64,000 nucleotides of DNA from Paramacrobiotus metropolitanus (Eukaryota > Tardigrada > Eutardigrada > Parachela > Macrobiotidae): the NCBI RefSeq assembly GCF_019649055.1, contig NW_026570326.1, positions 1 to 64,000 of the forward strand, given 5' to 3'. The position numbers and the translations under genes are program-made. Of the stretch, positions 1 to 64,000 are shown in pieces. How positions within the stretch are numbered: the first letter of the stretch is position 1; each line of letters opens with the position of its first letter. The notes beneath the pieces were generated by a model. That model was not told the origin of the DNA, searched no databases, and saw only the letters and a program-made list of their open reading frames with translations.

Positions 1-87
1 ACCAGCGGAAAGCGGATGTATTACGAGTTCCCACCGGCTAAGAAAGACCGGCTCCTTCAACATACTGGATGGATACATTAGGCGTGC

Positions 88-468
88 ATGGAAATGTCCT
101 GGCACCTGACGGACTTACCCGCGGAGAAATACTCCACCAACATAGCGCGGTTTGAGTTCCAGTGGACATCAACGGAACCACAGCTGGTCGATCCCAAATA
201 CAAGGCCAAACCGGACACGATTGCCGGACGGAAAAAGTACTCCCTGGACGACGAACTAGAATTCGTCATATCGAAGGCACTCTACCAACAACGATTCGCC
301 ACTGCTGCCGATACAACCCAAGGCGGTCAACGGTTTATCGCCTTAAATCCATCAAATCACCGGCATGGACACTTGCCGAAGGAACGACCGACCTCGGCAC
401 AATCGACCGAGTCGGCCGACTCACGCAAGCAAGTCGGCAGGTCGCCAGAAGCACACCTACGGGAATGA
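88..468 (+). pseudogene. ORF fragment in the repeat block
   Basis: An ATG-started open frame of 126 codons. Residues about 45-70 carry a GRKKYSLDDELEF segment resembling pieces near 900 and 2100 in the same block. The C-terminal half is low-complexity and arises from the CCGACC motifs, so only the first 80 residues look like former protein. Function unknown; probably a relic. Confidence 0.3.
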
Positions 469-1972
469 GAAACGCAGAACGCGTTGGGAGAAGCATAACC
501 GACCTCTCCCAGTGACACCACGCAGGCGTCATCGACCAACAGAGAGTCGATTTACCTCATTGGACGACCACAAAGGCGTCCTGGACCAGTTCGAGAACCG
601 ACCTGGCCCGACCGTAGTAATCATAGGGTGTAAATTATAGGATGCAACCGAGAAACGGTTTGCTGACGTTTGTTTATGAGACTCGTACGGAAGAGCCCCG
701 AACGGAAGCCTTTACGGTGGACTGCCAGCAGTGCATGGATAATGCGACGAGGACAACAACAGAATGCCCTGCGCGCTGTGCATCGTATCCTTCACAGACG
801 AACGAATTTCCGGCACCGGGCTAACACCGTGCTCAGGCGGCACTTTACTAAACGTTGTCGCTGGCAATTTGAGCGCATACCGGTACTTGGCCGGCAGAGA
901 ATACTTGATTAATCAACTGGAGTCATGGAACAGGACAACCTGGCTACAATTCAGCGACAACGAGCTCGCGACCCGAGATGGGAAGAAACTCGACCACCAG
1001 TCCTAACAAATAGGCTGTTCGAGTACCGCCAGATGTTGGACCTGCAACGTCAACGACGACCAGAAGAAGATAAAGGAGGTCGATAGGAAGATCGCCTGTC
1101 AGAGTCCATCCACCACCGACCGATTTCGAACCGGAAATAAAGATTCGGTACAGACACCCACAGGGTCTCCCGACAGTCGGAGAATTAACTCCCACAATAC
1201 GCGATGTTTTCGTCGGAGTCGAACCGACCGATGGCCGGCGCATCTATAACGATGATGATGAATATGCCGGACGGAACCCAACAGCCAGTCACCTTCACAC
1301 CGCAGCTCAGGAACAGTTGATGGCAATCCCACAGGGCAATGCCAGTGGTCACACAGGCCCGTCAACTGTTTCTCAGCAGATTCCTCAATCCGGAATCCTG
1401 GAAATCGCGCTCAACAGCAGCGCCGACCGAGCAAAAACCTTGCGGGACATGACCTTAGACACCGGATCGGCCCAGTTGACCTTCGAGACAGAATCGAAGC
1501 GCAACGAGCCGTTATCCATGAAGCAGGAAAAGAGCAACCAGAGCTCCACCAGGGAAACGTACTGGATCTGGAGAAGAGGATCGGACTTACGGTCGACTTA
1601 ACAAATAAGTCAGAAACGTAACGTCATCCACCTGAACAACGGCCGGAAGCTCAACAGCAAACCACCGGCCGAAGTTCGCTGAACTGGCAGCTCAGCAGGA
1701 GCAGATGGACGTCGGCGGCCGACCAGATGGCACAACTGCCACAAGTGGAAGTGCCGATCCGAAGACCCTCGCTATGACCGAGCTCGACAGCAAGGAATCG
1801 AGGTCGTCATGCCACACCCTACCGAAAGGACGAACCACATTATGAACGTCATGAATTACGAGGAACGGTACCGACCACAAATCTGGCGGATGGTGAAAAC
1901 CTTCGTCAATTCCTCGTCCGATCCGGATACCAGGCGCTGTTCGAACAACATCAGTGGCGGTCCGACTTCAAC

Positions 1973-2579
1973 ATGAACGCGCACACAGCGCCGAATGTTG
2001 AACACCCGTACACCAGATCGAATGCGTTGCCGTCGATGACCGACCCGGTCTTGCTCAATGTACTGTACAGCCCGGACGGAACACGTGCGAGCCAACTAGG
2101 AGCTCGGGAATACTCCCATGACGAGTTGGAGAGTGTTGCCCAGTTCGTCATTACGAACGCACACCCAGCCTTTGTAATCACCGCGGCTCGGGCACTGGAT
2201 TTAACGTACCTTCCGGAAGGAGAAGTCGACATGGCCCAGGACGGAGCCACGGCATTCCTGCGATTCATCTTCGCAGCTCGACTCGGCAATTACTTTGCCA
2301 TTACACCTGTACGGACTGTACCACAATGAAGCGATACCAGCAGCTGTGGAAACCCTCGTAGCCCAACTCGGCACACCAATGAGAAGTGTTATCCTAGCTG
2401 TCTGGATGCGTGACTTGCTGTACACCCACGAACGGTATGCGACAAAGTATGCCTTTCGTGAGGATCACGTAGATCCCAGCGACGATGCAACCCGATTCAT
2501 CAGCTGGTACCGCAAAAGAAAACTTTGCCTAGCGGATTCAACTCGTCGCCCTACGAACCTTGGATGTCGGATGACATAG
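1973..2579 (+). pseudogene. Degenerate ORF pair inside the repeat block
   Basis: An ATG-started open frame at 1973-2329 (118 codons) is followed by a second frame at 2295-2579. The two look like one protein broken by a frameshift near 2293. The segment around residues 40-55 of the first part (AREYSHDELES) resembles two other fragments in this block: GRKKYSLDDELE at about 230-265 and GREYLINQLES at about 893-926. The block therefore seems to carry three diverged copies of one coding segment. I do not recognise the family. It could be a retroelement gag or structural ORF, but nothing diagnostic (zinc knuckle, RT, protease) is visible. Confidence 0.35.
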
Positions 2580-5560
2580 CACCCGGCGCACGACCGTTCG
2601 CGCTGCGGCTCCGCAAACAAGCGGCCAAGGAATCGAGGAAGAGCAGAGCGGAGCGCCCAGGCCAGAAACAGATGAGACCGACGAGATGTCTCAACGGAGC
2701 GGCCCGGCGACTTGTAAACCTAGGGACCCAGACATACGGCCACATAACCGACCTGGCCCGGACGATGATGAAGAAGAAGATTACTTCGGCGGCGACAAAC
2801 CCGTCGAAGTCCCACTCAGTTAAGATCGAGTTCCCACATTGGAACTCGATCCCCCATTGGAATAACTTCAAGGAGGCATTGCCGAGAAACGGCACGGTCG
2901 AGAACCGACCTTCCGACTGAGAAACAGTCTAGCTGAGAAACAGCGCCGTCGAGAACCGACTTCGGAACGGACACTTCTCTTTAGTTCTTTTTTTTGGAAA
3001 ATGACCAACCATGTACGCGGCGGACGTCAACGACGATTTTGCCAGAAAAGCCGACTGCACAAGTCGGCCGGATTCTTTGGTCGGACCCGGAAACGCGTGG
3101 TTAGACCCGGGTATTTCGGCTCTTTCACCGTACCGGTACGTCCCCCAAGGAATCCCCTGGAACGAACTGGGCAATCGACCCCAGTTCACCAGCTTGGCAA
3201 AGACAGATCGTAACCACATCTGCTAACAAAGCAGATCGTCAACCACGTTCTGCGACCATCAAGACCAACAGAAGCCCCAATCCGCGTTACGCCGGAATCT
3301 CCGGCCAACCGACTCCGGAGAAGAAACCGAGAGGATTACGCTAACATGGCGCGGAACACGTCGCTGCGCGTTCCACGCCATGTTGCCAACACCGTGGCCA
3401 ACTTTGGAACCGGGTAGCCGAGCAGCCTTCACCATTGTAAACAGCGGAAATCCCTCGGCCGAGCCGCCAACAGTGCAGGAAGACTCGGATTTGACTAGGT
3501 ACGGAGCCGACCACAAGGTCGACTTCGTACTTTGCCCATAACTTGGAGACATAACGGATACTGCTGCGCAAGTCGACCACAAAGGTCGGTTGTGCAAGCC
3601 GATCACAAAGATCGGTTTTGGAGACCCAAACTGTTCGACCTGTAACGATGCAGATCGTTAAAACCACGACTCGCTACCTTCAAACGATCACACAGATCGA
3701 CTGAGCATATGGTAGCCGACCAACAAGAAGTCGACCATGGACGGAAGCTGGCAGTAGCAACGTGGTAACTTAACCGGATTCTCCGTTTGAATCCAGACCT
3801 ACAGGCTCTGTACCTGGAGATCAACCGCAGTCTCCCCGGACGACATCGGGTAAACCAGCCGATTCACCGGTGACCACGACTACGCGCGTCTTTGAACGTG
3901 CTGCCATTCCCTGAAGAGGAACAGCGACGGTGATTTGGATACTGGTGTACCAACGACTCCGCCGCGACCTGCTTCCCCATGTCTCCAATGGAACATCCTA
4001 GGCAGACTGTGTTAGAATACGCGATCTGCACCCTCTTAATGAACCCCGCTGACAAGGATCATGCGGCCGCAACAAAAGTGGCAGCATGGCCTTTGTCAGC
4101 GGCAAAGAAAATTTCCCCGTGGACGTGAGTCGTCTACCCCCAACAGAAGCGGCTAGGCGTCACAGGTTCGCGACAAAACAGAATGGAAGAATCGGATCTG
4201 ACGACCCCAGGGACTTGCAGGTGCATGAACTTTAAACCAAAGAGCTTGTCTCGTCAACCGGGGCCACAAAGACCCTTAGCGTTGTGAGCGAGCGCAGTGC
4301 ATGATGAAACGCCAGTCAATCGGCCAACAGATGCCGGAGGAAAACCTTACCTCGCAGGACTGGGCGACCCAGAAGCAAGCAATTCGGATTGACCGACCTC
4401 AACAGTAGCTCGGATCCGACCTGGAGTTCACGTCAGAGATCACAGAAGGAACGGAGTTGTGCTGCCGAACATCCCTCTGCCAGTCCGAACTGACCGAAGG
4501 ATGTCCTGACACTACGGACCCGGCCAACTGTAGCCGAACGCACAGAACTCCTAAAATGAAGTCAACAACCACCAGATGGAGGTCGGAAGTAAGCGACAAC
4601 AGCTCGGAAAACCAACCAGAAGTACGAAATCGACCTCTCAGTGGAAGAACTTACATTCCCGGCGGATAGACACAAAGTTTATCCGACCTTGGGAAGTCGG
4701 AAAATAACTGACCTTCGAACTCGGACATGGATATCCGACCTCAAGCCGAGGTCGGAACCGACTGCATAGAAGTCGGGAGGGTACGACAACAAGTCGGCGA
4801 AGGCATTTAGAAGTCGAGAACCGACCTCCTAACGGAAAAACCCGACCTTCGGGCAAATGGAAACATAGTCCATCCGACCTCCCGAAGTCGACCATAGATC
4901 AAGAGATGTCGGAAGTCGGCATTTTAGTCAACATGACAGAAAAAGAACGATAAATATCTGCAGTGGATGAATTCGACTTGAAGGAACTCGTTTAGCCCCA
5001 CATGGGCATGTCATTGCAGGTCAACCCTAGTCGACCACTGACGGATAGGATAACCGACCTCGACAGAAGGTCGGATAACAACGGAACAGATTGGATGGAA
5101 GTCGACTGGACACTTCCATCGATGAAACTCATGAATTCCGACCGGACCTTCGAGCCAGTTCGACTCGGATTACTACAAACCAGGCTCGTGGTAGCAGATT
5201 GAACGGTTGTAACCGACCACTTTTGAACGGAACTGCTGTACATGACGACCACACAGGCCGCATGACTTACATACAGCCTTTTCCGACCTGGACTTTAAGA
5301 ATTCGGAACATAGCCGAATTTCCCCAGCCGCCGGTCGACTTACCGGTAGGCCGACCTTGGTCAAACCGACCTCGGTCCTATTCCCCATTCAGAGAGGATG
5401 CCTCGGTATTTGCAATTGCAACAGTGCCTCTCTATCCCGAACGGACGGATACGAGTCGGAAGTAAGTGTTTAACCGTGCTTATCCGACCTCGGTGAATTT
5501 AACCGGTTACGACGGGTAACCCGGGAACCGATGCCCCGGACCCAACTTACCGGATGAAAG

Positions 5561-6090
5561 TGGACAGGAGACCCCGTGGAGACTCAACTGCCCCGTGGAC
5601 GTCATCCTAGTCGGAATAGGACCCCCGGACAGATTTTTGCAATTTTTTTTTATTATTAGCATTTTTTCCTAACAAACGGAATTGTATTTTTCTAGTTCGA
5701 TCTCTTTGACAGATCTGTTTTGTAACCCCTTTTTGCTCACTGGAATTGTGATTAAACTTTATTTCATACTTTCTTTCGCGCTGTATACAACTTTCATTAC
5801 ACTTTTCTTTCACATTGTTCTCCGTTGCCAACAGAAGCAAGAAGCCAGCCAACAGAAGCAACACCGGTCCAACGAAACGCCCGAGCGGCTTCCGGATTTT
5901 TCGGCCGTGAGTGGCTTCCACTCATGGGTTCGGAAGTGAAGAAGGGACGGTCGACCAGACACCGGACTCCCACTGCCAGAGGACGCGTACCAGCGACCCC
6001 GCATTGGGTCCGACTGGAGAGTTGTGCGGTACTGGTGCGGTACCGAGTCGGAGCATCCTTCGCAGGAGCTCGGATTCCCGCCCAGAGGCA
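5561..6090. other. No gene seen; transition from repeat block
   Basis: AT-rich from 5630 to 5815 with T and A runs, then GC-richer with a short CAACAGAAGCA duplication at about 5828-5860. Overlapping open frames on both strands look like chance. Confidence 0.4.
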
Positions 6091-6520
6091 TGTCAGAGGC
6101 ACATGACTGCGCCTGGTGCATACGGCCCACCATGGACGTACTGCACTCATGCTTGCCATACCGCCTCTCTCGCTGTACGTACGTGTGCTGCTGCACTGCA
6201 CTCATACCCGCTGAAGCGGATATATGCGGCGCACACACTGAGCATACTTGCTCTCTCGTCCCTCTCTCGCTGTATGACTCAGCGTACGCTCGCGTTGGAT
6301 TGAGTCCAGTCTGCGCATCATCACACAGCTGATGGCACACAGCACGTGCTTGCCGCCAGTTGCTTCTTTCACGCCTTGACGAACGCTCAAGAGCTCTTCT
6401 AGCATACACTTGCTTGCTTAGCCATCAGTGCTTTGTTTTGCTTTCCTGCTATTACGCAGCATTGTTCCCTTTCTTTGTCAATAAAGCACACTCGTGATCT
6501 CCTCGCGCTTGCCTGTTACA
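6091..6520 (+). mobile_element. Candidate LTR (solo or 3' LTR), weak
   Basis: The segment starts TGTCAG and ends GTTACA. It has a TATATGC box at about 6221, an AATAAA poly(A) signal at 6480 and an internal CTCTCTCGCTGTA repeat near 6163 and 6262. These are the parts expected of an LTR of about 430 bp. It lies at the right edge of the CCGACC block and could be its 3' LTR. No matching 5' LTR lies inside the window and no target duplication is visible, so the call rests on layout alone. Confidence 0.3.
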
Positions 6521-7744
6521 ATTTAGAATTTCAGGCACGCTCGGCATCATCCTGAAGATGGGAAAACGAAGATTGCCAAAAGTCGAATTTTTGGAATTTT
6601 CAAAAGATGCCAGGTTCAGCCAAAATATTCAGCCTGACAAATTTCCGATCCATAGCTAAAACTCAGACCAAGCTCAGACCAATCACACCTTTCGTGATGT
6701 GAGGTCAAATTTAATTTTTGATAGCACGACCACTTTCGAATTCCGGTGCATTTTGCTTCGGAGCAATCGCACTAGGTAGATCACTATGTAAATTATTTTA
6801 TACATTTATTTTATTTATATCCACCGTACATTCATTGCATCACTAATAATTCACACGTCGCTAAAGCAGAACCAACTAACCTGCTAGCACTTACTCAGTA
6901 CTGTACTTTAATTAACGTGTCTGCGCTTAGCAACGGAAGGACACATTCGTGTTTCAATTGACACGCGACGCCGTTTTATTTCTCTGACGAGGTTCCTCGT
7001 TCGTCAGTCGTCAAGTGGGCTAATTACAGTAAACGATTTCGAACCCGTGTTAACCGCACCCGGCTACAGTTCGCGGTGTACTCTACTTGATAATAATTAT
7101 TATAATCTGCTCAGTTATGTTATTATCAGTATTGTCAGTTGCTGTTGCGATCACTGTTCGATGTTTCCCACCCGCCCCTGCAGCAATCCATGCGCAAGTG
7201 TTTTGTCCCAGTTTTTGTGTTGCCTTGATTACTGTCGTCCTCCGTGCAATCCCGTAATCGTAACTTGCGTCATACCGCTCAACTAGGACAGCCTATCTTT
7301 GGCTGCACTGAGTTGTAATTATTAGATTTTTTCTTGCAGTCAAATAAAGGTCACACACCGTGCAGCCGCATCCGCCGGCTACACAATTTCCATGTCATTT
7401 AGCACCATCTCACAATATCCTTTGCACGTTACGGTAAGTAAATTTCAAAATGTATGATTATCTAATGCAGACGGCAACAGTAGATACGCTGCGCATATAT
7501 TTCTTATTTGTCATAAAATCGTTGAATCATTCCTTCTGGTTTAAAATCTTTGAAATGCTTCGTAGTTAATTTGCGCGGTACACGCACAGACCTGTGCGTC
7601 ACTGTCACCGGCCTGTGCGAGCCGTCAGTAGTTGACAGTAATTTGAGTGTTTCGCAAAGAGTTTGCCCATGCATCGTCTGTTCGCCTGGGCTGTCACCCA
7701 TTTCCCGATGGAGATGTCACATGAGCGCTGCGGTGGCCCGCCAT
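6521..7744. other. Intergenic; one further LTR-like segment at about 7048-7385
   Basis: No coding gene is supported. The part 7048-7385 begins TGTTAACCGCACCCGGCTACA, has AATAAA at about 7343 and ends near GGCTACACA, so it could be another short LTR or a gene 3' end. Evidence is too thin to separate these. Confidence 0.25.
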
Positions 7745-7913
7745 TTTGTCGACCGTTACATCGTCGAACAGTCGACCCGTGACGACGTCGAACCAACGTT
7801 TAACCAAACCATTCTCACATTTCTAGTTTTCTTGGGTTTCTGAAGGTTTCTTAGGTTTTGTGGGTTTTTTAGCTGCCGCCCTCATGACGGTCGACATTGT
7901 GTCGGTCGACAAA
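7745..7913. mobile_element. MITE copy 1
   Basis: A 169-bp segment with imperfect inverted ends starting TTTGTCGACCG. Left and right arms share TGTCGACCG, CA and GTCGA blocks over about 28 bp. Its middle carries TTTCTTAGGTTTT-type repeats. The same end sequences and the same internal repeat in reverse orientation recur at 32233-32473, so both are copies of one short non-coding transposon family. Confidence 0.5.
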
Positions 7914-8753
7914 GCATTCACCTTTCTGCCGCAGATCATCCACCTCTCTTTAAAGGTCACTCACCTTTCTGCGGAGCAGTGACGGCATTCATTGATCTCG
8001 TAGCGGGCGTGAATACACTCAATGGCGCTATTCTTAGATCGATCGGTCCACGAAATTTTGTTCCCGAGTCCACATCGTCCGACTATTTAAGGTGGAGGCG
8101 CACCGTGTCGTTAACGACTTCAAAACACTCAAAGTGAACGGCTGTTCTTCCTCTCGGCGACGGGCAAAGTTGCTGTTGGGAATAATCGCAGTGTGCTTCT
8201 TTCTTATAGTAGACCGGAAGCCCGCTTTGGTTTTACTTTTCTCTCTCGTCCGCTTAACGCTCTATCCTGAAGTGACTCTGAATGGTGCGTCCGGATCTGG
8301 CAGAATGTTGGCGGAAGGTTCAAATCAAATGTTCACCAAATTTTCGTGATCGTTACAATCGTCTAATGGCGAATCAGTCTTGGAAGTCGCAGGAGAGTGT
8401 CTCCAGTTGTACCCTATTCTTCGAGTAGTGAAAGATTCTTCTCCATATTATTGGAAAATTCAGTCGCTTGTTTTCTTGTCTGTTCCTTAACACTTAGCGC
8501 ATTCTCTTAAATGCTAGTGGTCAGGAGCTAGCGCGAAAATATGGAGCGTTGCAAATTTTCCAATTAATGCATCTTTCATGAATTCTTTCCGATCGGGCGA
8601 GAGCTTCTATACCTCCGTAGTACGCAAAAAATTACTACAGCGCAAAGGCCACAGCCGGATGCCGCTCCAGTACCATATTCCTTAATGTATAATAAAGGAA
8701 ACGTCCCAATTATCCGTACTTTCGGTTAAATTTGTCATACAGTAGGTTATACT
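7914..8753. other. No gene seen
   Basis: Contains a CACCTTTCTGC direct repeat at about 7919 and 7969 around an AAAGGTCA box. No open frame here has splice or composition support. Confidence 0.4.
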
Positions 8754-9144
8754 TTAATGCATAAATAAATATGAAATAAAACATATATGGTACAAATAAA
8801 CAATTAACAAACTGCTTAGTGATCCGGCACTATTAACAAACGAATCTTTCGAATAATTCGCGGTATGTCGGGGTCGAGGATAAGTAATGATGGAGTCGCC
8901 GTCCCGCTCTTTTCGACTGCGTTCCTGTTTGACGTAGTGCAGTGAAGTACGATCTTCTGATCGACTGCGAGTATGATCGTTTGAGCGGCTACGTGAACGA
9001 CTGCGGAGTCGCTCCTCTCGCCGGTGGCCCGTGGAACGATCAGGATTCTCAGTTTGCCTCTGAGATCGCGAATAAAGCTGTTCAGTATGGTGGCGATGGT
9101 GTTTTTTCTCGGACACTGTCGAACGCTTATCGCTACGCCCTTTG
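8754..9144 (-). CDS. Last exon of an RS-rich (SR-like) protein, partial
   Basis: The minus-strand frame reads through a run of Arg-Ser dipeptides (RSRSRSRSND, RSRSEDR), His-rich HHRHH and many charged residues. This is typical of RS domains in splicing regulators and related nuclear proteins. A plausible splice acceptor (TTTTGATCAG) sits just upstream at 9145, so I take this as the terminal exon. Upstream exons should lie right of 9150 but I could not find them. The last 30 residues are hydrophobic and unlike an RS domain, so the true stop or an additional intron may differ. No RRM or other domain is visible, so the specific protein cannot be named. Confidence 0.45.
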
Positions 9145-10802
9145 CTGATCAAAATGTATGTCGGCATGATTATACAGTACGATAACAAATGAGCAAAATG
9201 CCGAGGACGTTCTAAAATCTAGGAGAACAAACATTCAACAGTCTCAGGAAGTTCAACGTGCCCCCTACTTCAAGGCTACGAAACTATCGTTAATCGTTTC
9301 CACCAATGGCCTTACGCTTTAAAAAATTACTACGACCGCTTCCGAAAGGAATCGCAGCTACCTTTTCTGGGTTTTCTGTGACGGCATTACAAGATGTTTA
9401 ATTGGCTACATTTCTAAGCGATCGATGTAATTGGTTTCAGTAACTCGAAACTTAATCCTTACTCGATTGGTCAGCAAACGCTAAAATTACACAGTATTCG
9501 ATTAGCTAATCTTATACGGTTTCAGTAGTAGTAGCAATTTTTCCCTTTTTGTTCTGAGTGCGCGCCGTTGATTTGCGTCGTCGATTGTAAATTTGAAGCT
9601 GGGCACTCTACGATCTTCACTTGTTTTTACTTTATTCAGGTAGGTATTGTTTTGACCTTTCTACTGTCCTCATTGTCCTGCAGGTAAGTAGTGTTAATAT
9701 ACACGCCCGAACAGATAATTCATATTAAGTAATTTTTAATAGGACTTGTGTTTGAAGAATCTAAAGTTTAATCGCATTCCTAAATGTAGGGAATCAGTGA
9801 CTGTTTAGCGGGTTGCAAAATCCGGTAGCCAACAGCCAGATACAATACTAGATGTGTCACATTTCAAATGAATCGTAACTACATATTAAGACTTGCATGC
9901 AGTGTACTCCGTATTCAAAGTAGCAGTGGAACCGCGGGTAATTTGCCGCGTTCTTTGCTTACTTTTTTTACTGAGTGCCTGCTTTCTCGGTTGATTAAGC
10001 GCGAGGAGCGAGCGACAATGTAGCACTGGCAGGAAATTCTGTCGTGTACACAGATATGTTACAATTATTTATGCTTAATATTCGGCAGTAGCTCTGGTTG
10101 CTTTACTTAATAGAGCATTTACAACGCCAGTTAGATGTGCCAGAAATGGCAGGATACCCATTTATGTGCGTATGGCAGGATATACCCACGTAATACGTAA
10201 TTTGTACACATGTATGCACATAATATTACTAATTACTATATAGATATTACTGTAATAAATATATTTAGTTTAGTAATATTAGGGTATGCAGTATATGCAG
10301 CATATTCAAAGGTGCGTAATAATCTGAACACAGACCTGTAAAAACGTTGCAGGACGCACGTACAGCCTGTAAGCGTGTTTTTAACTACTGTACTTAATCT
10401 GGATAAAAGAACAGACGGCCGGCGAAAATTGATCTGCAAGTTCCGCAGTTAAAAACCTGAAGACGTGTTGCACCAACTAGACTTCACTAGTTCACTGTCA
10501 GATATGCGTAATATTGACCGGAGCCGGGTTGATGTGGTACGAGCACGTGGCGGACAACGGTCTGATTATCGGTGTGCCCCATCTCAGCCGAAACCGTTAA
10601 TTTATAGCGTTTATAGATGGATCAAGCAGGACGGCAAAATCGTATATGTACTCAACAGAGTTTCCGCGTTCCGGTGCACGTGCTGGTGCGGCGGAACCCG
10701 TCGGGTCCGTGGGTTTGGCTAGCTGGGAAAAATGTCATTTTTAGTAAGTACATAGATACGGACGACTTCGTACACGTTAAATTTCTTGAGGCATGTTTTT
10801 TT
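9145..10802. other. No supported gene
   Basis: AT-rich DNA with splice-donor-like GCAGGTAAGT at about 9681 and TCAGGTAGGT near 9637, but no exon I can defend. It may hold upstream exons of the RS-rich gene. Confidence 0.35.
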
Positions 10803-11430
10803 GCTTGTACCCACAGTATCCTGCCGCATTCCGCGGTATCCTCTACGTATCCCTCATGTATCCTTACCATTTTTTGACGTCTGTTCGATTGTTGCCGTAT
10901 CCCTCCGTATCTCTGCAGTATCCTCTATGTATCCCACATGAACTCCGTTAAAAAACCTAAGAACCTAAGAAACCTAAGAAACCTAACCTAAGAAAACCTA
11001 AGAACACCTAGAAAACGTAATAACGGAATACATGGAGGATACGACGCAAAGGTTACCGTGGGGATAATGTGGGATACGCTAATTAAAAAGCATGTCCATT
11101 TTAACAATATTTGAAATATGTGCCGAATGCACACTAAGTGAAGTAGCTAGTATCCCACCGTATCCCACAGTATCCTTTACGTATCCTTGATGAGTCCTGC
11201 TGAATGCAGGTTAAAGGATCATCAGCAACTGAAGTATCCCAACGTATCTTAACGTATCCTTACTGTTTCTGTCGAGTATCCGAATTACACTTACATTTGG
11301 GATGCAAATAAGCATACTGCAGAGATATGGTGGGATACTGCATTAACTAAAACAAAGTAGAAAATTTGAGGGATACATCAAGGATACGCAGAGGATACTG
11401 TGGAATACGGTGGGATACTCTGGATGCAAC
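10803..11430. repeat. Two-orientation cluster of GTATCC / GGATAC motifs
   Basis: About 15 GTATCC-type motifs, spaced mostly 10-15 bp within sub-clusters, lie at 10815-10930 and 11145-11282. About nine reverse-orientation GGATAC-type motifs lie at about 11033-11090 and 11325-11425. The arrangement allows many alternative stem structures. No ORF is involved. Confidence 0.7.
10943..11015. repeat. CCTAAGAAA short tandem repeat
   Basis: Seven or so imperfect copies of an 8-10 bp unit (CCTAAGAAA, CCTAAGAA, CCTAA). The same unit occurs inside the two MITE copies at 7825-7870 (reverse orientation) and 32335-32400, linking this tract to that element family. Confidence 0.65.
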
Positions 11431-11634
11431 TAAAAACACATGTCGGAAAAAATTTAACGTGTACTAACCGTGCCATAGGTGAACGTACTCACACCTGTAC
11501 GTACACATGTACTCTCGTATGTTTATTCTTTTGAAACCGTTGAGTCGGCATACTATTCATTAGCCCTGTTTAATTAACTGCTTCATACCTCCCATACGTT
11601 CATAAACAAACTGGTTGAGAACTGATAAGCAAAA

Positions 11635-12150
11635 TTAAATTAATTCGGCCATCTGTCCGACGTATCCCTTCGCCCATTCCAGTCGTGCATCACAATCCCG
11701 CAGGTACGGATGCTCTTTCGCCGTCCCTACAGCGATTCTATGATAATGCTTATTGATCTTTTGCAAACACGGCAGGAACTCGTTGTACACCGCCTGCACG
11801 GCGTACCGCGGCGGGTCCTCCGCTGCGCGGCGCGCCAGATCTTGGATGATCTGCTTGTGCGTGTCCAGCGAGGTGTTAATCAGTCCGTCGTCGACGAAGG
11901 CCAGAAGATCGTCGAAGTTGCCGACTTTCGTGGCCAGAGCGTTGTAGCGTGTCTGGTCTTGCACGGTGGACATGCGACGGGGTTGGGTGGTGTCCCTGCG
12001 GGTGGTTGGCGCTTTGAGAATGGATTTCAATGATGGCGGTTGTTCTGGTCTCGTTTGTTCGGACTCCGTCATTTCTCGCTGTGGATGCTCACTGGTTTGG
12101 TCCGTTGTGAGGATTTTGTTAGGCTCTTCGCTGGTCTCTGTAATATCCAT
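11635..12150 (-). CDS. Uncharacterised 171-aa protein
   Basis: A single open frame from an ATG at 12150. The N-terminal 60 residues are polar and low-complexity (Glu, Thr, Pro, Gln rich, with an SLKSILKAP segment). Residues 60-171 are mixed and predicted mostly helical (NALATKVGNFDDLLAFVDDG, then LARRAAEDPPRYAVQAVYNE). No membrane segment or signal peptide. It starts 103 bp downstream of the stop of the CCDC157-like gene on the same strand, so the two could share a transcript or have overlapping ends; an extra 3' exon of that gene is less likely because of its own good ATG. I do not recognise a family. Confidence 0.6.
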   Translation of the reverse strand: MDITETSEEPNKILTTDQTSEHPQREMTESEQTRPEQPPSLKSILKAPTTRRDTTQPRRMSTVQDQTRYNALATKVGNFDDLLAFVDDGLINTSLDTHKQIIQDLARRAAEDPPRYAVQAVYNEFLPCLQKINKHYHRIAVGTAKEHPYLRDCDARLEWAKGYVGQMAELI

Positions 12151-12253
12151 TTTAAATCAAGTTTCGGACGTCACTTCAAACGTTTTATTTACGTTTTATA
12201 ATCTTTCTGAGTCTGGTCACCTACAAAAGCCAGGAATTTCCATGGAAACGGTT

Positions 12254-13736
12254 TCAGCTGTTTGTTGCAGCCAGTTCTTCTTTAAGCGTTTTGATGCGTT
12301 GAATATTCCGGTAGTACATTGATTTCGCATTTTCAACCAGTTGCGTTATCTCATTAAAATCCTCTTGTGCTTGCTGAAGCTTTTCTTTCCACTGTGGATC
12401 TGGAAAATTGTTTCATTGACTAAAATATGAAATTTATAATAATAATAAGTCGGAAATAATTTTTTATTTTATTATAAACTTGCTTTACGAAGTAATAAAC
12501 ACATTGAATGAATAATAAAAAATTAGAGCGATAAATATTCAGTATAGTTGAAGTTATTACTTATTACTAACTAATTAACAAAAATTATTGGTAATCAGAA
12601 TTTAATCATAAAACTTGTATTCAAAAATGCGGATGTTGTGCTTTATTACCAAATTCTTTTCTAATAGTGGCTACTTCATTCTGTTTGATTTCCACCAGCT
12701 TCTTCTGTTCGTCGATTACGGCCCTCCATCGGCGCTGCTCGGTTGCTCGCAGTTCTTCCTGTGCTGAAATTTTCTGAACTAGAGTTTGTTCGTGTACCTG
12801 CACTTTTTCGGATTGGGCAACGACATTCTGAATTTCTTCGCTCAGCGATTCCGCTTGCTGTTGTTCGAACTTTTGCTCACCAACCAGCTTTTCCTGTTCC
12901 TCACGCCACCCGGAAATCTCCGCTTGTATTCGGTGAATCTCCGCATTATTCTGTTCTTTGCGTTGTCGTAGATCTCCTAACTGGCGCTGCAGTTCTTCCT
13001 TTTTTATTTCTTCCACATTTACTAAGCAGTGCAATTCCGTCAAATGGCTATTTAGGTCTTCGTTGACCCTTTCCGCAGAAGCACGCTTTTCCAGCTGCTG
13101 CGCGATAAGATGATGCAGCTTCTCCGTAAACATCCCGGATGGAAGGTCACCTAACAAATCCGCCATTTCTCTGCCGAAATTCTCTGCGACCAATCGGTGA
13201 ACCGAACCCTTCACTTCTGTTAATTTTCGACAGTTCTCGCAGTTTTCATGGGGATCATAGGAAAACTCAGTCTGACTATCGGCCGCTATTTTCTCTACCG
13301 GTGCCCTTCCCACGCCCCACGCTGCCAGCATTTCACGGAACGAGGTGACGTAGTGTTTCCCTAACGAAGCGAGTGAGGCCGTTCGAACCGCGTTCTTTTG
13401 GTCGGGAGTTCCAGAGCAGCGGCGGAATACAGCGATGGCCATCGCCATGATCATGGCGACCCGGTCTACCGCCAGTTCCAGTAAGACGGTGTGTGACCTT
13501 TCCAGCTCGGCGGCGGTGCAAGTTGGGCGGGGGTGACCGAAGCACTGTAGCAGGGTCGTGACATCGACGTCCAAGGCGGCACTGCCGGGATATTTCCAAG
13601 ACCGGAATTTACTAACCGGAAGGGAGAGTGAAGGCGCTTGAGATGTCAGTAGACGCCGCAGGATTTTATCCAGCGTCTCGACGTCTGCGCGCAGGTTGGC
13701 GATGAGGATCCGCCGGTCGAATGTTAATTCGTCCAT
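12254..13736 (-). CDS. CCDC157: CCDC157-like coiled-coil protein
   Basis: Two exons, 12650-13736 and 12254-12399. The donor (TTTG|GTAATA) and acceptor (TTTTCCAG|ATCC) join in phase. The frame opens further, to 13790, but only from a TTG codon, so I start at the ATG at 13736 (410 aa); an upstream exon is possible. Near the N-terminus, FRSWKYPG, then LDVDVTTLL, then SHTVLLELAVDR match, in order, the conserved head of vertebrate CCDC157 as I recall it. A CENCRKL cysteine pair follows at about residues 170-180. The remainder, about 210-400, is continuous Glu/Gln/Lys coiled coil. Human CCDC157 is much longer, about 750 aa. In mammals the protein is linked to Golgi/acrosome formation in sperm, which suits the CATSPERB neighbour; that link is inference. 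Confidence 0.7.
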
Positions 13737-14449
13737 GCGTCCCGGAATATTTTTCAATGTCCCGGAAATATCGACCGTCTTGCAAGCCAATAACTATACA
13801 AAATTATTAAACGTGCTCGATTACTTATCATAAATTGTTCAAATATTAATGTGTAAATTTTGATTTTCATCAATAAAATGTTCAGCGTTTAACAAAATTT
13901 GTTTGAGATGGCCCGTTATGATTCGCCTGAATGCAAAGCGGAAATAAACGCGCATCGTGGCTGTCCAAACAATTTATTTTTGTTATTTTTTTAATAATCG
14001 GCAACTTTTTCTTATTATTAGGATAATTCCATATTATGTATTTACACTGTCCATGTGATATTGCAGTATCATTAAAGTATACTTTACACTGTACTTACTT
14101 TGTCAACGCGTTGAAGAAGCAGACCTAAAATCGAACCCAGGACATGAGTTGTAATAGCAACATTGTAAAGCCAGCATTATGCAGCGTGCACCGATGATAC
14201 TGATGCTGTCATAATGCTCACAGCCATCGAATGCATGGAAAAACAGAAATCATTATTGAATAGAATTATTTTCAGTTAAACAGATTCATCAGAAGAATTT
14301 TTTCAGAAGACAGTACATTCATCTGTGTCAAGTACAGTATGTACAGATATGGGGCTAACTTTGAAATAATATATTTGCGAACGACCTGGCGATTTCAGAT
14401 GTTTTCCGAATGATTCTGTGCCTTTTATTTTAACGAAACGCTTTACATA
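13737..14449. other. Intergenic between divergent CCDC157-like and CATSPERB genes
   Basis: About 710 bp of AT-rich DNA between two divergently transcribed genes. It would hold both promoters. No clear core element is visible. Confidence 0.5.
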
Positions 14450-17400
14450 ATGCGACTATTCCTACTGTTGCTGCCATCGCTTATTTTCCTGTATTTGTGC
14501 ATATGCAGTTGCAATGCTTATATCCAGTATCGAAGCCTGGGCGGGGATGAGCTGAGATTCTGTTTAAATGTTCCCGTGAGTAATTTTGCCTGCAGTATAT
14601 TTTAGCATGCTTTTTCTATTCTCGCTGACGTGAATAATCTCGAAATACTCGTATTCTCACTGCTGCAAGAGCATCCCGTCTCGTAAACTGTTGCAGTTAG
14701 AACTTCTGAACTTCACTGCGTTTATTTTGCTGTTTTCTCCCTGGATTTCCGTTACGTAGCAGTGGTAGCACGGACCTTGTTGTCACTGTACCTTCATCAC
14801 ATATACGTACTTATATTCGTTTGCGACTGAAAGCAAACTCGAGGTCTTATATTAACATTAATGAATTTTTTTGCTTATATACTGTTTTGCTTATTTTTTG
14901 CTTTTGCTTATTTTTCTGCTTATCTCTTGCTCCTTATATTTTTATTTGTGTGTTGCACCTCGTATTTTTATATTATATTTATTTTCGATTTTTTATTATC
15001 AATTTGTTGATAATGTCAATGTATTGCGTGTTTTCCTGTAGGCACTGGTATCGTACATGGGCGACTCGGCCGCCAACATCAACCGTGACGACATCGACCC
15101 CGCCTCCATCTCCTGGCAGGTCTCCCCGCCCAACTACTGCACCTGCAACGGCACCAAATCCTGCACGGTCCCCTCCCTCGACATCACGCTCCTCTGCACA
15201 CGGCCCCAGGTCTTCACCGTCACCTTCCAAGCGGCTGCTAACACCACTCCCACATCCGACTCCGTTAGACTCCAGTTTACCTACTGCCAGGATCTCTACG
15301 GATGGTACGCTGTGCCCGTAACCAACACCACGCCAGCAATTCGCGATCTGCAGTGGAATCGCGACGTATTAACCGTCCGCGCTTGGATTACGTCGCAGGC
15401 GGCGCTCTCGGCGGAGGAGGACAGCGGGATGGCGGTGGTGCCGTCGGCATACTCGGCGCGGTTGACCAAGACGTTCCAGGAGATGGGCTTATCGCCGTAC
15501 TTGAAGACGAATTTTCCCGATCAGCGGGATGTGTATTTCTTCTGCTCGAATCAGTCGGTGCGGGTGTATGATGTCGGGAAGGCGTTGTGGACGTTCACCT
15601 GTCCGCGGAATGGCAACGATCGTTACGGTGTCTTCGGGACAGGTACGCAGGTGCGTTCACAATACTTCAAACACATCGACTATATTATCTTTACTTTTAC
15701 TAACAGCGAAATATAGAATTTCGTTTTTGAACAGATTTGTGTAGAAAACATTTTGCGAATAACCATTCACAATTTCGAATATTTCTGATATTCTTCAAAT
15801 CAAAAATATACCCAACATATGTGTGCGGTGACCTTTCCTGTTTTGGCTTGGTTTTTGAAAACAGTGCATGCGGGAAATTGAAAATTTCTTTTGGACGAAT
15901 TGTGCCGCATAAAACTTGTAACTAACATTTCTGCGACGAGGGATCTCTAATTTAATTTGGATGTAAAATGTTACGGAAATCGATTTGCGGTGACCTTTCG
16001 TATATGTTTATGTTGATGGCTACCAGGTGGAAGTGTACCCGGTTCCGAGCTGACATACCAGCTGAAAGTTGCCGTGAAGTTAAGCGGGCGCTATGATTAT
16101 CTCGGCTACGGTGTCTCCGAATCCTCCTTGACCTTTTCCCGACCGAAATTTAAGTTATCACCCGACGCATCTGCTGCAACCTTCACGCACCAATTACCTT
16201 CCCCGACGCTGCGTTTCGACCCGTGCCATACCCACACCGCTGTGGTGTTCTTGGAAAACAACGCCATTATCTACACCGACGACGAATTCACCACAATGCG
16301 ACCTTTCACCGTGGAATTGGACGGGCGGACCAACGCCACCGTCATCGACATCGCCGTTACGAAATCCTTCATCCTGATAGCCACGGACACCGGCCTTTTC
16401 GCGCTGAATCGTGAAGACGATGATGGAGTGGCGGATAACATCTACAACACGACTATCTTCACCGGGATAAAAGCGACGTCCTGGTGCTTGTCCGGATCGC
16501 AGGATGATAGTCGCGATATCATCGTTGCGTGGAACGACACCACTATCTTCCTCGGATTACCACGGAATCTGCAGACGATTACGGTTCCAGAGTTCTTCAA
16601 CCGGAGCACCTCTCAGATCGTGGACGTGGCCTTCGACCCGATTCCGGGATCCAGGAACCTCATCGCCCTGGTCCGTAATCCCGACGGCTTCATCGTGTAT
16701 CATGTTAAAAGCGTGGCGCTGCGCTCGGCACCGATGTGGACCCAGATGAGCGACCCGATTATTACTGCGACTAGTGGACCCGCGCGGTTGTTCCCGCTGC
16801 TCGGCGGGCATCTGACGGTCATCGCGGTTCTCCCGCAGACTGTCTACCAGGTCTCTCAGATCGCGCAATCCGCGTTCACCGTCAACGGCGCCTCGGTCCC
16901 CATCGACCCCGTGCAGATGGTCCAGTTGGCGGAGACCGGTGACCTTTACTTGCTGACCCTGTCCAACAAGATCTACTACGGCACCGCGTCATCCTCCGAC
17001 GTCATCCAGTTCAAGAAACCAGTCCTCCCCGACAGCATTATCTGGGTGGACCGGTTCCAACGCCCGGCGCTGGTGACCTTCGGCGAAACCACAACGAAAC
17101 AGTTCTTCGACGTCCACACTGAGCTTCTCAACGCGGACTACGGGAAACCCTGTCCGTTCACCATCTTCGCCGTTAGCGGACTGGAACCCTGGTATCAACT
17201 GGACAGTCTGGACGAATACCGCTTCACCGCGCAGCTATGGTTCGACCGGACCGATCCGAACGCGGATACCCAAGATCTGGATATCACTATCCGCAACGGG
17301 AGCACCGGCGGGTACGGACCCACCACGGCCATCACGGTGACCCGGGATTTCCAGGACAACCTGGTGAAAATCACGAAGAAGATCCGCGTAACCAACGGCG

Positions 17401-18939
17401 CGTTCTTGTCCGCGTGGCTGAAAGCCTCGGTTAAGGGTTTCGTGACGAAAGACCCGAGCGCCATCACCATCCACCCCCGGACGCTAACCCCGTCGTGTTC
17501 GCAGCAGACGCAAGTGACGTCTTTCGTCCAGACCACGTGTCCGACCGGATTATCCATCCGTCTGGTTCCACAGTTTCCCTGCTCGAAGAATTACACCGAA
17601 GTGCTGACCGCGCCCATCGACTGCCCGTATTACGGGAACCCGTACAAACCACAACTCGCACTGTATTATTTCGACACGTTCATGGAAAACATCACCGTCG
17701 ATTACGCGTTGCGGGAGTGTGAATGTACCGGCCGCACGGAGTTCACGTATGCCGTCAGTGAAGTGGACGCGGGATGCCGACGGGCGGCGCAGACGTTCGC
17801 CAACTGGAGCCAGAGTATGACGGTGCCGACGGGGACGACCTGGGGTCCGCGGACGTACCAGCCGTGTTATTATACCGGGGAAAACGATGCGGCACCGGTC
17901 AAGACGAGGAACTATGAGATTTTAAATGGTAGCAGTCAAAACGCGCTGGTTTTCCCGACGGATCATGGATCGGTGTACCGGTTTATCGCGGTCGTGCTGG
18001 CCAACAATTACAGCTTTTGCGATTTACAGGTACAAATTAAATTGTAAGAAAACCTTCTAATTTCATTTAACTTTTTTTCCACATGTTTTTAAAAGGTCGT
18101 TTATTTTTAAATAATCGGTCGATTTATTTAAGTAATTTTATTTCTCCGTCAAATTCTGGCCCATGCTTTTTCGGTAAAGAGTACTAATAACTTATATTCT
18201 ATTAATACAAATAGACCAGTCTTCGGATAAAAACATTTTAATGAAATTTTAGAAAACCCTTTACGCAACTTTGTAATTGAACCGAAGTTTATATTTTTAT
18301 TATTTTTGGCAGATTTACTGAATTTTATTTCTTTAATAAACCCTGGTCGATGTTTTTCGAGTTAGCAAAAAATAAGTAATCAATGAAAAATATTCAGTAA
18401 ATTCAAATATTATGTCGAACTTCGGATAAAACAACTAAACAAATTTATATAAATCAAATCATAAACGACATATAAATCGAATTAAGTTGAATTTTATTAC
18501 GAGTATTTTTGGCACATTCATTTATTTTTATATAATGGCTGTTCAAAAAATGCACCTCACGCCGAGCCAAAAGATTTACTTTATGAATGTTTAATGACCT
18601 TTCTTGCTGACTGACTACCGCGAGAATGTTTGATGACCTTTCTGCCTACTTTGATAGACGGCATTCATTGTGATACCGGAAGGCTACGGTGACATTCCCG
18701 ACCCGATGATCAAGGTCTACATGTTCATTGCCAGCTGTTTAGCTTGTGCCATCTTCTTCCTGGTGTTGTACGTCATCTACGCGGTCAGCTGGAACGAGAA
18801 CCGCGTGGGATTCGAGATGTTCGCTAAAGAGAGGCAACCACAAGCTTGGCATCTGCTGGCCGAGCACAACAGCAGCCTAATGTTTAGTGAGCCGCAGCCG
18901 GAATTATCTGTGGAAACCAACCGGATAAAAACTGAATAA
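14450..18939 (+). CDS. CATSPERB: CatSper channel auxiliary subunit beta
   Basis: Four exons: 14450-14575, 15042-15642, 16027-18029 and 18658-18939. All junctions are GT-AG and phases agree (0, 1, 0), giving 1003 aa. Residues 1-23 are a strong signal peptide (FLLLLPSLIFLYLCICSC). The long extracellular part has many Asn-X-Ser/Thr sites and paired cysteines. The C-terminal third carries the CatSper-beta signature in order: GCRRAAQTF, WGPRTYQPC, YEILNGSS, VYRFIAVV and NNYSFCDL. A single membrane helix (residues about 935-957, IASCLACAIFFLVLYVIYAV) and a tail of about 45 residues follow. CatSper is the sperm flagellar calcium channel and beta is one of its single-pass canopy subunits. The length is near the vertebrate protein (about 1100 aa). 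No frame breaks. Other CatSper accessory subunits share the membrane-proximal YSFC motif, but the GC-AQT and WGP-Y motifs favour beta. Confidence 0.85.
18133..18450. repeat. Diverged tandem duplication in CATSPERB intron 3
   Basis: Two copies about 185 bp apart share ATTTTATTTCT, a GG(C/T)C(C/G)ATG(C/T)TTTTTCG block and CTTCGGATAAAA in the same order. A weaker third start may lie near 18490. Purely intronic. Confidence 0.5.
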
Positions 18940-19570
18940 TCCGGCGGAAGCTCTTCGAAGGATAAGTGTTTAGGCATAGCGGTGCTTTTATTTAGCTTTT
19001 CGTGGTTTTCATGCGGCAGCGTTCGTCTTCCCTGCACTTCGAAAAATTTGAAAAAATGTTTGTGATAAAGGTCTGCTTTTTTGCTGCCCTAATATTCTTC
19101 GGAAACCGAATTTTTTTGCGGTAAATTATTTTTGCATTTGTTTATACTGAACAACTAATCCAAAAGAACATTTCGTGGTCCGTTATTTTAGGGCGAAACT
19201 GGATTTGTGGATTTGTGAAAACTATTGCAGTTTTATCTGGACGGTTTTTATTATCAGTTTTCGCGATAAGACCGCGCCATTCCGATACTTGTAATTTTTT
19301 GGCAGAATACATAGCATAGCATTTACTGACACATGTCTCTGTCCGCGTGACAAAAAAACAGCGACATTCCGAAAACCATTTACAGTAGAAACTACTTATG
19401 CGGTTATTATGATAATTTAAAGGCCATTTTGAATCACAAAATTGAATAACAGGAAACGTACAAAAATCATTAAAAACATCGCGATGCAAAATTATTCATA
19501 GATAGACTAGTGCTCGTATATAAGTAGTCACGCAAATTAATAAATGTCACTGAAAATGAATATATAGTTT
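18940..19570. other. Intergenic between convergent CATSPERB and tetraspan gene A
   Basis: Convergent 3' ends. No gene, repeat or RNA recognised. Confidence 0.5.
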
Positions 19571-20884
19571 TCACAGCCAGCTCTCATACACCGGCGGTGG
19601 GCCGTCTATCCTCCCGTCGGCCGGTTGCTTCATCTGCGCATTAACCCCTCCAAACGCCGTCTCCCCGGTCCCCTTCCCCAGCGGATCCCAGTAGTAAAAA
19701 TGATACGGAGGAGGCGGTACCGGCGCCGGGGAATTACTCTCCAACCGGTCGACATCCAGCACCCGCTCCGGCGGCGCTACCACCGGATTCCCCCCGCTGT
19801 TCTCGAAGGATTTGCGCAGCAGATTAATCTGCATCAGCAGGTCGTGGTGCACCAGCATGGGGAAGACCTGGAAGACCACGATGGCCGCGCCCATCCCCAC
19901 GTTGTAGTAGTCCGGGAGGAGGTTGCGCTGGCGGGTGTCCGCGTGGCTGCGCGCCGTGATGATGTCCACGGCGCAGACGGTGACCAGCATGATGAACATG
20001 AGCATCATCAGCGCCGGGATGGCGAAGGCCGTGATGAGGAAGGGGCGGACGGCGCGCAGGGCCGACATGAGGACGGGCAGGGGACTGTCGGGGCTGACGC
20101 TCTTCAGGTACAGGTAGGAGAAGAAGACCACTTGGAGGAGACCGGTGCCGCACAGGATGACGACGGCCACGAAGGATAGGGCGTGGTTGTAGTTGATCGT
20201 GGAGCCTGTAATTAAAACAAAACAAAGTACAATAGAAAAATGATGCAAAAAAACTACAACTAAAGGTTAGTGAATCGGTTGGATTTGCGCTTCCATCAGT
20301 AAGAAACATAGTTGTCCTCTTCTATGCTCAGTTCGTACCACCCGAAAACAAGTTTTCCGCAAGAGAAGATATATTTTGGAAAAATATTGACAAAAGTACG
20401 CTAAGACAATTTCCCGAAATTTCAAGAAAAGGTCACCGATACGAAACTGGTGTAGAAAAGTATAGTATTAACAATTATTTTCCAGCTGTTAGGAACGGGT
20501 GTGTTTTAAACAATTTGCGTGGGCAGAAAACGTAAAAAAATAATGATTAATAACTCAGCAATATTTTACATAAATAAATAACTAATATATTAAATGGATT
20601 ACAATTACTGCTAGCACAATTTTTGAAAGATTATTTAGGAATTCAGCTTTTAATTGCTATTTTTCATTGTAAATTGATATATGTTATTTGGATTAATAAT
20701 TAAATTAATACGCATTGTATTTCTAAAATCCAGGCGTACACTGACCAGAAGAGAGGATGAGCAGCAGGAACGCCAGGCCGGCAATGAAATTCAGCAGGCT
20801 GTAGCACAGCGGTAATCGATGGGCGTTGGAGTGCAGTTCCAGTGCCGCGGTGCGGATACATGTGGGAAATGTTCGACGGAACAT
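19571..20884 (-). CDS. Four-helix membrane protein with PPxY tail, paralogue A
   Basis: Two exons, 20746-20884 and 19571-20205, joined G|GTCAGT to TTACAG|G in phase 1 (257 aa). The ATG at 20884 is the first in frame after an upstream stop. Hydrophobic stretches: about 30-49 (LLNFIAGLAFLLLILSS), 55-80 (LSFVAVVILCGTGLLQVVFF), 100-128 (FLITAFAIPALMMLMFIML) and 145-168 (GMGAAIVVFQVFPMLV). Both ends are predicted cytoplasmic. The Pro-rich tail contains PPPPYHFYY and ends GPPPVYESWL, giving two PPxY motifs of the kind bound by WW domains. It shares intron position and phase with the gene at 21876-23370, so the pair is a tandem duplication. I do not recognise a named family; the topology resembles tetraspan or LAPTM-like proteins, but no tetraspanin CCG motif is present. 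Confidence 0.75.
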
Positions 20885-21288
20885 TTCGCCAGCGTCGACA
20901 GACAGCGGAGAAGCCACGCTCGCTGATCACTAGCACAATCTTGTCCCACTCACGAACCCAACAACCTCTAATAGGAAATGCTCAATAATTTAGCCTTTCC
21001 AAAGTCACAAATCCAGTAACGTTGAAAGCAATACATCTGCAGTCGATAAAAATTTTCCAGACATCAGAATTTCCCGTCGTCTGGATTTGCAGACAGACGG
21101 TGTTATCAAAACAGCGTAACCACCTTATATTGCCGTAGTAACAGCAAAACCTATACAATCGAATTAACTTGTTATTTTTTTACTTTCAATCCATACTGTA
21201 CGAATATCTGTCAACTCTGTACGGAAATCCATTTTAGTAAAATAATCGTTATGTGCAGATACGAAACCCGTCGCAGCCCGACACAGCC
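20885..21288. promoter_or_regulatory. Shared upstream region of divergent genes
   Basis: 404 bp separate the ATG of paralogue A (minus strand) from the ATG of the small plus-strand gene, so both promoters should lie here. A splice-acceptor-like TTATGTGCAG at 21249-21258 suggests the small gene has an upstream non-coding or short exon in this interval. No clear TATA or Inr was identified. Confidence 0.4.
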
Positions 21289-21627
21289 ATGTGGTACTCC
21301 TTCAGCCTCGCTGTTTTGAGCGCTCCCGCTTTAATTACAGGATCCTTTTCCGCCGCGTTCAAACCCTGGGCGCACGTCTACCGGCAAGTGGCGCAGCAAG
21401 CGGCCGCACAGCAGCTGGACGGCCCGCATAACCGCTTGTTCGGGCACGATGTGCGGCCGCAGTATGCGCCGCGTTACACCCGCATGACGGCCAACGACGA
21501 GTACTACTCTTCCTTTGCGCCGCCCCCGCATAACTTCCCCGATCGCAAGAGCTACGAAGCTGCCTGGTGGGCGTTCTATGATAATTTATGCCGCTCCGGA
21601 TTACTGGACAGCTGTCATGTCTACTGA
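21289..21627 (+). CDS. Small protein with N-terminal hydrophobic helix
   Basis: 112 residues from the ATG at 21289; the frame is also open from a GTG at 21253 but that lies across a likely splice acceptor. It begins Met-Trp-Tyr followed by a hydrophobic helix (residues 4-20) without a good cleavage site. An Ala/Gln-rich stretch and an Arg/Tyr-rich segment (RYTRMTANDEYY) follow, and the C-terminus is aromatic-rich (KSYEAAWWAFYDN). A poly(A) signal AATAAA lies at about 21756. The Met-Trp start plus one helix recalls the complex I subunit NDUFA1 (MWFE), but the protein is about 40 residues too long and I would not name it so. It sits between the two tetraspan paralogues on the opposite strand. 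Confidence 0.6.
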   Translation: MWYSFSLAVLSAPALITGSFSAAFKPWAHVYRQVAQQAAAQQLDGPHNRLFGHDVRPQYAPRYTRMTANDEYYSSFAPPPHNFPDRKSYEAAWWAFYDNLCRSGLLDSCHVY

Positions 21628-21875
21628 AACTAACCGCTGGTATACCGTTTCGTGTGTGCAGCGTTTCCATAAAAAGCAGCATTTTTTGCAGCAACGGCGT
21701 TGTGACCTTTGCTTGTTCCAGTTCACGACTAGTCGTTCGCATAAAAACACGACTTAATAAAAACATGCATTAAATCTTTGTAAGTAACAAACAACTGGAG
21801 TACTTTTTACTGCTATAAAGTAGACAAAAGGTCACCCGAAGCTTATAGGTTAATACTTGGCAATATTGAAAACAT

Positions 21876-23370
21876 TTAAATCTGGCTGTGTTTGTACTTT
21901 GTACTTCGCAGATCCACAAATACAGTAATCATTATATAAATGTGGGAACGGAAACTGCGGTTTATCGCATCATACGTCTGCCTGTCTTTATTTTCCTGGT
22001 CCCGATTGATATCTTCGACAGCAGCGTTTAGATCCGTATATGAAAAACTCGTTACGGCTAAATTATCCCGTGACGTGTATTCGGGAGGCAGGTCCCCCGA
22101 TTCAACATGCACCACATTAACGACACCGGTAATATAATAAATCGGCGGCTCAGTCGATACCGTTTCCCTTCTAGCATCCTCGTTCGGCCGCTGTCTCTCG
22201 ACGCTCTGCCAGTAACTCGGCGGTGGGGGCGGATCTAGCGTCGGCTGCGTATACGTCAGCACCTCGCACGCCTCCTGCGTCCCGCTGCCCCGTGGCCACC
22301 CCCGTCGACACATCTCATCCAGAAACTGCATCAACGGCCGCCGCTGGAACGTACTGGATAAATCCCCAGCCAAGCTCTGCAGCGCCCGCTCGGCGACGGC
22401 GGTCTCCTGGCCCGGCATGACCGCCACGCACAGCTCGTGCAGCAGCGTGATCTTCTTGATGGACACGTAGAGGATGCGCATGGGGATGACCTCCACGACG
22501 CCCAGGGTGACGCCCATCCCGATGCTGAACATCCCCGGGAGGTAGTAGTGCAGAGGCCCGCCGCCGGCGTACTCGCCCAGGGCCGGCACGTGGACGATGT
22601 CGATGAGGCCGATGATGGCGGCGCAGAGGAACAGGCAGGTGATTACCGGGCACACGGCGAAGGCGATGACGAGGTAGGGGCGGACGGTGAGGAGGGCGTC
22701 CAGGAGGTCGGTGAGGGAGTCGGTCGGGGGGATGTTTTTACAGTACAGCCAGGAGAAGATGAGGACCTGGGCGAAGGAGGTCACTGTTAGGGAGAGAATG
22801 GCGCCGTAGGTTAAGGGAAGGTTGCCTCCTGAAAAAACAGTGCAGCAGTAATTTATTTCCGGAACTAATGATTTATTAAATTTATAGTGTATTTTTACGG
22901 TGGTCTTTGCGGGAGCTCATAAAAGTCACCCTAGTGTTTTTTGGTTTACGAACTTTTTGTCGACCTTTTAAAATTTGTTGTTGGTTCTTCGTTTATACGG
23001 TTATTCTTTGTGCTGAATTTATTTCCTTTTAAATATTAATCAGAATGTCGTTTTTTTATATTTTTTATTTTAATTTTGAAATTAATCGAGTTTCTTATAC
23101 AGTATAATTTCAAAAAACTTGAACACATAAAAATAGGTAAAAATTTCTTTGAAAATACTTGTTGAGAGAGTGCTTGTTTGAAAACGTTCTTTCTATAAAG
23201 CATAATGCGCGAGTTTTTTCCTTACCGCCAAAGATGCTCAACATGAGCATGCCAATACCGCAGACCAGATGAAGACCGGCGGAATGCAGGGGGAATTTCT
23301 GCGCCTCGTCGAACAGTTGCCAGACTTCCTTAATAAAGCCATTACCACAATGCGCGTCGTCAATGGGCAT
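21876..23370 (-). CDS. Four-helix membrane protein with PPxY tail, paralogue B
   Basis: Two exons, 23226-23370 and 21876-22828, joined G|GTAAGG to TTTTCAG|GA in phase 1 exactly as in paralogue A (365 aa). Four hydrophobic helices lie at about 30-49, 55-80, 100-125 and 145-170, including VIAFAVCPVITCLFLCAAII and MFSIGMGVTLGVVEVIPM. The cytoplasmic tail is about 100 residues longer than in A. It carries PPPPPSYW, then TEPPIYYI, then DLPPEYTS, so at least two PPxY motifs (PPIY, PPEY) are present and one near-match. Such motifs recruit Nedd4-type ubiquitin ligases through WW domains in other systems; here that is inference. The ATG at 23370 opens the frame. Family unknown. Confidence 0.75.
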
Positions 23371-23891
23371 TCGGGCACCACTTGGACAGTAGCACGCACA
23401 ACAGATGGAAACACAGCTGGGCTTGGAGTAAGAATTGGCAGGGAAAGCACATTATGTAATTACGTCTTCAACGACGCATCTTGATTAATTTTACAATTAG
23501 CAAGATGTGTGCTTCTTATAATCTTGTTATAGAAAGTAATATGTAAGGTATATGATAATAATTATTATTGTAATCATGTTTTCATCACGTGACGTGTTCG
23601 CCTCTGTTGCTTGGAGCTGTCAGTGTGCTGCAGTCAACGCAACGCAGCGAAGAATGATACAACACTAGTACAGTACGACACTGACCAGTGAGTCGTACTG
23701 CTGATCTATCTGCCCGAATGTACAAGTAAACAGTCCGTGTTTCGATTAACCTATGATTGTAACAGTAAAGTGTATCATAATATTACTAAACATACGTACG
23801 GGTTTATTACAGTAATGAATTATTATGACAGTCTGTAAGCGACCGCAAAGCAACACATCCTTGGAATTACTAATTTTTTAATAGTCATCGG
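23371..23891. other. Intergenic, no gene seen
   Basis: About 520 bp upstream of paralogue B and downstream of the small secreted-protein gene. No repeat or RNA recognised. Confidence 0.45.
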
Positions 23892-24517
23892 CTAATATTC
23901 ATCCGTGCTGGGCTTGTACTGAAGTACGCGGCACGGCTTCCTGAAATTCGCGGTGTTCCCTGCGTCGGCAACCAGGATGATTTTAAAATACATCTTCTCT
24001 CCTGAACGAGTCCGCAGTACGTACAGTTGTTTACTTGCTTCAGAAAACCCAGATCAGTAAGTACTTTCTACTATATATGCATTTCCTTAATATATACTTA
24101 CTATATATGCATTTGCATACTTACTATATATGCATTTGCAACTATGTATACTTCAGAGGTGGAGGAAGTATCAGAGGTGGAGGCCTTACCTGCAAGGAAA
24201 GTCTCGACCGGAAGTTCAGGTATGTCATTTTCAGCCAAATGCCACATCGCTTCGGCCACTATACTGGCCTGATTGAAATCAATGAGAACATCGCGAACGG
24301 CCTCCATCCCAGTGGACGGATTTACCACAGTACCACAGGAAAAAGGACGAGTGTTACCATGGAATGCAGCCGGCGTGTGAACACAGGTTTTGCCTCGCAT
24401 CGCAGCAACATCCATTCGAGCCGCAGCAACAGCGGCACAGACTGAGCAAAAGAAAGCCGACGCCAAAAGCATGCAAGCCAGCCTGTTATATCTTTGGGCG
24501 TAAAACGTTAGAACCAT
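23892..24517 (-). CDS. Small secreted protein, 131 aa
   Basis: Two exons, 24190-24517 and 23892-23959. The donor (TTGCAG|GTAAGG) and acceptor (GACGCAG|GG) agree in phase 1 and the second exon ends in a stop after 22 codons. The N-terminus has a signal-peptide-like core (LACMLLASAFFCSVCAAVAAA); translation may start at the ATG at 24517 or at the Met inside that core. The mature part, about 100 residues, has three cysteines (GKTCVH, PFSCGT, RKPCRV) and no repeats. I do not recognise a family. A longer second exon using an upstream acceptor would add a KIILVADAG segment in the same frame, so the junction is not certain. A tandem repeat lies in its intron at 24068-24141. Confidence 0.5.
24068..24141. 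repeat. Short tandem repeat, about 25-bp unit
   Basis: Three copies of a CTATATATGCATTT-containing unit, the last two nearly identical (ACTTACTATATATGCATTTG). Intronic in the small secreted-protein gene. Confidence 0.7.
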
Positions 24518-24994
24518 TCGGGCTGATAGTTTCTTGGTTGTCCTCTGATTTGGGCACTACAATGCGGTAAAAAACAGTCGAGACACGAGCAAGTGGTTCC
24601 GCTGTCAGCTGATCAGCATCCCAATTTAACATGGAAAGAGCATCCTTCCCGAAAAGGACTCTTGATTTCGCTAATTTAGATCGATTGCTAATAAGGCTGC
24701 ATTTTTCCGTTATTTGTCCACGCAGTGCCACGTAAAAAGTGAAAGTAAAATAAATTTTTTTTAGTTCTAAGTACCAATTTTTCTTCGCTGTGTGAACCAT
24801 TCGTTCTTGCTACGATTGTATTCGGCTAATAAGAATTAAAGGAGCAAATAACAACAGCATCATTCAAAACTATTTCTGTCCTACAAAGTCTCCAGGAGGA
24901 CCGTAGGGTTGCCCTTATATTCCATTCGCTAAAAGACAGGTCACGCTGGCACTATAAACGGATTTTTAAGGGATTTTCCTCATGCGGGATCGTA
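24518..24994. other. Gap between F-box gene 1 and secreted-protein gene
   Basis: 477 bp between the end of F-box gene 1 and the start of the secreted-protein gene, both on the minus strand. No gene seen. Confidence 0.5.
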
Positions 24995-27900
24995 TCAACA
25001 AAGCCGCAGCCAGCTTTCCACAAAGCCGGCTTGGCCAGAATCAAGCTGCGCGGTACAAGGGTTGCGAATAAGTACTTTTAGACTCTCTGGACTGAACATC
25101 GTCCAAGAGCGATACGCTTGCTTGGTTGGGGGAGATCCTTGTAGAACGCGAAAAGAACGATCATGTTTTGTGTACAAGAAGGTGTCGAAGGCTTTTGTCA
25201 GCACTGAGCTAGCCGCTTCGCTGATGGGCCATACTTTTATCGCTTGCTCCACACTCTGTTCCGTCTCGAGCGACTCAGCTTGGAGAAGCTCGGTGTCATA
25301 ATCACCCGACGCTACTTTCGTACGGAGATAGCACATCTGGTTGTAGACATCCAGCAGTAGCGGAATTCCTTCAGTCATCTCGGCCATGGTCCTGTTCGAA
25401 CAGCAGTATGTCCAGTTTGTACTGGAAAATACCAGCTTCCGGCATTCCTCCTTCGTACCCAGCAGTATTTCTAAAGTTCTGATGGTTATATCGTATCAAT
25501 CGTAAAATTACCAATTAGAATAACTATCTATCGAAGCGCAGCGATGGTCATATAGATTGTTCAAGATCATAAAATGACAAAAACGTAATGATAAAAGCGG
25601 CATTTATTAGAAATTATTACTGCAGTGCTAATTGCTAATTGCTTTCTTCACGCAATTAAATAAGCGAAAATGTTCTGCGCCCAAAAAATTCTGGGCCACA
25701 GACTCCACACTGTTACGCCCTTCCAAAAACTGCAGTAAAATTTGTTAGGTCAGCTGTTCCTCTCTATTAGTGGAAAATTAATATTGCCAGTGAATTTGCC
25801 ACCACATCTGATTGTTGAGGATTCGATATCAGATTTTTAGTTAATTATTTGCCCGTGCGTCCAAAGTGATTTTCTGACTCAGCAAATTTGAATTTGGGTT
25901 CGGAAAACTTTATGAACGCACCGAAAGCACCTTTCCTGGACAAACGACATTAAAAAAATACTCAGATAAACGTTGACCAGTAGCTGCGCTCCGGTTAATC
26001 AACGCAGCCCAGCGTTCGTTATCCATATCACTGACCTAGTGTTTTTCGGGTGCCGTCATTCATAATCATAGTACAGTATATCTGCATGTTGCTGACAGGG
26101 GGATAATATTCCAGTTCGTACCACAGGCAAATGCTCGAACGCCGGTAGGAGAGGTAGTAGTCGGGAGATCGATCGAGGAGGCAAAGAACCGGGAGAATCG
26201 TGCCGCTGTGACTATGGGAGAATTGGTCGAGCAGTACAGCACGTGTTGTGGGCGCGGTGTAGCGAAAAAGTGTATTAGCCAAGTACAACGCCTGATTGTT
26301 GTCTTGGATGTATACCAATGGAGCACCGGCAACAGCGTGGCAACACAGTGATGGTGACGACAGAACGACATCCCATCTCGAGCATGTTCTGTAGCAATTA
26401 GTTATACAAATAGTAAACATTTCGAATTTTGGAGATGAATAGCCCTATGGAAAATGCTTTGCCGGGCACATCTGAATGGCAAACGTGACCGGCAAACCAT
26501 TTAAAGAACAGTTAGCAAGCTAAGTGCAGTTAAATTCGTGGCAAATTCCCTGTACTGCTTTGTTAAACGTCGGCTCGGCCCACTTTCTTTGTTGCGCATG
26601 AGAACGTTTAATGTTGCCGCCGGCCGTGCACACGGCCCGATTTTTCTGTTGCTCGCCTTCTGATCAGTCGTGCTGACGATCTGATACGTTCAGTTTGCCG
26701 ATTTATTCCTCTACCGTTTTCGTTTAAGTCTACAGTTAGATAAGTCTACAATTCAGATTTTCATTTCCTTTGTGAAACCCACTAACGATGCCTCCATCCA
26801 CGAGAAGCAAGAAGACAGCCAAGAAACCGCGTCGTGCTGTCGGAAAACCTCGTGGAACAGCGCCCGCGAAGCGCTTGAAGAGCGTCATCGTTCGCCCTGA
26901 GCCTGCCGAAGTTCAGTTGTTGGAGCCCACTCTCCAGTCCATTTTTCAGCAGCAGCAAAACACCAGCAACAGATGGACTCGTTGATTGCCATTGTAAAAA
27001 CCAGCCACCGCAGGCCGCCCGGCCGCTTTCGCCGTCATCTAATTTGCGGATCCAGCTTGGCGACGATTTCGGAAGAATCGTGCACCAGGTGGACTCCACA
27101 AGCAAGGCAGACAATGGAAAAAAGGCGAAGCGTCGGAAGCGAGGTAAGGAAAGTGTTACCTCATCCTCCGAACAGGGTAGCGACGATGAGAGCTTGCCAG
27201 AAGACAGTGCAGTACTGCAGCGCCATGGCAACCGCCCCGATATGTTTGGCCATTCGGGACAACCTTCTACGCAGCCATTTGTCTCGGACCAGACAAATCA
27301 CCAGCTCCCGGCCATACCGGATAAAAAGCTGCGGAAGAAACTGCTGGACCTCACTGAATACGTGGATTTTGACTTGCTGCTGCGACGCAACAGAGTGGAA
27401 AAGCCCAAGAAATTGCAGTCAAATCTAAGCTTTGTGGATGGGAAGATGACCATTACCCCGGAAGACGGTAAAATCAGCATTGATTCTTTTTCATCGTGGG
27501 CAGGTGCATTTTCTGTGTTCTCGGAATATCGCATCACTGTCGCCCCGCAGTTAAGCGCTAAATTTTTCAAGTATTTGGCTATTATTGCGTCGTATGCCGA
27601 GCGTGGGGTCCCGACCGCAAACTGGCTGGAGTACGACAGGCAGTTCCGTGCATTCATGACCAGCCACCCGCGGGAGTATGAACTATGGGCGCATCAGCAT
27701 GAGGACACATACATCGACTGCATCCAGAATCCGCTCCGCAACACCACGGATGCTCCTCCACGTCACGAAAAAGAACGCACAGATGCTGGTAGTCGTCAAG
27801 ATAAAAACCGGAAAGCGGACGACAAGTGTCGCAACTGTGGTATGCCTGGGCATTTTATTAAGAGCTGCCCGCTACCGCGTAAAGGACAGCCGGGGTACGG

Positions 27901-30900
27901 GCAGCCCTTTCGGACCGCTTCCGCCGCGGACGGAGAAATCTGCCGTAACTTCAATTTCGGCGGCTGCACCACTCCTTGCAAGGCCGGCCGGCAACACTCC
28001 TGTTCGCGATGCGGGGAGTCGAACCACCGCGCAGTTAACTGCACCAAAGTTGGTACCTGAGCTGACAGTGCCGGCGAGAGCGACTACACCACTGCGCACC
28101 ACCGCTTTCGCCGAACTGCTCACTGAGTATCCTGATGCGTCAGTAGTGTCGTTTATACTGGACACGCTGGCACACGGTGCGCATATTTTCTATGATGGAC
28201 CGCAGAAAGAACGGTACACTCCCAATGCGGCAACCGCTAAGACCCACAACGCCGCCGTTACTGAATACATCACGAAAGAAGTGGAGAAAGGTCACAGCGT
28301 CGGACCGTTCTTATCACCACCTTTACCCCACTTTGTTACGAATTCTCTCGGTGCGCGGCTGAAGAAGGACGGCACTGTAAGAGTCATCATGGATTTATCG
28401 CAGCCCACCGGGGACAGCGTGAACGATGCCATTGACGTCAATAAGCTTCCGTTGGAATACTGCTCCGTCGACGATGCTGTTGCCATCTTGAGCAGCTTGG
28501 GCCGGGGCGCGTTGATGGCGAAAATGGACGTCAAGTCAGCATTCCGCCTGATTCCGGTGCGGCGCGATCTTTGGAATCTGCTCGGGTATCGCTGGAACGG
28601 ACAGTACTACTTCGACGTGGTACTTCCGTTTGGGCTACGATCTTCTCCTTACATCTTTGAGCAATTCGCAAAGATTATTGACTGGGCAGTGCGCAGAAGA
28701 AGCGGTCTAAGCTCAATGCTTCACTACGTGGATGATTATTTTTTTGCCGGAAAGCCCGGCAGTGTCGAGTGCAGCACGTGCATGAGCACCATGTCGCAAA
28801 TATGCAGTGAGCTGGGGGTCCCTTTGGCGCACGACAAGACCGAAGGACCCGCTACTCAGCTGATATTCTTGGGCATCCTGATCGACTCTGTGAGACAAAC
28901 CCTTAGTCTCCCAACCGGAAAGCAAAATGAGATACAAGCGGCTCTTGAAGAATGGTCATCTCAGCGTTTCTGCACCCGGCAACAGCTTCAAAGTCTGCTC
29001 GGAGTCCTGCAGTTTGCATCGAAGTGCGTACCAGCAAGTCGTCTTTTTACTCGCCGGATGATCATGCTGTTATCTACTCACCGGAACACCAAAATGATCC
29101 CCTTAAACTCCGATTTTCACAAGGATCTGGGCTGGTGGCGTGAGTTTCTGCCGACATGGAACGGCACCGCATCCTTTTTACAGCCGGACTGGACGCGGTC
29201 AGATGTGCTGCACCTGTACACGGACGCCTCAGCAACACATGGCCTCGGCGCTTATTGTCAGGGGGCGTGGTTTCAGCTCCACTGGCCACTGTGGATAACT
29301 GAACTGCAGCCGTGCATTGAGTATCTTGAGATGGTACCGATACTGCTGAGCGTGATCGTCTGGGGAAAGAAGCTGGCCGGCTTGAAAGTTGTCTTCCATT
29401 GCGACAATGCCGGCGCCACGCACGCTTGGGAAAACCTCAGATCAACTAACCGCGGGGTGCTGGATATCATGCGTCGCTTAGTTAAAGCCGCAGCAGTCGC
29501 GAACATGACGTTAACGCTTAAGCATATTGCCGGAATTAATAATGAAATAGCTGATGCGCTCTCTCGTTTCCAGCAAAGCCGCTTCCGACGACTAGCGCCA
29601 CAGGCAGAGCTACATCCGGTGGACTGTCCCGACATCTTTCCGGATCTCAGGGCAGCCCTCTGCCATCCCCAGAGCTGAATGAGTTGCTACAGGCTCATAT
29701 TGCTGAATCTACCCGAGCCACGTACAATGCTGCATTCAACAAGTTCCAGCAATATTGCGCGGTTAGATCGGAGGCATCCCTGCCCGCTAAGCCGGCAACT
29801 GTTGCGGAATTTGTAGCGAAATTATACGCAGATAGTAAATGTTATCGGACAGCCACGGTTTACCTTGCCGGCATCCGGAATCGCCACCGTGAATTTAATG
29901 AAGCAAGCCCCACGGACAACGACACCGTTCTTAGGGCTCTGGAAGGCTATCGCCGTCTGGCAGCGCCACAAAAGACCGGCGGCTCCCGGTGACACTGGCG
30001 CACATGCGATATCTGAAGGACGCTTTGAGAGTGGCCCGCATATCAGAGTACGAACAGTCACTGTACTGGACGACGTTCACTTTCCTGTTCTTCGGCTTCT
30101 TCCGCATTGGAGAAATAACAGCAGCCGCTACTAACCGTTTTGACCCACGGCGGACTTTGTTATGGGGGGACATAGTGGATGTTGGCCACCGCCTAACGGT
30201 GCAGCTGAAGCTCACAAAGACGGACCAGACGGGGCAGGGTAGTTCTGTCGCGCTGACGGCGACTGGACGTTCAGTCTGCCCCGTGCAGGCTTACCGGAAT
30301 TACCGTGCTCGCGTGCCCGAGCCTGCGAACGAGCGGCCGCTGTTGCAGCGCGAAGACGGCAAGTTCGTGACAAGGGCAGACGTGGAGAAGTGCCTCTTTC
30401 GCCTTCTCACGGATCACCCGGAGAGACCGGATCAGCACGCACAGTTTCCGCATTGGTGCGGCAACTACGGCCGCGGCCAATAACGTGCCTGACCATGCCA
30501 TCCAACTGGCCGGACGCTGGCGGAGCAACTGTTACACCCGCTACATTCGCCACGCTGGGCCACCCGTGCCACTGAATCCTTACCGGACCGGATAGATTGT
30601 TTGGGGGCAGTCGGGCGGAAGTGGGGATATCGGAGACTCGAACCGGTGAGGTCATCACCTGCACCTTCGATCTCGCGTATGCCGCCGCGCCGTCGACCCG
30701 TTCTTCCCGCAAACGCCCAACTCCGCTGCCGCTCGAGTGTACGGAATTTCCACAAGAATTTAAAGAACAGTTAGCAAGCTAAGTGCAGTTAAATTCGTGG
30801 CAAATTCCCTGTACTGCTTTGTTAAACGTCGGCTCGGCCCACTTTCTTTGTTGCGCATGAGAACGTTTAATGTTGCCGCCGGCCGTGCACACGGCCCGAT

Positions 30901-33900
30901 TTTTCTGTTGCTCGCCTTCTGATCAGTCGTGCTGACGATCTGATACGTTCAGTTTGCCGATTTATTCCTCTACCGTTTTCGTTTACCACCCGCCCACCCT
31001 ACATGGTGGACTTTGTTGTTATTGCTTTCGCAACTGTTATGTTACTCAATGCAATAAACGGGGGCAGTCGGGCGGAAGTGGGGATATCGGAGACTCGAAC
31101 CGGTGAGGTCATCACCTGCACCTTCGATCTCGCGTATGCCGCCGCGCCGTCGACCCGTTCTTCCCGCAAACGCCCAACTCCGCTGCCGCTCGAGTGTACG
31201 GAATTTCCACAAGAATTTAACGGATGAACCGTCCGCAGTTAATTTTGCCCACCCATAGCGTTTCGAATTTTGCAGTATCGTGAAACGCTCGTAATCAGGA
31301 TACTTTTTTCTGAGTGAAAATTTGCATGGAAATGGTTTTGTCGGAGTGTAAATTCGCATGCGAAAAAAAACAAATTTATGCTCCCGTAAAACCGCCTGGA
31401 TGCCGATATGCGGTCCGACAAACCGCTCCCGATAAAAAGTCGGCTTTGACTTCACTGTTAGAAAATTGCGGTTATATCTTACCGCCGTAACGTTCTCTGG
31501 GTAACAAGATCCAGGTTTGCCATAATCTGAAAAAGGACGTCATCCGGGTATTCATTGAATATGGCATCGTCTTTGTCGTATTGCTGAAGTCCTGTAGAAA
31601 GACATAACAAAAATAGCTGATTGGTTGGGTTCAAAATTAATTCATTTTATAGTATCCGTATATCATACTTGCAGAAATGTAATACAGAAAACTTAATACC
31701 TAATTAAAAAAAACTTGCAGTTACTGTACTTACAAAACCCGCAGTAGTGAAACAACCGCACGTTATCAGAACTTGCATACCTAACGTTTTCTGAGACTGT
31801 AGCCATCGAGGGAAGAAATCCATTCTGCGCCACGTTTTCATGAACCACGAAGTTTCAGCAATGTCTAGAAAAGCACGCATATTTTATCGGTACTTCTATC
31901 TCATGCCGATGTATGATGTTTCTGAAGGGCTTCCAACACAAACTCTCTGCTGTCAAAGTTTGCCTACTGAAAGCAGAAAACCAGACAAACAATGTCGGCT
32001 AGACAATCCGTTTAGGTAATTTTTGCGTAATTCCCATTAATTTTGTCCAAAATGGTTCTTGAGCGCGGTTTAACTACCGTAGGTGGCTCAGCGGCCCTTC
32101 AAGAACTACTCGTACATCGCTTAATTTTTCACAATAATACTGCCATCCCCCTTCCAATGAAAATGAACGCTTACAACCCTTCGGGCAAAAATGTACACAG
32201 AAAAGGCTCACCGACATCAGGCCGATTAACACTTCATCGACCGACACAATGTCGACTGCACGACGTTGACCGTCTTAGTCTTCGCGCGACGAAGACTAAG
32301 AATACATGAGGGAAACTAAGTAACCGACGATACTCGTTTAAGAAATCTTAAAAACTTAAGAAAACATAAGAAAATCTAAGTAGAATAAGGAAACTAAGAT
32401 GACCTAACAAACGCTACCTCGTCTTTGTGACGGTTCGATGTCGTGCCTGTTCGACGTAGAATCGGTCGACAAATTTCCGTCAACGAAATCGAGTCAACAG
32501 TTTAACTGTCCGATTGCCCATTGAAATCTGGGTGCCTTTACGTTTGTTTTAAATTTCACTGCTAGCGCAGCATACCATGAAAAGTACCTGATTGGGCGAA
32601 GAGAACTCTTCTGTAGCGTGTCATATCGCTTCTGAAACAGGTGTTCAGGAATAATGTGAATGTATGAAAAACCAGACGATGGAATTTTCTAGGTGCACTT
32701 CTGACATGTTGGCGACACAACACCGTGATGCCATCAGCGTTAGAAGCTAGTAGTAAGGTACCGGTGTAGCGCAGCCAGCACAACTTCAATCCGACGTCCA
32801 GTTGATTTAGCCAATATGATAACGGTGTCACCGGAAACGGACACTTTTTTTTACTGCACGCTGCATGACGCAGTGTCAGTTTGAAAAATGTATCCTTGGT
32901 CGCCGACGTCCAGTGGCGCTGTTGGCGAATCCGTATTTGACAAGCGTAATCTGGATAATAATCCATCTTCACCGCCACCAGTTGGGCAGCGATGGCCGAC
33001 GGGACGCGTGCTAGTGCACAAACCTCCTCGTTAGGATTCCGACATTTATCACCATACTGCGGTACAAATACCAGAAATCTGGCACTGGTCCAGGTTAGAG
33101 GCTGATTTCTGTAAAACCAGTGCTATTCAGAGCAGAATGGAACTTTTTGACACGCTACGATGTGGAATAAAACAGAATGGAAACAGAAATAGAGGAAAGA
33201 GTGCAAATACTTGAAAATACAGTGGAAAGGGTGGTATAATAAAGTGGAGATAGTGGCATACAGTAATTAAAATGTAACAAACAGTGTGTAAATGGAGGAC
33301 ATCTAATGCGCATAAATCGCCAGCACTGTGGTTTACAGAGAAGCGCTTGTTGTCGCGATAAGCGTCAAACATGTAGGCTGTCGCGTACAGTACAGTATAC
33401 AGTATGTATGTATATATCTATATGTATGCATATGTATGTGTATGTATGTGTATGTATGTGTGTGTGTATACAGTATGTATTCGACGTACTTAATATCTGT
33501 ACAGTAGCAGCATTTCCCTTAATGACAGCCAAACTAAAACGTTGCTTGATAAAAGCAGTAGAACGCGCTTCTCCAGTTAATTCCCGAGTTGTACGGCCCC
33601 TAAAATACACCATTTCACTTCAAGCTGGGCCGAAAACACCAAACGTTTCAACAACTAACCGATAGAAAAGGTGTTTACTTTCCAGTGAAGAGTGTTTCCG
33701 TCGCTTTGCATTTTCTGCCAGATGACCCACACTTCCTGCCTGAATAATTACAACGGCCATGGAGTCCTCTGACCATTTATTAACACATTAACCATTTGCT
33801 AAAATAGAAGCGATATAAAATAGTTACGAACAATTCAATTATATAGCTTAGCAGTAAAGTAAGTACTATGTACATTGCAGGATACCTAAGGCTACAGACG

Positions 33901-35688
33901 GCATAAATCGAGAAAAGGGGGCATCAAGCACAGTAATCGCTTATAATTGTAATAAACACAGCAAATACCACAGCTAACTACTATCTGTTTTTCCCTAATT
34001 TTCAAGGCGTCTTACCGTGTGTCGGCTTGCAGCATGTTTGAAAATGAAACGCACTTTTTTGCAGAAAACAATACTCCAACGCGTTTCGACACTTGTTCGA
34101 CAGCCTAGTGTTTTGCTTTGCGATATCAAATCGATCGAACTTCCGGTTGCTTATCGGGCAAAATTGTGATACAGGGCAGGACAGGTCTGCATGCTTGCGC
34201 TAGCGCGTGCTTGATGCAGTCGTCGCCTGTCTAGCCAGACGAAGATACTTACTGTAAACTGTACTGTGCGCTACATTGCCTTTAAACCCACGGGCGCATG
34301 GCGATTTTGGGTGTTTTTTTAATATTTAATTTTTAACCGTAAAGGAGTGTGCCCGCGCTTGCCCTTTTTGCTGTTTTTGCCCAATAAAACCAAATTCTGG
34401 TGTCTTATTAAATATATGACAATAATTGACTGCTGAACGCTGATCACTAATAGATTGTTATCCAACGCTACAAGTGCCAGAAACTGAAAAAGTGGTCAAA
34501 GCTTCTAAAAGGTAGACGATGTTGCGTTTGCTAGTAAGTACTTAAAACAAATTTCTTGCTTTTTCTTTTGTTTGCGCTTTGAGCTAAACGATATTTTTAT
34601 CCTTCCCCATTAGCGCTGCAATTGCTGCCACTACCAATAGTCCAATACTGTTACTACCATTACCAGAACAGTGCCATTCTGGCTACCACTAATAGTACCA
34701 GTATCATTGCGTAGTACCACTACCAGTACCACTACTAGTAACAGTAACATTTATTAGTACTACCCGAAATATCGAGCTATTTTTAGGTTTCATTGTAAAA
34801 ATTTCACAAACAAAGGAAAACTCAAAATACGTCTAAGATTTATTGAAGTATAATACGTACACAATGAAGATTTATTGTTTAAGATTTATTGTCCATTGAG
34901 TTGAATCTCAACAGTCGCACGTTTCGCGTACTAATTTTTTAGCTGACCCATTGAAACCATTATTTTGGTTTTTAACCGAAATCAAAACGATACAAATAGT
35001 GCTTTGGGGTGTGCCACTGTCTCAGTGGATCTATTATAAAATCGGGACCATGCACATGTACCGGGACATTTCCTAAACGTCCAAAAAGTAGCTGCGAGAT
35101 GAGATGAATCAAAGAGTTTCATCATCAGGTTGATACAGATATAGCCAGACTTTGGTATTTGCCATCAACAACTTCTGAATAAATTGGCAGGGCCAATTTC
35201 GAATCACGCACTGACTAAAACTTAATTTAAATTCCAGTGCTGAATTCCAGTGATGAAATTTAATTCCAGTGCTATTATAATGTTTTCTGGCTAGCTACAT
35301 TTTATTACACTCAGTACCACTGGAACTACATTTCATCACCGAGCTTTATTGTGTTGAATATTAACACTGTATTTATAGTTATGTGTACCAGAAAAATGGC
35401 TTACATTGCCGTCCTGATTAGAACTTCCACCTCCACGTTTTCCCGGTGTGTCCAGCGGCAGTAGCGTTCCCCGGCATGCTTCTTTATCGGTAGCACGCGG
35501 ATGTCCGCGAAATCTACACACTGAACCGACTGTTCAGTGTGATGAAAGTCGATCAGAAGCCCCTGGTCCATAACATCCGTCACGTATCCTCGATGTATAC
35601 CATCACTGGTAACAACATCCACCACGAATTTATCGTAATATACCGAGAAATACAGCCAATCCTTGAGAATCTTCGGTAGATTTGCCAT
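24995..35688 (-). CDS. F-box gene 1: intact five-exon F-box protein
   Basis: Exons in transcript order: 35405-35688, 32588-33108, 31483-31591, 26036-26388 and 24995-25470. Each junction is GT-AG, every phase agrees (2, 1, 2, 1) and the product is 580 aa with no stop. Exon 1 has a module I call N1 (GYVTDVMDQGLLIDF) shared with the three paralogues here. Exon 2 starts with a second segment (WTSARFLVFVP) like one in the paralogue at 60771. The F-box spans exons 3-4: YPDDVLFQIMANLDLVTQRTL, then RRTCSRWDVVLSSPSL, matching the LPxxLLxxIxxxLxxxxLxxxxxVCxxW pattern. The C-terminal part (KLVFSSTNW, then LLLDVYNQM) aligns weakly with the paralogues. F-box proteins bind SKP1 and bring substrates to SCF ubiquitin ligases. 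Intron 3 holds a 4.7-kb retrotransposon; intron 2 holds a MITE. Confidence 0.7.
26501..26726 (+). repeat. Split direct repeat A1 (5' terminal)
   Basis: 226 bp, identical by eye to A2. Forms the left end of the retrotransposon, and the shared sequence stops at CGTTTA. Confidence 0.9.
26788..28060 (+). pseudogene. gag: gag of the Ngaro-like element, frame-broken
   Basis: An ATG at 26788 opens a basic N-terminus (KKTAKKPRRA). The frame stops at 26985, and the body continues in other frames to 28060, with breaks near a CAG run (about 26950) and an A5 run (about 26997). The body has a capsid-like helical region (SWAGAFSVFSEYRITVAP, then WLEYDRQFRAF) seen in DIRS-order gags. A CCHC zinc knuckle (CRNCGMPGHFIKSC) and a second Cys/His cluster ending CSRCGESNHRAVNC follow. 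These would package the element RNA. Whether the breaks are decay or read errors is open, because the terminal repeats are identical. Confidence 0.75.
27678..29678 (+). CDS. pol: Reverse transcriptase-RNase H of the Ngaro-like element
   Basis: An open frame of 666 codons overlapping the end of gag in a different frame. The protein-like part starts at about 28100, so expression probably depends on frameshifting or reinitiation. RT motifs run from about residue 210: FVTNSLGARLKKDGTVRVIMD, AKMDVKSAFRLIP with the first catalytic Asp, LPFGLRSSPYIFEQF, and LHYVDDYFF with the YVDD catalytic pair. RNase H follows from about residue 515 with its acidic residues in YTDASATHG, IEYLEM, HCDNAGATHAW and NEIADALSR. 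No protease or methyltransferase is seen. The frame is intact throughout. The gene makes the DNA copy of the element RNA. Confidence 0.85.
   Translation: MNYGRISMRTHTSTASRIRSATPRMLLHVTKKNAQMLVVVKIKTGKRTTSVATVVCLGILLRAARYRVKDSRGTGSPFGPLPPRTEKSAVTSISAAAPLLARPAGNTPVRDAGSRTTAQLTAPKLVPELTVPARATTPLRTTAFAELLTEYPDASVVSFILDTLAHGAHIFYDGPQKERYTPNAATAKTHNAAVTEYITKEVEKGHSVGPFLSPPLPHFVTNSLGARLKKDGTVRVIMDLSQPTGDSVNDAIDVNKLPLEYCSVDDAVAILSSLGRGALMAKMDVKSAFRLIPVRRDLWNLLGYRWNGQYYFDVVLPFGLRSSPYIFEQFAKIIDWAVRRRSGLSSMLHYVDDYFFAGKPGSVECSTCMSTMSQICSELGVPLAHDKTEGPATQLIFLGILIDSVRQTLSLPTGKQNEIQAALEEWSSQRFCTRQQLQSLLGVLQFASKCVPASRLFTRRMIMLLSTHRNTKMIPLNSDFHKDLGWWREFLPTWNGTASFLQPDWTRSDVLHLYTDASATHGLGAYCQGAWFQLHWPLWITELQPCIEYLEMVPILLSVIVWGKKLAGLKVVFHCDNAGATHAWENLRSTNRGVLDIMRRLVKAAAVANMTLTLKHIAGINNEIADALSRFQQSRFRRLAPQAELHPVDCPDIFPDLRAALCHPQS
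29684..30575 (+). pseudogene. YR: Tyrosine recombinase of the Ngaro-like element, frame-broken
   Basis: Three consecutive frames make up one recombinase. 29684-29992 holds the N-terminal SAM-like core-binding domain (ESTRATYNAAFNKFQQYC). 29989 to about 30435 holds the first half of the catalytic domain, with the first Arg in FFGFFRIGEI. From about 30440 the original frame returns with the His-x-x-Arg box (HSFRIGAATT) and the Tyr nucleophile in TRYIRH. The first break is at an A4 run near 29970-29975 and the second near 30430. All catalytic residues survive but not in one frame. The enzyme would integrate the circular DNA copy. It may be inactive, or the breaks may be read errors. Confidence 0.75.
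30603..30763 (+). repeat. Split direct repeat B1
   Basis: 161 bp, identical by eye to B2, and directly abutting A2 (the overlap is TTAA). Confidence 0.9.
30760..30985 (+). repeat. Split direct repeat A2
   Basis: 226 bp, identical by eye to A1. The 74 bp between A2 and B2 (30986-31059) are unique and contain the AATAAA signal. Confidence 0.9.
31060..31220 (+). repeat. Split direct repeat B2 (3' terminal)
   Basis: 161 bp, ending AGAATTTAA, after which F-box gene 1 intron sequence resumes. Confidence 0.9.
32233..32473. mobile_element. MITE copy 2, in F-box gene 1 intron 2
   Basis: A 241-bp segment with imperfect inverted ends of about 42 bp (GTCGACCGA, GTCGA, GCACGAC and CCGTC blocks in the same order on both arms). 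The interior is rich in AAGAAA/CTAAG. Same family as 7745-7913. Confidence 0.6.
33398..33480. repeat. GTAT/TATG microsatellite
   Basis: An imperfect tetranucleotide run (GTATGTAT, TATGTGTATG) ending in a GT run. Lies in F-box gene 1 intron 1. Confidence 0.85.
34610..34765. repeat. ACC/ACT-rich trinucleotide-like tract
   Basis: A degenerate tract of ACCACTACC, AGTACCAGTA and TACTACC words, probably a decayed microsatellite. Lies in F-box gene 1 intron 1. Confidence 0.6.
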
Positions 35689-36870
35689 TAAAGGGAAGGC
35701 GTGTATCGCTTACAAGTAATATCCACGCATCCAAGACAGCACCCTCATCAAAATCCCTCGACAAGCGGAACAACACGTTTAATTGGCTTTAGTGCTGATT
35801 TCTGTACTGGACCAACACAGTTGGGATCTGCAGCAGTTGAACAGAGAAGCGTTAATAAAGTCAGTACGATGATAATAAATTCACACGGTTATAGCGAGAG
35901 TACGCACTACGGCAATAAGGACAGTACCATATACGAGTACACAGAACTCCGGGGAAGCTGCGAAAAAATCGATAATCCAGCATGGATGGAGGCCTGTGAT
36001 GGGATGAATAAGTATTGCACGAGTACAAAAAATATACAAGACGGTAGGGTACACTATACAAAGTGTAATTATGTATATCCCCGTATCCAGCCGCTATCGA
36101 TTTGTACAATCCTATGATTCATATCTTCCAGTCTACAGAGTATGCAGTATGCACATTCGTCCTGTCATGTGCGGCGTTCGTGTAACTCGGTGTGAGCATA
36201 TCGGGTTAGGATAATTTTAAATGTGCATTTAATTTTGATAGTCCAGTTTAAGCGCATATGCTTTGGATTTACTGATACCGGAAAAAGCTGATTTTTAATT
36301 AAATAGGGTGTAACACTAACTAATAATATATTTGGGCATCCTCAACCAACGCGGGGAACGGGAAAGATTTTTATCATATAATTATTGTCATCGCGCAATT
36401 TGAGTTTGATTCTGACAAAAAGCTTTTTTTATTTGCTTGTGACGCATGACAAAAATTCTGCGCAGAACGTTTTTAATTTAAGTAGCAAGTACTTGTACAG
36501 ATAACCGTAAACATGAATCTGAGAAATGTACTGTATCTGTACGTCGGACTACTACGTTCGTTATATTGCGACCGCAACGTAGCAAAAATAAAGCGAAACG
36601 TGACACAAGCAAATAAAGTGCACAAACAAAAAGAAGTTGATGAGGCGCGACCGCACACTGGCCGGTCGATTTAACTTCTTTTTGTCGTCCATTGCATGTA
36701 CATCATTACAAGCATAATCCCCTTTTGAGTTCGTAATATTTCCCCTAAGAGTTTTAGAATTAGGACAATATTTTATTAAAATTATTTATTTAATAAAAGT
36801 GAACAAACAGGCAAAAACGAGGGGTCATGGGCAAAAACAAATATATAAATAGCGTTTTTATATGGCTAAG
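35689..36870. other. Upstream region of F-box gene 1, no other gene supported
   Basis: A plus-strand frame at 35701-36117 starts with GTG and has no splice or composition support. An inverted repeat ACAAAAAGAAGTT / AACTTCTTTTTGT lies at about 36627-36684. Confidence 0.4.
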
Positions 36871-37065
36871 GCTATTTGGCCGCATCTGTTCACAGTGCGG
36901 CAAAATAGCCTTTTGCTATTTTGCCGCACACTGCGTTAAAATAGCTTTCAGCTATTTTGCCGCAGTATGGTAGGCAAAATAGCCATTTGCTATTTCGCCG
37001 CACACGGCGTTTAAACAGCCTTTTGCTATTTTGCCGCACTGTGGTCGTAGCTAATTTGCCACAGT
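36871..37065. repeat. Array of GCAAAATAGC hairpins
   Basis: Several imperfect palindromes of the form GGCAAAATAGC - 5 to 6 nt - GCTATTTTGCC. They are separated by GCACACTGCG / GCACACGGCG linkers and bounded by GCCGCATCTGTTCACAGTGCGGC and CCGCACTGTGG. Each unit can fold on itself and neighbouring units can also pair. Confidence 0.8.
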
Positions 37066-38500
37066 AAAGGGTACGGCCATCTAGACTCTAGAGCTACATT
37101 TTGTGTTGGATTTTGAGCTAACGCCTGAACCCTTCAGCCGGCGGTACGCGAAGGAGTGCGAGTATCATGAAAAAATTCAGTTAAAAAAGGGAGTTTGGGA
37201 ACCTGTGCTGACCATATGTCTGTCGCAGTGACTATGTCGCTTGCCAACGCCAATGCACATGGACAGTCCACAGCATAAAAGTGTTTAATTCTGTGATAAC
37301 TTGCGAAGACTAATTACGTAAAAGCAAAACTTCGTTAAATAGCACAAAAAATATTTAAAATGAAAGTGTAGAAGTGGTCAAGAAAATAACCGAAGTCAGC
37401 AAAAAATTAAAAACTTCCAAATACCGTTTTCATTTGTTGTGACCACGACTACAGATAGAATACTGAAAATAAACGATACCAGCGATGTTTTTTCCCAAAA
37501 CTTTCAATATGCTCTCATATGAGACTGCAGGAAGCAATATTTTTTGGTTTAAGATTACATTACTAGCGCATTGTCCGCGCTTACATTTTTCCTGGGTGTG
37601 ACCGCAGGTGCCATCGTACAAAAAGGGGTGCCGATGGTCCAACTGCAGTGGTCATTAGTGCCAAATCAAGTATTAGAGGTCACTAACACTTTTTGGAACG
37701 CTTAAGCGGCCGAAAGTAACTAATAAGGCTGTCGTTAAGGTCAACCTCATTGATGTGCACGCTCCAGTGTGCAGTTACGTGCTGTACAGGTAATCAGCAA
37801 CCGCCCGAGACTGATCAAAACTCAAAATACACATTCTTCAGAGCTGCGCAGCTCTCTTCCTTAGCGTGCCCAAGCGATGCATCGATATGTACAAACGCGG
37901 CAAAGCGCTGTTTCACAGTGTTATTGCAATGGCGGTAGAATTGCAATCCGGACGGTTTCCCTGAACGTTATGTTTTTCTGGAAGCAGACAAATTTTGAGA
38001 CGATTCTGTTTTCCGCCGCACCGCCCAGGTTGTTCATTAGCAGTAGGACAGCAGACGAACAAAGGCTCACGATAGTGGGGAAACAAGGCTTTATTGTGGA
38101 TTGCAATAATGCACCAGAAACTAAAACACGAAGCACGTGGAAAGCTCGGCGTGATCGTAATCATGAAAGTACAATTAATGATAATGCTAGTGAATGCTAA
38201 CGAACGGCATATCGAGCCGAACAGAGGAAAAAGACTGATGCGGCACTGGGCAGATCCCACACGAGCGGGACGAACGCTATCGTCTGAGACGAAAGGCCGT
38301 AGGAGTGTCTATGCCGAGTCAAGGCCAGTGGTAAGGCGCTTGTAACCGACAAAAACGTCTGGACAACCAAGGCGCCGGCAAAAGTTGTGGTCGATAGATT
38401 GACTAAACCGTCCGGCGGCCGAAAAAGCGTCCGCCGTAAATTTTGCCCACCCAAATATTTTTGCGGTCTCGATGCGACCAGAAGCTCCTGATAGCTTTTG
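37066..38500. other. No gene seen
   Basis: Intergenic. A segment near 38425-38455 (CGTAAATTTTGCCCACCC) resembles 31232-31252 beside the retrotransposon, suggesting a dispersed short repeat. Confidence 0.35.
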
Positions 38501-38785
38501 CAGCCCGGCCACTTTGGTCGGAGCACTAATCCAGCTCGAACACTTTAATCGGAGCACGATTTAGACCTGGACCCTTTGGTCGGAGCACCATTTTAGCCCG
38601 GACACTAGGGTCGGAGCGATATTCCAGCTCTGACACTTTGGTCAGAGTACTATAACAGCCCGGACACTTTGGTCGGAGTACTATTCCAGGCCGGAAACTT
38701 TGGCCGGAGCACGATTTAGACCCGGACCCTTAAGCCGGAGCACTAAGCCAGCCCGGACACTTCAGTCAACACGCCCGGACAGCTT
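38501..38785. repeat. 31-bp minisatellite
   Basis: About nine imperfect units of about 31 bp with the core CCCGGACACTTTGGTCGGAG, alternating between ACTATTCCAG-type and ACGATTTAGA-type spacers. A single unit in reverse orientation occurs at about 39493-39522 (AGTACTCAGACCAAAGTGTT). Confidence 0.85.
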
Positions 38786-39789
38786 GATCATGGTACTATC
38801 ATGGTACTATTAGATTTAGAAAACTGGCGAACAGACACCTTCTGTTGCCGTACGATTTCTTCAGTTTCTTAGCACAATCTCTTCCACAGCTGATTTTAGC
38901 ATTTTTTTATTCAGTATTGCATTCTACTGCGATAATTGATTTAATTATGGTGGGGCTCCGCATACCATCTTTTACCACCTTTGGCACCGTGTACCACCTT
39001 CATACCGCGTTTGGCTCCCAATACCACCTTTAATACACCACGTTTGTCTTCGCATACCATCTTTTATTTTTTAAAAAATTATTAAAGATAAACCAAAGAT
39101 ATGACATTCGCTTTATCAAGTTATTTTGTTCCTAAAATCGGAACGTTAAAAATGCAATCACAAGTTTGAACTGCCGATAAAATTTTTGAACGTTTAAGGT
39201 GACTCAAGATGTCTGAAAGACGGAATAGTAATGCTGTCGACTGCAGGCCATCAACGGCGGCCTTCACATACGATCTCTTCCACAAAAGAAGCCCGACAAA
39301 AACATGGTACACTGGACAAGGTATGTGACAATGGATAGCGGAGGTTTACCAATAAAAAGACGCGCCGCACGCAAGGCTTAAAGATTTGAAAATCCAAGAT
39401 TTGATTTTATAGCGCATCGATATCGACGATGCTGCGCAAGCAAACTATTCGGCTGCCTCAGATGCCATCGAACCAAAGAGTCTGGGCTGGAAAAGTACTC
39501 AGACCAAAGTGTTCGGGCTAAAAAGTGAACAAAACGAAGTATTATTCTGTCTCTCTAGTAAAATAAAACATCGCAAATCCTGGCGAGCTGGTTAATAAAA
39601 GAAATCTGCTAAAGATCAAAATAAGGACATAATTTCGAGAATAAAAAAGAAAACTCAAAGTCTAGGTGGTCCGGGACCTTTTAACGAATAGAGGGCGTCC
39701 GCTTAGGGGGATCTAGTCCACTTAATATCTGGCCATCCGTGTCCGAGGCTTCGGTTCTCGGGATACCTGATGGCACCGGTTCAGTTCAG

Positions 39790-40700
39790 CGGGGGTCAGG
39801 TAAGAAATTGGCGCGACACTTACTTCCGACCAAGTTACGTCGGGTAAGGTATGAATCTCCGTAGCCGGATGAGAAAATGGGCGTGAAACTCACTTCCGAC
39901 CGGGTATTTTCCAGCTAAACTTCACCGGAACCTTTGTAGCCAGGTAATACAAGCTTGTGCTTACGTCCAGCGGAGGTTAATCAGCTGACGTGAGCAGAGA
40001 GGCCCTGTCGCATCCGCGAATGCCGTGAGGCATCCTTTCTGGGTAAGGAATTGGACCTATAGAGTTATTTGGTCGATGGATCTTCCGGTAAAGTCTGGTA
40101 ATCCGAGGTTTTGTCTGGGCATAAACCGTAATTTTGCGTCCTGTCGCCTATTGGGAAACGAGGACAGGCTAGTGTTGAGGGGTTTTATGGTCGCACGTCA
40201 TTTAAACCGCACAGTGCAACGTAAACCACGTTTTTGTTGGTTCCTGCTTCTGAGCAGGGATTCCGACTCCTATGTCCAATCGGCTCCGATGTTCCAAGGG
40301 ACTTCGTCCGACAAAACCCCTTCGGTTTTGTGTCCAACCGCCTAATTGGGAAACATAGACCGGCTCATGCTGGGCTTCAAGGGTCGAATCCGAGGGTATC
40401 TTTGGTCATCGATTTAAAATCTACAAGCAGTCTCGGTTGTTGAGGTAAAGTCCGGGGGTTACCCTCGGCTGCACTGGTGGATCGTGGCTAGGCTTCAGTT
40501 TGGCTAACTGCTGGGTCGGATTATGGGCATTTCGTTCGGGCAAAACCTTGAATTTCGTCTCCTGTCGCCTATTGAGCAACAAAGAGATGGTTATTGTCGG
40601 CTTGGAGGCTTCGATCCGGGCTACCCTCCTTTTCCCAGATAGCCTCGGCAGCCGATGTAACCTCGGTCAGGCGATCGGCTCAGCTCGACCCTCGGTGTTT
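39790..40700. repeat. Diverged direct repeats of the CCGACC family
   Basis: Two copies of a CACTTACTTCCGACC-type segment about 68 bp apart (near 39815 and 39885) are followed by three diverged copies of a roughly 200-bp unit marked by CTGTCGCCTATTGGGAAAC at about 40141, 40333 and 40559. No open frame extends across the units. Confidence 0.6.
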
Positions 40701-40712
40701 CGTCCGGGCATC

Positions 40713-41035
40713 GAAAAAAAACGAAGAACTATCTCTCAATGGACGAATTCGACCAAGAGGAACTTGCCTGGCCCACATGGGTGAAATAGTAAAAGTTACC
40801 CTGGCCGACCATCGACGGATGGAATGACCGACCACTTGTCGGATACCATTATGACCGACCATTTGTCGGATATCATTACGACCGACCACAGTTCGGCTAA
40901 CAACGGATTGCATCGGATGGAAATACTACTCCTGGCCATAGAAGTGTACTCTGTAAGGTAGTAGTCAACCGACCCATTCCATCGTAAAAACTCAAAATTT
41001 CCGACCGGACCTTCGAACCAGTTGATGTAACAAAC
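40713..41035. repeat. Second copy of the left-end repeat family
   Basis: Aligns by eye with 4935-5175: shared GAATTCGAC, ACATGGG, tandem GACCGACCA-TTGTCGGATA boxes and TTCCGACCGGACCTTCGA. It differs by an insertion of one extra GACCGACC/TCGGATA unit. Confidence 0.6.
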
Positions 41036-41696
41036 AATTAGCAGATGTGTGTTATGGGCCGACAAACCAGCGCATCCGACCGATCCAAGAAACCGAAACG
41101 AAGAGAATTTTGGCTCTGCTTACTATCAGACGGCCACAATGTTTATTAACTAATGTTGGCACGATACCCGAAAGTTTCGGCAAGAGCGCAGGCAAGTGGC
41201 TGTATCAGTTTTCGGGGCTACCCAAGACACTCACTAATCGCAGTGAAAGAAACCAGTATTTGTAAAGAGTTGGAACGGCTGCATGCCGAAAAGAACTTCG
41301 TCGGTATTACTACAGTATTTCGTGCATACACAGAATGGAAGCTGTATCAGCAATAAAGTGCTTCATATCTGTGCGTATCCACAGAAACCTATTGCACAGT
41401 TTTTAAAAACAAACATACTACAAAGTACTTGTAGCACTGTCTAACACATGCTGTACTATGTGCGAATTCGAGCCTCCCACCAAACAGAAAAATTCGCTAA
41501 AGTAACTAAATTAAAATAACGGGATGGAGGGAGCAAATACTGCATATTAGCGACTATTCCTATAATTTGAGGACAAAACAGTGTATAGTTCCGGTGACGT
41601 TGACAGCTAAATGTCAGAAAGCGGCTCGGTACACGCAGTGCTCTTGGGTACGTGATGGCCCAGGCATCCACTGACGGAAACGTGGTTCTTTGGGCG
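41036..41696. other. No supported gene
   Basis: A plus-strand frame at 41153-41356 ending KLYQQ could be a terminal exon, but it has no ATG and no clear acceptor. Confidence 0.3.
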
Positions 41697-43528
41697 TCAG
41701 TTGCTGTAGGCCAGCAGAAAATATCGGCTGATGCGCGACAGTTTCTCCACCTGTAAACCCTTCGGTCCGTCCACGCACCACTTCTTGCCGCGATAATGCG
41801 CCGAAGAACGCGGATCTTCTGACTGCGTCGCACATAGCATCTATAAAAGCAATCAAAGCTTAAAGTATTTTGCAGCTACACAGGTTCTCAAAATGGATCG
41901 GTGAACTGGCAAATCTTACCTTGCGCATATAGTTTTCTATCTGTACTGTACTTTGGTCTTTTCAACCGAACGGCATGACAGCTGCTGTAGCTGATCGTTC
42001 ACTTCCCGAATCCTTGCGTCAGTCAGTACCGGCAGCGCCGCGTCCAACGCGTCCCACAAAGCGCAGTGAAACCCATCGTTATTTGGCGGCCGCGCTGAAC
42101 GAATTCTCGCCGAAAGAAGGTCAGGGTCGTCCAGGTGCACACAGCAGTTGGTAAGGCGGATCGTACCACAGGGCAGACTACGGCAAACTGCCATAAATCG
42201 CGATAACAAATCAGGATCGCGTTTCTTATTCCACCCGTGGAAAGCTGAGTCCATGGGATGCAGGGCACAGCCGGCGACGACATCTTCATGCAAGCAGCGA
42301 TTAATCTTCAAAGAAAACCCCAGTGGATTAGCGAACTGCTGACTTCCCAGTCGGATTCCAGGCTGCTGGTTCGCCACGTAGCGGATCATTTCGCACAGCG
42401 CCATGATGTCTTCCATGCACATGGAGTTGCGTCGACCGTTAATCACAATGTGCCGAGTGCCAGGACGCAAGCAACTGTACAGCGTCGCAAAGCACAAGAA
42501 TTCGCTGTATCGGTACGCATCCTTGGAAGGCAGGCAGTCTTCGACCACAACACGACCGCGCAGCGCCGGTATCTCCATCAAAGCGTTCCATGCTGGGCAT
42601 ACCGCACGCAGTCTCGACTGTGTCGCCGTGTCCAAATACGAAAAACACTTCCAGCCACAATTCCACCGGCAGCGCCAGCTCCTCACATGGTGTAGCGGCA
42701 ACGCTAGGCCATATATCTTCGAGACTCCTGAGCAGACAACCCACGAAAAAATTCTTTTTCAACCTGGACATCGCACAATTTGTATAACAAAGCCGATTAA
42801 ACCACACAAAAAACTCATGCTTACCGGCGAAGTTTTCATGTGCTCCGTCCAATAAGCTGTTTTAGACAGCCAAGACAGGTACTCCAACTGTCCATCCCAG
42901 AGATTCACGATGCCATCACGACATTGTGTGTCATAACAATAAGAGAGTTGCGAATAGTAGCTGGGCGAATATAACTGCTTGATGAACGCTGTTGCTTCTT
43001 GGGAAGAAATTGCGCGAAATCTGTCGTCGAGCTGCATCGTATCCTTAAAAAAGGTCCCTGTACAAATATGACCTGATGATATAGCATCTTCGTCATCCGC
43101 AGACCGCTTGTTTCTCATCATCCGACGCTGAGCGAGCGCTTTCTCCACTGGCTAGCGAAGGCGTTCGATGGGGAAGAAATCTGTACACGACGCACCGTTG
43201 TCGCATCGTCGCCAATGGACGATAGCCCCTGCGTATTGCTGGTGCGTAACGTTGCATCCGAAATGGCTCGTTTCACCGGGCAACCAAATCCACGGTCCCA
43301 ATGGCGTCTCCGGTACACAGAACTGACGGAACGATCTCTGTCGTATCTCATCAACTTCTTGTTCAGCTGGAAGACGCTGTGGTACGGAACATATTCTCGT
43401 CTTCGGTTGGGACAGAGCAGATCAACGATTAGAATGTTTTCGGCCACGTCCACTACGCGCGCGTATCGCATCATCCCGTCGTCGTCCAGAACGTCCACGC
43501 TGGTTTTACGGCCCATTCCGCTCGGCAT
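41697..43528 (-). pseudogene. F-box gene 2: frame-broken paralogue
   Basis: The ATG at 43528 opens the N1 module (ARVVDVAENILIVDL) found in the other F-box genes here. A second conserved segment (KDTMQLDDRFRAISSQEA, about 43005-43055) is shared with the paralogue at 55-60 kb. The F-box starts LPVELWLEVF in one frame and continues SYLDTATQSRLRAVCPAWNAL in another. The break is at a run of five A/T at 42641-42645. Phases at the intron before it also fail to agree. The C-terminal exon 41697-41840 (HYRGKKWCVDG, then VEKLSRISRYF) is clearly homologous to 55009-55180. Either the gene has decayed or two indels are sequencing errors; a corrected version would be an F-box protein of about 600 residues. 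Confidence 0.7.
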
Positions 43529-44079
43529 AATTGAAGGCGTGTGGTATACAAGGGAAAGGTAAACCCTTACCAAATGGACCACACTCTTCACTGCGTTGCC
43601 GGGGGGATAAGTTAATCACAATCCCGGAAACTTTGAACTGGTGCATCGTACTCTTGACAGCAGTAGGAAACACTGCTTATGCACGAGTTACTTGCAAGAT
43701 TTGGCTCTAAACTAAATATAACTCTAATAAATCTTTTGCACTATTCGAATGTCGAAGCGACTGAAGCTAGCGGACGGCTGAGCGATTTCTGATTGCAGGT
43801 TAGTAGAAAAAAAGGGCACCCAATCAGCTTGTGCCGCAGCAGATGTGCCCAGGAAGCGCAAGCGGAGCGAATATTCAAGCGCAAATGACAATAAGCGTCT
43901 TTATACATAATAGCTAATATCATAATCATAATATATATTACTAAGCACTTCTCTTAAGAGGAGAGTGCGCATAGCGTTCTCCCAAACGGAATGCTAGCAT
44001 TACATAACTGAAACTGTGCGCCTATAATTAAAACGTGTGCTTGCAACGAACGGGGGTGGAAGGCGGTGCTTGATGCCTA
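43529..44079. other. No gene seen
   Basis: Intergenic between the F-box gene 2 start and the pogo-like transposon. Ends in the TA target site at 44078-44079. Confidence 0.5.
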
Positions 44080-44139
44080 CGAGGACGAGCTTAGTACATG
44101 TGATAGACAAAAAAACTAGCGAGAGAATCTGATAACCAT
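44080..44139 (+). repeat. Left terminal inverted repeat
   Basis: 60 bp; pairs with 46680-46739 except for one A/C difference within the A run. Confidence 0.92.
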
Positions 44140-44293
44140 GCCCGGCCCGTGCAACACGGGCAACCACCCAGGTTTGTCAGTGCTGGTAAACACATCACAT
44201 TTAATACAAATAATTATCCCAGTAATACCGCACACTTTATTTCTTACAGTAAAACTTTGACTTTGTAGAACCACATGTGAAATTTCAGAGGAC

Positions 44294-46410
44294 TCACTTT
44301 TTACCCATTCTGAAAGATTTTTTAATTTTAGTCGGAGTATTTGTCACATCGCTAAGTCCGCTACGAGTGTTTCTTTTTCGCTTATTTTTCTGCAGCAATT
44401 TTTCTGCTTCCCGTTGCTCGAGCGCTGCGATTACTTTACTGTCCGTCGCAATAAGCCCTGCTTCGGCGCGCAGACGAGAATCTTTAAGTTTTCTCTTTTT
44501 CTGAGGATGAGCGCTCATGAAATTATGGTGCCAATCTGCAGCCACTTTGTCAGCTGCAACCGATGGAAGAAAACCTTCTGCTTTAGAGATTGTGAACGCC
44601 ACAATCTCTTCTATCTGTCCTTCAGTCAAAAGTGGAATTTTTCGAAGATTTGTGCGTATAACTTCCAGCTCGCTCACGTATACGGTGGCAACAGAAATGG
44701 GAACGTCTGATAGAAATTGGCTTGGAACAGGCTCTACGTAAGCTCGGCAGACCGCATCCGGGTTGAACGGATAGATTCCGGAAGAAGCAAACCCTGAAAT
44801 AATATTGGCGGCCATGTTAAATTCATCCCATTTTTTCACAAGGTGACGAGCGAAGTTTTGTTTGTTAACCTACGATCAAATTTAATTTTTGGATTAATTT
44901 ATCAGATTTATTTATTAATTAAAATTAGCATAAAAAATGAAAATACCTCTTCTTCAGCGATAAGGGTCATCAGTCGCAAATAATCCCGCCAATATTTTTT
45001 AACAGGGCCGTACACCTTCAGATCCATGGGTTGCAACTTCCCGGTCTGACCAGACGGCAGTATGACAACGGTAATATCTTTGTCAGACTTCATGCACTCC
45101 GATAAAAACTCCAGATTGAACATATGAGAGCTGTGCCCATCGAGAAAAATAACATTCTGAAAAAATACACAATATTATTATTTTTCAACATTAATTTTTT
45201 AATAAAATGAAAGAAATTTATGACAAATAATTTTTTAAATTTTTTTAATAGAGTAAAAGAAAACACGCACTTTTGCTGCCGTCATTTTGGGGATGACTTC
45301 TTCTCTGATATATGAAGTGAAAGTTGAATTATCCATCACGCCTGACGAGTTAAAGCCAATATGACATCTGTCGTCTGTGCCGTCAAAACGAGAAGCAAGG
45401 AAAACTTTGCCGTCAAATAAAATTAATGGTCGCAGAATTTCTCCAGCCGCATTGCCGCCCGCCAACACCGTGATTAGTTCGCGGTCGTTACCGTCATAGT
45501 ACGAAAGGACCTCCTTTACCCCCCGCTTGGCGTATACCGTCGTCACTTTTTCCGCTACCTGGAACGCTGACTCGTCAAAATTCCAGATTCCTGCAGGATC
45601 AAGCAGCAGGCCCTCGGTATTAAGCTCACTCAATCGTTGTATCCAACCCTCCCGATTCTCCACGGTCCACTCTTTAGCCTTTTTTCGGGAAACGCTGTGT
45701 GAAATTCGCTGAGCAATTTTCGGGTGCCTTTTAAGAAATTCGCGATGCCAGTATGACGAAAACATCTTTCGATTTTTGGGCACATCTGTACAAGGTAAAA
45801 TTTTTGTAAGTAAAAGAAAAACCAGTAACGTACAAATATTCTCACACTAACGTCACTGAATATTCCGTCAGAAACGGACGCATTCAATTTAAAAATTAAC
45901 CAATATAAATAAATGCGATAACAGTCAATAATTTAATTTAATTTTACAGGAATAATTTTAAATCTCATTTTAGTTACCTTTATATTTGGTCAGTAACGGC
46001 ACAATCCGCTTTAAAAATCTTTTATCCAGAGGGATGCCGTTCTCCGCACATTTCAGCAGCAGATTTTCGATGTAGTTTTCTTCGGCTTCCGAAAATTTTC
46101 TCATATGTGCGCCTTTCTTTTCCGTACGCACGCCCTTCAGTTTATTCCAGAACGAAGAGTAAGGAACCTTGTACTTTTTCGCTGCAGCGTACTGTGACAG
46201 GTTCCCCGTTCTACAAGCCTTCAGCGCCAAGGCCATACGATCATCGTACGCTGCTGGTAAAGGCACGTCGCTGGCAGGTTCCTCCACACAATTCTCACTC
46301 AACGGTAGGCCCGAAACAACGCTGATACTCGCGCAAGAAATCTCCATCGCAGGTGCAGAAAACAAACTGGCAGGTAGCCGTACGTCGGTGATATTCTCAT
46401 CGTAGTACAT
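44294..46410 (-). CDS. pogo/Tigger-type DDE transposase, intact, four exons
   Basis: Exons 45978-46410, 45271-45785, 44947-45156 and 44294-44869. All junctions are GT-AG with phases 1, 0, 0 and give 577 aa without a stop. Residues about 50-85 are a psq-type helix-turn-helix (LALKACRTGNLSQYAAAKKY) for binding the element ends, followed by a CENP-B-like DNA-binding region. The DDE domain has its first Asp in GIWNFDESAF, the second in VIFLDGHSSH and the third in LQPMDLKVYGPVKKYW, with about 38 residues between the last two by my count. GFASSGIYPFNPDAV, typical of this family, follows the catalytic core. A basic tail (KKRKLKDSRL, NKRKRNTRSG) is likely a nuclear signal. The transposase is spliced, so it would be made only in eukaryotic nuclei. 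A domesticated gene is unlikely because the TIRs are intact. Confidence 0.88.
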
Positions 46411-46679
46411 CTTGCCAGATGAATCTTATTAATTATTTAGATGGTAATTTTATAACATTATTATCAAGAGCTTGGTTAATTAATGTCAGTCACTGGTTAC
46501 TGAAAATTTTGCGGAGAACCAATTATAAACAAAGTTAGAAAACCAAAACAAAACTCGCATTTAAATTTTAATGCGAGTGTGCGTTACAGTAAATAGCAGG
46601 CCGTGTTCAGCTAACGGCTGCGTGACGGCGCGCGGCTACCGCCAGCCTAAGGTGGCTGACAGTGTTGCACAGCACGCAA

Positions 46680-46739
46680 ATGGTTATCAGATTCTCTCGC
46701 TAGTTTTGTTGTCTATCACATGTACTAAGCTCGTCCTCG
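46680..46739 (-). repeat. Right terminal inverted repeat
   Basis: 60 bp, the reverse complement of the left arm with a single mismatch; followed by TA at 46740. Confidence 0.92.
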
Positions 46740-46884
46740 TACAGCAGTTTAACCCACCAAAGTCAGCTACCTGAAGGAGTGCGAATAGCGATTTGAAAAT
46801 TGGTGTTTCGTAACGAAATAATTTGATTAAGGAAAATTAATTTTTTGGGAATTTTCGTGACCATAGGTCAAGCACGGCGATAGC

Positions 46885-48317
46885 CTGCCAAACTGACAGG
46901 GATGGGCATCCTGTCATTTGGCAGGTAACACGGCGAAATTTCTAGAAAATTACAGAAAGATGGCACTGCGGAGAACAACCACTTAAACGAAAGGTTTAGA
47001 AAATTCCTACAGTTCTCAAACTTTAGAATGGTCATCAAGATGACCAGTGGTCAGCAATACCAAAAAATGTTAATAAATGCATTTCTGAGCGGCAACTTGT
47101 TAAAAAAGATACGATGTGCACTTTGCTTAAATAAAGAAACGTACAAAATTATCCTGAGTCAGACAAGAGCGGCAATTTGCATCCTTTCCAGTGAATGTAC
47201 GGTGTTTGTCTCCGAAGCCCGTGCTTAACTGCGTGTTAAGAACAGTGTTGCCCCCCTTCGGTGTTCCCGCTTCCGTTTATTCGTGGACTTTTTGTGGACT
47301 TATCAGTGCGTAAATGGTACACTACTAACACTCTAAGCAGCCTACAGTCTGTATAAGCAGTCTTTGAGCCGAACACCCAAGCGACAACCCGCACAGTACT
47401 ACCAACAGTGTGCGGTTTACGGCGCACTGGTACTTTATAATTTATTTCCACCTGGTCATTTCCGCTAGAGCTCGGCAACTCTCTAAAGGTGACACAGCGG
47501 CTGAACGCAGCAACCATATGCAATTTGTGAGAAGCTGTATAACTACGTTTTTACATAAATCACGTTCACAATAATTCAAATGGTACCGTTCCGCCATATG
47601 CCGGACAGGCCCGGACTAGATATAATAAGTATATCATTGTTTTCAGAATGTACATTAGGGAAACGTCTCCAAAATTTCGTTGCCGAAATACGAAAACACT
47701 TATCTCTCAGTAATTAACGTTCGTTTTTACAGTTTACACTTTATTATTGTATAATTGTACAAGTTTTATCATACAAAAAAGTGAATTTTCCAGCATTTTT
47801 TTGATTTGCTGACCACTGGTCATCTGAATGACCATCAGAACACTAGAGTTGGTACTACTCTTTTTTCTTGATTTATTGAATCTAAGCTTGGTTTTTCATT
47901 ATGTTTCCAAGATTTGATATGGAATTTATGAGATTTATTGTTAAAGTTGCACCATGCCCATCCCTGTCAAACGTGGCAGGAAATTTTCGAATGACCATCT
48001 TTGTCCACTGTCCAGCTATTTTTTGGGCCATGCAATGCTTTTGCAATGTGTGCCACAGGGTGGGTTTCAGTGAATTATATGTGAATTATCGGGTGCTGGG
48101 GAGGCCGTATGTACAGCCAAGACCTCCGCGAACCCCAAAGGTGTCATTTTGGTATTCTTTGGTCACTTGCTGTGTGGCCACAAAAACGTTGAATTCGATG
48201 GCCAAATTTTTAAAATGACCAGAAACATTCCTACTCTAGAATAGAATCACTAATAACGAGTTTACTGCATTGTGGGCCGCTACAGGAATTAAGTCCGCCA
48301 CCCTGCCATTTGACAGG
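46885..48317. mobile_element. Foldback-like non-coding element
   Basis: A hairpin at 46885-46924 (CTGCCAAACTGACAGG / CCTGTCATTTGGCAG) recurs as single arms at about 47963-47980 and 48303-48317. A second inverted pair lies inside: 47012-47056 and 47806-47850 share TTGCTGACCACTGGTCATC and following bases in opposite orientation. No coding frame is convincing. The nested inverted repeats suggest a MITE or foldback transposon, possibly two nested ones. Outer boundaries are approximate. Confidence 0.5.
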
Positions 48318-48682
48318 GATGGTCGGGAACGGGTTAACCAAGAAAGCGTCTGCAAGCATTAGCATGTAATACAATAGGAACGCCAAGCGATCACAAAATT
48401 TATGTCTGCCAAGCTATAAGCGAATTGCCGGAGATGAAATTAGAAAACGACCATACAACAAGCTGCTGCGGACAACCTCATACGCGAGTCTGCAAACTCA
48501 TAAAATGCTCCGAAGATAGGCCAAATTTGTAGACAACGATAAAAGTGGAACTATACGGAATTATTGACTATGCTGTTGTCGCATAATGACCCATACTGAT
48601 GTCCCGAAATTAAAAAAAGTATGCACATAGCTAACGAGAATTAAAATATTAACGGCGACGTGGCCGACGAAGCGAGCAGTAT

Positions 48683-49959
48683 CTACTCCCGTTTGCTGTG
48701 GTCCTTTATCGGCCACGCGGTAAAATCAGCCAGCTTTTTCAACTCTTCATAGGTGCGTGATTCGGGGGAATTCTTCCTGTGCGCGTTGAGGACCGTTACT
48801 GTCATCAGATCCGTTATTCCGTTCGCGATGTAGTTGACGTCTCTATCTGCATTCCACAAACGGCCCGCTTCTAAACTGATCCGCTCAAAGTCAGGTACAA
48901 ATTCGGCCAGCAGCGCCTCCATTTTACTCATTACGAACGAGTATTTGTTCGGAGGACTTCGGTAGTTGAGGAAGTTTCTGTAGATTGCAAACATAATAAT
49001 TTAGTGCCAGGCTGCCAGAAGATCTTACCACCGAAAGTACTGTCAGAACGTTATTTTTAAATTCGCAATGCCACCAGATCAGCGTACTCATTATCAGCAT
49101 CTTACCGGGGACGCTCTACTATACGATTCACCAACTCTCTCAGCGACATCCGGTCCAAATTCAGCAGAATGAACACTGCCTGATAACGAGTATCGCCAAC
49201 TGGGTTCTGGGCAAATTTAGCCCCTTTGATGACATTGGTGTCCATTTCCCGAATTTTTCGCTCTATCGATGTCAGATCTGAAACAGCAAATTCCAGAAAA
49301 TCGCCACAGCAGAAATTATCTGTAACCGAAGACGCGAACCGGCGCACTATTTCACCTACTTCGTACAGTACTTAATAATCCTAATGGAATTACTGGATTT
49401 TACTGAAATCGACCGCGCAAGTTAGACTACAGAGTGAGTGTACGTAAAACAGCACACGCGCAGCGTATGTATGCCCATGCGTTTTGCACAAGTTGATTTC
49501 GCATTTTCTGCATGGACGGTTGGCTCCATCTTCACGGACACCTGGCTGAGTTGGCTCCATTCATGGCACATGTAGTCGGAGCTGTTCCTACAAATGGTAA
49601 TAGGGTAAAGATGACCTGCCGTTAAATTCCGCAGTCAGTGCAGGGGAATCGAGACGCAACGGTGAAGGAAACATGCAAAACAGGCAAAAAAGAGATGGCT
49701 TAATCAAATAGTGAGGTCTTAATGTATCCGCAGTTTATATAGCAAGTTTGGACGAATTCTACGGAATAGTGCCAGTCACAGACGTACCGATTCCGATTGT
49801 GACGCTTTCCCGGTTGAACACTTTCCAGTTACGGCGTTTACTTTTTTCCTGCCACCTTCTCTGAACGGTTTCCACAGCTGCTTGAATTCCGGTCGGTAAG
49901 GCTTCTCGCAAGATCGCTTGAACGGCGGTGTTATCCGGCTCATTATCCATGCGCAACAT
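48683..49959 (-). CDS. Unknown protein gene, last three exons
   Basis: Exons 49788-49959, 49106-49277 and 48683-48977 join with GT-AG sites (donors TCG|GTACGT and CCCG|GTAAGA; acceptors GTTTCAG and ATCTACAG) and agreeing phases 1 and 2, giving 212 codons from the ATG at 49959. The product is mostly helical and hydrophilic: TVQRRWQEKSKRRNWKVF, IREMDTNVIKGAKFAQNP, ILLNLDRMSLRELVNRIV, and a C-terminal IANGITDLMTVTVLN segment. No signal peptide, membrane helix or known motif. Coding sequence seems to continue upstream to 50437, but across frame breaks, so this ATG may be internal. Confidence 0.5.
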
Positions 49960-50437
49960 GAGGAGCTCAAGTACTTAAATCCACAACTTCAATCGCATAG
50001 ACGCGGAATTTCCGGAACACATGGTTCCTGTCAGCCGACGCAGTGGACCAAGGATCTTCTTGCACATTGTACAGCGCTGCCAATTTTTCCTGATGGGGCC
50101 GTAGCTGTCGACCAAGGGAGGGTACTTCGAGCACAATACGTGATCATCGTCGGCCGCCGTGTTTTACCTCCGGTCAGCGAATGGGCTGCTGCAACAATAA
50201 GAAACATAAATTAACATTCTCCTGCGCAATCAACCAAACAATTTGAAAATAAACACTGTCAGTGCGCGCGGAAACGAACATCTTACCGCTAATCAGATTA
50301 GGTCCTTCGCACCAAACAGTCGACCTTAGTGTAGTGCCAAAGAAATTCCACTGCAACTGCGCTGTTGATTGCATTCTCTCATTCCGATGAAACGGTCCGT
50401 ACAGAAAACGCGAAAACAAATTGGCGGAGGAACTCAT
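49960..50437 (-). pseudogene. Frame-broken 5' part of the unknown gene
   Basis: A first exon from the ATG at 50437 ends at 50287 with a good donor (AGCG|GTAAGA). After an acceptor (TTGTTGCAG) the next exon looks protein-like but changes frame about three times in 200 bp. Readable pieces are VLCSKYPPLVDSYGP, then EKLAALYNVQEDPWSTASAD, then FRKFRVYAIEVVDL, then ELLMLRMDNEP, each in a different frame. One shift falls at a GGGG run near 50096. Either the gene is decaying or the assembly has indels here. Confidence 0.4.
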
Positions 50438-52430
50438 GGTAGATGCTGATGCCTTCTGGACGACTACAAGCTGAACCTAACCTAGCCTAGCCATACAATT
50501 CTACATTCCGTTAAGCAGTGCTTTCGGTACCACAATCTTCCATGTCAGTGATGTCAATGAAGTCGATAACCCAGTTTGCATTACGGCCGCAGCAACAACC
50601 ACAAAAACCAACAAAACCGCATTACTCTATTCAAATCGTCCTCCATTGTTCTCTGCTTAACATCCGTAACAAGTATAACGCAGGCTTTTTGGTCAATGAA
50701 CATGGTACCGGGTGGTACCGCTGGCTGAGTTGCTCCCGTCCGCCGGGTGCTGCTCAGAAGACTCCCCATTTTTCCCTTCACAATTTTTCCAGTCAAGTTT
50801 GAAGGTAGGAAGTGTTCAGGAACTAGAATTCTGTAGTATTCACTTAAACCAGAGAGAAAAAGCCGGTAATATACTGAAAGGAATCTAACTGCTTCACAGA
50901 AAAACCTAGGGTAATCAAAACACGGTACAAGAATGTTTTCTGCACGAAGAATCAGTAACTGACTACTGAAATAACTGCGACTCCAAGTACGCAAGTATTA
51001 GTACGTACCATTTTGGTACGCAAAGTATTGGTACGTACTATTTTGGCCGTTGCCAAATGCGCACCGTTCAGAGTTCCTTGGTGCATTTTACGCTGCCCAA
51101 AACACTATCAGTAATTTTAGCTAATTGTTTAAGGCTTTGCCCATAAAGGCTTTTGCAGAATTTTCATAACTCTAGCAGAAGTAGTACGACTCGTACGTAC
51201 ACGATGAACAAAAGTGTAGCGCTGCAGCTCTGCGCAGTTGTTGTACAGCTCCAGATCAACAAAAGATTACGCCGGCACCCGGCATGACTGGATGATTTCG
51301 TCAAAACATGTGCGCTGTTGACTTTCCTCAGCAAATACAAGAGAAACGTTATCCTCCATCGTAAATTTCGTTGTCCCACAGTGTTTAGCATATTAGGAGA
51401 GCGGTTCGGCTTGTTCTGGTAGGTGTTTTCTTAAGCGAGGGCGGGGCAGCTCATTTGTCATACGGCCTGCATCCAGCCACCAGGTCCACCGCCAGATGCT
51501 GTCGTTTGGTTGCGTGATGGTCTCCTGTATTGCAAGTTTTTTTATTACTGCTGCTGTAGCTGCACGTGTTCCAGTGCGCTACGAATTCTAATACTGTTAC
51601 ATTTTGTGCTTCACTGGGACTGCATAAAAAAATCGAGATTTTAAAACTTTGATTAGATGCCTAATGATACTTTAAGCAGGTTGCATAAACTGTAAAACAA
51701 AAACCTGTATTACTTTATAATATATTATTAAATAAATAACAGCAGAATTCCCCATGAACAGTTTCATGTATCGCTGTCATACATTAACGTGACACGATTA
51801 AAGACGATCCTGGTCGCTAACTATCGGACAGCTTAGTAATACCTGCAGCGATAGCGCGAGCTTTTTCCGGCCCGACAAATCGGACACGATGCACAGAGCT
51901 GCTCTGACCAGAAATTCCGAGTGCCGCGGCAAAGATCCGCTGCTCTGAGGGTGCCGCGGCAAAGATCCTGTGGAAATTCTGGTTCTGGAGACAGCCAGCA
52001 AAGCGCGGATCTGACTGCCCGCATGAATGTCAGTTAAAGGACACGACTGTAATTACACACGACGTACTGGATGTATGGGACACGGAGCCGGTTGTCAGTG
52101 CCCAGTGGTGTAATAAAGACAGCGATACACTGCCCCGTGCGATCGACTTCGCACCGTCGCGGTACCATACGGACCTGGTCCGAACGGCCAGTGCTTCAGC
52201 TGAGGAGAATTTGCTAAAAGTACCGTATGCTGGATGGGATGCTTCGATTTATGTCAATCGAAAAAAACAGATGCGTGCGTCAACCGGCTAAATTACCAGC
52301 TGAGTCCCGGTGGCTAGCTAGTTTCCGTGGTGGGTCTGTTTCTCATGGATGGCCGTTTCGGTTACACCAATCATCCCGATTAGCATCTCAAGTGGTGCAT
52401 TTACGTAAAACAAACCTGCTGCGTTATGAC
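50438..52430. other. No supported gene
   Basis: Contains a short direct duplication (GTGCCGCGGCAAAGATCC near 51920 and 51950) and a GTACGTACCATTTTGG / GTACGTACTATTTTGG pair near 51002 and 51030. No exon chain found. Confidence 0.35.
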
Positions 52431-52512
52431 TTTCTAAACACTTTCTAGAATTGTTGCAGCAACATTTTTAGAAAGTGTTTAGAAAACGTAAACGAACAAA
52501 TGTTCGTTTACG
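52431..52512. repeat. Two adjacent strong hairpins
   Basis: Hairpin 1: TTTCTAAACACTTTCTA (52431-52447) pairs perfectly with 52469-52485, with a GTTGC/GCAAC stem inside its loop. Hairpin 2: CGTAAACGAACA-AA-TGTTCGTTTACG (52487-52512). They are separated by one base. No gene is adjacent. Confidence 0.85.
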
Positions 52513-55008
52513 CTTTCACACTGCGCGTTACATGTTGTTCCCTGTGCAGAAACGCAGGAACAAAAGTTTAACAACGCTCTAGAGAATATTAAAAACTCGT
52601 GAGTATGCCCTGTAGAAGGAATTGATGCTTCCGGTGGGAGTGTCTTTTGTCCAGTTGGGCGCTGTACCGTAGATAAGCGCGGTCTGCGTTTATGGAAAGA
52701 TATTGATGTCGCAAAGACTGATTGCCGTGATCGTCGTTGACGATCGCGGCTTCGTATACCGATAGAAGTGTACTGGCTTCTATTGCTCGGCCGCCATCAA
52801 AAACGCTTGGGTTTCCGGCACGCAGCACTTTTTATTAGTCTTCTACAAATTTTCGAAGATGTACATGAAGAACTCGGTGGCCGTGATGAGCATATGTAAT
52901 ACCTGCCGAAAATCAGTCCAGATCCGATTAAAGGCGTTGCGACGGGTGGCTGGCCGGGGCCCGGCCTTGTCCAGCTATCCCTCAGCATCCATGGGACCAA
53001 GCGAAGATTAGGTTGGACCAGTAGGCAGCGACTCTCGTCTATGAGATTCTGTGATACTACGCGATGGTCTGCCGTGTAATGTCCTCTGCAGCAACGTCTC
53101 GTTGTACACTCCATAGTGAAGCACCGGGCAAGGGGGATTCCAAATAGCCATCGCACCCAATGTATTAATATTAACTCCAGCTTCGTGCATCGAACCATGT
53201 GACGATTTCGGGCGCACACTGTGGAATGCACCGAAGGCGGCGCTGTCTGCCCGGGTACGGACAACCTACGTAGCTGTCATAGCTATGCACTGGGACAACT
53301 GACCAGTTCGTGAGAAACTGAGCATTAGAATGCTAAATAGTTATGTGGCATGTGCAATACATCGAAGGTATATTGTCGCGGAACTTCGTGTAAATACAAT
53401 ATACCACAAAAATGTAGCTGCTTCGTTTTAGTGCGTAAAAGAAGCGCTTTTCTGTTTGGACCCGGCGTTAACGATTCACCGGTCTGTTCCTGTTGCGCAA
53501 TGTTGTTGGTCTTATTTTTAAACATTGAAACTCAGTTTTGCTGGTCGATGTCGAAGTGCGCGAAGGTGAAGGGTACCGTGGATGTGGACGAAGTTGGTGC
53601 TTTCCTTGAATTTTGTTCTTGGATAATCCAAATTATTTGGGTCGGCCTACTTTACCGCCCGCCCTTTGCCTCTGCCTTTCACTTTGCCCTTTTCAACTTT
53701 ACCTTTACCCGCCCTTTGCCTTTGCCGAGGTGGAGACGTAACTCGGACGAGTTATTTTTGACATCCGGCGCGTCTAATATTGGCACTTGCATTGGGTGGA
53801 AGCTTCGTGATGCGGAAAGGTTCTAACTCTGTATTCTTGTGCCCAAACTGTTGGTTGTGCAATATCACAGTAATTCATTATGTAAAAGCAGCAAATTAAG
53901 ACATTATTTAATGTTTTTCATTGTTTTTAGGAACGAACTTGTATAGCTTTGCACACAGTGACATTTTCAGGTATTGACACTTTTTAGACATTATTTTCGT
54001 TGCATATTAACGAGTTAAGTTCATTATTAAACTGCATGCTTTCCGTTTTGATGGACCCGGCAAAGAATTATCAGAAGGTGCCGCTTCAGCGTGCCTGTAA
54101 GTGGCATCATGTTCATCCAAACGCAAACGCTTTCGTTTCGAGAAAACCTCCAGCGTATAGTCCCAGTCTCTTCCGTCGCGCTTTGTGTGCCCCGTCCCGC
54201 GATATTTCGCTCTTGCGAATCCTGGCTATTTCCCCACCGTCAGGAGATACACTAGCTCGCTGCGTTGAGTTCACCCGCCGAATAACAGAGTGTACCACAC
54301 GAGTTTTTACTGCAACGGCAACAAACATGTCGGCACGTACAAGCAAATAAAAGAAACCGATGCAAACAGATTATGCTAGTATGCTTCGATTAGATATTCT
54401 GGTTTGCCTGTTCTGCAGCATATTGATATACGGACGATTTTGTACGTAGTGCTTCTGCCGGAAATGCGACCCATATGTGAAGTCTCTGTGTTTCCAATCG
54501 GCTCCCGAGAGATCACTTTAAGTGGCCAATAAATCATGATAACCTCGCATCCGATGTCCAGTTAACACCGACATGAGCAAATCATGGCGAAGATGCCGAA
54601 GGATTTCGGTATATTCGTTCGGATCGTAGAAGGTTTTGGTGGAAGATGGAGCATTAAGTGCGGTTCGAAACATACGATTAAACTAGGGAGAAAAAGATCT
54701 GGTCAAAGGAACCAACCCATCGGTGTGTTGTCCGTCTGTGAATACTGGAGCAATCCGGTTCTGGAAAGTGCTACCGAAGCACGACAGAATCGGGCTGTTT
54801 TAATGCTCTGTACAATGCGGCTGGCTACCGCTGTTTTTTTTCTGCACATTCAGCTGACACTTAAAGATATCAAGGATTTCTTTGTTTACAGTAACCCAAG
54901 TAGGAAAAGCGAATATCTTTGTTTGCAAAAGAACTGGAAACAAAACTCAGTGGGCTGCATAAACATTTCAGCCAACACGCCGCTGGGTCATGCATGCCGA
55001 TTAACTGC
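52513..55008. other. ORF traces only
   Basis: Minus-strand pieces at about 52589-53264 (for example YGVYNETLLQRTLHGRPSRS) look partly protein-like but change frame and have no family I can name. A pyrimidine-rich CGCCCTTTGCCT tandem lies at about 53655-53730. Plus-strand frames at 54000-54350 and 54584-55036 have no support beyond length. Confidence 0.3.
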
Positions 55009-55868
55009 TTACACTTTTGACCAATATTCAGCCTGAACTTCCATGAGAAAGTGCAGGGCCATGCGCGACAGTTTCTCCATCTGCAGATCGTTCAGGCCGT
55101 CGACGCACCATCTCTTCCCGCGATAATGCGATGCCGGACGCGGATCACTGGACTGCACGGCACACAGTATCTGCAAGGAACCAGCTACAGTTTCAGCGAC
55201 TGCTTATCAGTTTGCCATTAAGAAAACGATGCCACAAACCTTTCACCTTTCTTACCTTACACACGACCGTTTTGGCATTCATCTGAGCTGTTCCTAACGG
55301 ATTGACAAGTCGTGCCAACCACTGCGTCAGCGGTGACACATCTTCCGCACGTGAAACTGACAGCGTCCCCTCCAGCGCGCTCCACAGTGTGCAAGCGAAA
55401 TCGCCACCCAGTCTGATGGACGCTGCAGGTATTGCTAGCAATAAAGAGGTCTCATATGAATCATCATCAATGTAACGAGAAATCGGGCTGTGCAGTTCGT
55501 CAAGCGAAGAACATCACACGGCAGATCGCCAAATAATTCAGCAAAATCCTGCAGGCGTGAGTAACCGCCTGGCGGGGAGTACTTGGCCTTCTGTCGGTCA
55601 GATTCATGCTGCACGCACACGTTCCATTGCATATGGTCCAGAGCGTAGTTGATCATCAACTGCAACTGGCAGCCGTTCCGGTGGAAGGTGCTCAGTCGGA
55701 TTCTCGGGCGATGCTCAGCGACGTGAAGGATCATGTCCGGCACTTTCAGCATGTCATCCAACGAGGGATACCAGCGATTACCGGCCACTATAACTCGTTT
55801 CGTGCCAGGACAAAGGCGCTTGTAGATAGCGGCCAAGTCAAAGTAGCAGTCGTTTAATACTTGTTATT

Positions 55869-58800
55869 CTTGATTAAACTTTTATAATACATCATCTAGA
55901 AAACCAAAAACAGTTCATCAAGGGAGCGACTATACTCAACTGTACCAAGAACACAGGCAGCATTGCCCCGCTGAATTTCTAAACTGCAACGCTGCAATAA
56001 AAACTGTTTCGCACGGATTTCTCCAGTCTGCTCCCGGATACGTTTGGCCAGGTCCGAAATAAAACCTTGAGTACTCGGGCCACAACCTCCAAAAGTTTCG
56101 AAAGCCAAAGGCTGGACAATGTACCGATCTCTCAACTTCTCATACTTTCCCAGTTTTCGAATCTCAGCGGCTTCCGCGGCTGCGCCAGGGTGATCAGAAG
56201 TTTGACCGATATAGGTTGCCGCAAGCGTGTCAGCTACAGTGACATCCCACACTAAAGATTTTCCATATTGCCAAGGATACAAAGTCATGCCATCCGGCCG
56301 CTTTCCAGTTTCCCTATCAAGACCAGGAGGTTCCAAGATGGCGGATATTTTAGCTGATCCGAAAGCCCGCTGAATTATATTGTTAAGCGCGCTGTGGCGC
56401 CGCAGCCGTCCTGCACTTTTCTTACAGGAAAGACCATGATGACCGTATCTATCCACCATTTCACCACAGCGGCATTTGTGCTCATTACAAATAAAAGCAC
56501 CCAAACGCAAAGCCACAGCCACTCGTAAACTCACGTCATCCAGGAGATTTCCCAAGCTGGACACAGGCAGCGCCGACAACCATGCAGATGACTCTTTCGT
56601 AGACAAGGCCAACAAGCGAGCTTTAGCAATAACGTCGGCATTTTCCACTAAGAGACGGTGCATCTTGTCGTACATCAAACCGGTCCAAGCTGACTGCAAA
56701 CGGCGGCTCTGCAGAGGCGGTGGGTCTTCTCCAATTTTTTCTTGATAAACCTTGACCGCATCCTCTCGAGAGTTTTGATCTGAGTCAGGTAAAATCTCAT
56801 TGACTAGAGAATCTGTAGCGTAACACGAAGACAGAAACGCAGGCAAAGCTATATCTTCTGCCGTGCAAAGGCCGATTCCCCCATAGCGATCAGGCAAAAT
56901 CGCTTGCCGCCACACAGGTTTGGACATTTCCACATTTGTTATTTCTTCTGCTCTTTTTCTGACAGTATCATCGAACTGGCGTAGTTTTTCTGGACACTTC
57001 CAACACGGGGCGCACCTAAGAGTAAACAACAATCTCGGCAGCGAAAGACTGTTTTTCAAAAGGAACAATGACTGATGCGCTGGCAACACACCAAGCAGAT
57101 CAGTCAGACGCCGTATCTGACCGATCTTTCCATCTAACACTCGCCCTATTGCCAAATCCGTCAGTGGGGCACCAAGCAGGTCCAACTGCTCCGTTGAGAC
57201 GAGCTGTATCTCCGGTGCAACAGAATGGAAACTCTCCACAACATCCAAACGTTCATTTTCTGTGCCACCAAAAACGTACAGTTCACATTTGGCCAAGTTC
57301 AGCTGCAAGCCCAATGCGGATGACTTTTCTAATACAGTTACGAAATCACCCAATACGGTATCCGGATCCCCGCCGCATGTACCATCGTCCAGAAACCAGA
57401 TATTCAAGGCTGCTTGTAATTCTTTGGACAAAGTATCAGACACCAAACAAAATAGCAGAGGTCCAAGGGGATCCCCTTGCTGGATACCGTGGGCAGAGGC
57501 TATAATCTGGTCTCCACAGAACAAAGATGACGGCGTGCTGTATGCCGCAGAGATAAAGGCAAAATATTCAGGAATTACTTCGGCGACTTTATTCAGCAAC
57601 ACATCTCTGCGGACAGTATTAAACGCATTAGCAAAATCAAGTTTCAACAAAACCTGAACTTTTGTGGAGTCGCTCTGAACAAAATGTCGAGCAGCATGCA
57701 CCGCCGCCTCGGCTCCTCCACGTGTACCATAACCAAGCTGCACGGGGCGAAATAGTTCTCCCATTTCATCATGAACACGACGACTAATGACTTTTCCAAA
57801 AAGCCGCCGCAAGGTGCAGCCGCATGCTATTGGACGAATTCCTCCACTCTTCTTCAAAAGTGGCGTCAACATCCCACCGAAAAACACCCTTTTAGCCGCC
57901 GAAGGTATGACACCAGTCAGAGCCAGATTGGCCAACTTGGACAAGGCCGTCAGCAGAGACTCTCCGGTTTCTCCCGGGACACTAACCATCTCCTTCAAAT
58001 GCTGCGGCCGAAGACCATCTGGACCAGCTGAAGAGCCTGCAGGAAAAGATCTAACAGCGACAAAAATCTCGTTCGGAGAGACATTGTGAGTTACAGAATT
58101 GACGTCACAGACCGTTGTATCCAGATCCGCTGGTGGATCTGGATGTTTATCACGTAGCGCTTTAATAACGTCATCCGTCAGCGAAGCAACTGATTCTTCA
58201 GACGTCATCACTTTAACCGCACCACTGATGTCGCCATCCTGCAGTTTGGCGTTGACTAATTTGCGTAACGTTTCATCAGAGGACTTCTTCTTGCTAGCCC
58301 TGATCCTAGTAGTATTGAGCGGAGGGGAGTCTGAAGGTGTGCCGCGCAAGTTTGCCTTCACAGAAGCGGATAAGGAAGGTCCTCGCCCAGCCTTAGCAGG
58401 AGGTGCGTGCAGATTCTCGAGCGGAAACAACAACAATTTGGCCCAAGACTCCTCGTCATTCTTGTTACACACATCATTGACTGCAGCCGTGTAAGATTCA
58501 GCGCAAGCTCGCCTTGCTCCCGCTGGAATGTGTCGAAGAACGGGGTGCTTTTTCCTAGCTGCAAATATGCGGGCTTCGATGGTCTCTGAAACTACTGCAG
58601 GAGGGGATGGTCCAGGATGTTGTTGAGCTTGGCGGAGGTTCTTCGCTTGAGCAGTGCGACAACTATCTGAGGCTCGATGTCTACTCAAGCCGTGTTTTGT
58701 CACACACACTTTTCCACAGAGATCACAAACGAAAGACATTATTACAGTTCATATTCCAAAAATATATTATCATTATAACAAGTATTAAATAAATACCGCC

Positions 58801-59150
58801 GCGAGAAATAAAAATTGATTGAATGTTGGTTAATGAAGAAGAATATAGGACAGGGAACAAGAGCCAGGAGTACTGAGGTGTAAGAATTTAGGCCCTTTAA
58901 CCGAACCAGTTATTTGGCGTTCAAATACGGATTGCTATTAAAACTGACAATGACAATCTCGGATGAGAAGGAGCGAAAGGGACAGGAAGAAACACAAGCA
59001 CTAAACGGCATCGCGTATCGTGTACCGATTTGACGTACTCGCGCAGCAGGACATCATGATCTTTATTCGACATAATTCATACCAAAAAGGAAAAAATACC
59101 AGCAGGAAAGCAGATCGTTGACGATCGCGAATAACTTTGAGCCATTCCAG
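55869..59150 (-). mobile_element. Non-LTR retrotransposon with restriction-like endonuclease
   Basis: A single-ORF LINE inserted in F-box gene 3. The 3' end lies only about 30-40 bp after its stop codon, and F-box coding resumes immediately. The 5' end is inferred from loss of F-box homology near 59150, so the 5' leader is about 400 bp and its limit is approximate. A 13-bp inverted match (TAATACTTGTTAT at 55855-55867, ATAACAAGTATTA at 58775-58787) may be chance. No poly(A) tail or clear target duplication is visible. Confidence 0.8.
55896..58739 (-). CDS. LINE ORF: zinc finger, reverse transcriptase, restriction-like endonuclease
   Basis: 947 aa from the ATG at 58739, uninterrupted. Residues 5-28 form a C2HC finger (CDLCGKVC ... 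HRASDSC) for DNA or RNA binding. RT motifs occupy about residues 230-480: PAGSSAGPDGL, IRPIACGCTLRRLFGK, LLKLDFANAFNTV with catalytic Asp, IQQGDPLGPLLFCL, and WFLDDGTCGG with the catalytic DD pair, where FLDD replaces the more usual F/YADD. Near residue 770 a CRCG-HHGLSC Cys/His cluster precedes an endonuclease core (KRPDGMT ... WDVTVADT), matching the PD-(D/E)xK-like endonuclease of the R2/R4/NeSL assemblage. Elements of this group nick DNA and prime reverse transcription at the target. I cannot assign the clade. The full ORF suggests it could be functional. Confidence 0.88.
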   Translation of the reverse strand: MSFVCDLCGKVCVTKHGLSRHRASDSCRTAQAKNLRQAQQHPGPSPPAVVSETIEARIFAARKKHPVLRHIPAGARRACAESYTAAVNDVCNKNDEESWAKLLLFPLENLHAPPAKAGRGPSLSASVKANLRGTPSDSPPLNTTRIRASKKKSSDETLRKLVNAKLQDGDISGAVKVMTSEESVASLTDDVIKALRDKHPDPPADLDTTVCDVNSVTHNVSPNEIFVAVRSFPAGSSAGPDGLRPQHLKEMVSVPGETGESLLTALSKLANLALTGVIPSAAKRVFFGGMLTPLLKKSGGIRPIACGCTLRRLFGKVISRRVHDEMGELFRPVQLGYGTRGGAEAAVHAARHFVQSDSTKVQVLLKLDFANAFNTVRRDVLLNKVAEVIPEYFAFISAAYSTPSSLFCGDQIIASAHGIQQGDPLGPLLFCLVSDTLSKELQAALNIWFLDDGTCGGDPDTVLGDFVTVLEKSSALGLQLNLAKCELYVFGGTENERLDVVESFHSVAPEIQLVSTEQLDLLGAPLTDLAIGRVLDGKIGQIRRLTDLLGVLPAHQSLFLLKNSLSLPRLLFTLRCAPCWKCPEKLRQFDDTVRKRAEEITNVEMSKPVWRQAILPDRYGGIGLCTAEDIALPAFLSSCYATDSLVNEILPDSDQNSREDAVKVYQEKIGEDPPPLQSRRLQSAWTGLMYDKMHRLLVENADVIAKARLLALSTKESSAWLSALPVSSLGNLLDDVSLRVAVALRLGAFICNEHKCRCGEMVDRYGHHGLSCKKSAGRLRRHSALNNIIQRAFGSAKISAILEPPGLDRETGKRPDGMTLYPWQYGKSLVWDVTVADTLAATYIGQTSDHPGAAAEAAEIRKLGKYEKLRDRYIVQPLAFETFGGCGPSTQGFISDLAKRIREQTGEIRAKQFLLQRCSLEIQRGNAACVLGTVEYSRSLDELFLVF

Positions 59151-59529
59151 GGACCATTATCCAGATTCTCCTAAAAAAATCAGGGAAACCTTTGATGACA
59201 AGAGTGGCAGTGAGCAACGGCGACTCCACGATATGGTTCCAAAAAGTGCAAACCGCGCTCAGTCTTGTCTGTGCTACTGAGTCCACCTGGGAAAACACCT
59301 CCAGCAACACTTCCGCCGGAAGCAACAGTTCCTCCGATACGGACGTCCGACAGTTTCTCCACAAGTCGTTCGACTCTCTCGAATATTCTATCAATTCCCG
59401 ATCGAGGGAATCCAGTTTGTCCTGCAAGTGGGCCAAAATGATAGAATCGGTAAACCAACAAGTCAACATTGGTGACTTTTAGTGTTGCCGCAAGTGCTCG
59501 AAATTGCATGTGAAAGAATTTCGATACCA

Positions 59530-59562
59530 CGCTTCTTAAAAGTCACTGACTTTTAAGAAGCG
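59530..59562. repeat. 33-nt near-perfect palindrome
   Basis: CGCTTCTTAAAAGTCA faces TGACTTTTAAGAAGCG with a single central C. It lies in the intron of F-box gene 3 just upstream of its F-box exon; a partial arm (GTGACTTTTAG) is also near 59473. Confidence 0.85.
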
Positions 59563-60039
59563 TTGTGAATCAAAAGAAAACTTTGGGTTTTTATTAGACA
59601 CAGAACTCCTTACTTTAGGGTAACCGTAATCTTTGGCCTTATACTGTATATATAATGCAGTCGGCCATCCACGAGATCTACAGCGGAAAGTGACAGATGA
59701 GGACGACCGGACTTTCCCTCGTTAAGCCGCTTGATTAACACTCTCGCATTTTCGTCAGACACGGTGCGAAACTCGTCATCCAGCTCCACACAGCTTTTCA
59801 GCAGGTCTCCTGGCCTGATGCAGCTGTAACCGTCCTTCCACGACCAGCGAAGGCGGCTCGAGGGGACAATGTCCGTCCAACGTAGAGAAGCTGAAGACCT
59901 TTCCGAACGGGTTGAGTTCGCGTTCTCTCCGGGAACAGGGAAACTCGACGAAGAGTCCGCTATCGGTCACGTCCACAACTTGACCGAAGCACATGAAGCC
60001 ATCGTCGCCAAGAACAACTACGCCGTTAGTATTCTCCAT

Positions 60040-60770
60040 TCCACTGGGTCTGCACTCTGCTTACGGTTACTGATCGGGACTATTGACCGCACTGCACTGA
60101 CAAATACGGAATGTAATCCTAATGGAACCAACTGCTCACGCGCCTGCGCTTAAGAACAGTCTCAGCTAAAAGTGGAAGTCAAACTAAGTAGCTTTAATTC
60201 TGCACCTACGCAGACAGTACACTGAAGCGCACAATAAAAAATCCCAGTTTTTGATTTGGAATTAATTTGCAGCTGACAAACAAAAGCAGATGTTGAGCTG
60301 TAACCGGGCGGTTGCGCGTCCAGCTAATAAAAGAAACCGCTGCACAGTGACACAGACACAGCTAGTTCATACGGATGATCACCTGCGTGTCGAGCTCAGA
60401 GGCTTGGAACTAGGGGGGGGGGTAAAGTACGGCTACAGCTTGCTGTTAGTTTGTAATCTGCATTTCCAGACCACGACAAGTCGACAACGACTTCGGTTGC
60501 TTTTTCGACGTCTAGACTCTTATCGATTTATTAGTGTCCAGCGCTAACATTTTTTATGTTTATTGGGTTTTGTAGAAGAAAGACTACTACTGTAGTTCGA
60601 TAAGTATTTAAATTTTCTGATGCAGTTTGTCGGCTGTCTCTGAGCGAGTCCTTGTTTGGCGATTGGCCTACGGCTAGAACAGCAGAACTGTTTGTAGATA
60701 TTCCTGTTCATTTCCGCCTCGCCTCATCGACGTAGAGAAGTCAAAAAACCCCAGAAATTGTCACAGCGCA
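60040..60770. promoter_or_regulatory. Shared upstream region of head-to-head F-box genes 3 and 4
   Basis: 731 bp between two divergent start codons of paralogous genes. A run of eight G lies near 60413-60422. No core promoter element can be assigned with confidence. Confidence 0.4.
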
Positions 60771-61872
60771 ATGTCGGAACAGGTCTCCATGTTCCATCTC
60801 AATGCCTACAAAGCCAGCGCCGTATGTGTGTTGGATAACACCACGCAGCTGCTCCAACACGGCGTCATCATCGCCATCCGCGACGATGCCTTCTTCGTCG
60901 ACTTTGGCTCGGCGAACCGCCATGCGGAACGCGTCGCTGCCGCGGACTGTCGTTTCCCGGCACCGTACCGGATTCCATCTTGGCCGCACATCGGCGAACC
61001 CGTGCAGGTGCTGCACCAGCGTACCATCGGCGACCCGTGGTACTGGTACCCGGCGACAGTGCTGGTGTGTTCCTCAAGTATGCATAAAGGCTGGCATCTG
61101 GTGGAAATCGGAGTTGGAGCCGACAGAGTCCGTGCTATAGTTCCTTCTACCCGGACTCAACGAGTGGCACCCGGCGATGTCAAGTTTTCGTTTGCCAAGT
61201 GGGACGAAGAGCTAAACAGACTCGCATTTGATACTGCGCGGGAACTGGAGCGTCGGGATGAACGATTGGCGGAGGCGAAACTTTTACCGGTAAGTGCAAT
61301 CTAACGGAGTAGTCTACTTCGACCTTTCTCGAACTTCAACACTCTGTACGAAATTCAAAACGCAAAACTTGTTGTTTTTTGGAAACTGCTTTTGCAGCGT
61401 CGGTTCGTGAAACGTGTTGCGCATAAAATAATCAAATTTCGTGTACAAAGATCTAAGCGGGCAATTTGGTTGTGCGCTTTTCATATTCGGGTAAATTCGA
61501 AGAACACCAAGTATTTGAAGAGTATACCGATAAGACCGTAGCACCCGTGATTTTAACGACTTACAGACGGAACCCCGGCCAGAAATAGTAGCGCACTCCG
61601 AAACGGCTGCTCCTGGCATCAATGCGGCACTTCCGCTGGAACTTCTGGCGGAAATCCTGTCGCTGGACATCGGGAACCGCTGCAACAGCTTCCAGTGGCG
61701 CCGCGTGTGCCGACTGTGGAAAGCGCTGGTGGAATCGCCCAGCGCCTGGCAGCGTGTGGTGATGGACCTGGCAACGTACGACAGCTTCCAGGACGCCCGT
61801 GTCGCCATGGTGGTCAACGAAGCCCAGCGTCGCGGTGTCCGTACGCTGCTGATTACTGGTACTGAAACATAG
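60771..61872 (+). CDS. F-box gene 4: shortened F-box protein
   Basis: Exons 60771-61289 and 61567-61872 (donor ACCG|GTAAGT, acceptor TTACAG|ACG, phase 0), 274 aa. Exon 1 carries the N1 module (GVIIAIRDDAFFVDF) followed by a second segment (IGEPVQVLHQR, then WYWYPATVLVC). In F-box gene 1 these two are split between exons 1 and 2. Exon 2 has a canonical F-box: LPLELLAEILSLDIG, then WRRVCRLWKALVESPSAW. The protein stops just after GVRTLLITG, the point matching KRVIVAG/RHIVING in the paralogues, so the C-terminal 200-300 residues of the family are missing. It may be a truncated but stable SKP1-binding protein, or further exons may have been lost. Confidence 0.75.
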
Positions 61873-62856
61873 CTAAGTTATTCGGACGCGCAGGACGTCC
61901 TGGGCCGAAAACATGCACCGTAAATTTTTGCCCCGACTATTGCACACATTTCGATGCGGCTATCGTGTTCGGAGTACGTTTTCGGACACTTTGGTCCTAC
62001 AAATTTCAGCCAAAAACCTTCGAATGATACCACAACATTTGATTGAAATTTTAAGTTATTTTCGACCAATGTCTGCTCTCTGAAAACTCGTTCGCAACAT
62101 GATAGCCACATCGAAAAAGCCAAGAAACTGTCGACCACCAATGAAACTTTACGGTAGTCGCTGAAAGCGTGGCGATTACGACGCACAGGAGTGCGAAGGA
62201 AATGCGACAGCGCTACCAAACAATCTTTATTAAAAATGATAATTTTTAATAAAGGCACAATGCCCGACAAATCTATATCGTCCTTGGGACGATATCAAAC
62301 GGAAAACAGAAAACAGAGGGAAAACAGCATCGACCAGTCAAGATATTCTTGGCTGGGAGAGAGCAAAATCACGGAATGAGACCGTGCATTTAATGCACAG
62401 TCGAATATCGAAAAAACAGACCGGAGAGACGGTGCGGCATCCACGCAGCCCCACTATCGTGGGCGGTGGCACCGGCCTCCTAGCATCGCTTTCCGGCCCC
62501 AGAACGCAGTCCACGGTTTCCTTAAAAACAGTGTGATTAAACCGAAAAAGTTTTCGACTGACCGCCCTTGTGTTGGGGATAGGAGGGGAGGGTTCGAAAG
62601 GTTTTCAGACTCTGATATCGAAATCAGCATAATCGATTCCATCAGGAAAAGTGTAGAAAATGCAGAAGATATTTTTTGTTTTAACATCATTGCTACCGCC
62701 CACGGAGCCGGCAGGCAAGATTTTGTTTTGACCTTTTTCAGTTTTCAAAAACGCTTTGTAGATCCGAAAAATTAATTTTGAATCAGCAATCGATCTCAGC
62801 AAGAAAAAACCATGGTCCGTAACCTGAAACTGCTAGTAACCTAACGGGGTCGTTGG
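61873..62856. other. No gene seen
   Basis: The missing C-terminal exons of F-box gene 4 are not found here. A short hairpin GTGCATTTAATGCAC lies at about 62384-62398. Confidence 0.4.
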
Positions 62857-62862
62857 TTGGCA

Positions 62863-63270
62863 GGTGAAGATACCCACAACTTTTTCGGCACAGCGGGGGC
62901 TATTCTTCACGCTGCGTCCCGTTCTCGGATCCCCTTGGTGGTGCTGTACAAGGCCCACGTAAAGCAGAGGGGTCTGTATGGCAACTTCGCCTGGCCAGCT
63001 CCCTTGATCGACGCGACGGACCAGCACTACGTCCGAGTAATGCCCGTGTGGCGCGATAGCTGCCAGCGAATGGTTCTAACGGATGTGACTGTAGACGATG
63101 TGAAGATGGAGGAGTCGCCACGTGACTGGGCCAACGCTGTGTACTGTGGGGAAGCGGCGCAGCATCGTTCTTCGCGTCGTCGTTGGCGGACGTTGCACGT
63201 CGAGAAAGAAGATATCGATACTCAAGGTGACCTCGCGTTCCAGTCCGTCAACATTATATTACCGTCGTAA
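62863..63270 (+). CDS. Possible exon of an unknown gene
   Basis: An open frame that follows a splice-acceptor-like GGTTGGCAG at 62862 and lacks its own early ATG. Residues about 25-85 look protein-like (VVLYKAHVKQRGLYGNFAWP, RVMPVWRDSCQRMVLTDV); the end is Arg-rich. No family recognised. The open length, about 136 codons, is only modest evidence. Confidence 0.3.
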   Translation, partial: GEDTHNFFGTAGAILHAASRSRIPLVVLYKAHVKQRGLYGNFAWPAPLIDATDQHYVRVMPVWRDSCQRMVLTDVTVDDVKMEESPRDWANAVYCGEAAQHRSSRRRWRTLHVEKEDIDTQGDLAFQSVNIILPS

Positions 63271-64000
63271 TCGCCGCTGGTGGCTGGTATTAAAGCAGAT
63301 GAATGTTGTCTAAGCGATTCACCGCGTGTGTCTACCTGTTCTGACCAGCTTGCCATCCATGAGCGCGGCATGACTAAACAGTAGACACATTATCGGAAGC
63401 TGCCCATTCTATTTCTAAACTTGAATTTAGTTTTTGTTTCTTATTCCGTTCTTACGGGACGATGTTCTCATAAATTAGGCCGGCAATCTGGCCATTAGGA
63501 AAACTGTGCTTCTCGATTCTGATAATCGTAACCTTAACCTCGCACTCTTTTCCAACCTGAACAGTCGTTTACTCCCTGGAAGCGCTGAGTAAGCAATTCC
63601 AGTTGAGCTGCTTTAAGAGTATCGTTTTAGCATTGTGTTGTGTTTGAGCCGAGCGCGCAGATATTGCAGACTGTTTTTTTTTATTGAGGCGTGAGCTCAT
63701 TTACCTACTACTGTTGATGGATGGCTGCGGCGTTTAATAGCCCTTACGCAGAACGTGTGTAATGTCTTCTGCTGTGAACTTTCGAACGACACAATGTGGA
63801 AATCAGTCAGTTGGTTCGCGGTTAAGAAATTTATTGATTAGTAAAATCAGTAAACAATGTGCAACAGGCGCATACACATCCAGTGTGCATAAATCGTCTG
63901 CAACGGGTTCGAATACGCGGCTACGCGACAGGTCGTCGCGGGACATTTGGTTTTACGGACATTTCGTCGAAGGACATCCCGTTTTTGTGGCAAATAGTCA
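63271..64000. other. No gene seen; repeat start at the right edge
   Basis: The last 70 bp contain three GGACAT words (CGGGACATTTGG, CGGACATTTCG, AGGACATCCCG) with CGTCG linkers. This looks like the start of a dispersed repeat cut by the window end. Confidence 0.35.

Follow-up and report, generated by a model that had tools for sequence, protein, structure and literature searches.

The window analysed here, a stretch of 64,000 nucleotides from the genome of the tardigrade Paramacrobiotus metropolitanus, contains four loci (loci 1 to 4) in which an F-box follows an N-terminal module, and it raises the question of what this module is, how far the combination has spread in the genome, and what it might do. 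A primer designed for Paramacrobiotus spatialis (PMC8816950) agrees at 20 of 22 bases with a gene of this genome that was read by eye as RPB1, but the reversed control pattern also has 3 matches with up to 3 mismatches, and the 3-kb locus showed no match to the partner primer; one lipocalin hit in the genome proved to be an ordinary fatty-acid-binding protein. The F-box hands proteins to the disposal machinery via SKP1 and CUL1, and to our knowledge most recognition parts in the F-box expansions of worms and plants have poorly characterised ligands.

Identity of the N-terminal module

The four N-terminal segments on which the initial annotation had based the module (GYVTDVMDQGLLIDF, ARVVDVAENILIVDL, GQVVDVTDSGLFVEF, and GVIIAIRDDAFFVDF) were all present where they had been placed, and all four loci combine the module with an F-box, seen directly at loci 2, 3, and 4 and at locus 1 once spliced. 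The segments also align with one another: a family profile of 21 heads (locus 4 and 20 from elsewhere in the genome, with no FMRP included) finds loci 1, 2, and 3 (E = 3.5e-10, 4.5e-14, and 8.5e-11). When this profile was compared with the PDB, the top six matches were all FXR proteins (one FXR1, four FMRP, one FXR2; E = 3.9e-9 to 7.3e-7), namely 3kuf (FXR1, 3.9e-9), 4ova, 4qvz, and 4qw2 (FMRP, about 3e-8), 3h8z (FXR2, 6.1e-8), and 2bkd (FMRP, 7.3e-7), and the next entry was 7aoi at 0.19. Both barrels were in register and in the same order as in the FXR proteins. Moreover, hhalign matched the family heads to the genome's own FMR1 across both barrels (probability 96.5, E = 7.9e-10). With Agenet2 alone, FMR1 ranked first of 1000 when mixed with 999 shuffles of itself (E = 2.1e-4); with Agenet1 alone, in the compact subfamilies, it ranked tenth of 1000 against the shuffles, which is not significant. 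These profile comparisons identify the module as the fragile X head, a tandem of Agenet domains of the Tudor type. The small Tudor-like barrel in two parts, the many paralogues, and the broken copies described in the initial annotation are supported, and its description as unrecognised gives way to the FMRP/FXR assignment. No known F-box-associated domain matched the head; the domain is a known one, but from fragile X proteins.

Domain libraries largely miss the family heads. PF18336 matches heads of the locus 1 type (1.5e-5 in the window, and 2.9e-7 and 3.6e-6 elsewhere), and the window heads of loci 2, 3, and 4 had no Pfam match at E <= 1. When the 21 heads were scanned singly, the Agenet model touched 2 of them (best E = 0.019) and the FXR Tudor model was listed with none. 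With 2 weak Agenet matches among 21 single heads, it is understandable that the initial annotation knew no named class for the module. The structure prediction it had proposed was carried out: in a Foldseek search the FMRP heads 4ova and 4qvz were the best matches (E = 0.01), but no match reached E <= 0.001, the third was an unrelated restriction enzyme, and the AlphaFold2 model, made from a four-row, window-only alignment, was poor (mean pLDDT 51.7, about 80 in Agenet1).

Two pocket positions were compared with FMRP. Of the 21 heads, 20 have F where FMRP has F32; none has Y at the Y96 position (2 have W), and the genome's own FMR1 has I there. In FMRP, F32L and Y96L weakened the binding of FUS and LSM14A, and reported ligands of its head are methylated Arg/Gly-rich proteins and the FXR proteins, with residues 1-200 pulling down FXR1 and FXR2 (PMC5430443). 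Since the FXR register and the F32 position are kept and the Y96 position is not Y, the family head appears to retain both barrels and one of the two pocket residues. The 21-head tandem profile extends into the start of KH0 (as far as FMRP residue 153-154); a KH0 in the family, though plausible by eye, is not supported by KH0 alone, which scored below the shuffles in the same design (FMR1 and 999 shuffles).

Across the genome, PF18336 gave 20 matches at E <= 1, and the best of them (L003) encodes a protein with Tudor_FRX1, KH0, and KH_1. By this domain content L003 is the true FMR1/FXR ortholog, kept separately in the genome. No KH_1 was found in the 21 heads, in 12 F-box exons, or in the two spliced window proteins (for locus 1, the first 422 of 580 aa). 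With KH1/KH2 absent where looked for, the F-box proteins are, on domain content, not members of the fragile X family.

Gene structures in the window

Splice models were built for loci 1 and 4, and the features of all loci are given in Table 1. Locus 1 is intact, as the initial annotation had it: a five-exon gene on the reverse strand (24995-35688) with GT-AG at all junctions and an open frame of 580 aa. Its first seven splice sites were placed by eye, and the acceptor of exon 5 was the sole one keeping the frame open among those scanned (25990-25430). The F-box of locus 1 is interrupted by a 5.1-kb intron carrying an RVT_1 match (27660-29675, E = 7.8e-14), and it becomes visible after splicing; in the spliced protein Tudor_FRX1 (2.1e-4) and an F-box-like domain (2.3e-4) are each slightly under or at the cutoff. 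Exon 2, which takes the place of Agenet2, weakly matched the Agenet2 region of the family in a profile comparison (E = 0.0022, probability 13); in exon 2 of the locus 1 type there was no PDB match, and the genome's own FMR1 was not found from it either. A relative of locus 1 (L034) begins 1.7 kb beyond the end of the window on the opposite strand; each of the five exons has a match there, and exon 1 shows 84% identity.

Locus 4 (60771-61872) had been regarded as shortened. It is intact: the third exon completes a frame of 405 aa, in which all three exons on the forward strand are joined in frame by GT-AG. The two loci taken as broken (41697-43528 and 55009-60039) look so here as well. Locus 2 is broken in its reading frames, the Agenet1 and Agenet2 pieces adjoining in different frames and a stop following. 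Locus 3 looks broken: after its Agenet1 the next family match is weak (E = 0.054), adjoins in another frame, and leaves Agenet2 missing, and a retroelement separates its F-box from the C-terminal remains.

Table 1. Features of the F-box loci and the fifth fragment (window coordinates).
Locus	Feature	Position	Strand	Evidence
Locus 1	Exon 1, FXR-type Agenet1	35405..35688	-	PF18336 Tudor_FRX1, E 1.5e-5, 25.2 bits (cutoff 25.9); donor GTAAGC
Locus 1	Exon 2, region in place of Agenet2 and segment after	32588..33108	-	Conservation in L034 and L035
Locus 1	Exon 3, first half of F-box	31483..31591	-	PF00646, E 0.062 for the exon alone
Locus 1	Intron 3, carrying reverse-transcriptase element	26389..31482	-	GT-AG and frame
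Locus 1	Exon 4, second half of F-box and C-terminal region	26036..26388	-	
Locus 1	Exon 5, C-terminal region to stop	24995..25470	-	phmmer with L035 exon 5, E 2e-19
Locus 2	Agenet1	43330..43528	-	Family profile, E 4.5e-14
Locus 2	Agenet2, different frame	43155..43421	-	Family profile, E 2.2e-5, positions 69-122
Locus 2	F-box and C-terminal region	41940..42758	-	F-box profile 3.1e-11; F-box and C-terminal profile 7.1e-24
Locus 3	Agenet1	59878..60039	-	Family profile 8.5e-11
Locus 3	F-box	59080..59478	-	PF12937 9.8e-8, above cutoff
Locus 3	Retroelement between F-box and C-terminal remains	55899..58748	-	RVT_1 8.9e-20; 950-aa frame, about 2.9 kb
Locus 3	C-terminal remains past retroelement	55196..55863	-	C-terminal profile, E 0.0029 for 55196-55513; 55435-55863 placed by eye
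Locus 4	Exon 1, Agenet1, Agenet2, and segment after	60771..61289	+	
Locus 4	Exon 2, F-box	61567..61858	+	PF12937 1.6e-5, above cutoff; 1e-5 in spliced protein
Locus 4	Exon 3, C-terminal region	62864..63270	+	C-terminal profile 1.6e-6; frame and GT-AG
Fifth fragment	Part of Agenet2	10617..10874	+	Family profile 1.8e-6, positions 64-106

Copy number and association with the F-box

The family had been taken as local to this region. Three protein queries of the one genome, merged over the best 150 of 447, 861, and 1075 candidates respectively, gave at least 385 distinct loci on 97 contigs. At least 366 of these loci are firm, because the weakest 19 of the best 150 from the first query exceed E = 1e-3, and further loci are expected because the lists of the second and third queries end below E = 1e-17. 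Among the best 150 of the first query, at least 24 were followed on their own strand, within 3 kb, by an F-box-like match, as against at least 3 with one upstream and at least 5 with one on the other strand; in the union of the queries the match lay downstream at no fewer than 57 of the 385 loci, upstream at 12 or more, and on the other strand at 11 or more (all counts against the best 150 of 997 F-box candidates in the genome).

Two samples were then drawn by rank, every ninth locus of the first list (n = 17) and every thirteenth of the second (n = 11). In the first sample an F-box exon was seen by eye downstream on the same strand at 15 of the 17 loci, and an F-box profile trained on 14 of these exons recovered the fifteenth, untrained one (L024). 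In the second sample the same profile matched all 11 loci (E = 2e-17 to 4e-5), which brings the total to 26 of 28 sampled loci with a same-strand F-box exon downstream; the flanking DNA examined at the other two (L021 and L023) showed no F-box, and in neither sample did the profile match the opposite strand. Downstream of the head L007 the profile also found an F-box. Pfam F-box models match 11 of 12 F-box exons at E <= 0.1. Moreover, the head exon ends at a codon-boundary GT in 12 of 13 genes and the F-box exon follows a codon-boundary AG in 13 of 13, a pattern that is support and not proof of splicing, because the sites were picked by eye and an AG within TAG also ends a frame. At loci 1 and 4 the predicted gene models place head and F-box in one frame and one protein. 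Among the titles and abstract openings of the open-access papers listed we found no report of a fusion between an FXR-type head and an F-box, and the pairing of a fragile X head with an F-box looks new.

Subfamilies, constraint, and the C-terminal region

In a rough tree drawn from 47 Agenet1 pieces with no support values, locus 1 groups with C54, C209, and the copy next to the window, loci 2 and 3 fall in a second subfamily, and locus 4 falls in a third. Since the window loci split over three subfamilies, the window can be regarded as a sample of the genome-wide family. Thirteen exon comparisons of close paralogues, heads included, gave dN/dS of 0.09-0.47 (NG86, whole exon), rough values because most dS exceed 0.5 and one is 1.45. 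On these values the sampled members behave as working coding genes, and positive selection among paralogues, which the initial annotation had proposed to look for, left no sign at the whole-exon level. As to the C-terminal region, no Pfam family other than the F-box recurred in 12 exons, and a profile search of the PDB returned F-box proteins only (best FBXL3, at 0.001).

Predicted function

We propose, with a probability of roughly 0.72, that the family consists of SCF (SKP1-CUL1-F-box) substrate receptors in which a fragile-X-type head and a variable C-terminal region capture the target. Following what is established for F-box proteins, the F-box would dock on SKP1, for which the genome has 4 matches, and the SKP1-bound receptor would bring its target to CUL1 for ubiquitylation. 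The head may serve as a recognition or co-assembly module that helps to choose substrates, its likeliest ligands being methylated Arg/Gly-rich proteins or the FXR proteins themselves, and the divergent C-terminal region could provide a second recognition surface. If so, an animal RNA-binding protein would here have lent its head to a ligase receptor, and the combination would then have been copied hundreds of times. The origin of one recognition part is known here, its structures have been solved and its ligands measured, and for this reason the targets of a fast-growing F-box family become directly testable.

The large, clustered family and its broken copies would also suit decoy or innate-immune receptors, in which the FXR-type head would lure foreign proteins that capture FXR proteins, whatever binds would be destroyed through the F-box, and the copy number would grow in an arms race. 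Alphavirus nsP3 binds the FXR head. Innate immunity is also the published guess for the Caenorhabditis F-box expansions (PMC8665587, PMC12680543), and for worms and plants alike a defence against foreign proteins has been proposed as the role of such expansions (PMC12680543); however, no positive selection was seen across whole exons, and we consider this reading rather unlikely. More doubtful still is its extension to an animal counterpart of the integrated decoys of plants, whereby a fragile X head copied onto a ligase receptor would have given rise to hundreds of baited degraders of foreign or selfish proteins that try to seize the animal's RNA granules.

A role within the cell's own FMR1/FXR granules, where the head would co-assemble with FMR1 and bring FMR1 or its partners to the proteasome, is suggested by the pull-down of FXR1 and FXR2 with the FMRP head (residues 1-200; PMC5430443), by the report that in mammals SCF-Fbxo4 has Fxr1 among its substrates (PMC5688124), and by the retention of FMR1 in this genome, but one conserved target hardly explains hundreds of copies, and this possibility too we regard as improbable. 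Caenorhabditis F-box expansions have been discussed as defence and also supply toxin antidotes (PMC8665587, PMC12680543), and some members of the present family might be antidotes of selfish elements, like the F-box KSS proteins of Caenorhabditis tropicalis; the sampled pairs are under constraint, and we regard this as very unlikely. Hardly credible is that the head is another, non-FXR Tudor-type barrel converged on a similar pattern, for although the first row of each of three head alignments shares little identity with the genome's own FMR1 (23%, 24%, and 17%) and single members seldom match Pfam, the six best PDB matches are all FXR with a gap from 7e-7 to 0.19, both barrels are in register, and the hhalign match to FMR1 stands at E = 7.9e-10.

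Comparison with known systems

Like the N-terminal domains of FMRP, FXR1, and FXR2 (4ova, 3kuf, 3h8z), the proposed SCF receptors have two Agenet barrels, with order and register preserved, and all but one of the 21 heads have F at the F32 position. They differ from them in having no KH1/KH2 where these were looked for, in not having Y at the Y96 position, and in the F-box that follows the head.

In Caenorhabditis, the F-box-FBA2 and F-box-FTH genes number in the hundreds within one animal, are clustered, and arose by duplication (PMC8665587), a likeness that extends to the present family. FBA2 and FTH had no match in 12 F-box exons at E <= 0.1; unlike in those genes, the added part here precedes the F-box, and its cellular origin is known. 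By the predicted domains of these 12 exons, the family is not one of the Caenorhabditis F-box-FTH/FBA2 type.

The A2 family of Caenorhabditis, with a transposase HTH, F-box, and FTH (PMC12062965), is the nearest precedent for the mode of origin, as an N-terminal domain was captured there in front of an F-box and expansion followed. The captured piece in the A2 family is a transposase HTH, whereas here it is the head of a conserved RNA-binding protein; the words 'Tudor', 'Agenet', and 'tardigrade' do not occur in the main text of that article. Further, mammalian SCF-Fbxo4, which acts on Fxr1 (PMC5688124), likewise links an SCF F-box protein to the fragile X family; there, receptor and substrate are separate proteins, whereas here both parts lie in one chain.

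Relatives of the family outside the window

The more distant family member L007 has a head that matches Tudor_FRX1, the Pfam fragile X Tudor model (1.1e-4), and downstream of this head, on the same strand, an F-box match (8.1e-6). In the true FMR1/FXR gene of the genome, the residue I occupies the position of FMRP Y96, one of the two pocket residues, and the open frame is free of stops over at least 610 codons, so that the gene is apparently intron-less in that stretch. In the stretch L034, which carries the locus 1 relative beyond the window end, a broken piece (6376-7178; C106, about 70.4-71.2 kb) appeared by eye similar to the C-terminal part of locus 4, which indicates that the cluster extends beyond the window.

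Possible duplication and mobile elements

Immediately beyond their coding parts, loci 2 and 3 have in common a stretch judged similar by eye (about 41.75-41.85 kb and 55.05-55.2 kb, minus strand), as would be expected if the two were duplicates. The intact gene at locus 1 houses a retroelement in its intron 3, where a tyrosine-recombinase-like frame within the element, of the DIRS/Ngaro type, was observed by eye only; a Pfam scan of 29935-30480 gave no match. On inspection, the reverse-transcriptase frame of locus 3 seemed R2-like, with an N-terminal zinc-finger-like motif, and the transposase remnant resembled pogo/Tigger elements.

Positions of the relatives and mobile elements
Feature	Location	Strand	Match
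L007 head	C114, 748-1674	-	
L007 F-box	C114, 163-270	-	
True FMR1/FXR gene (L003)	C5:3433812		
Retroelement	window, 26879-30483	+	RVT_1, E 7.8e-14
Broken DDE transposase	window, 44297-46425	-	DDE_1, E 0.0078 (below model cutoff)
Reverse-transcriptase frame, 950 aa, inside locus 3	window, 55899-58748	-
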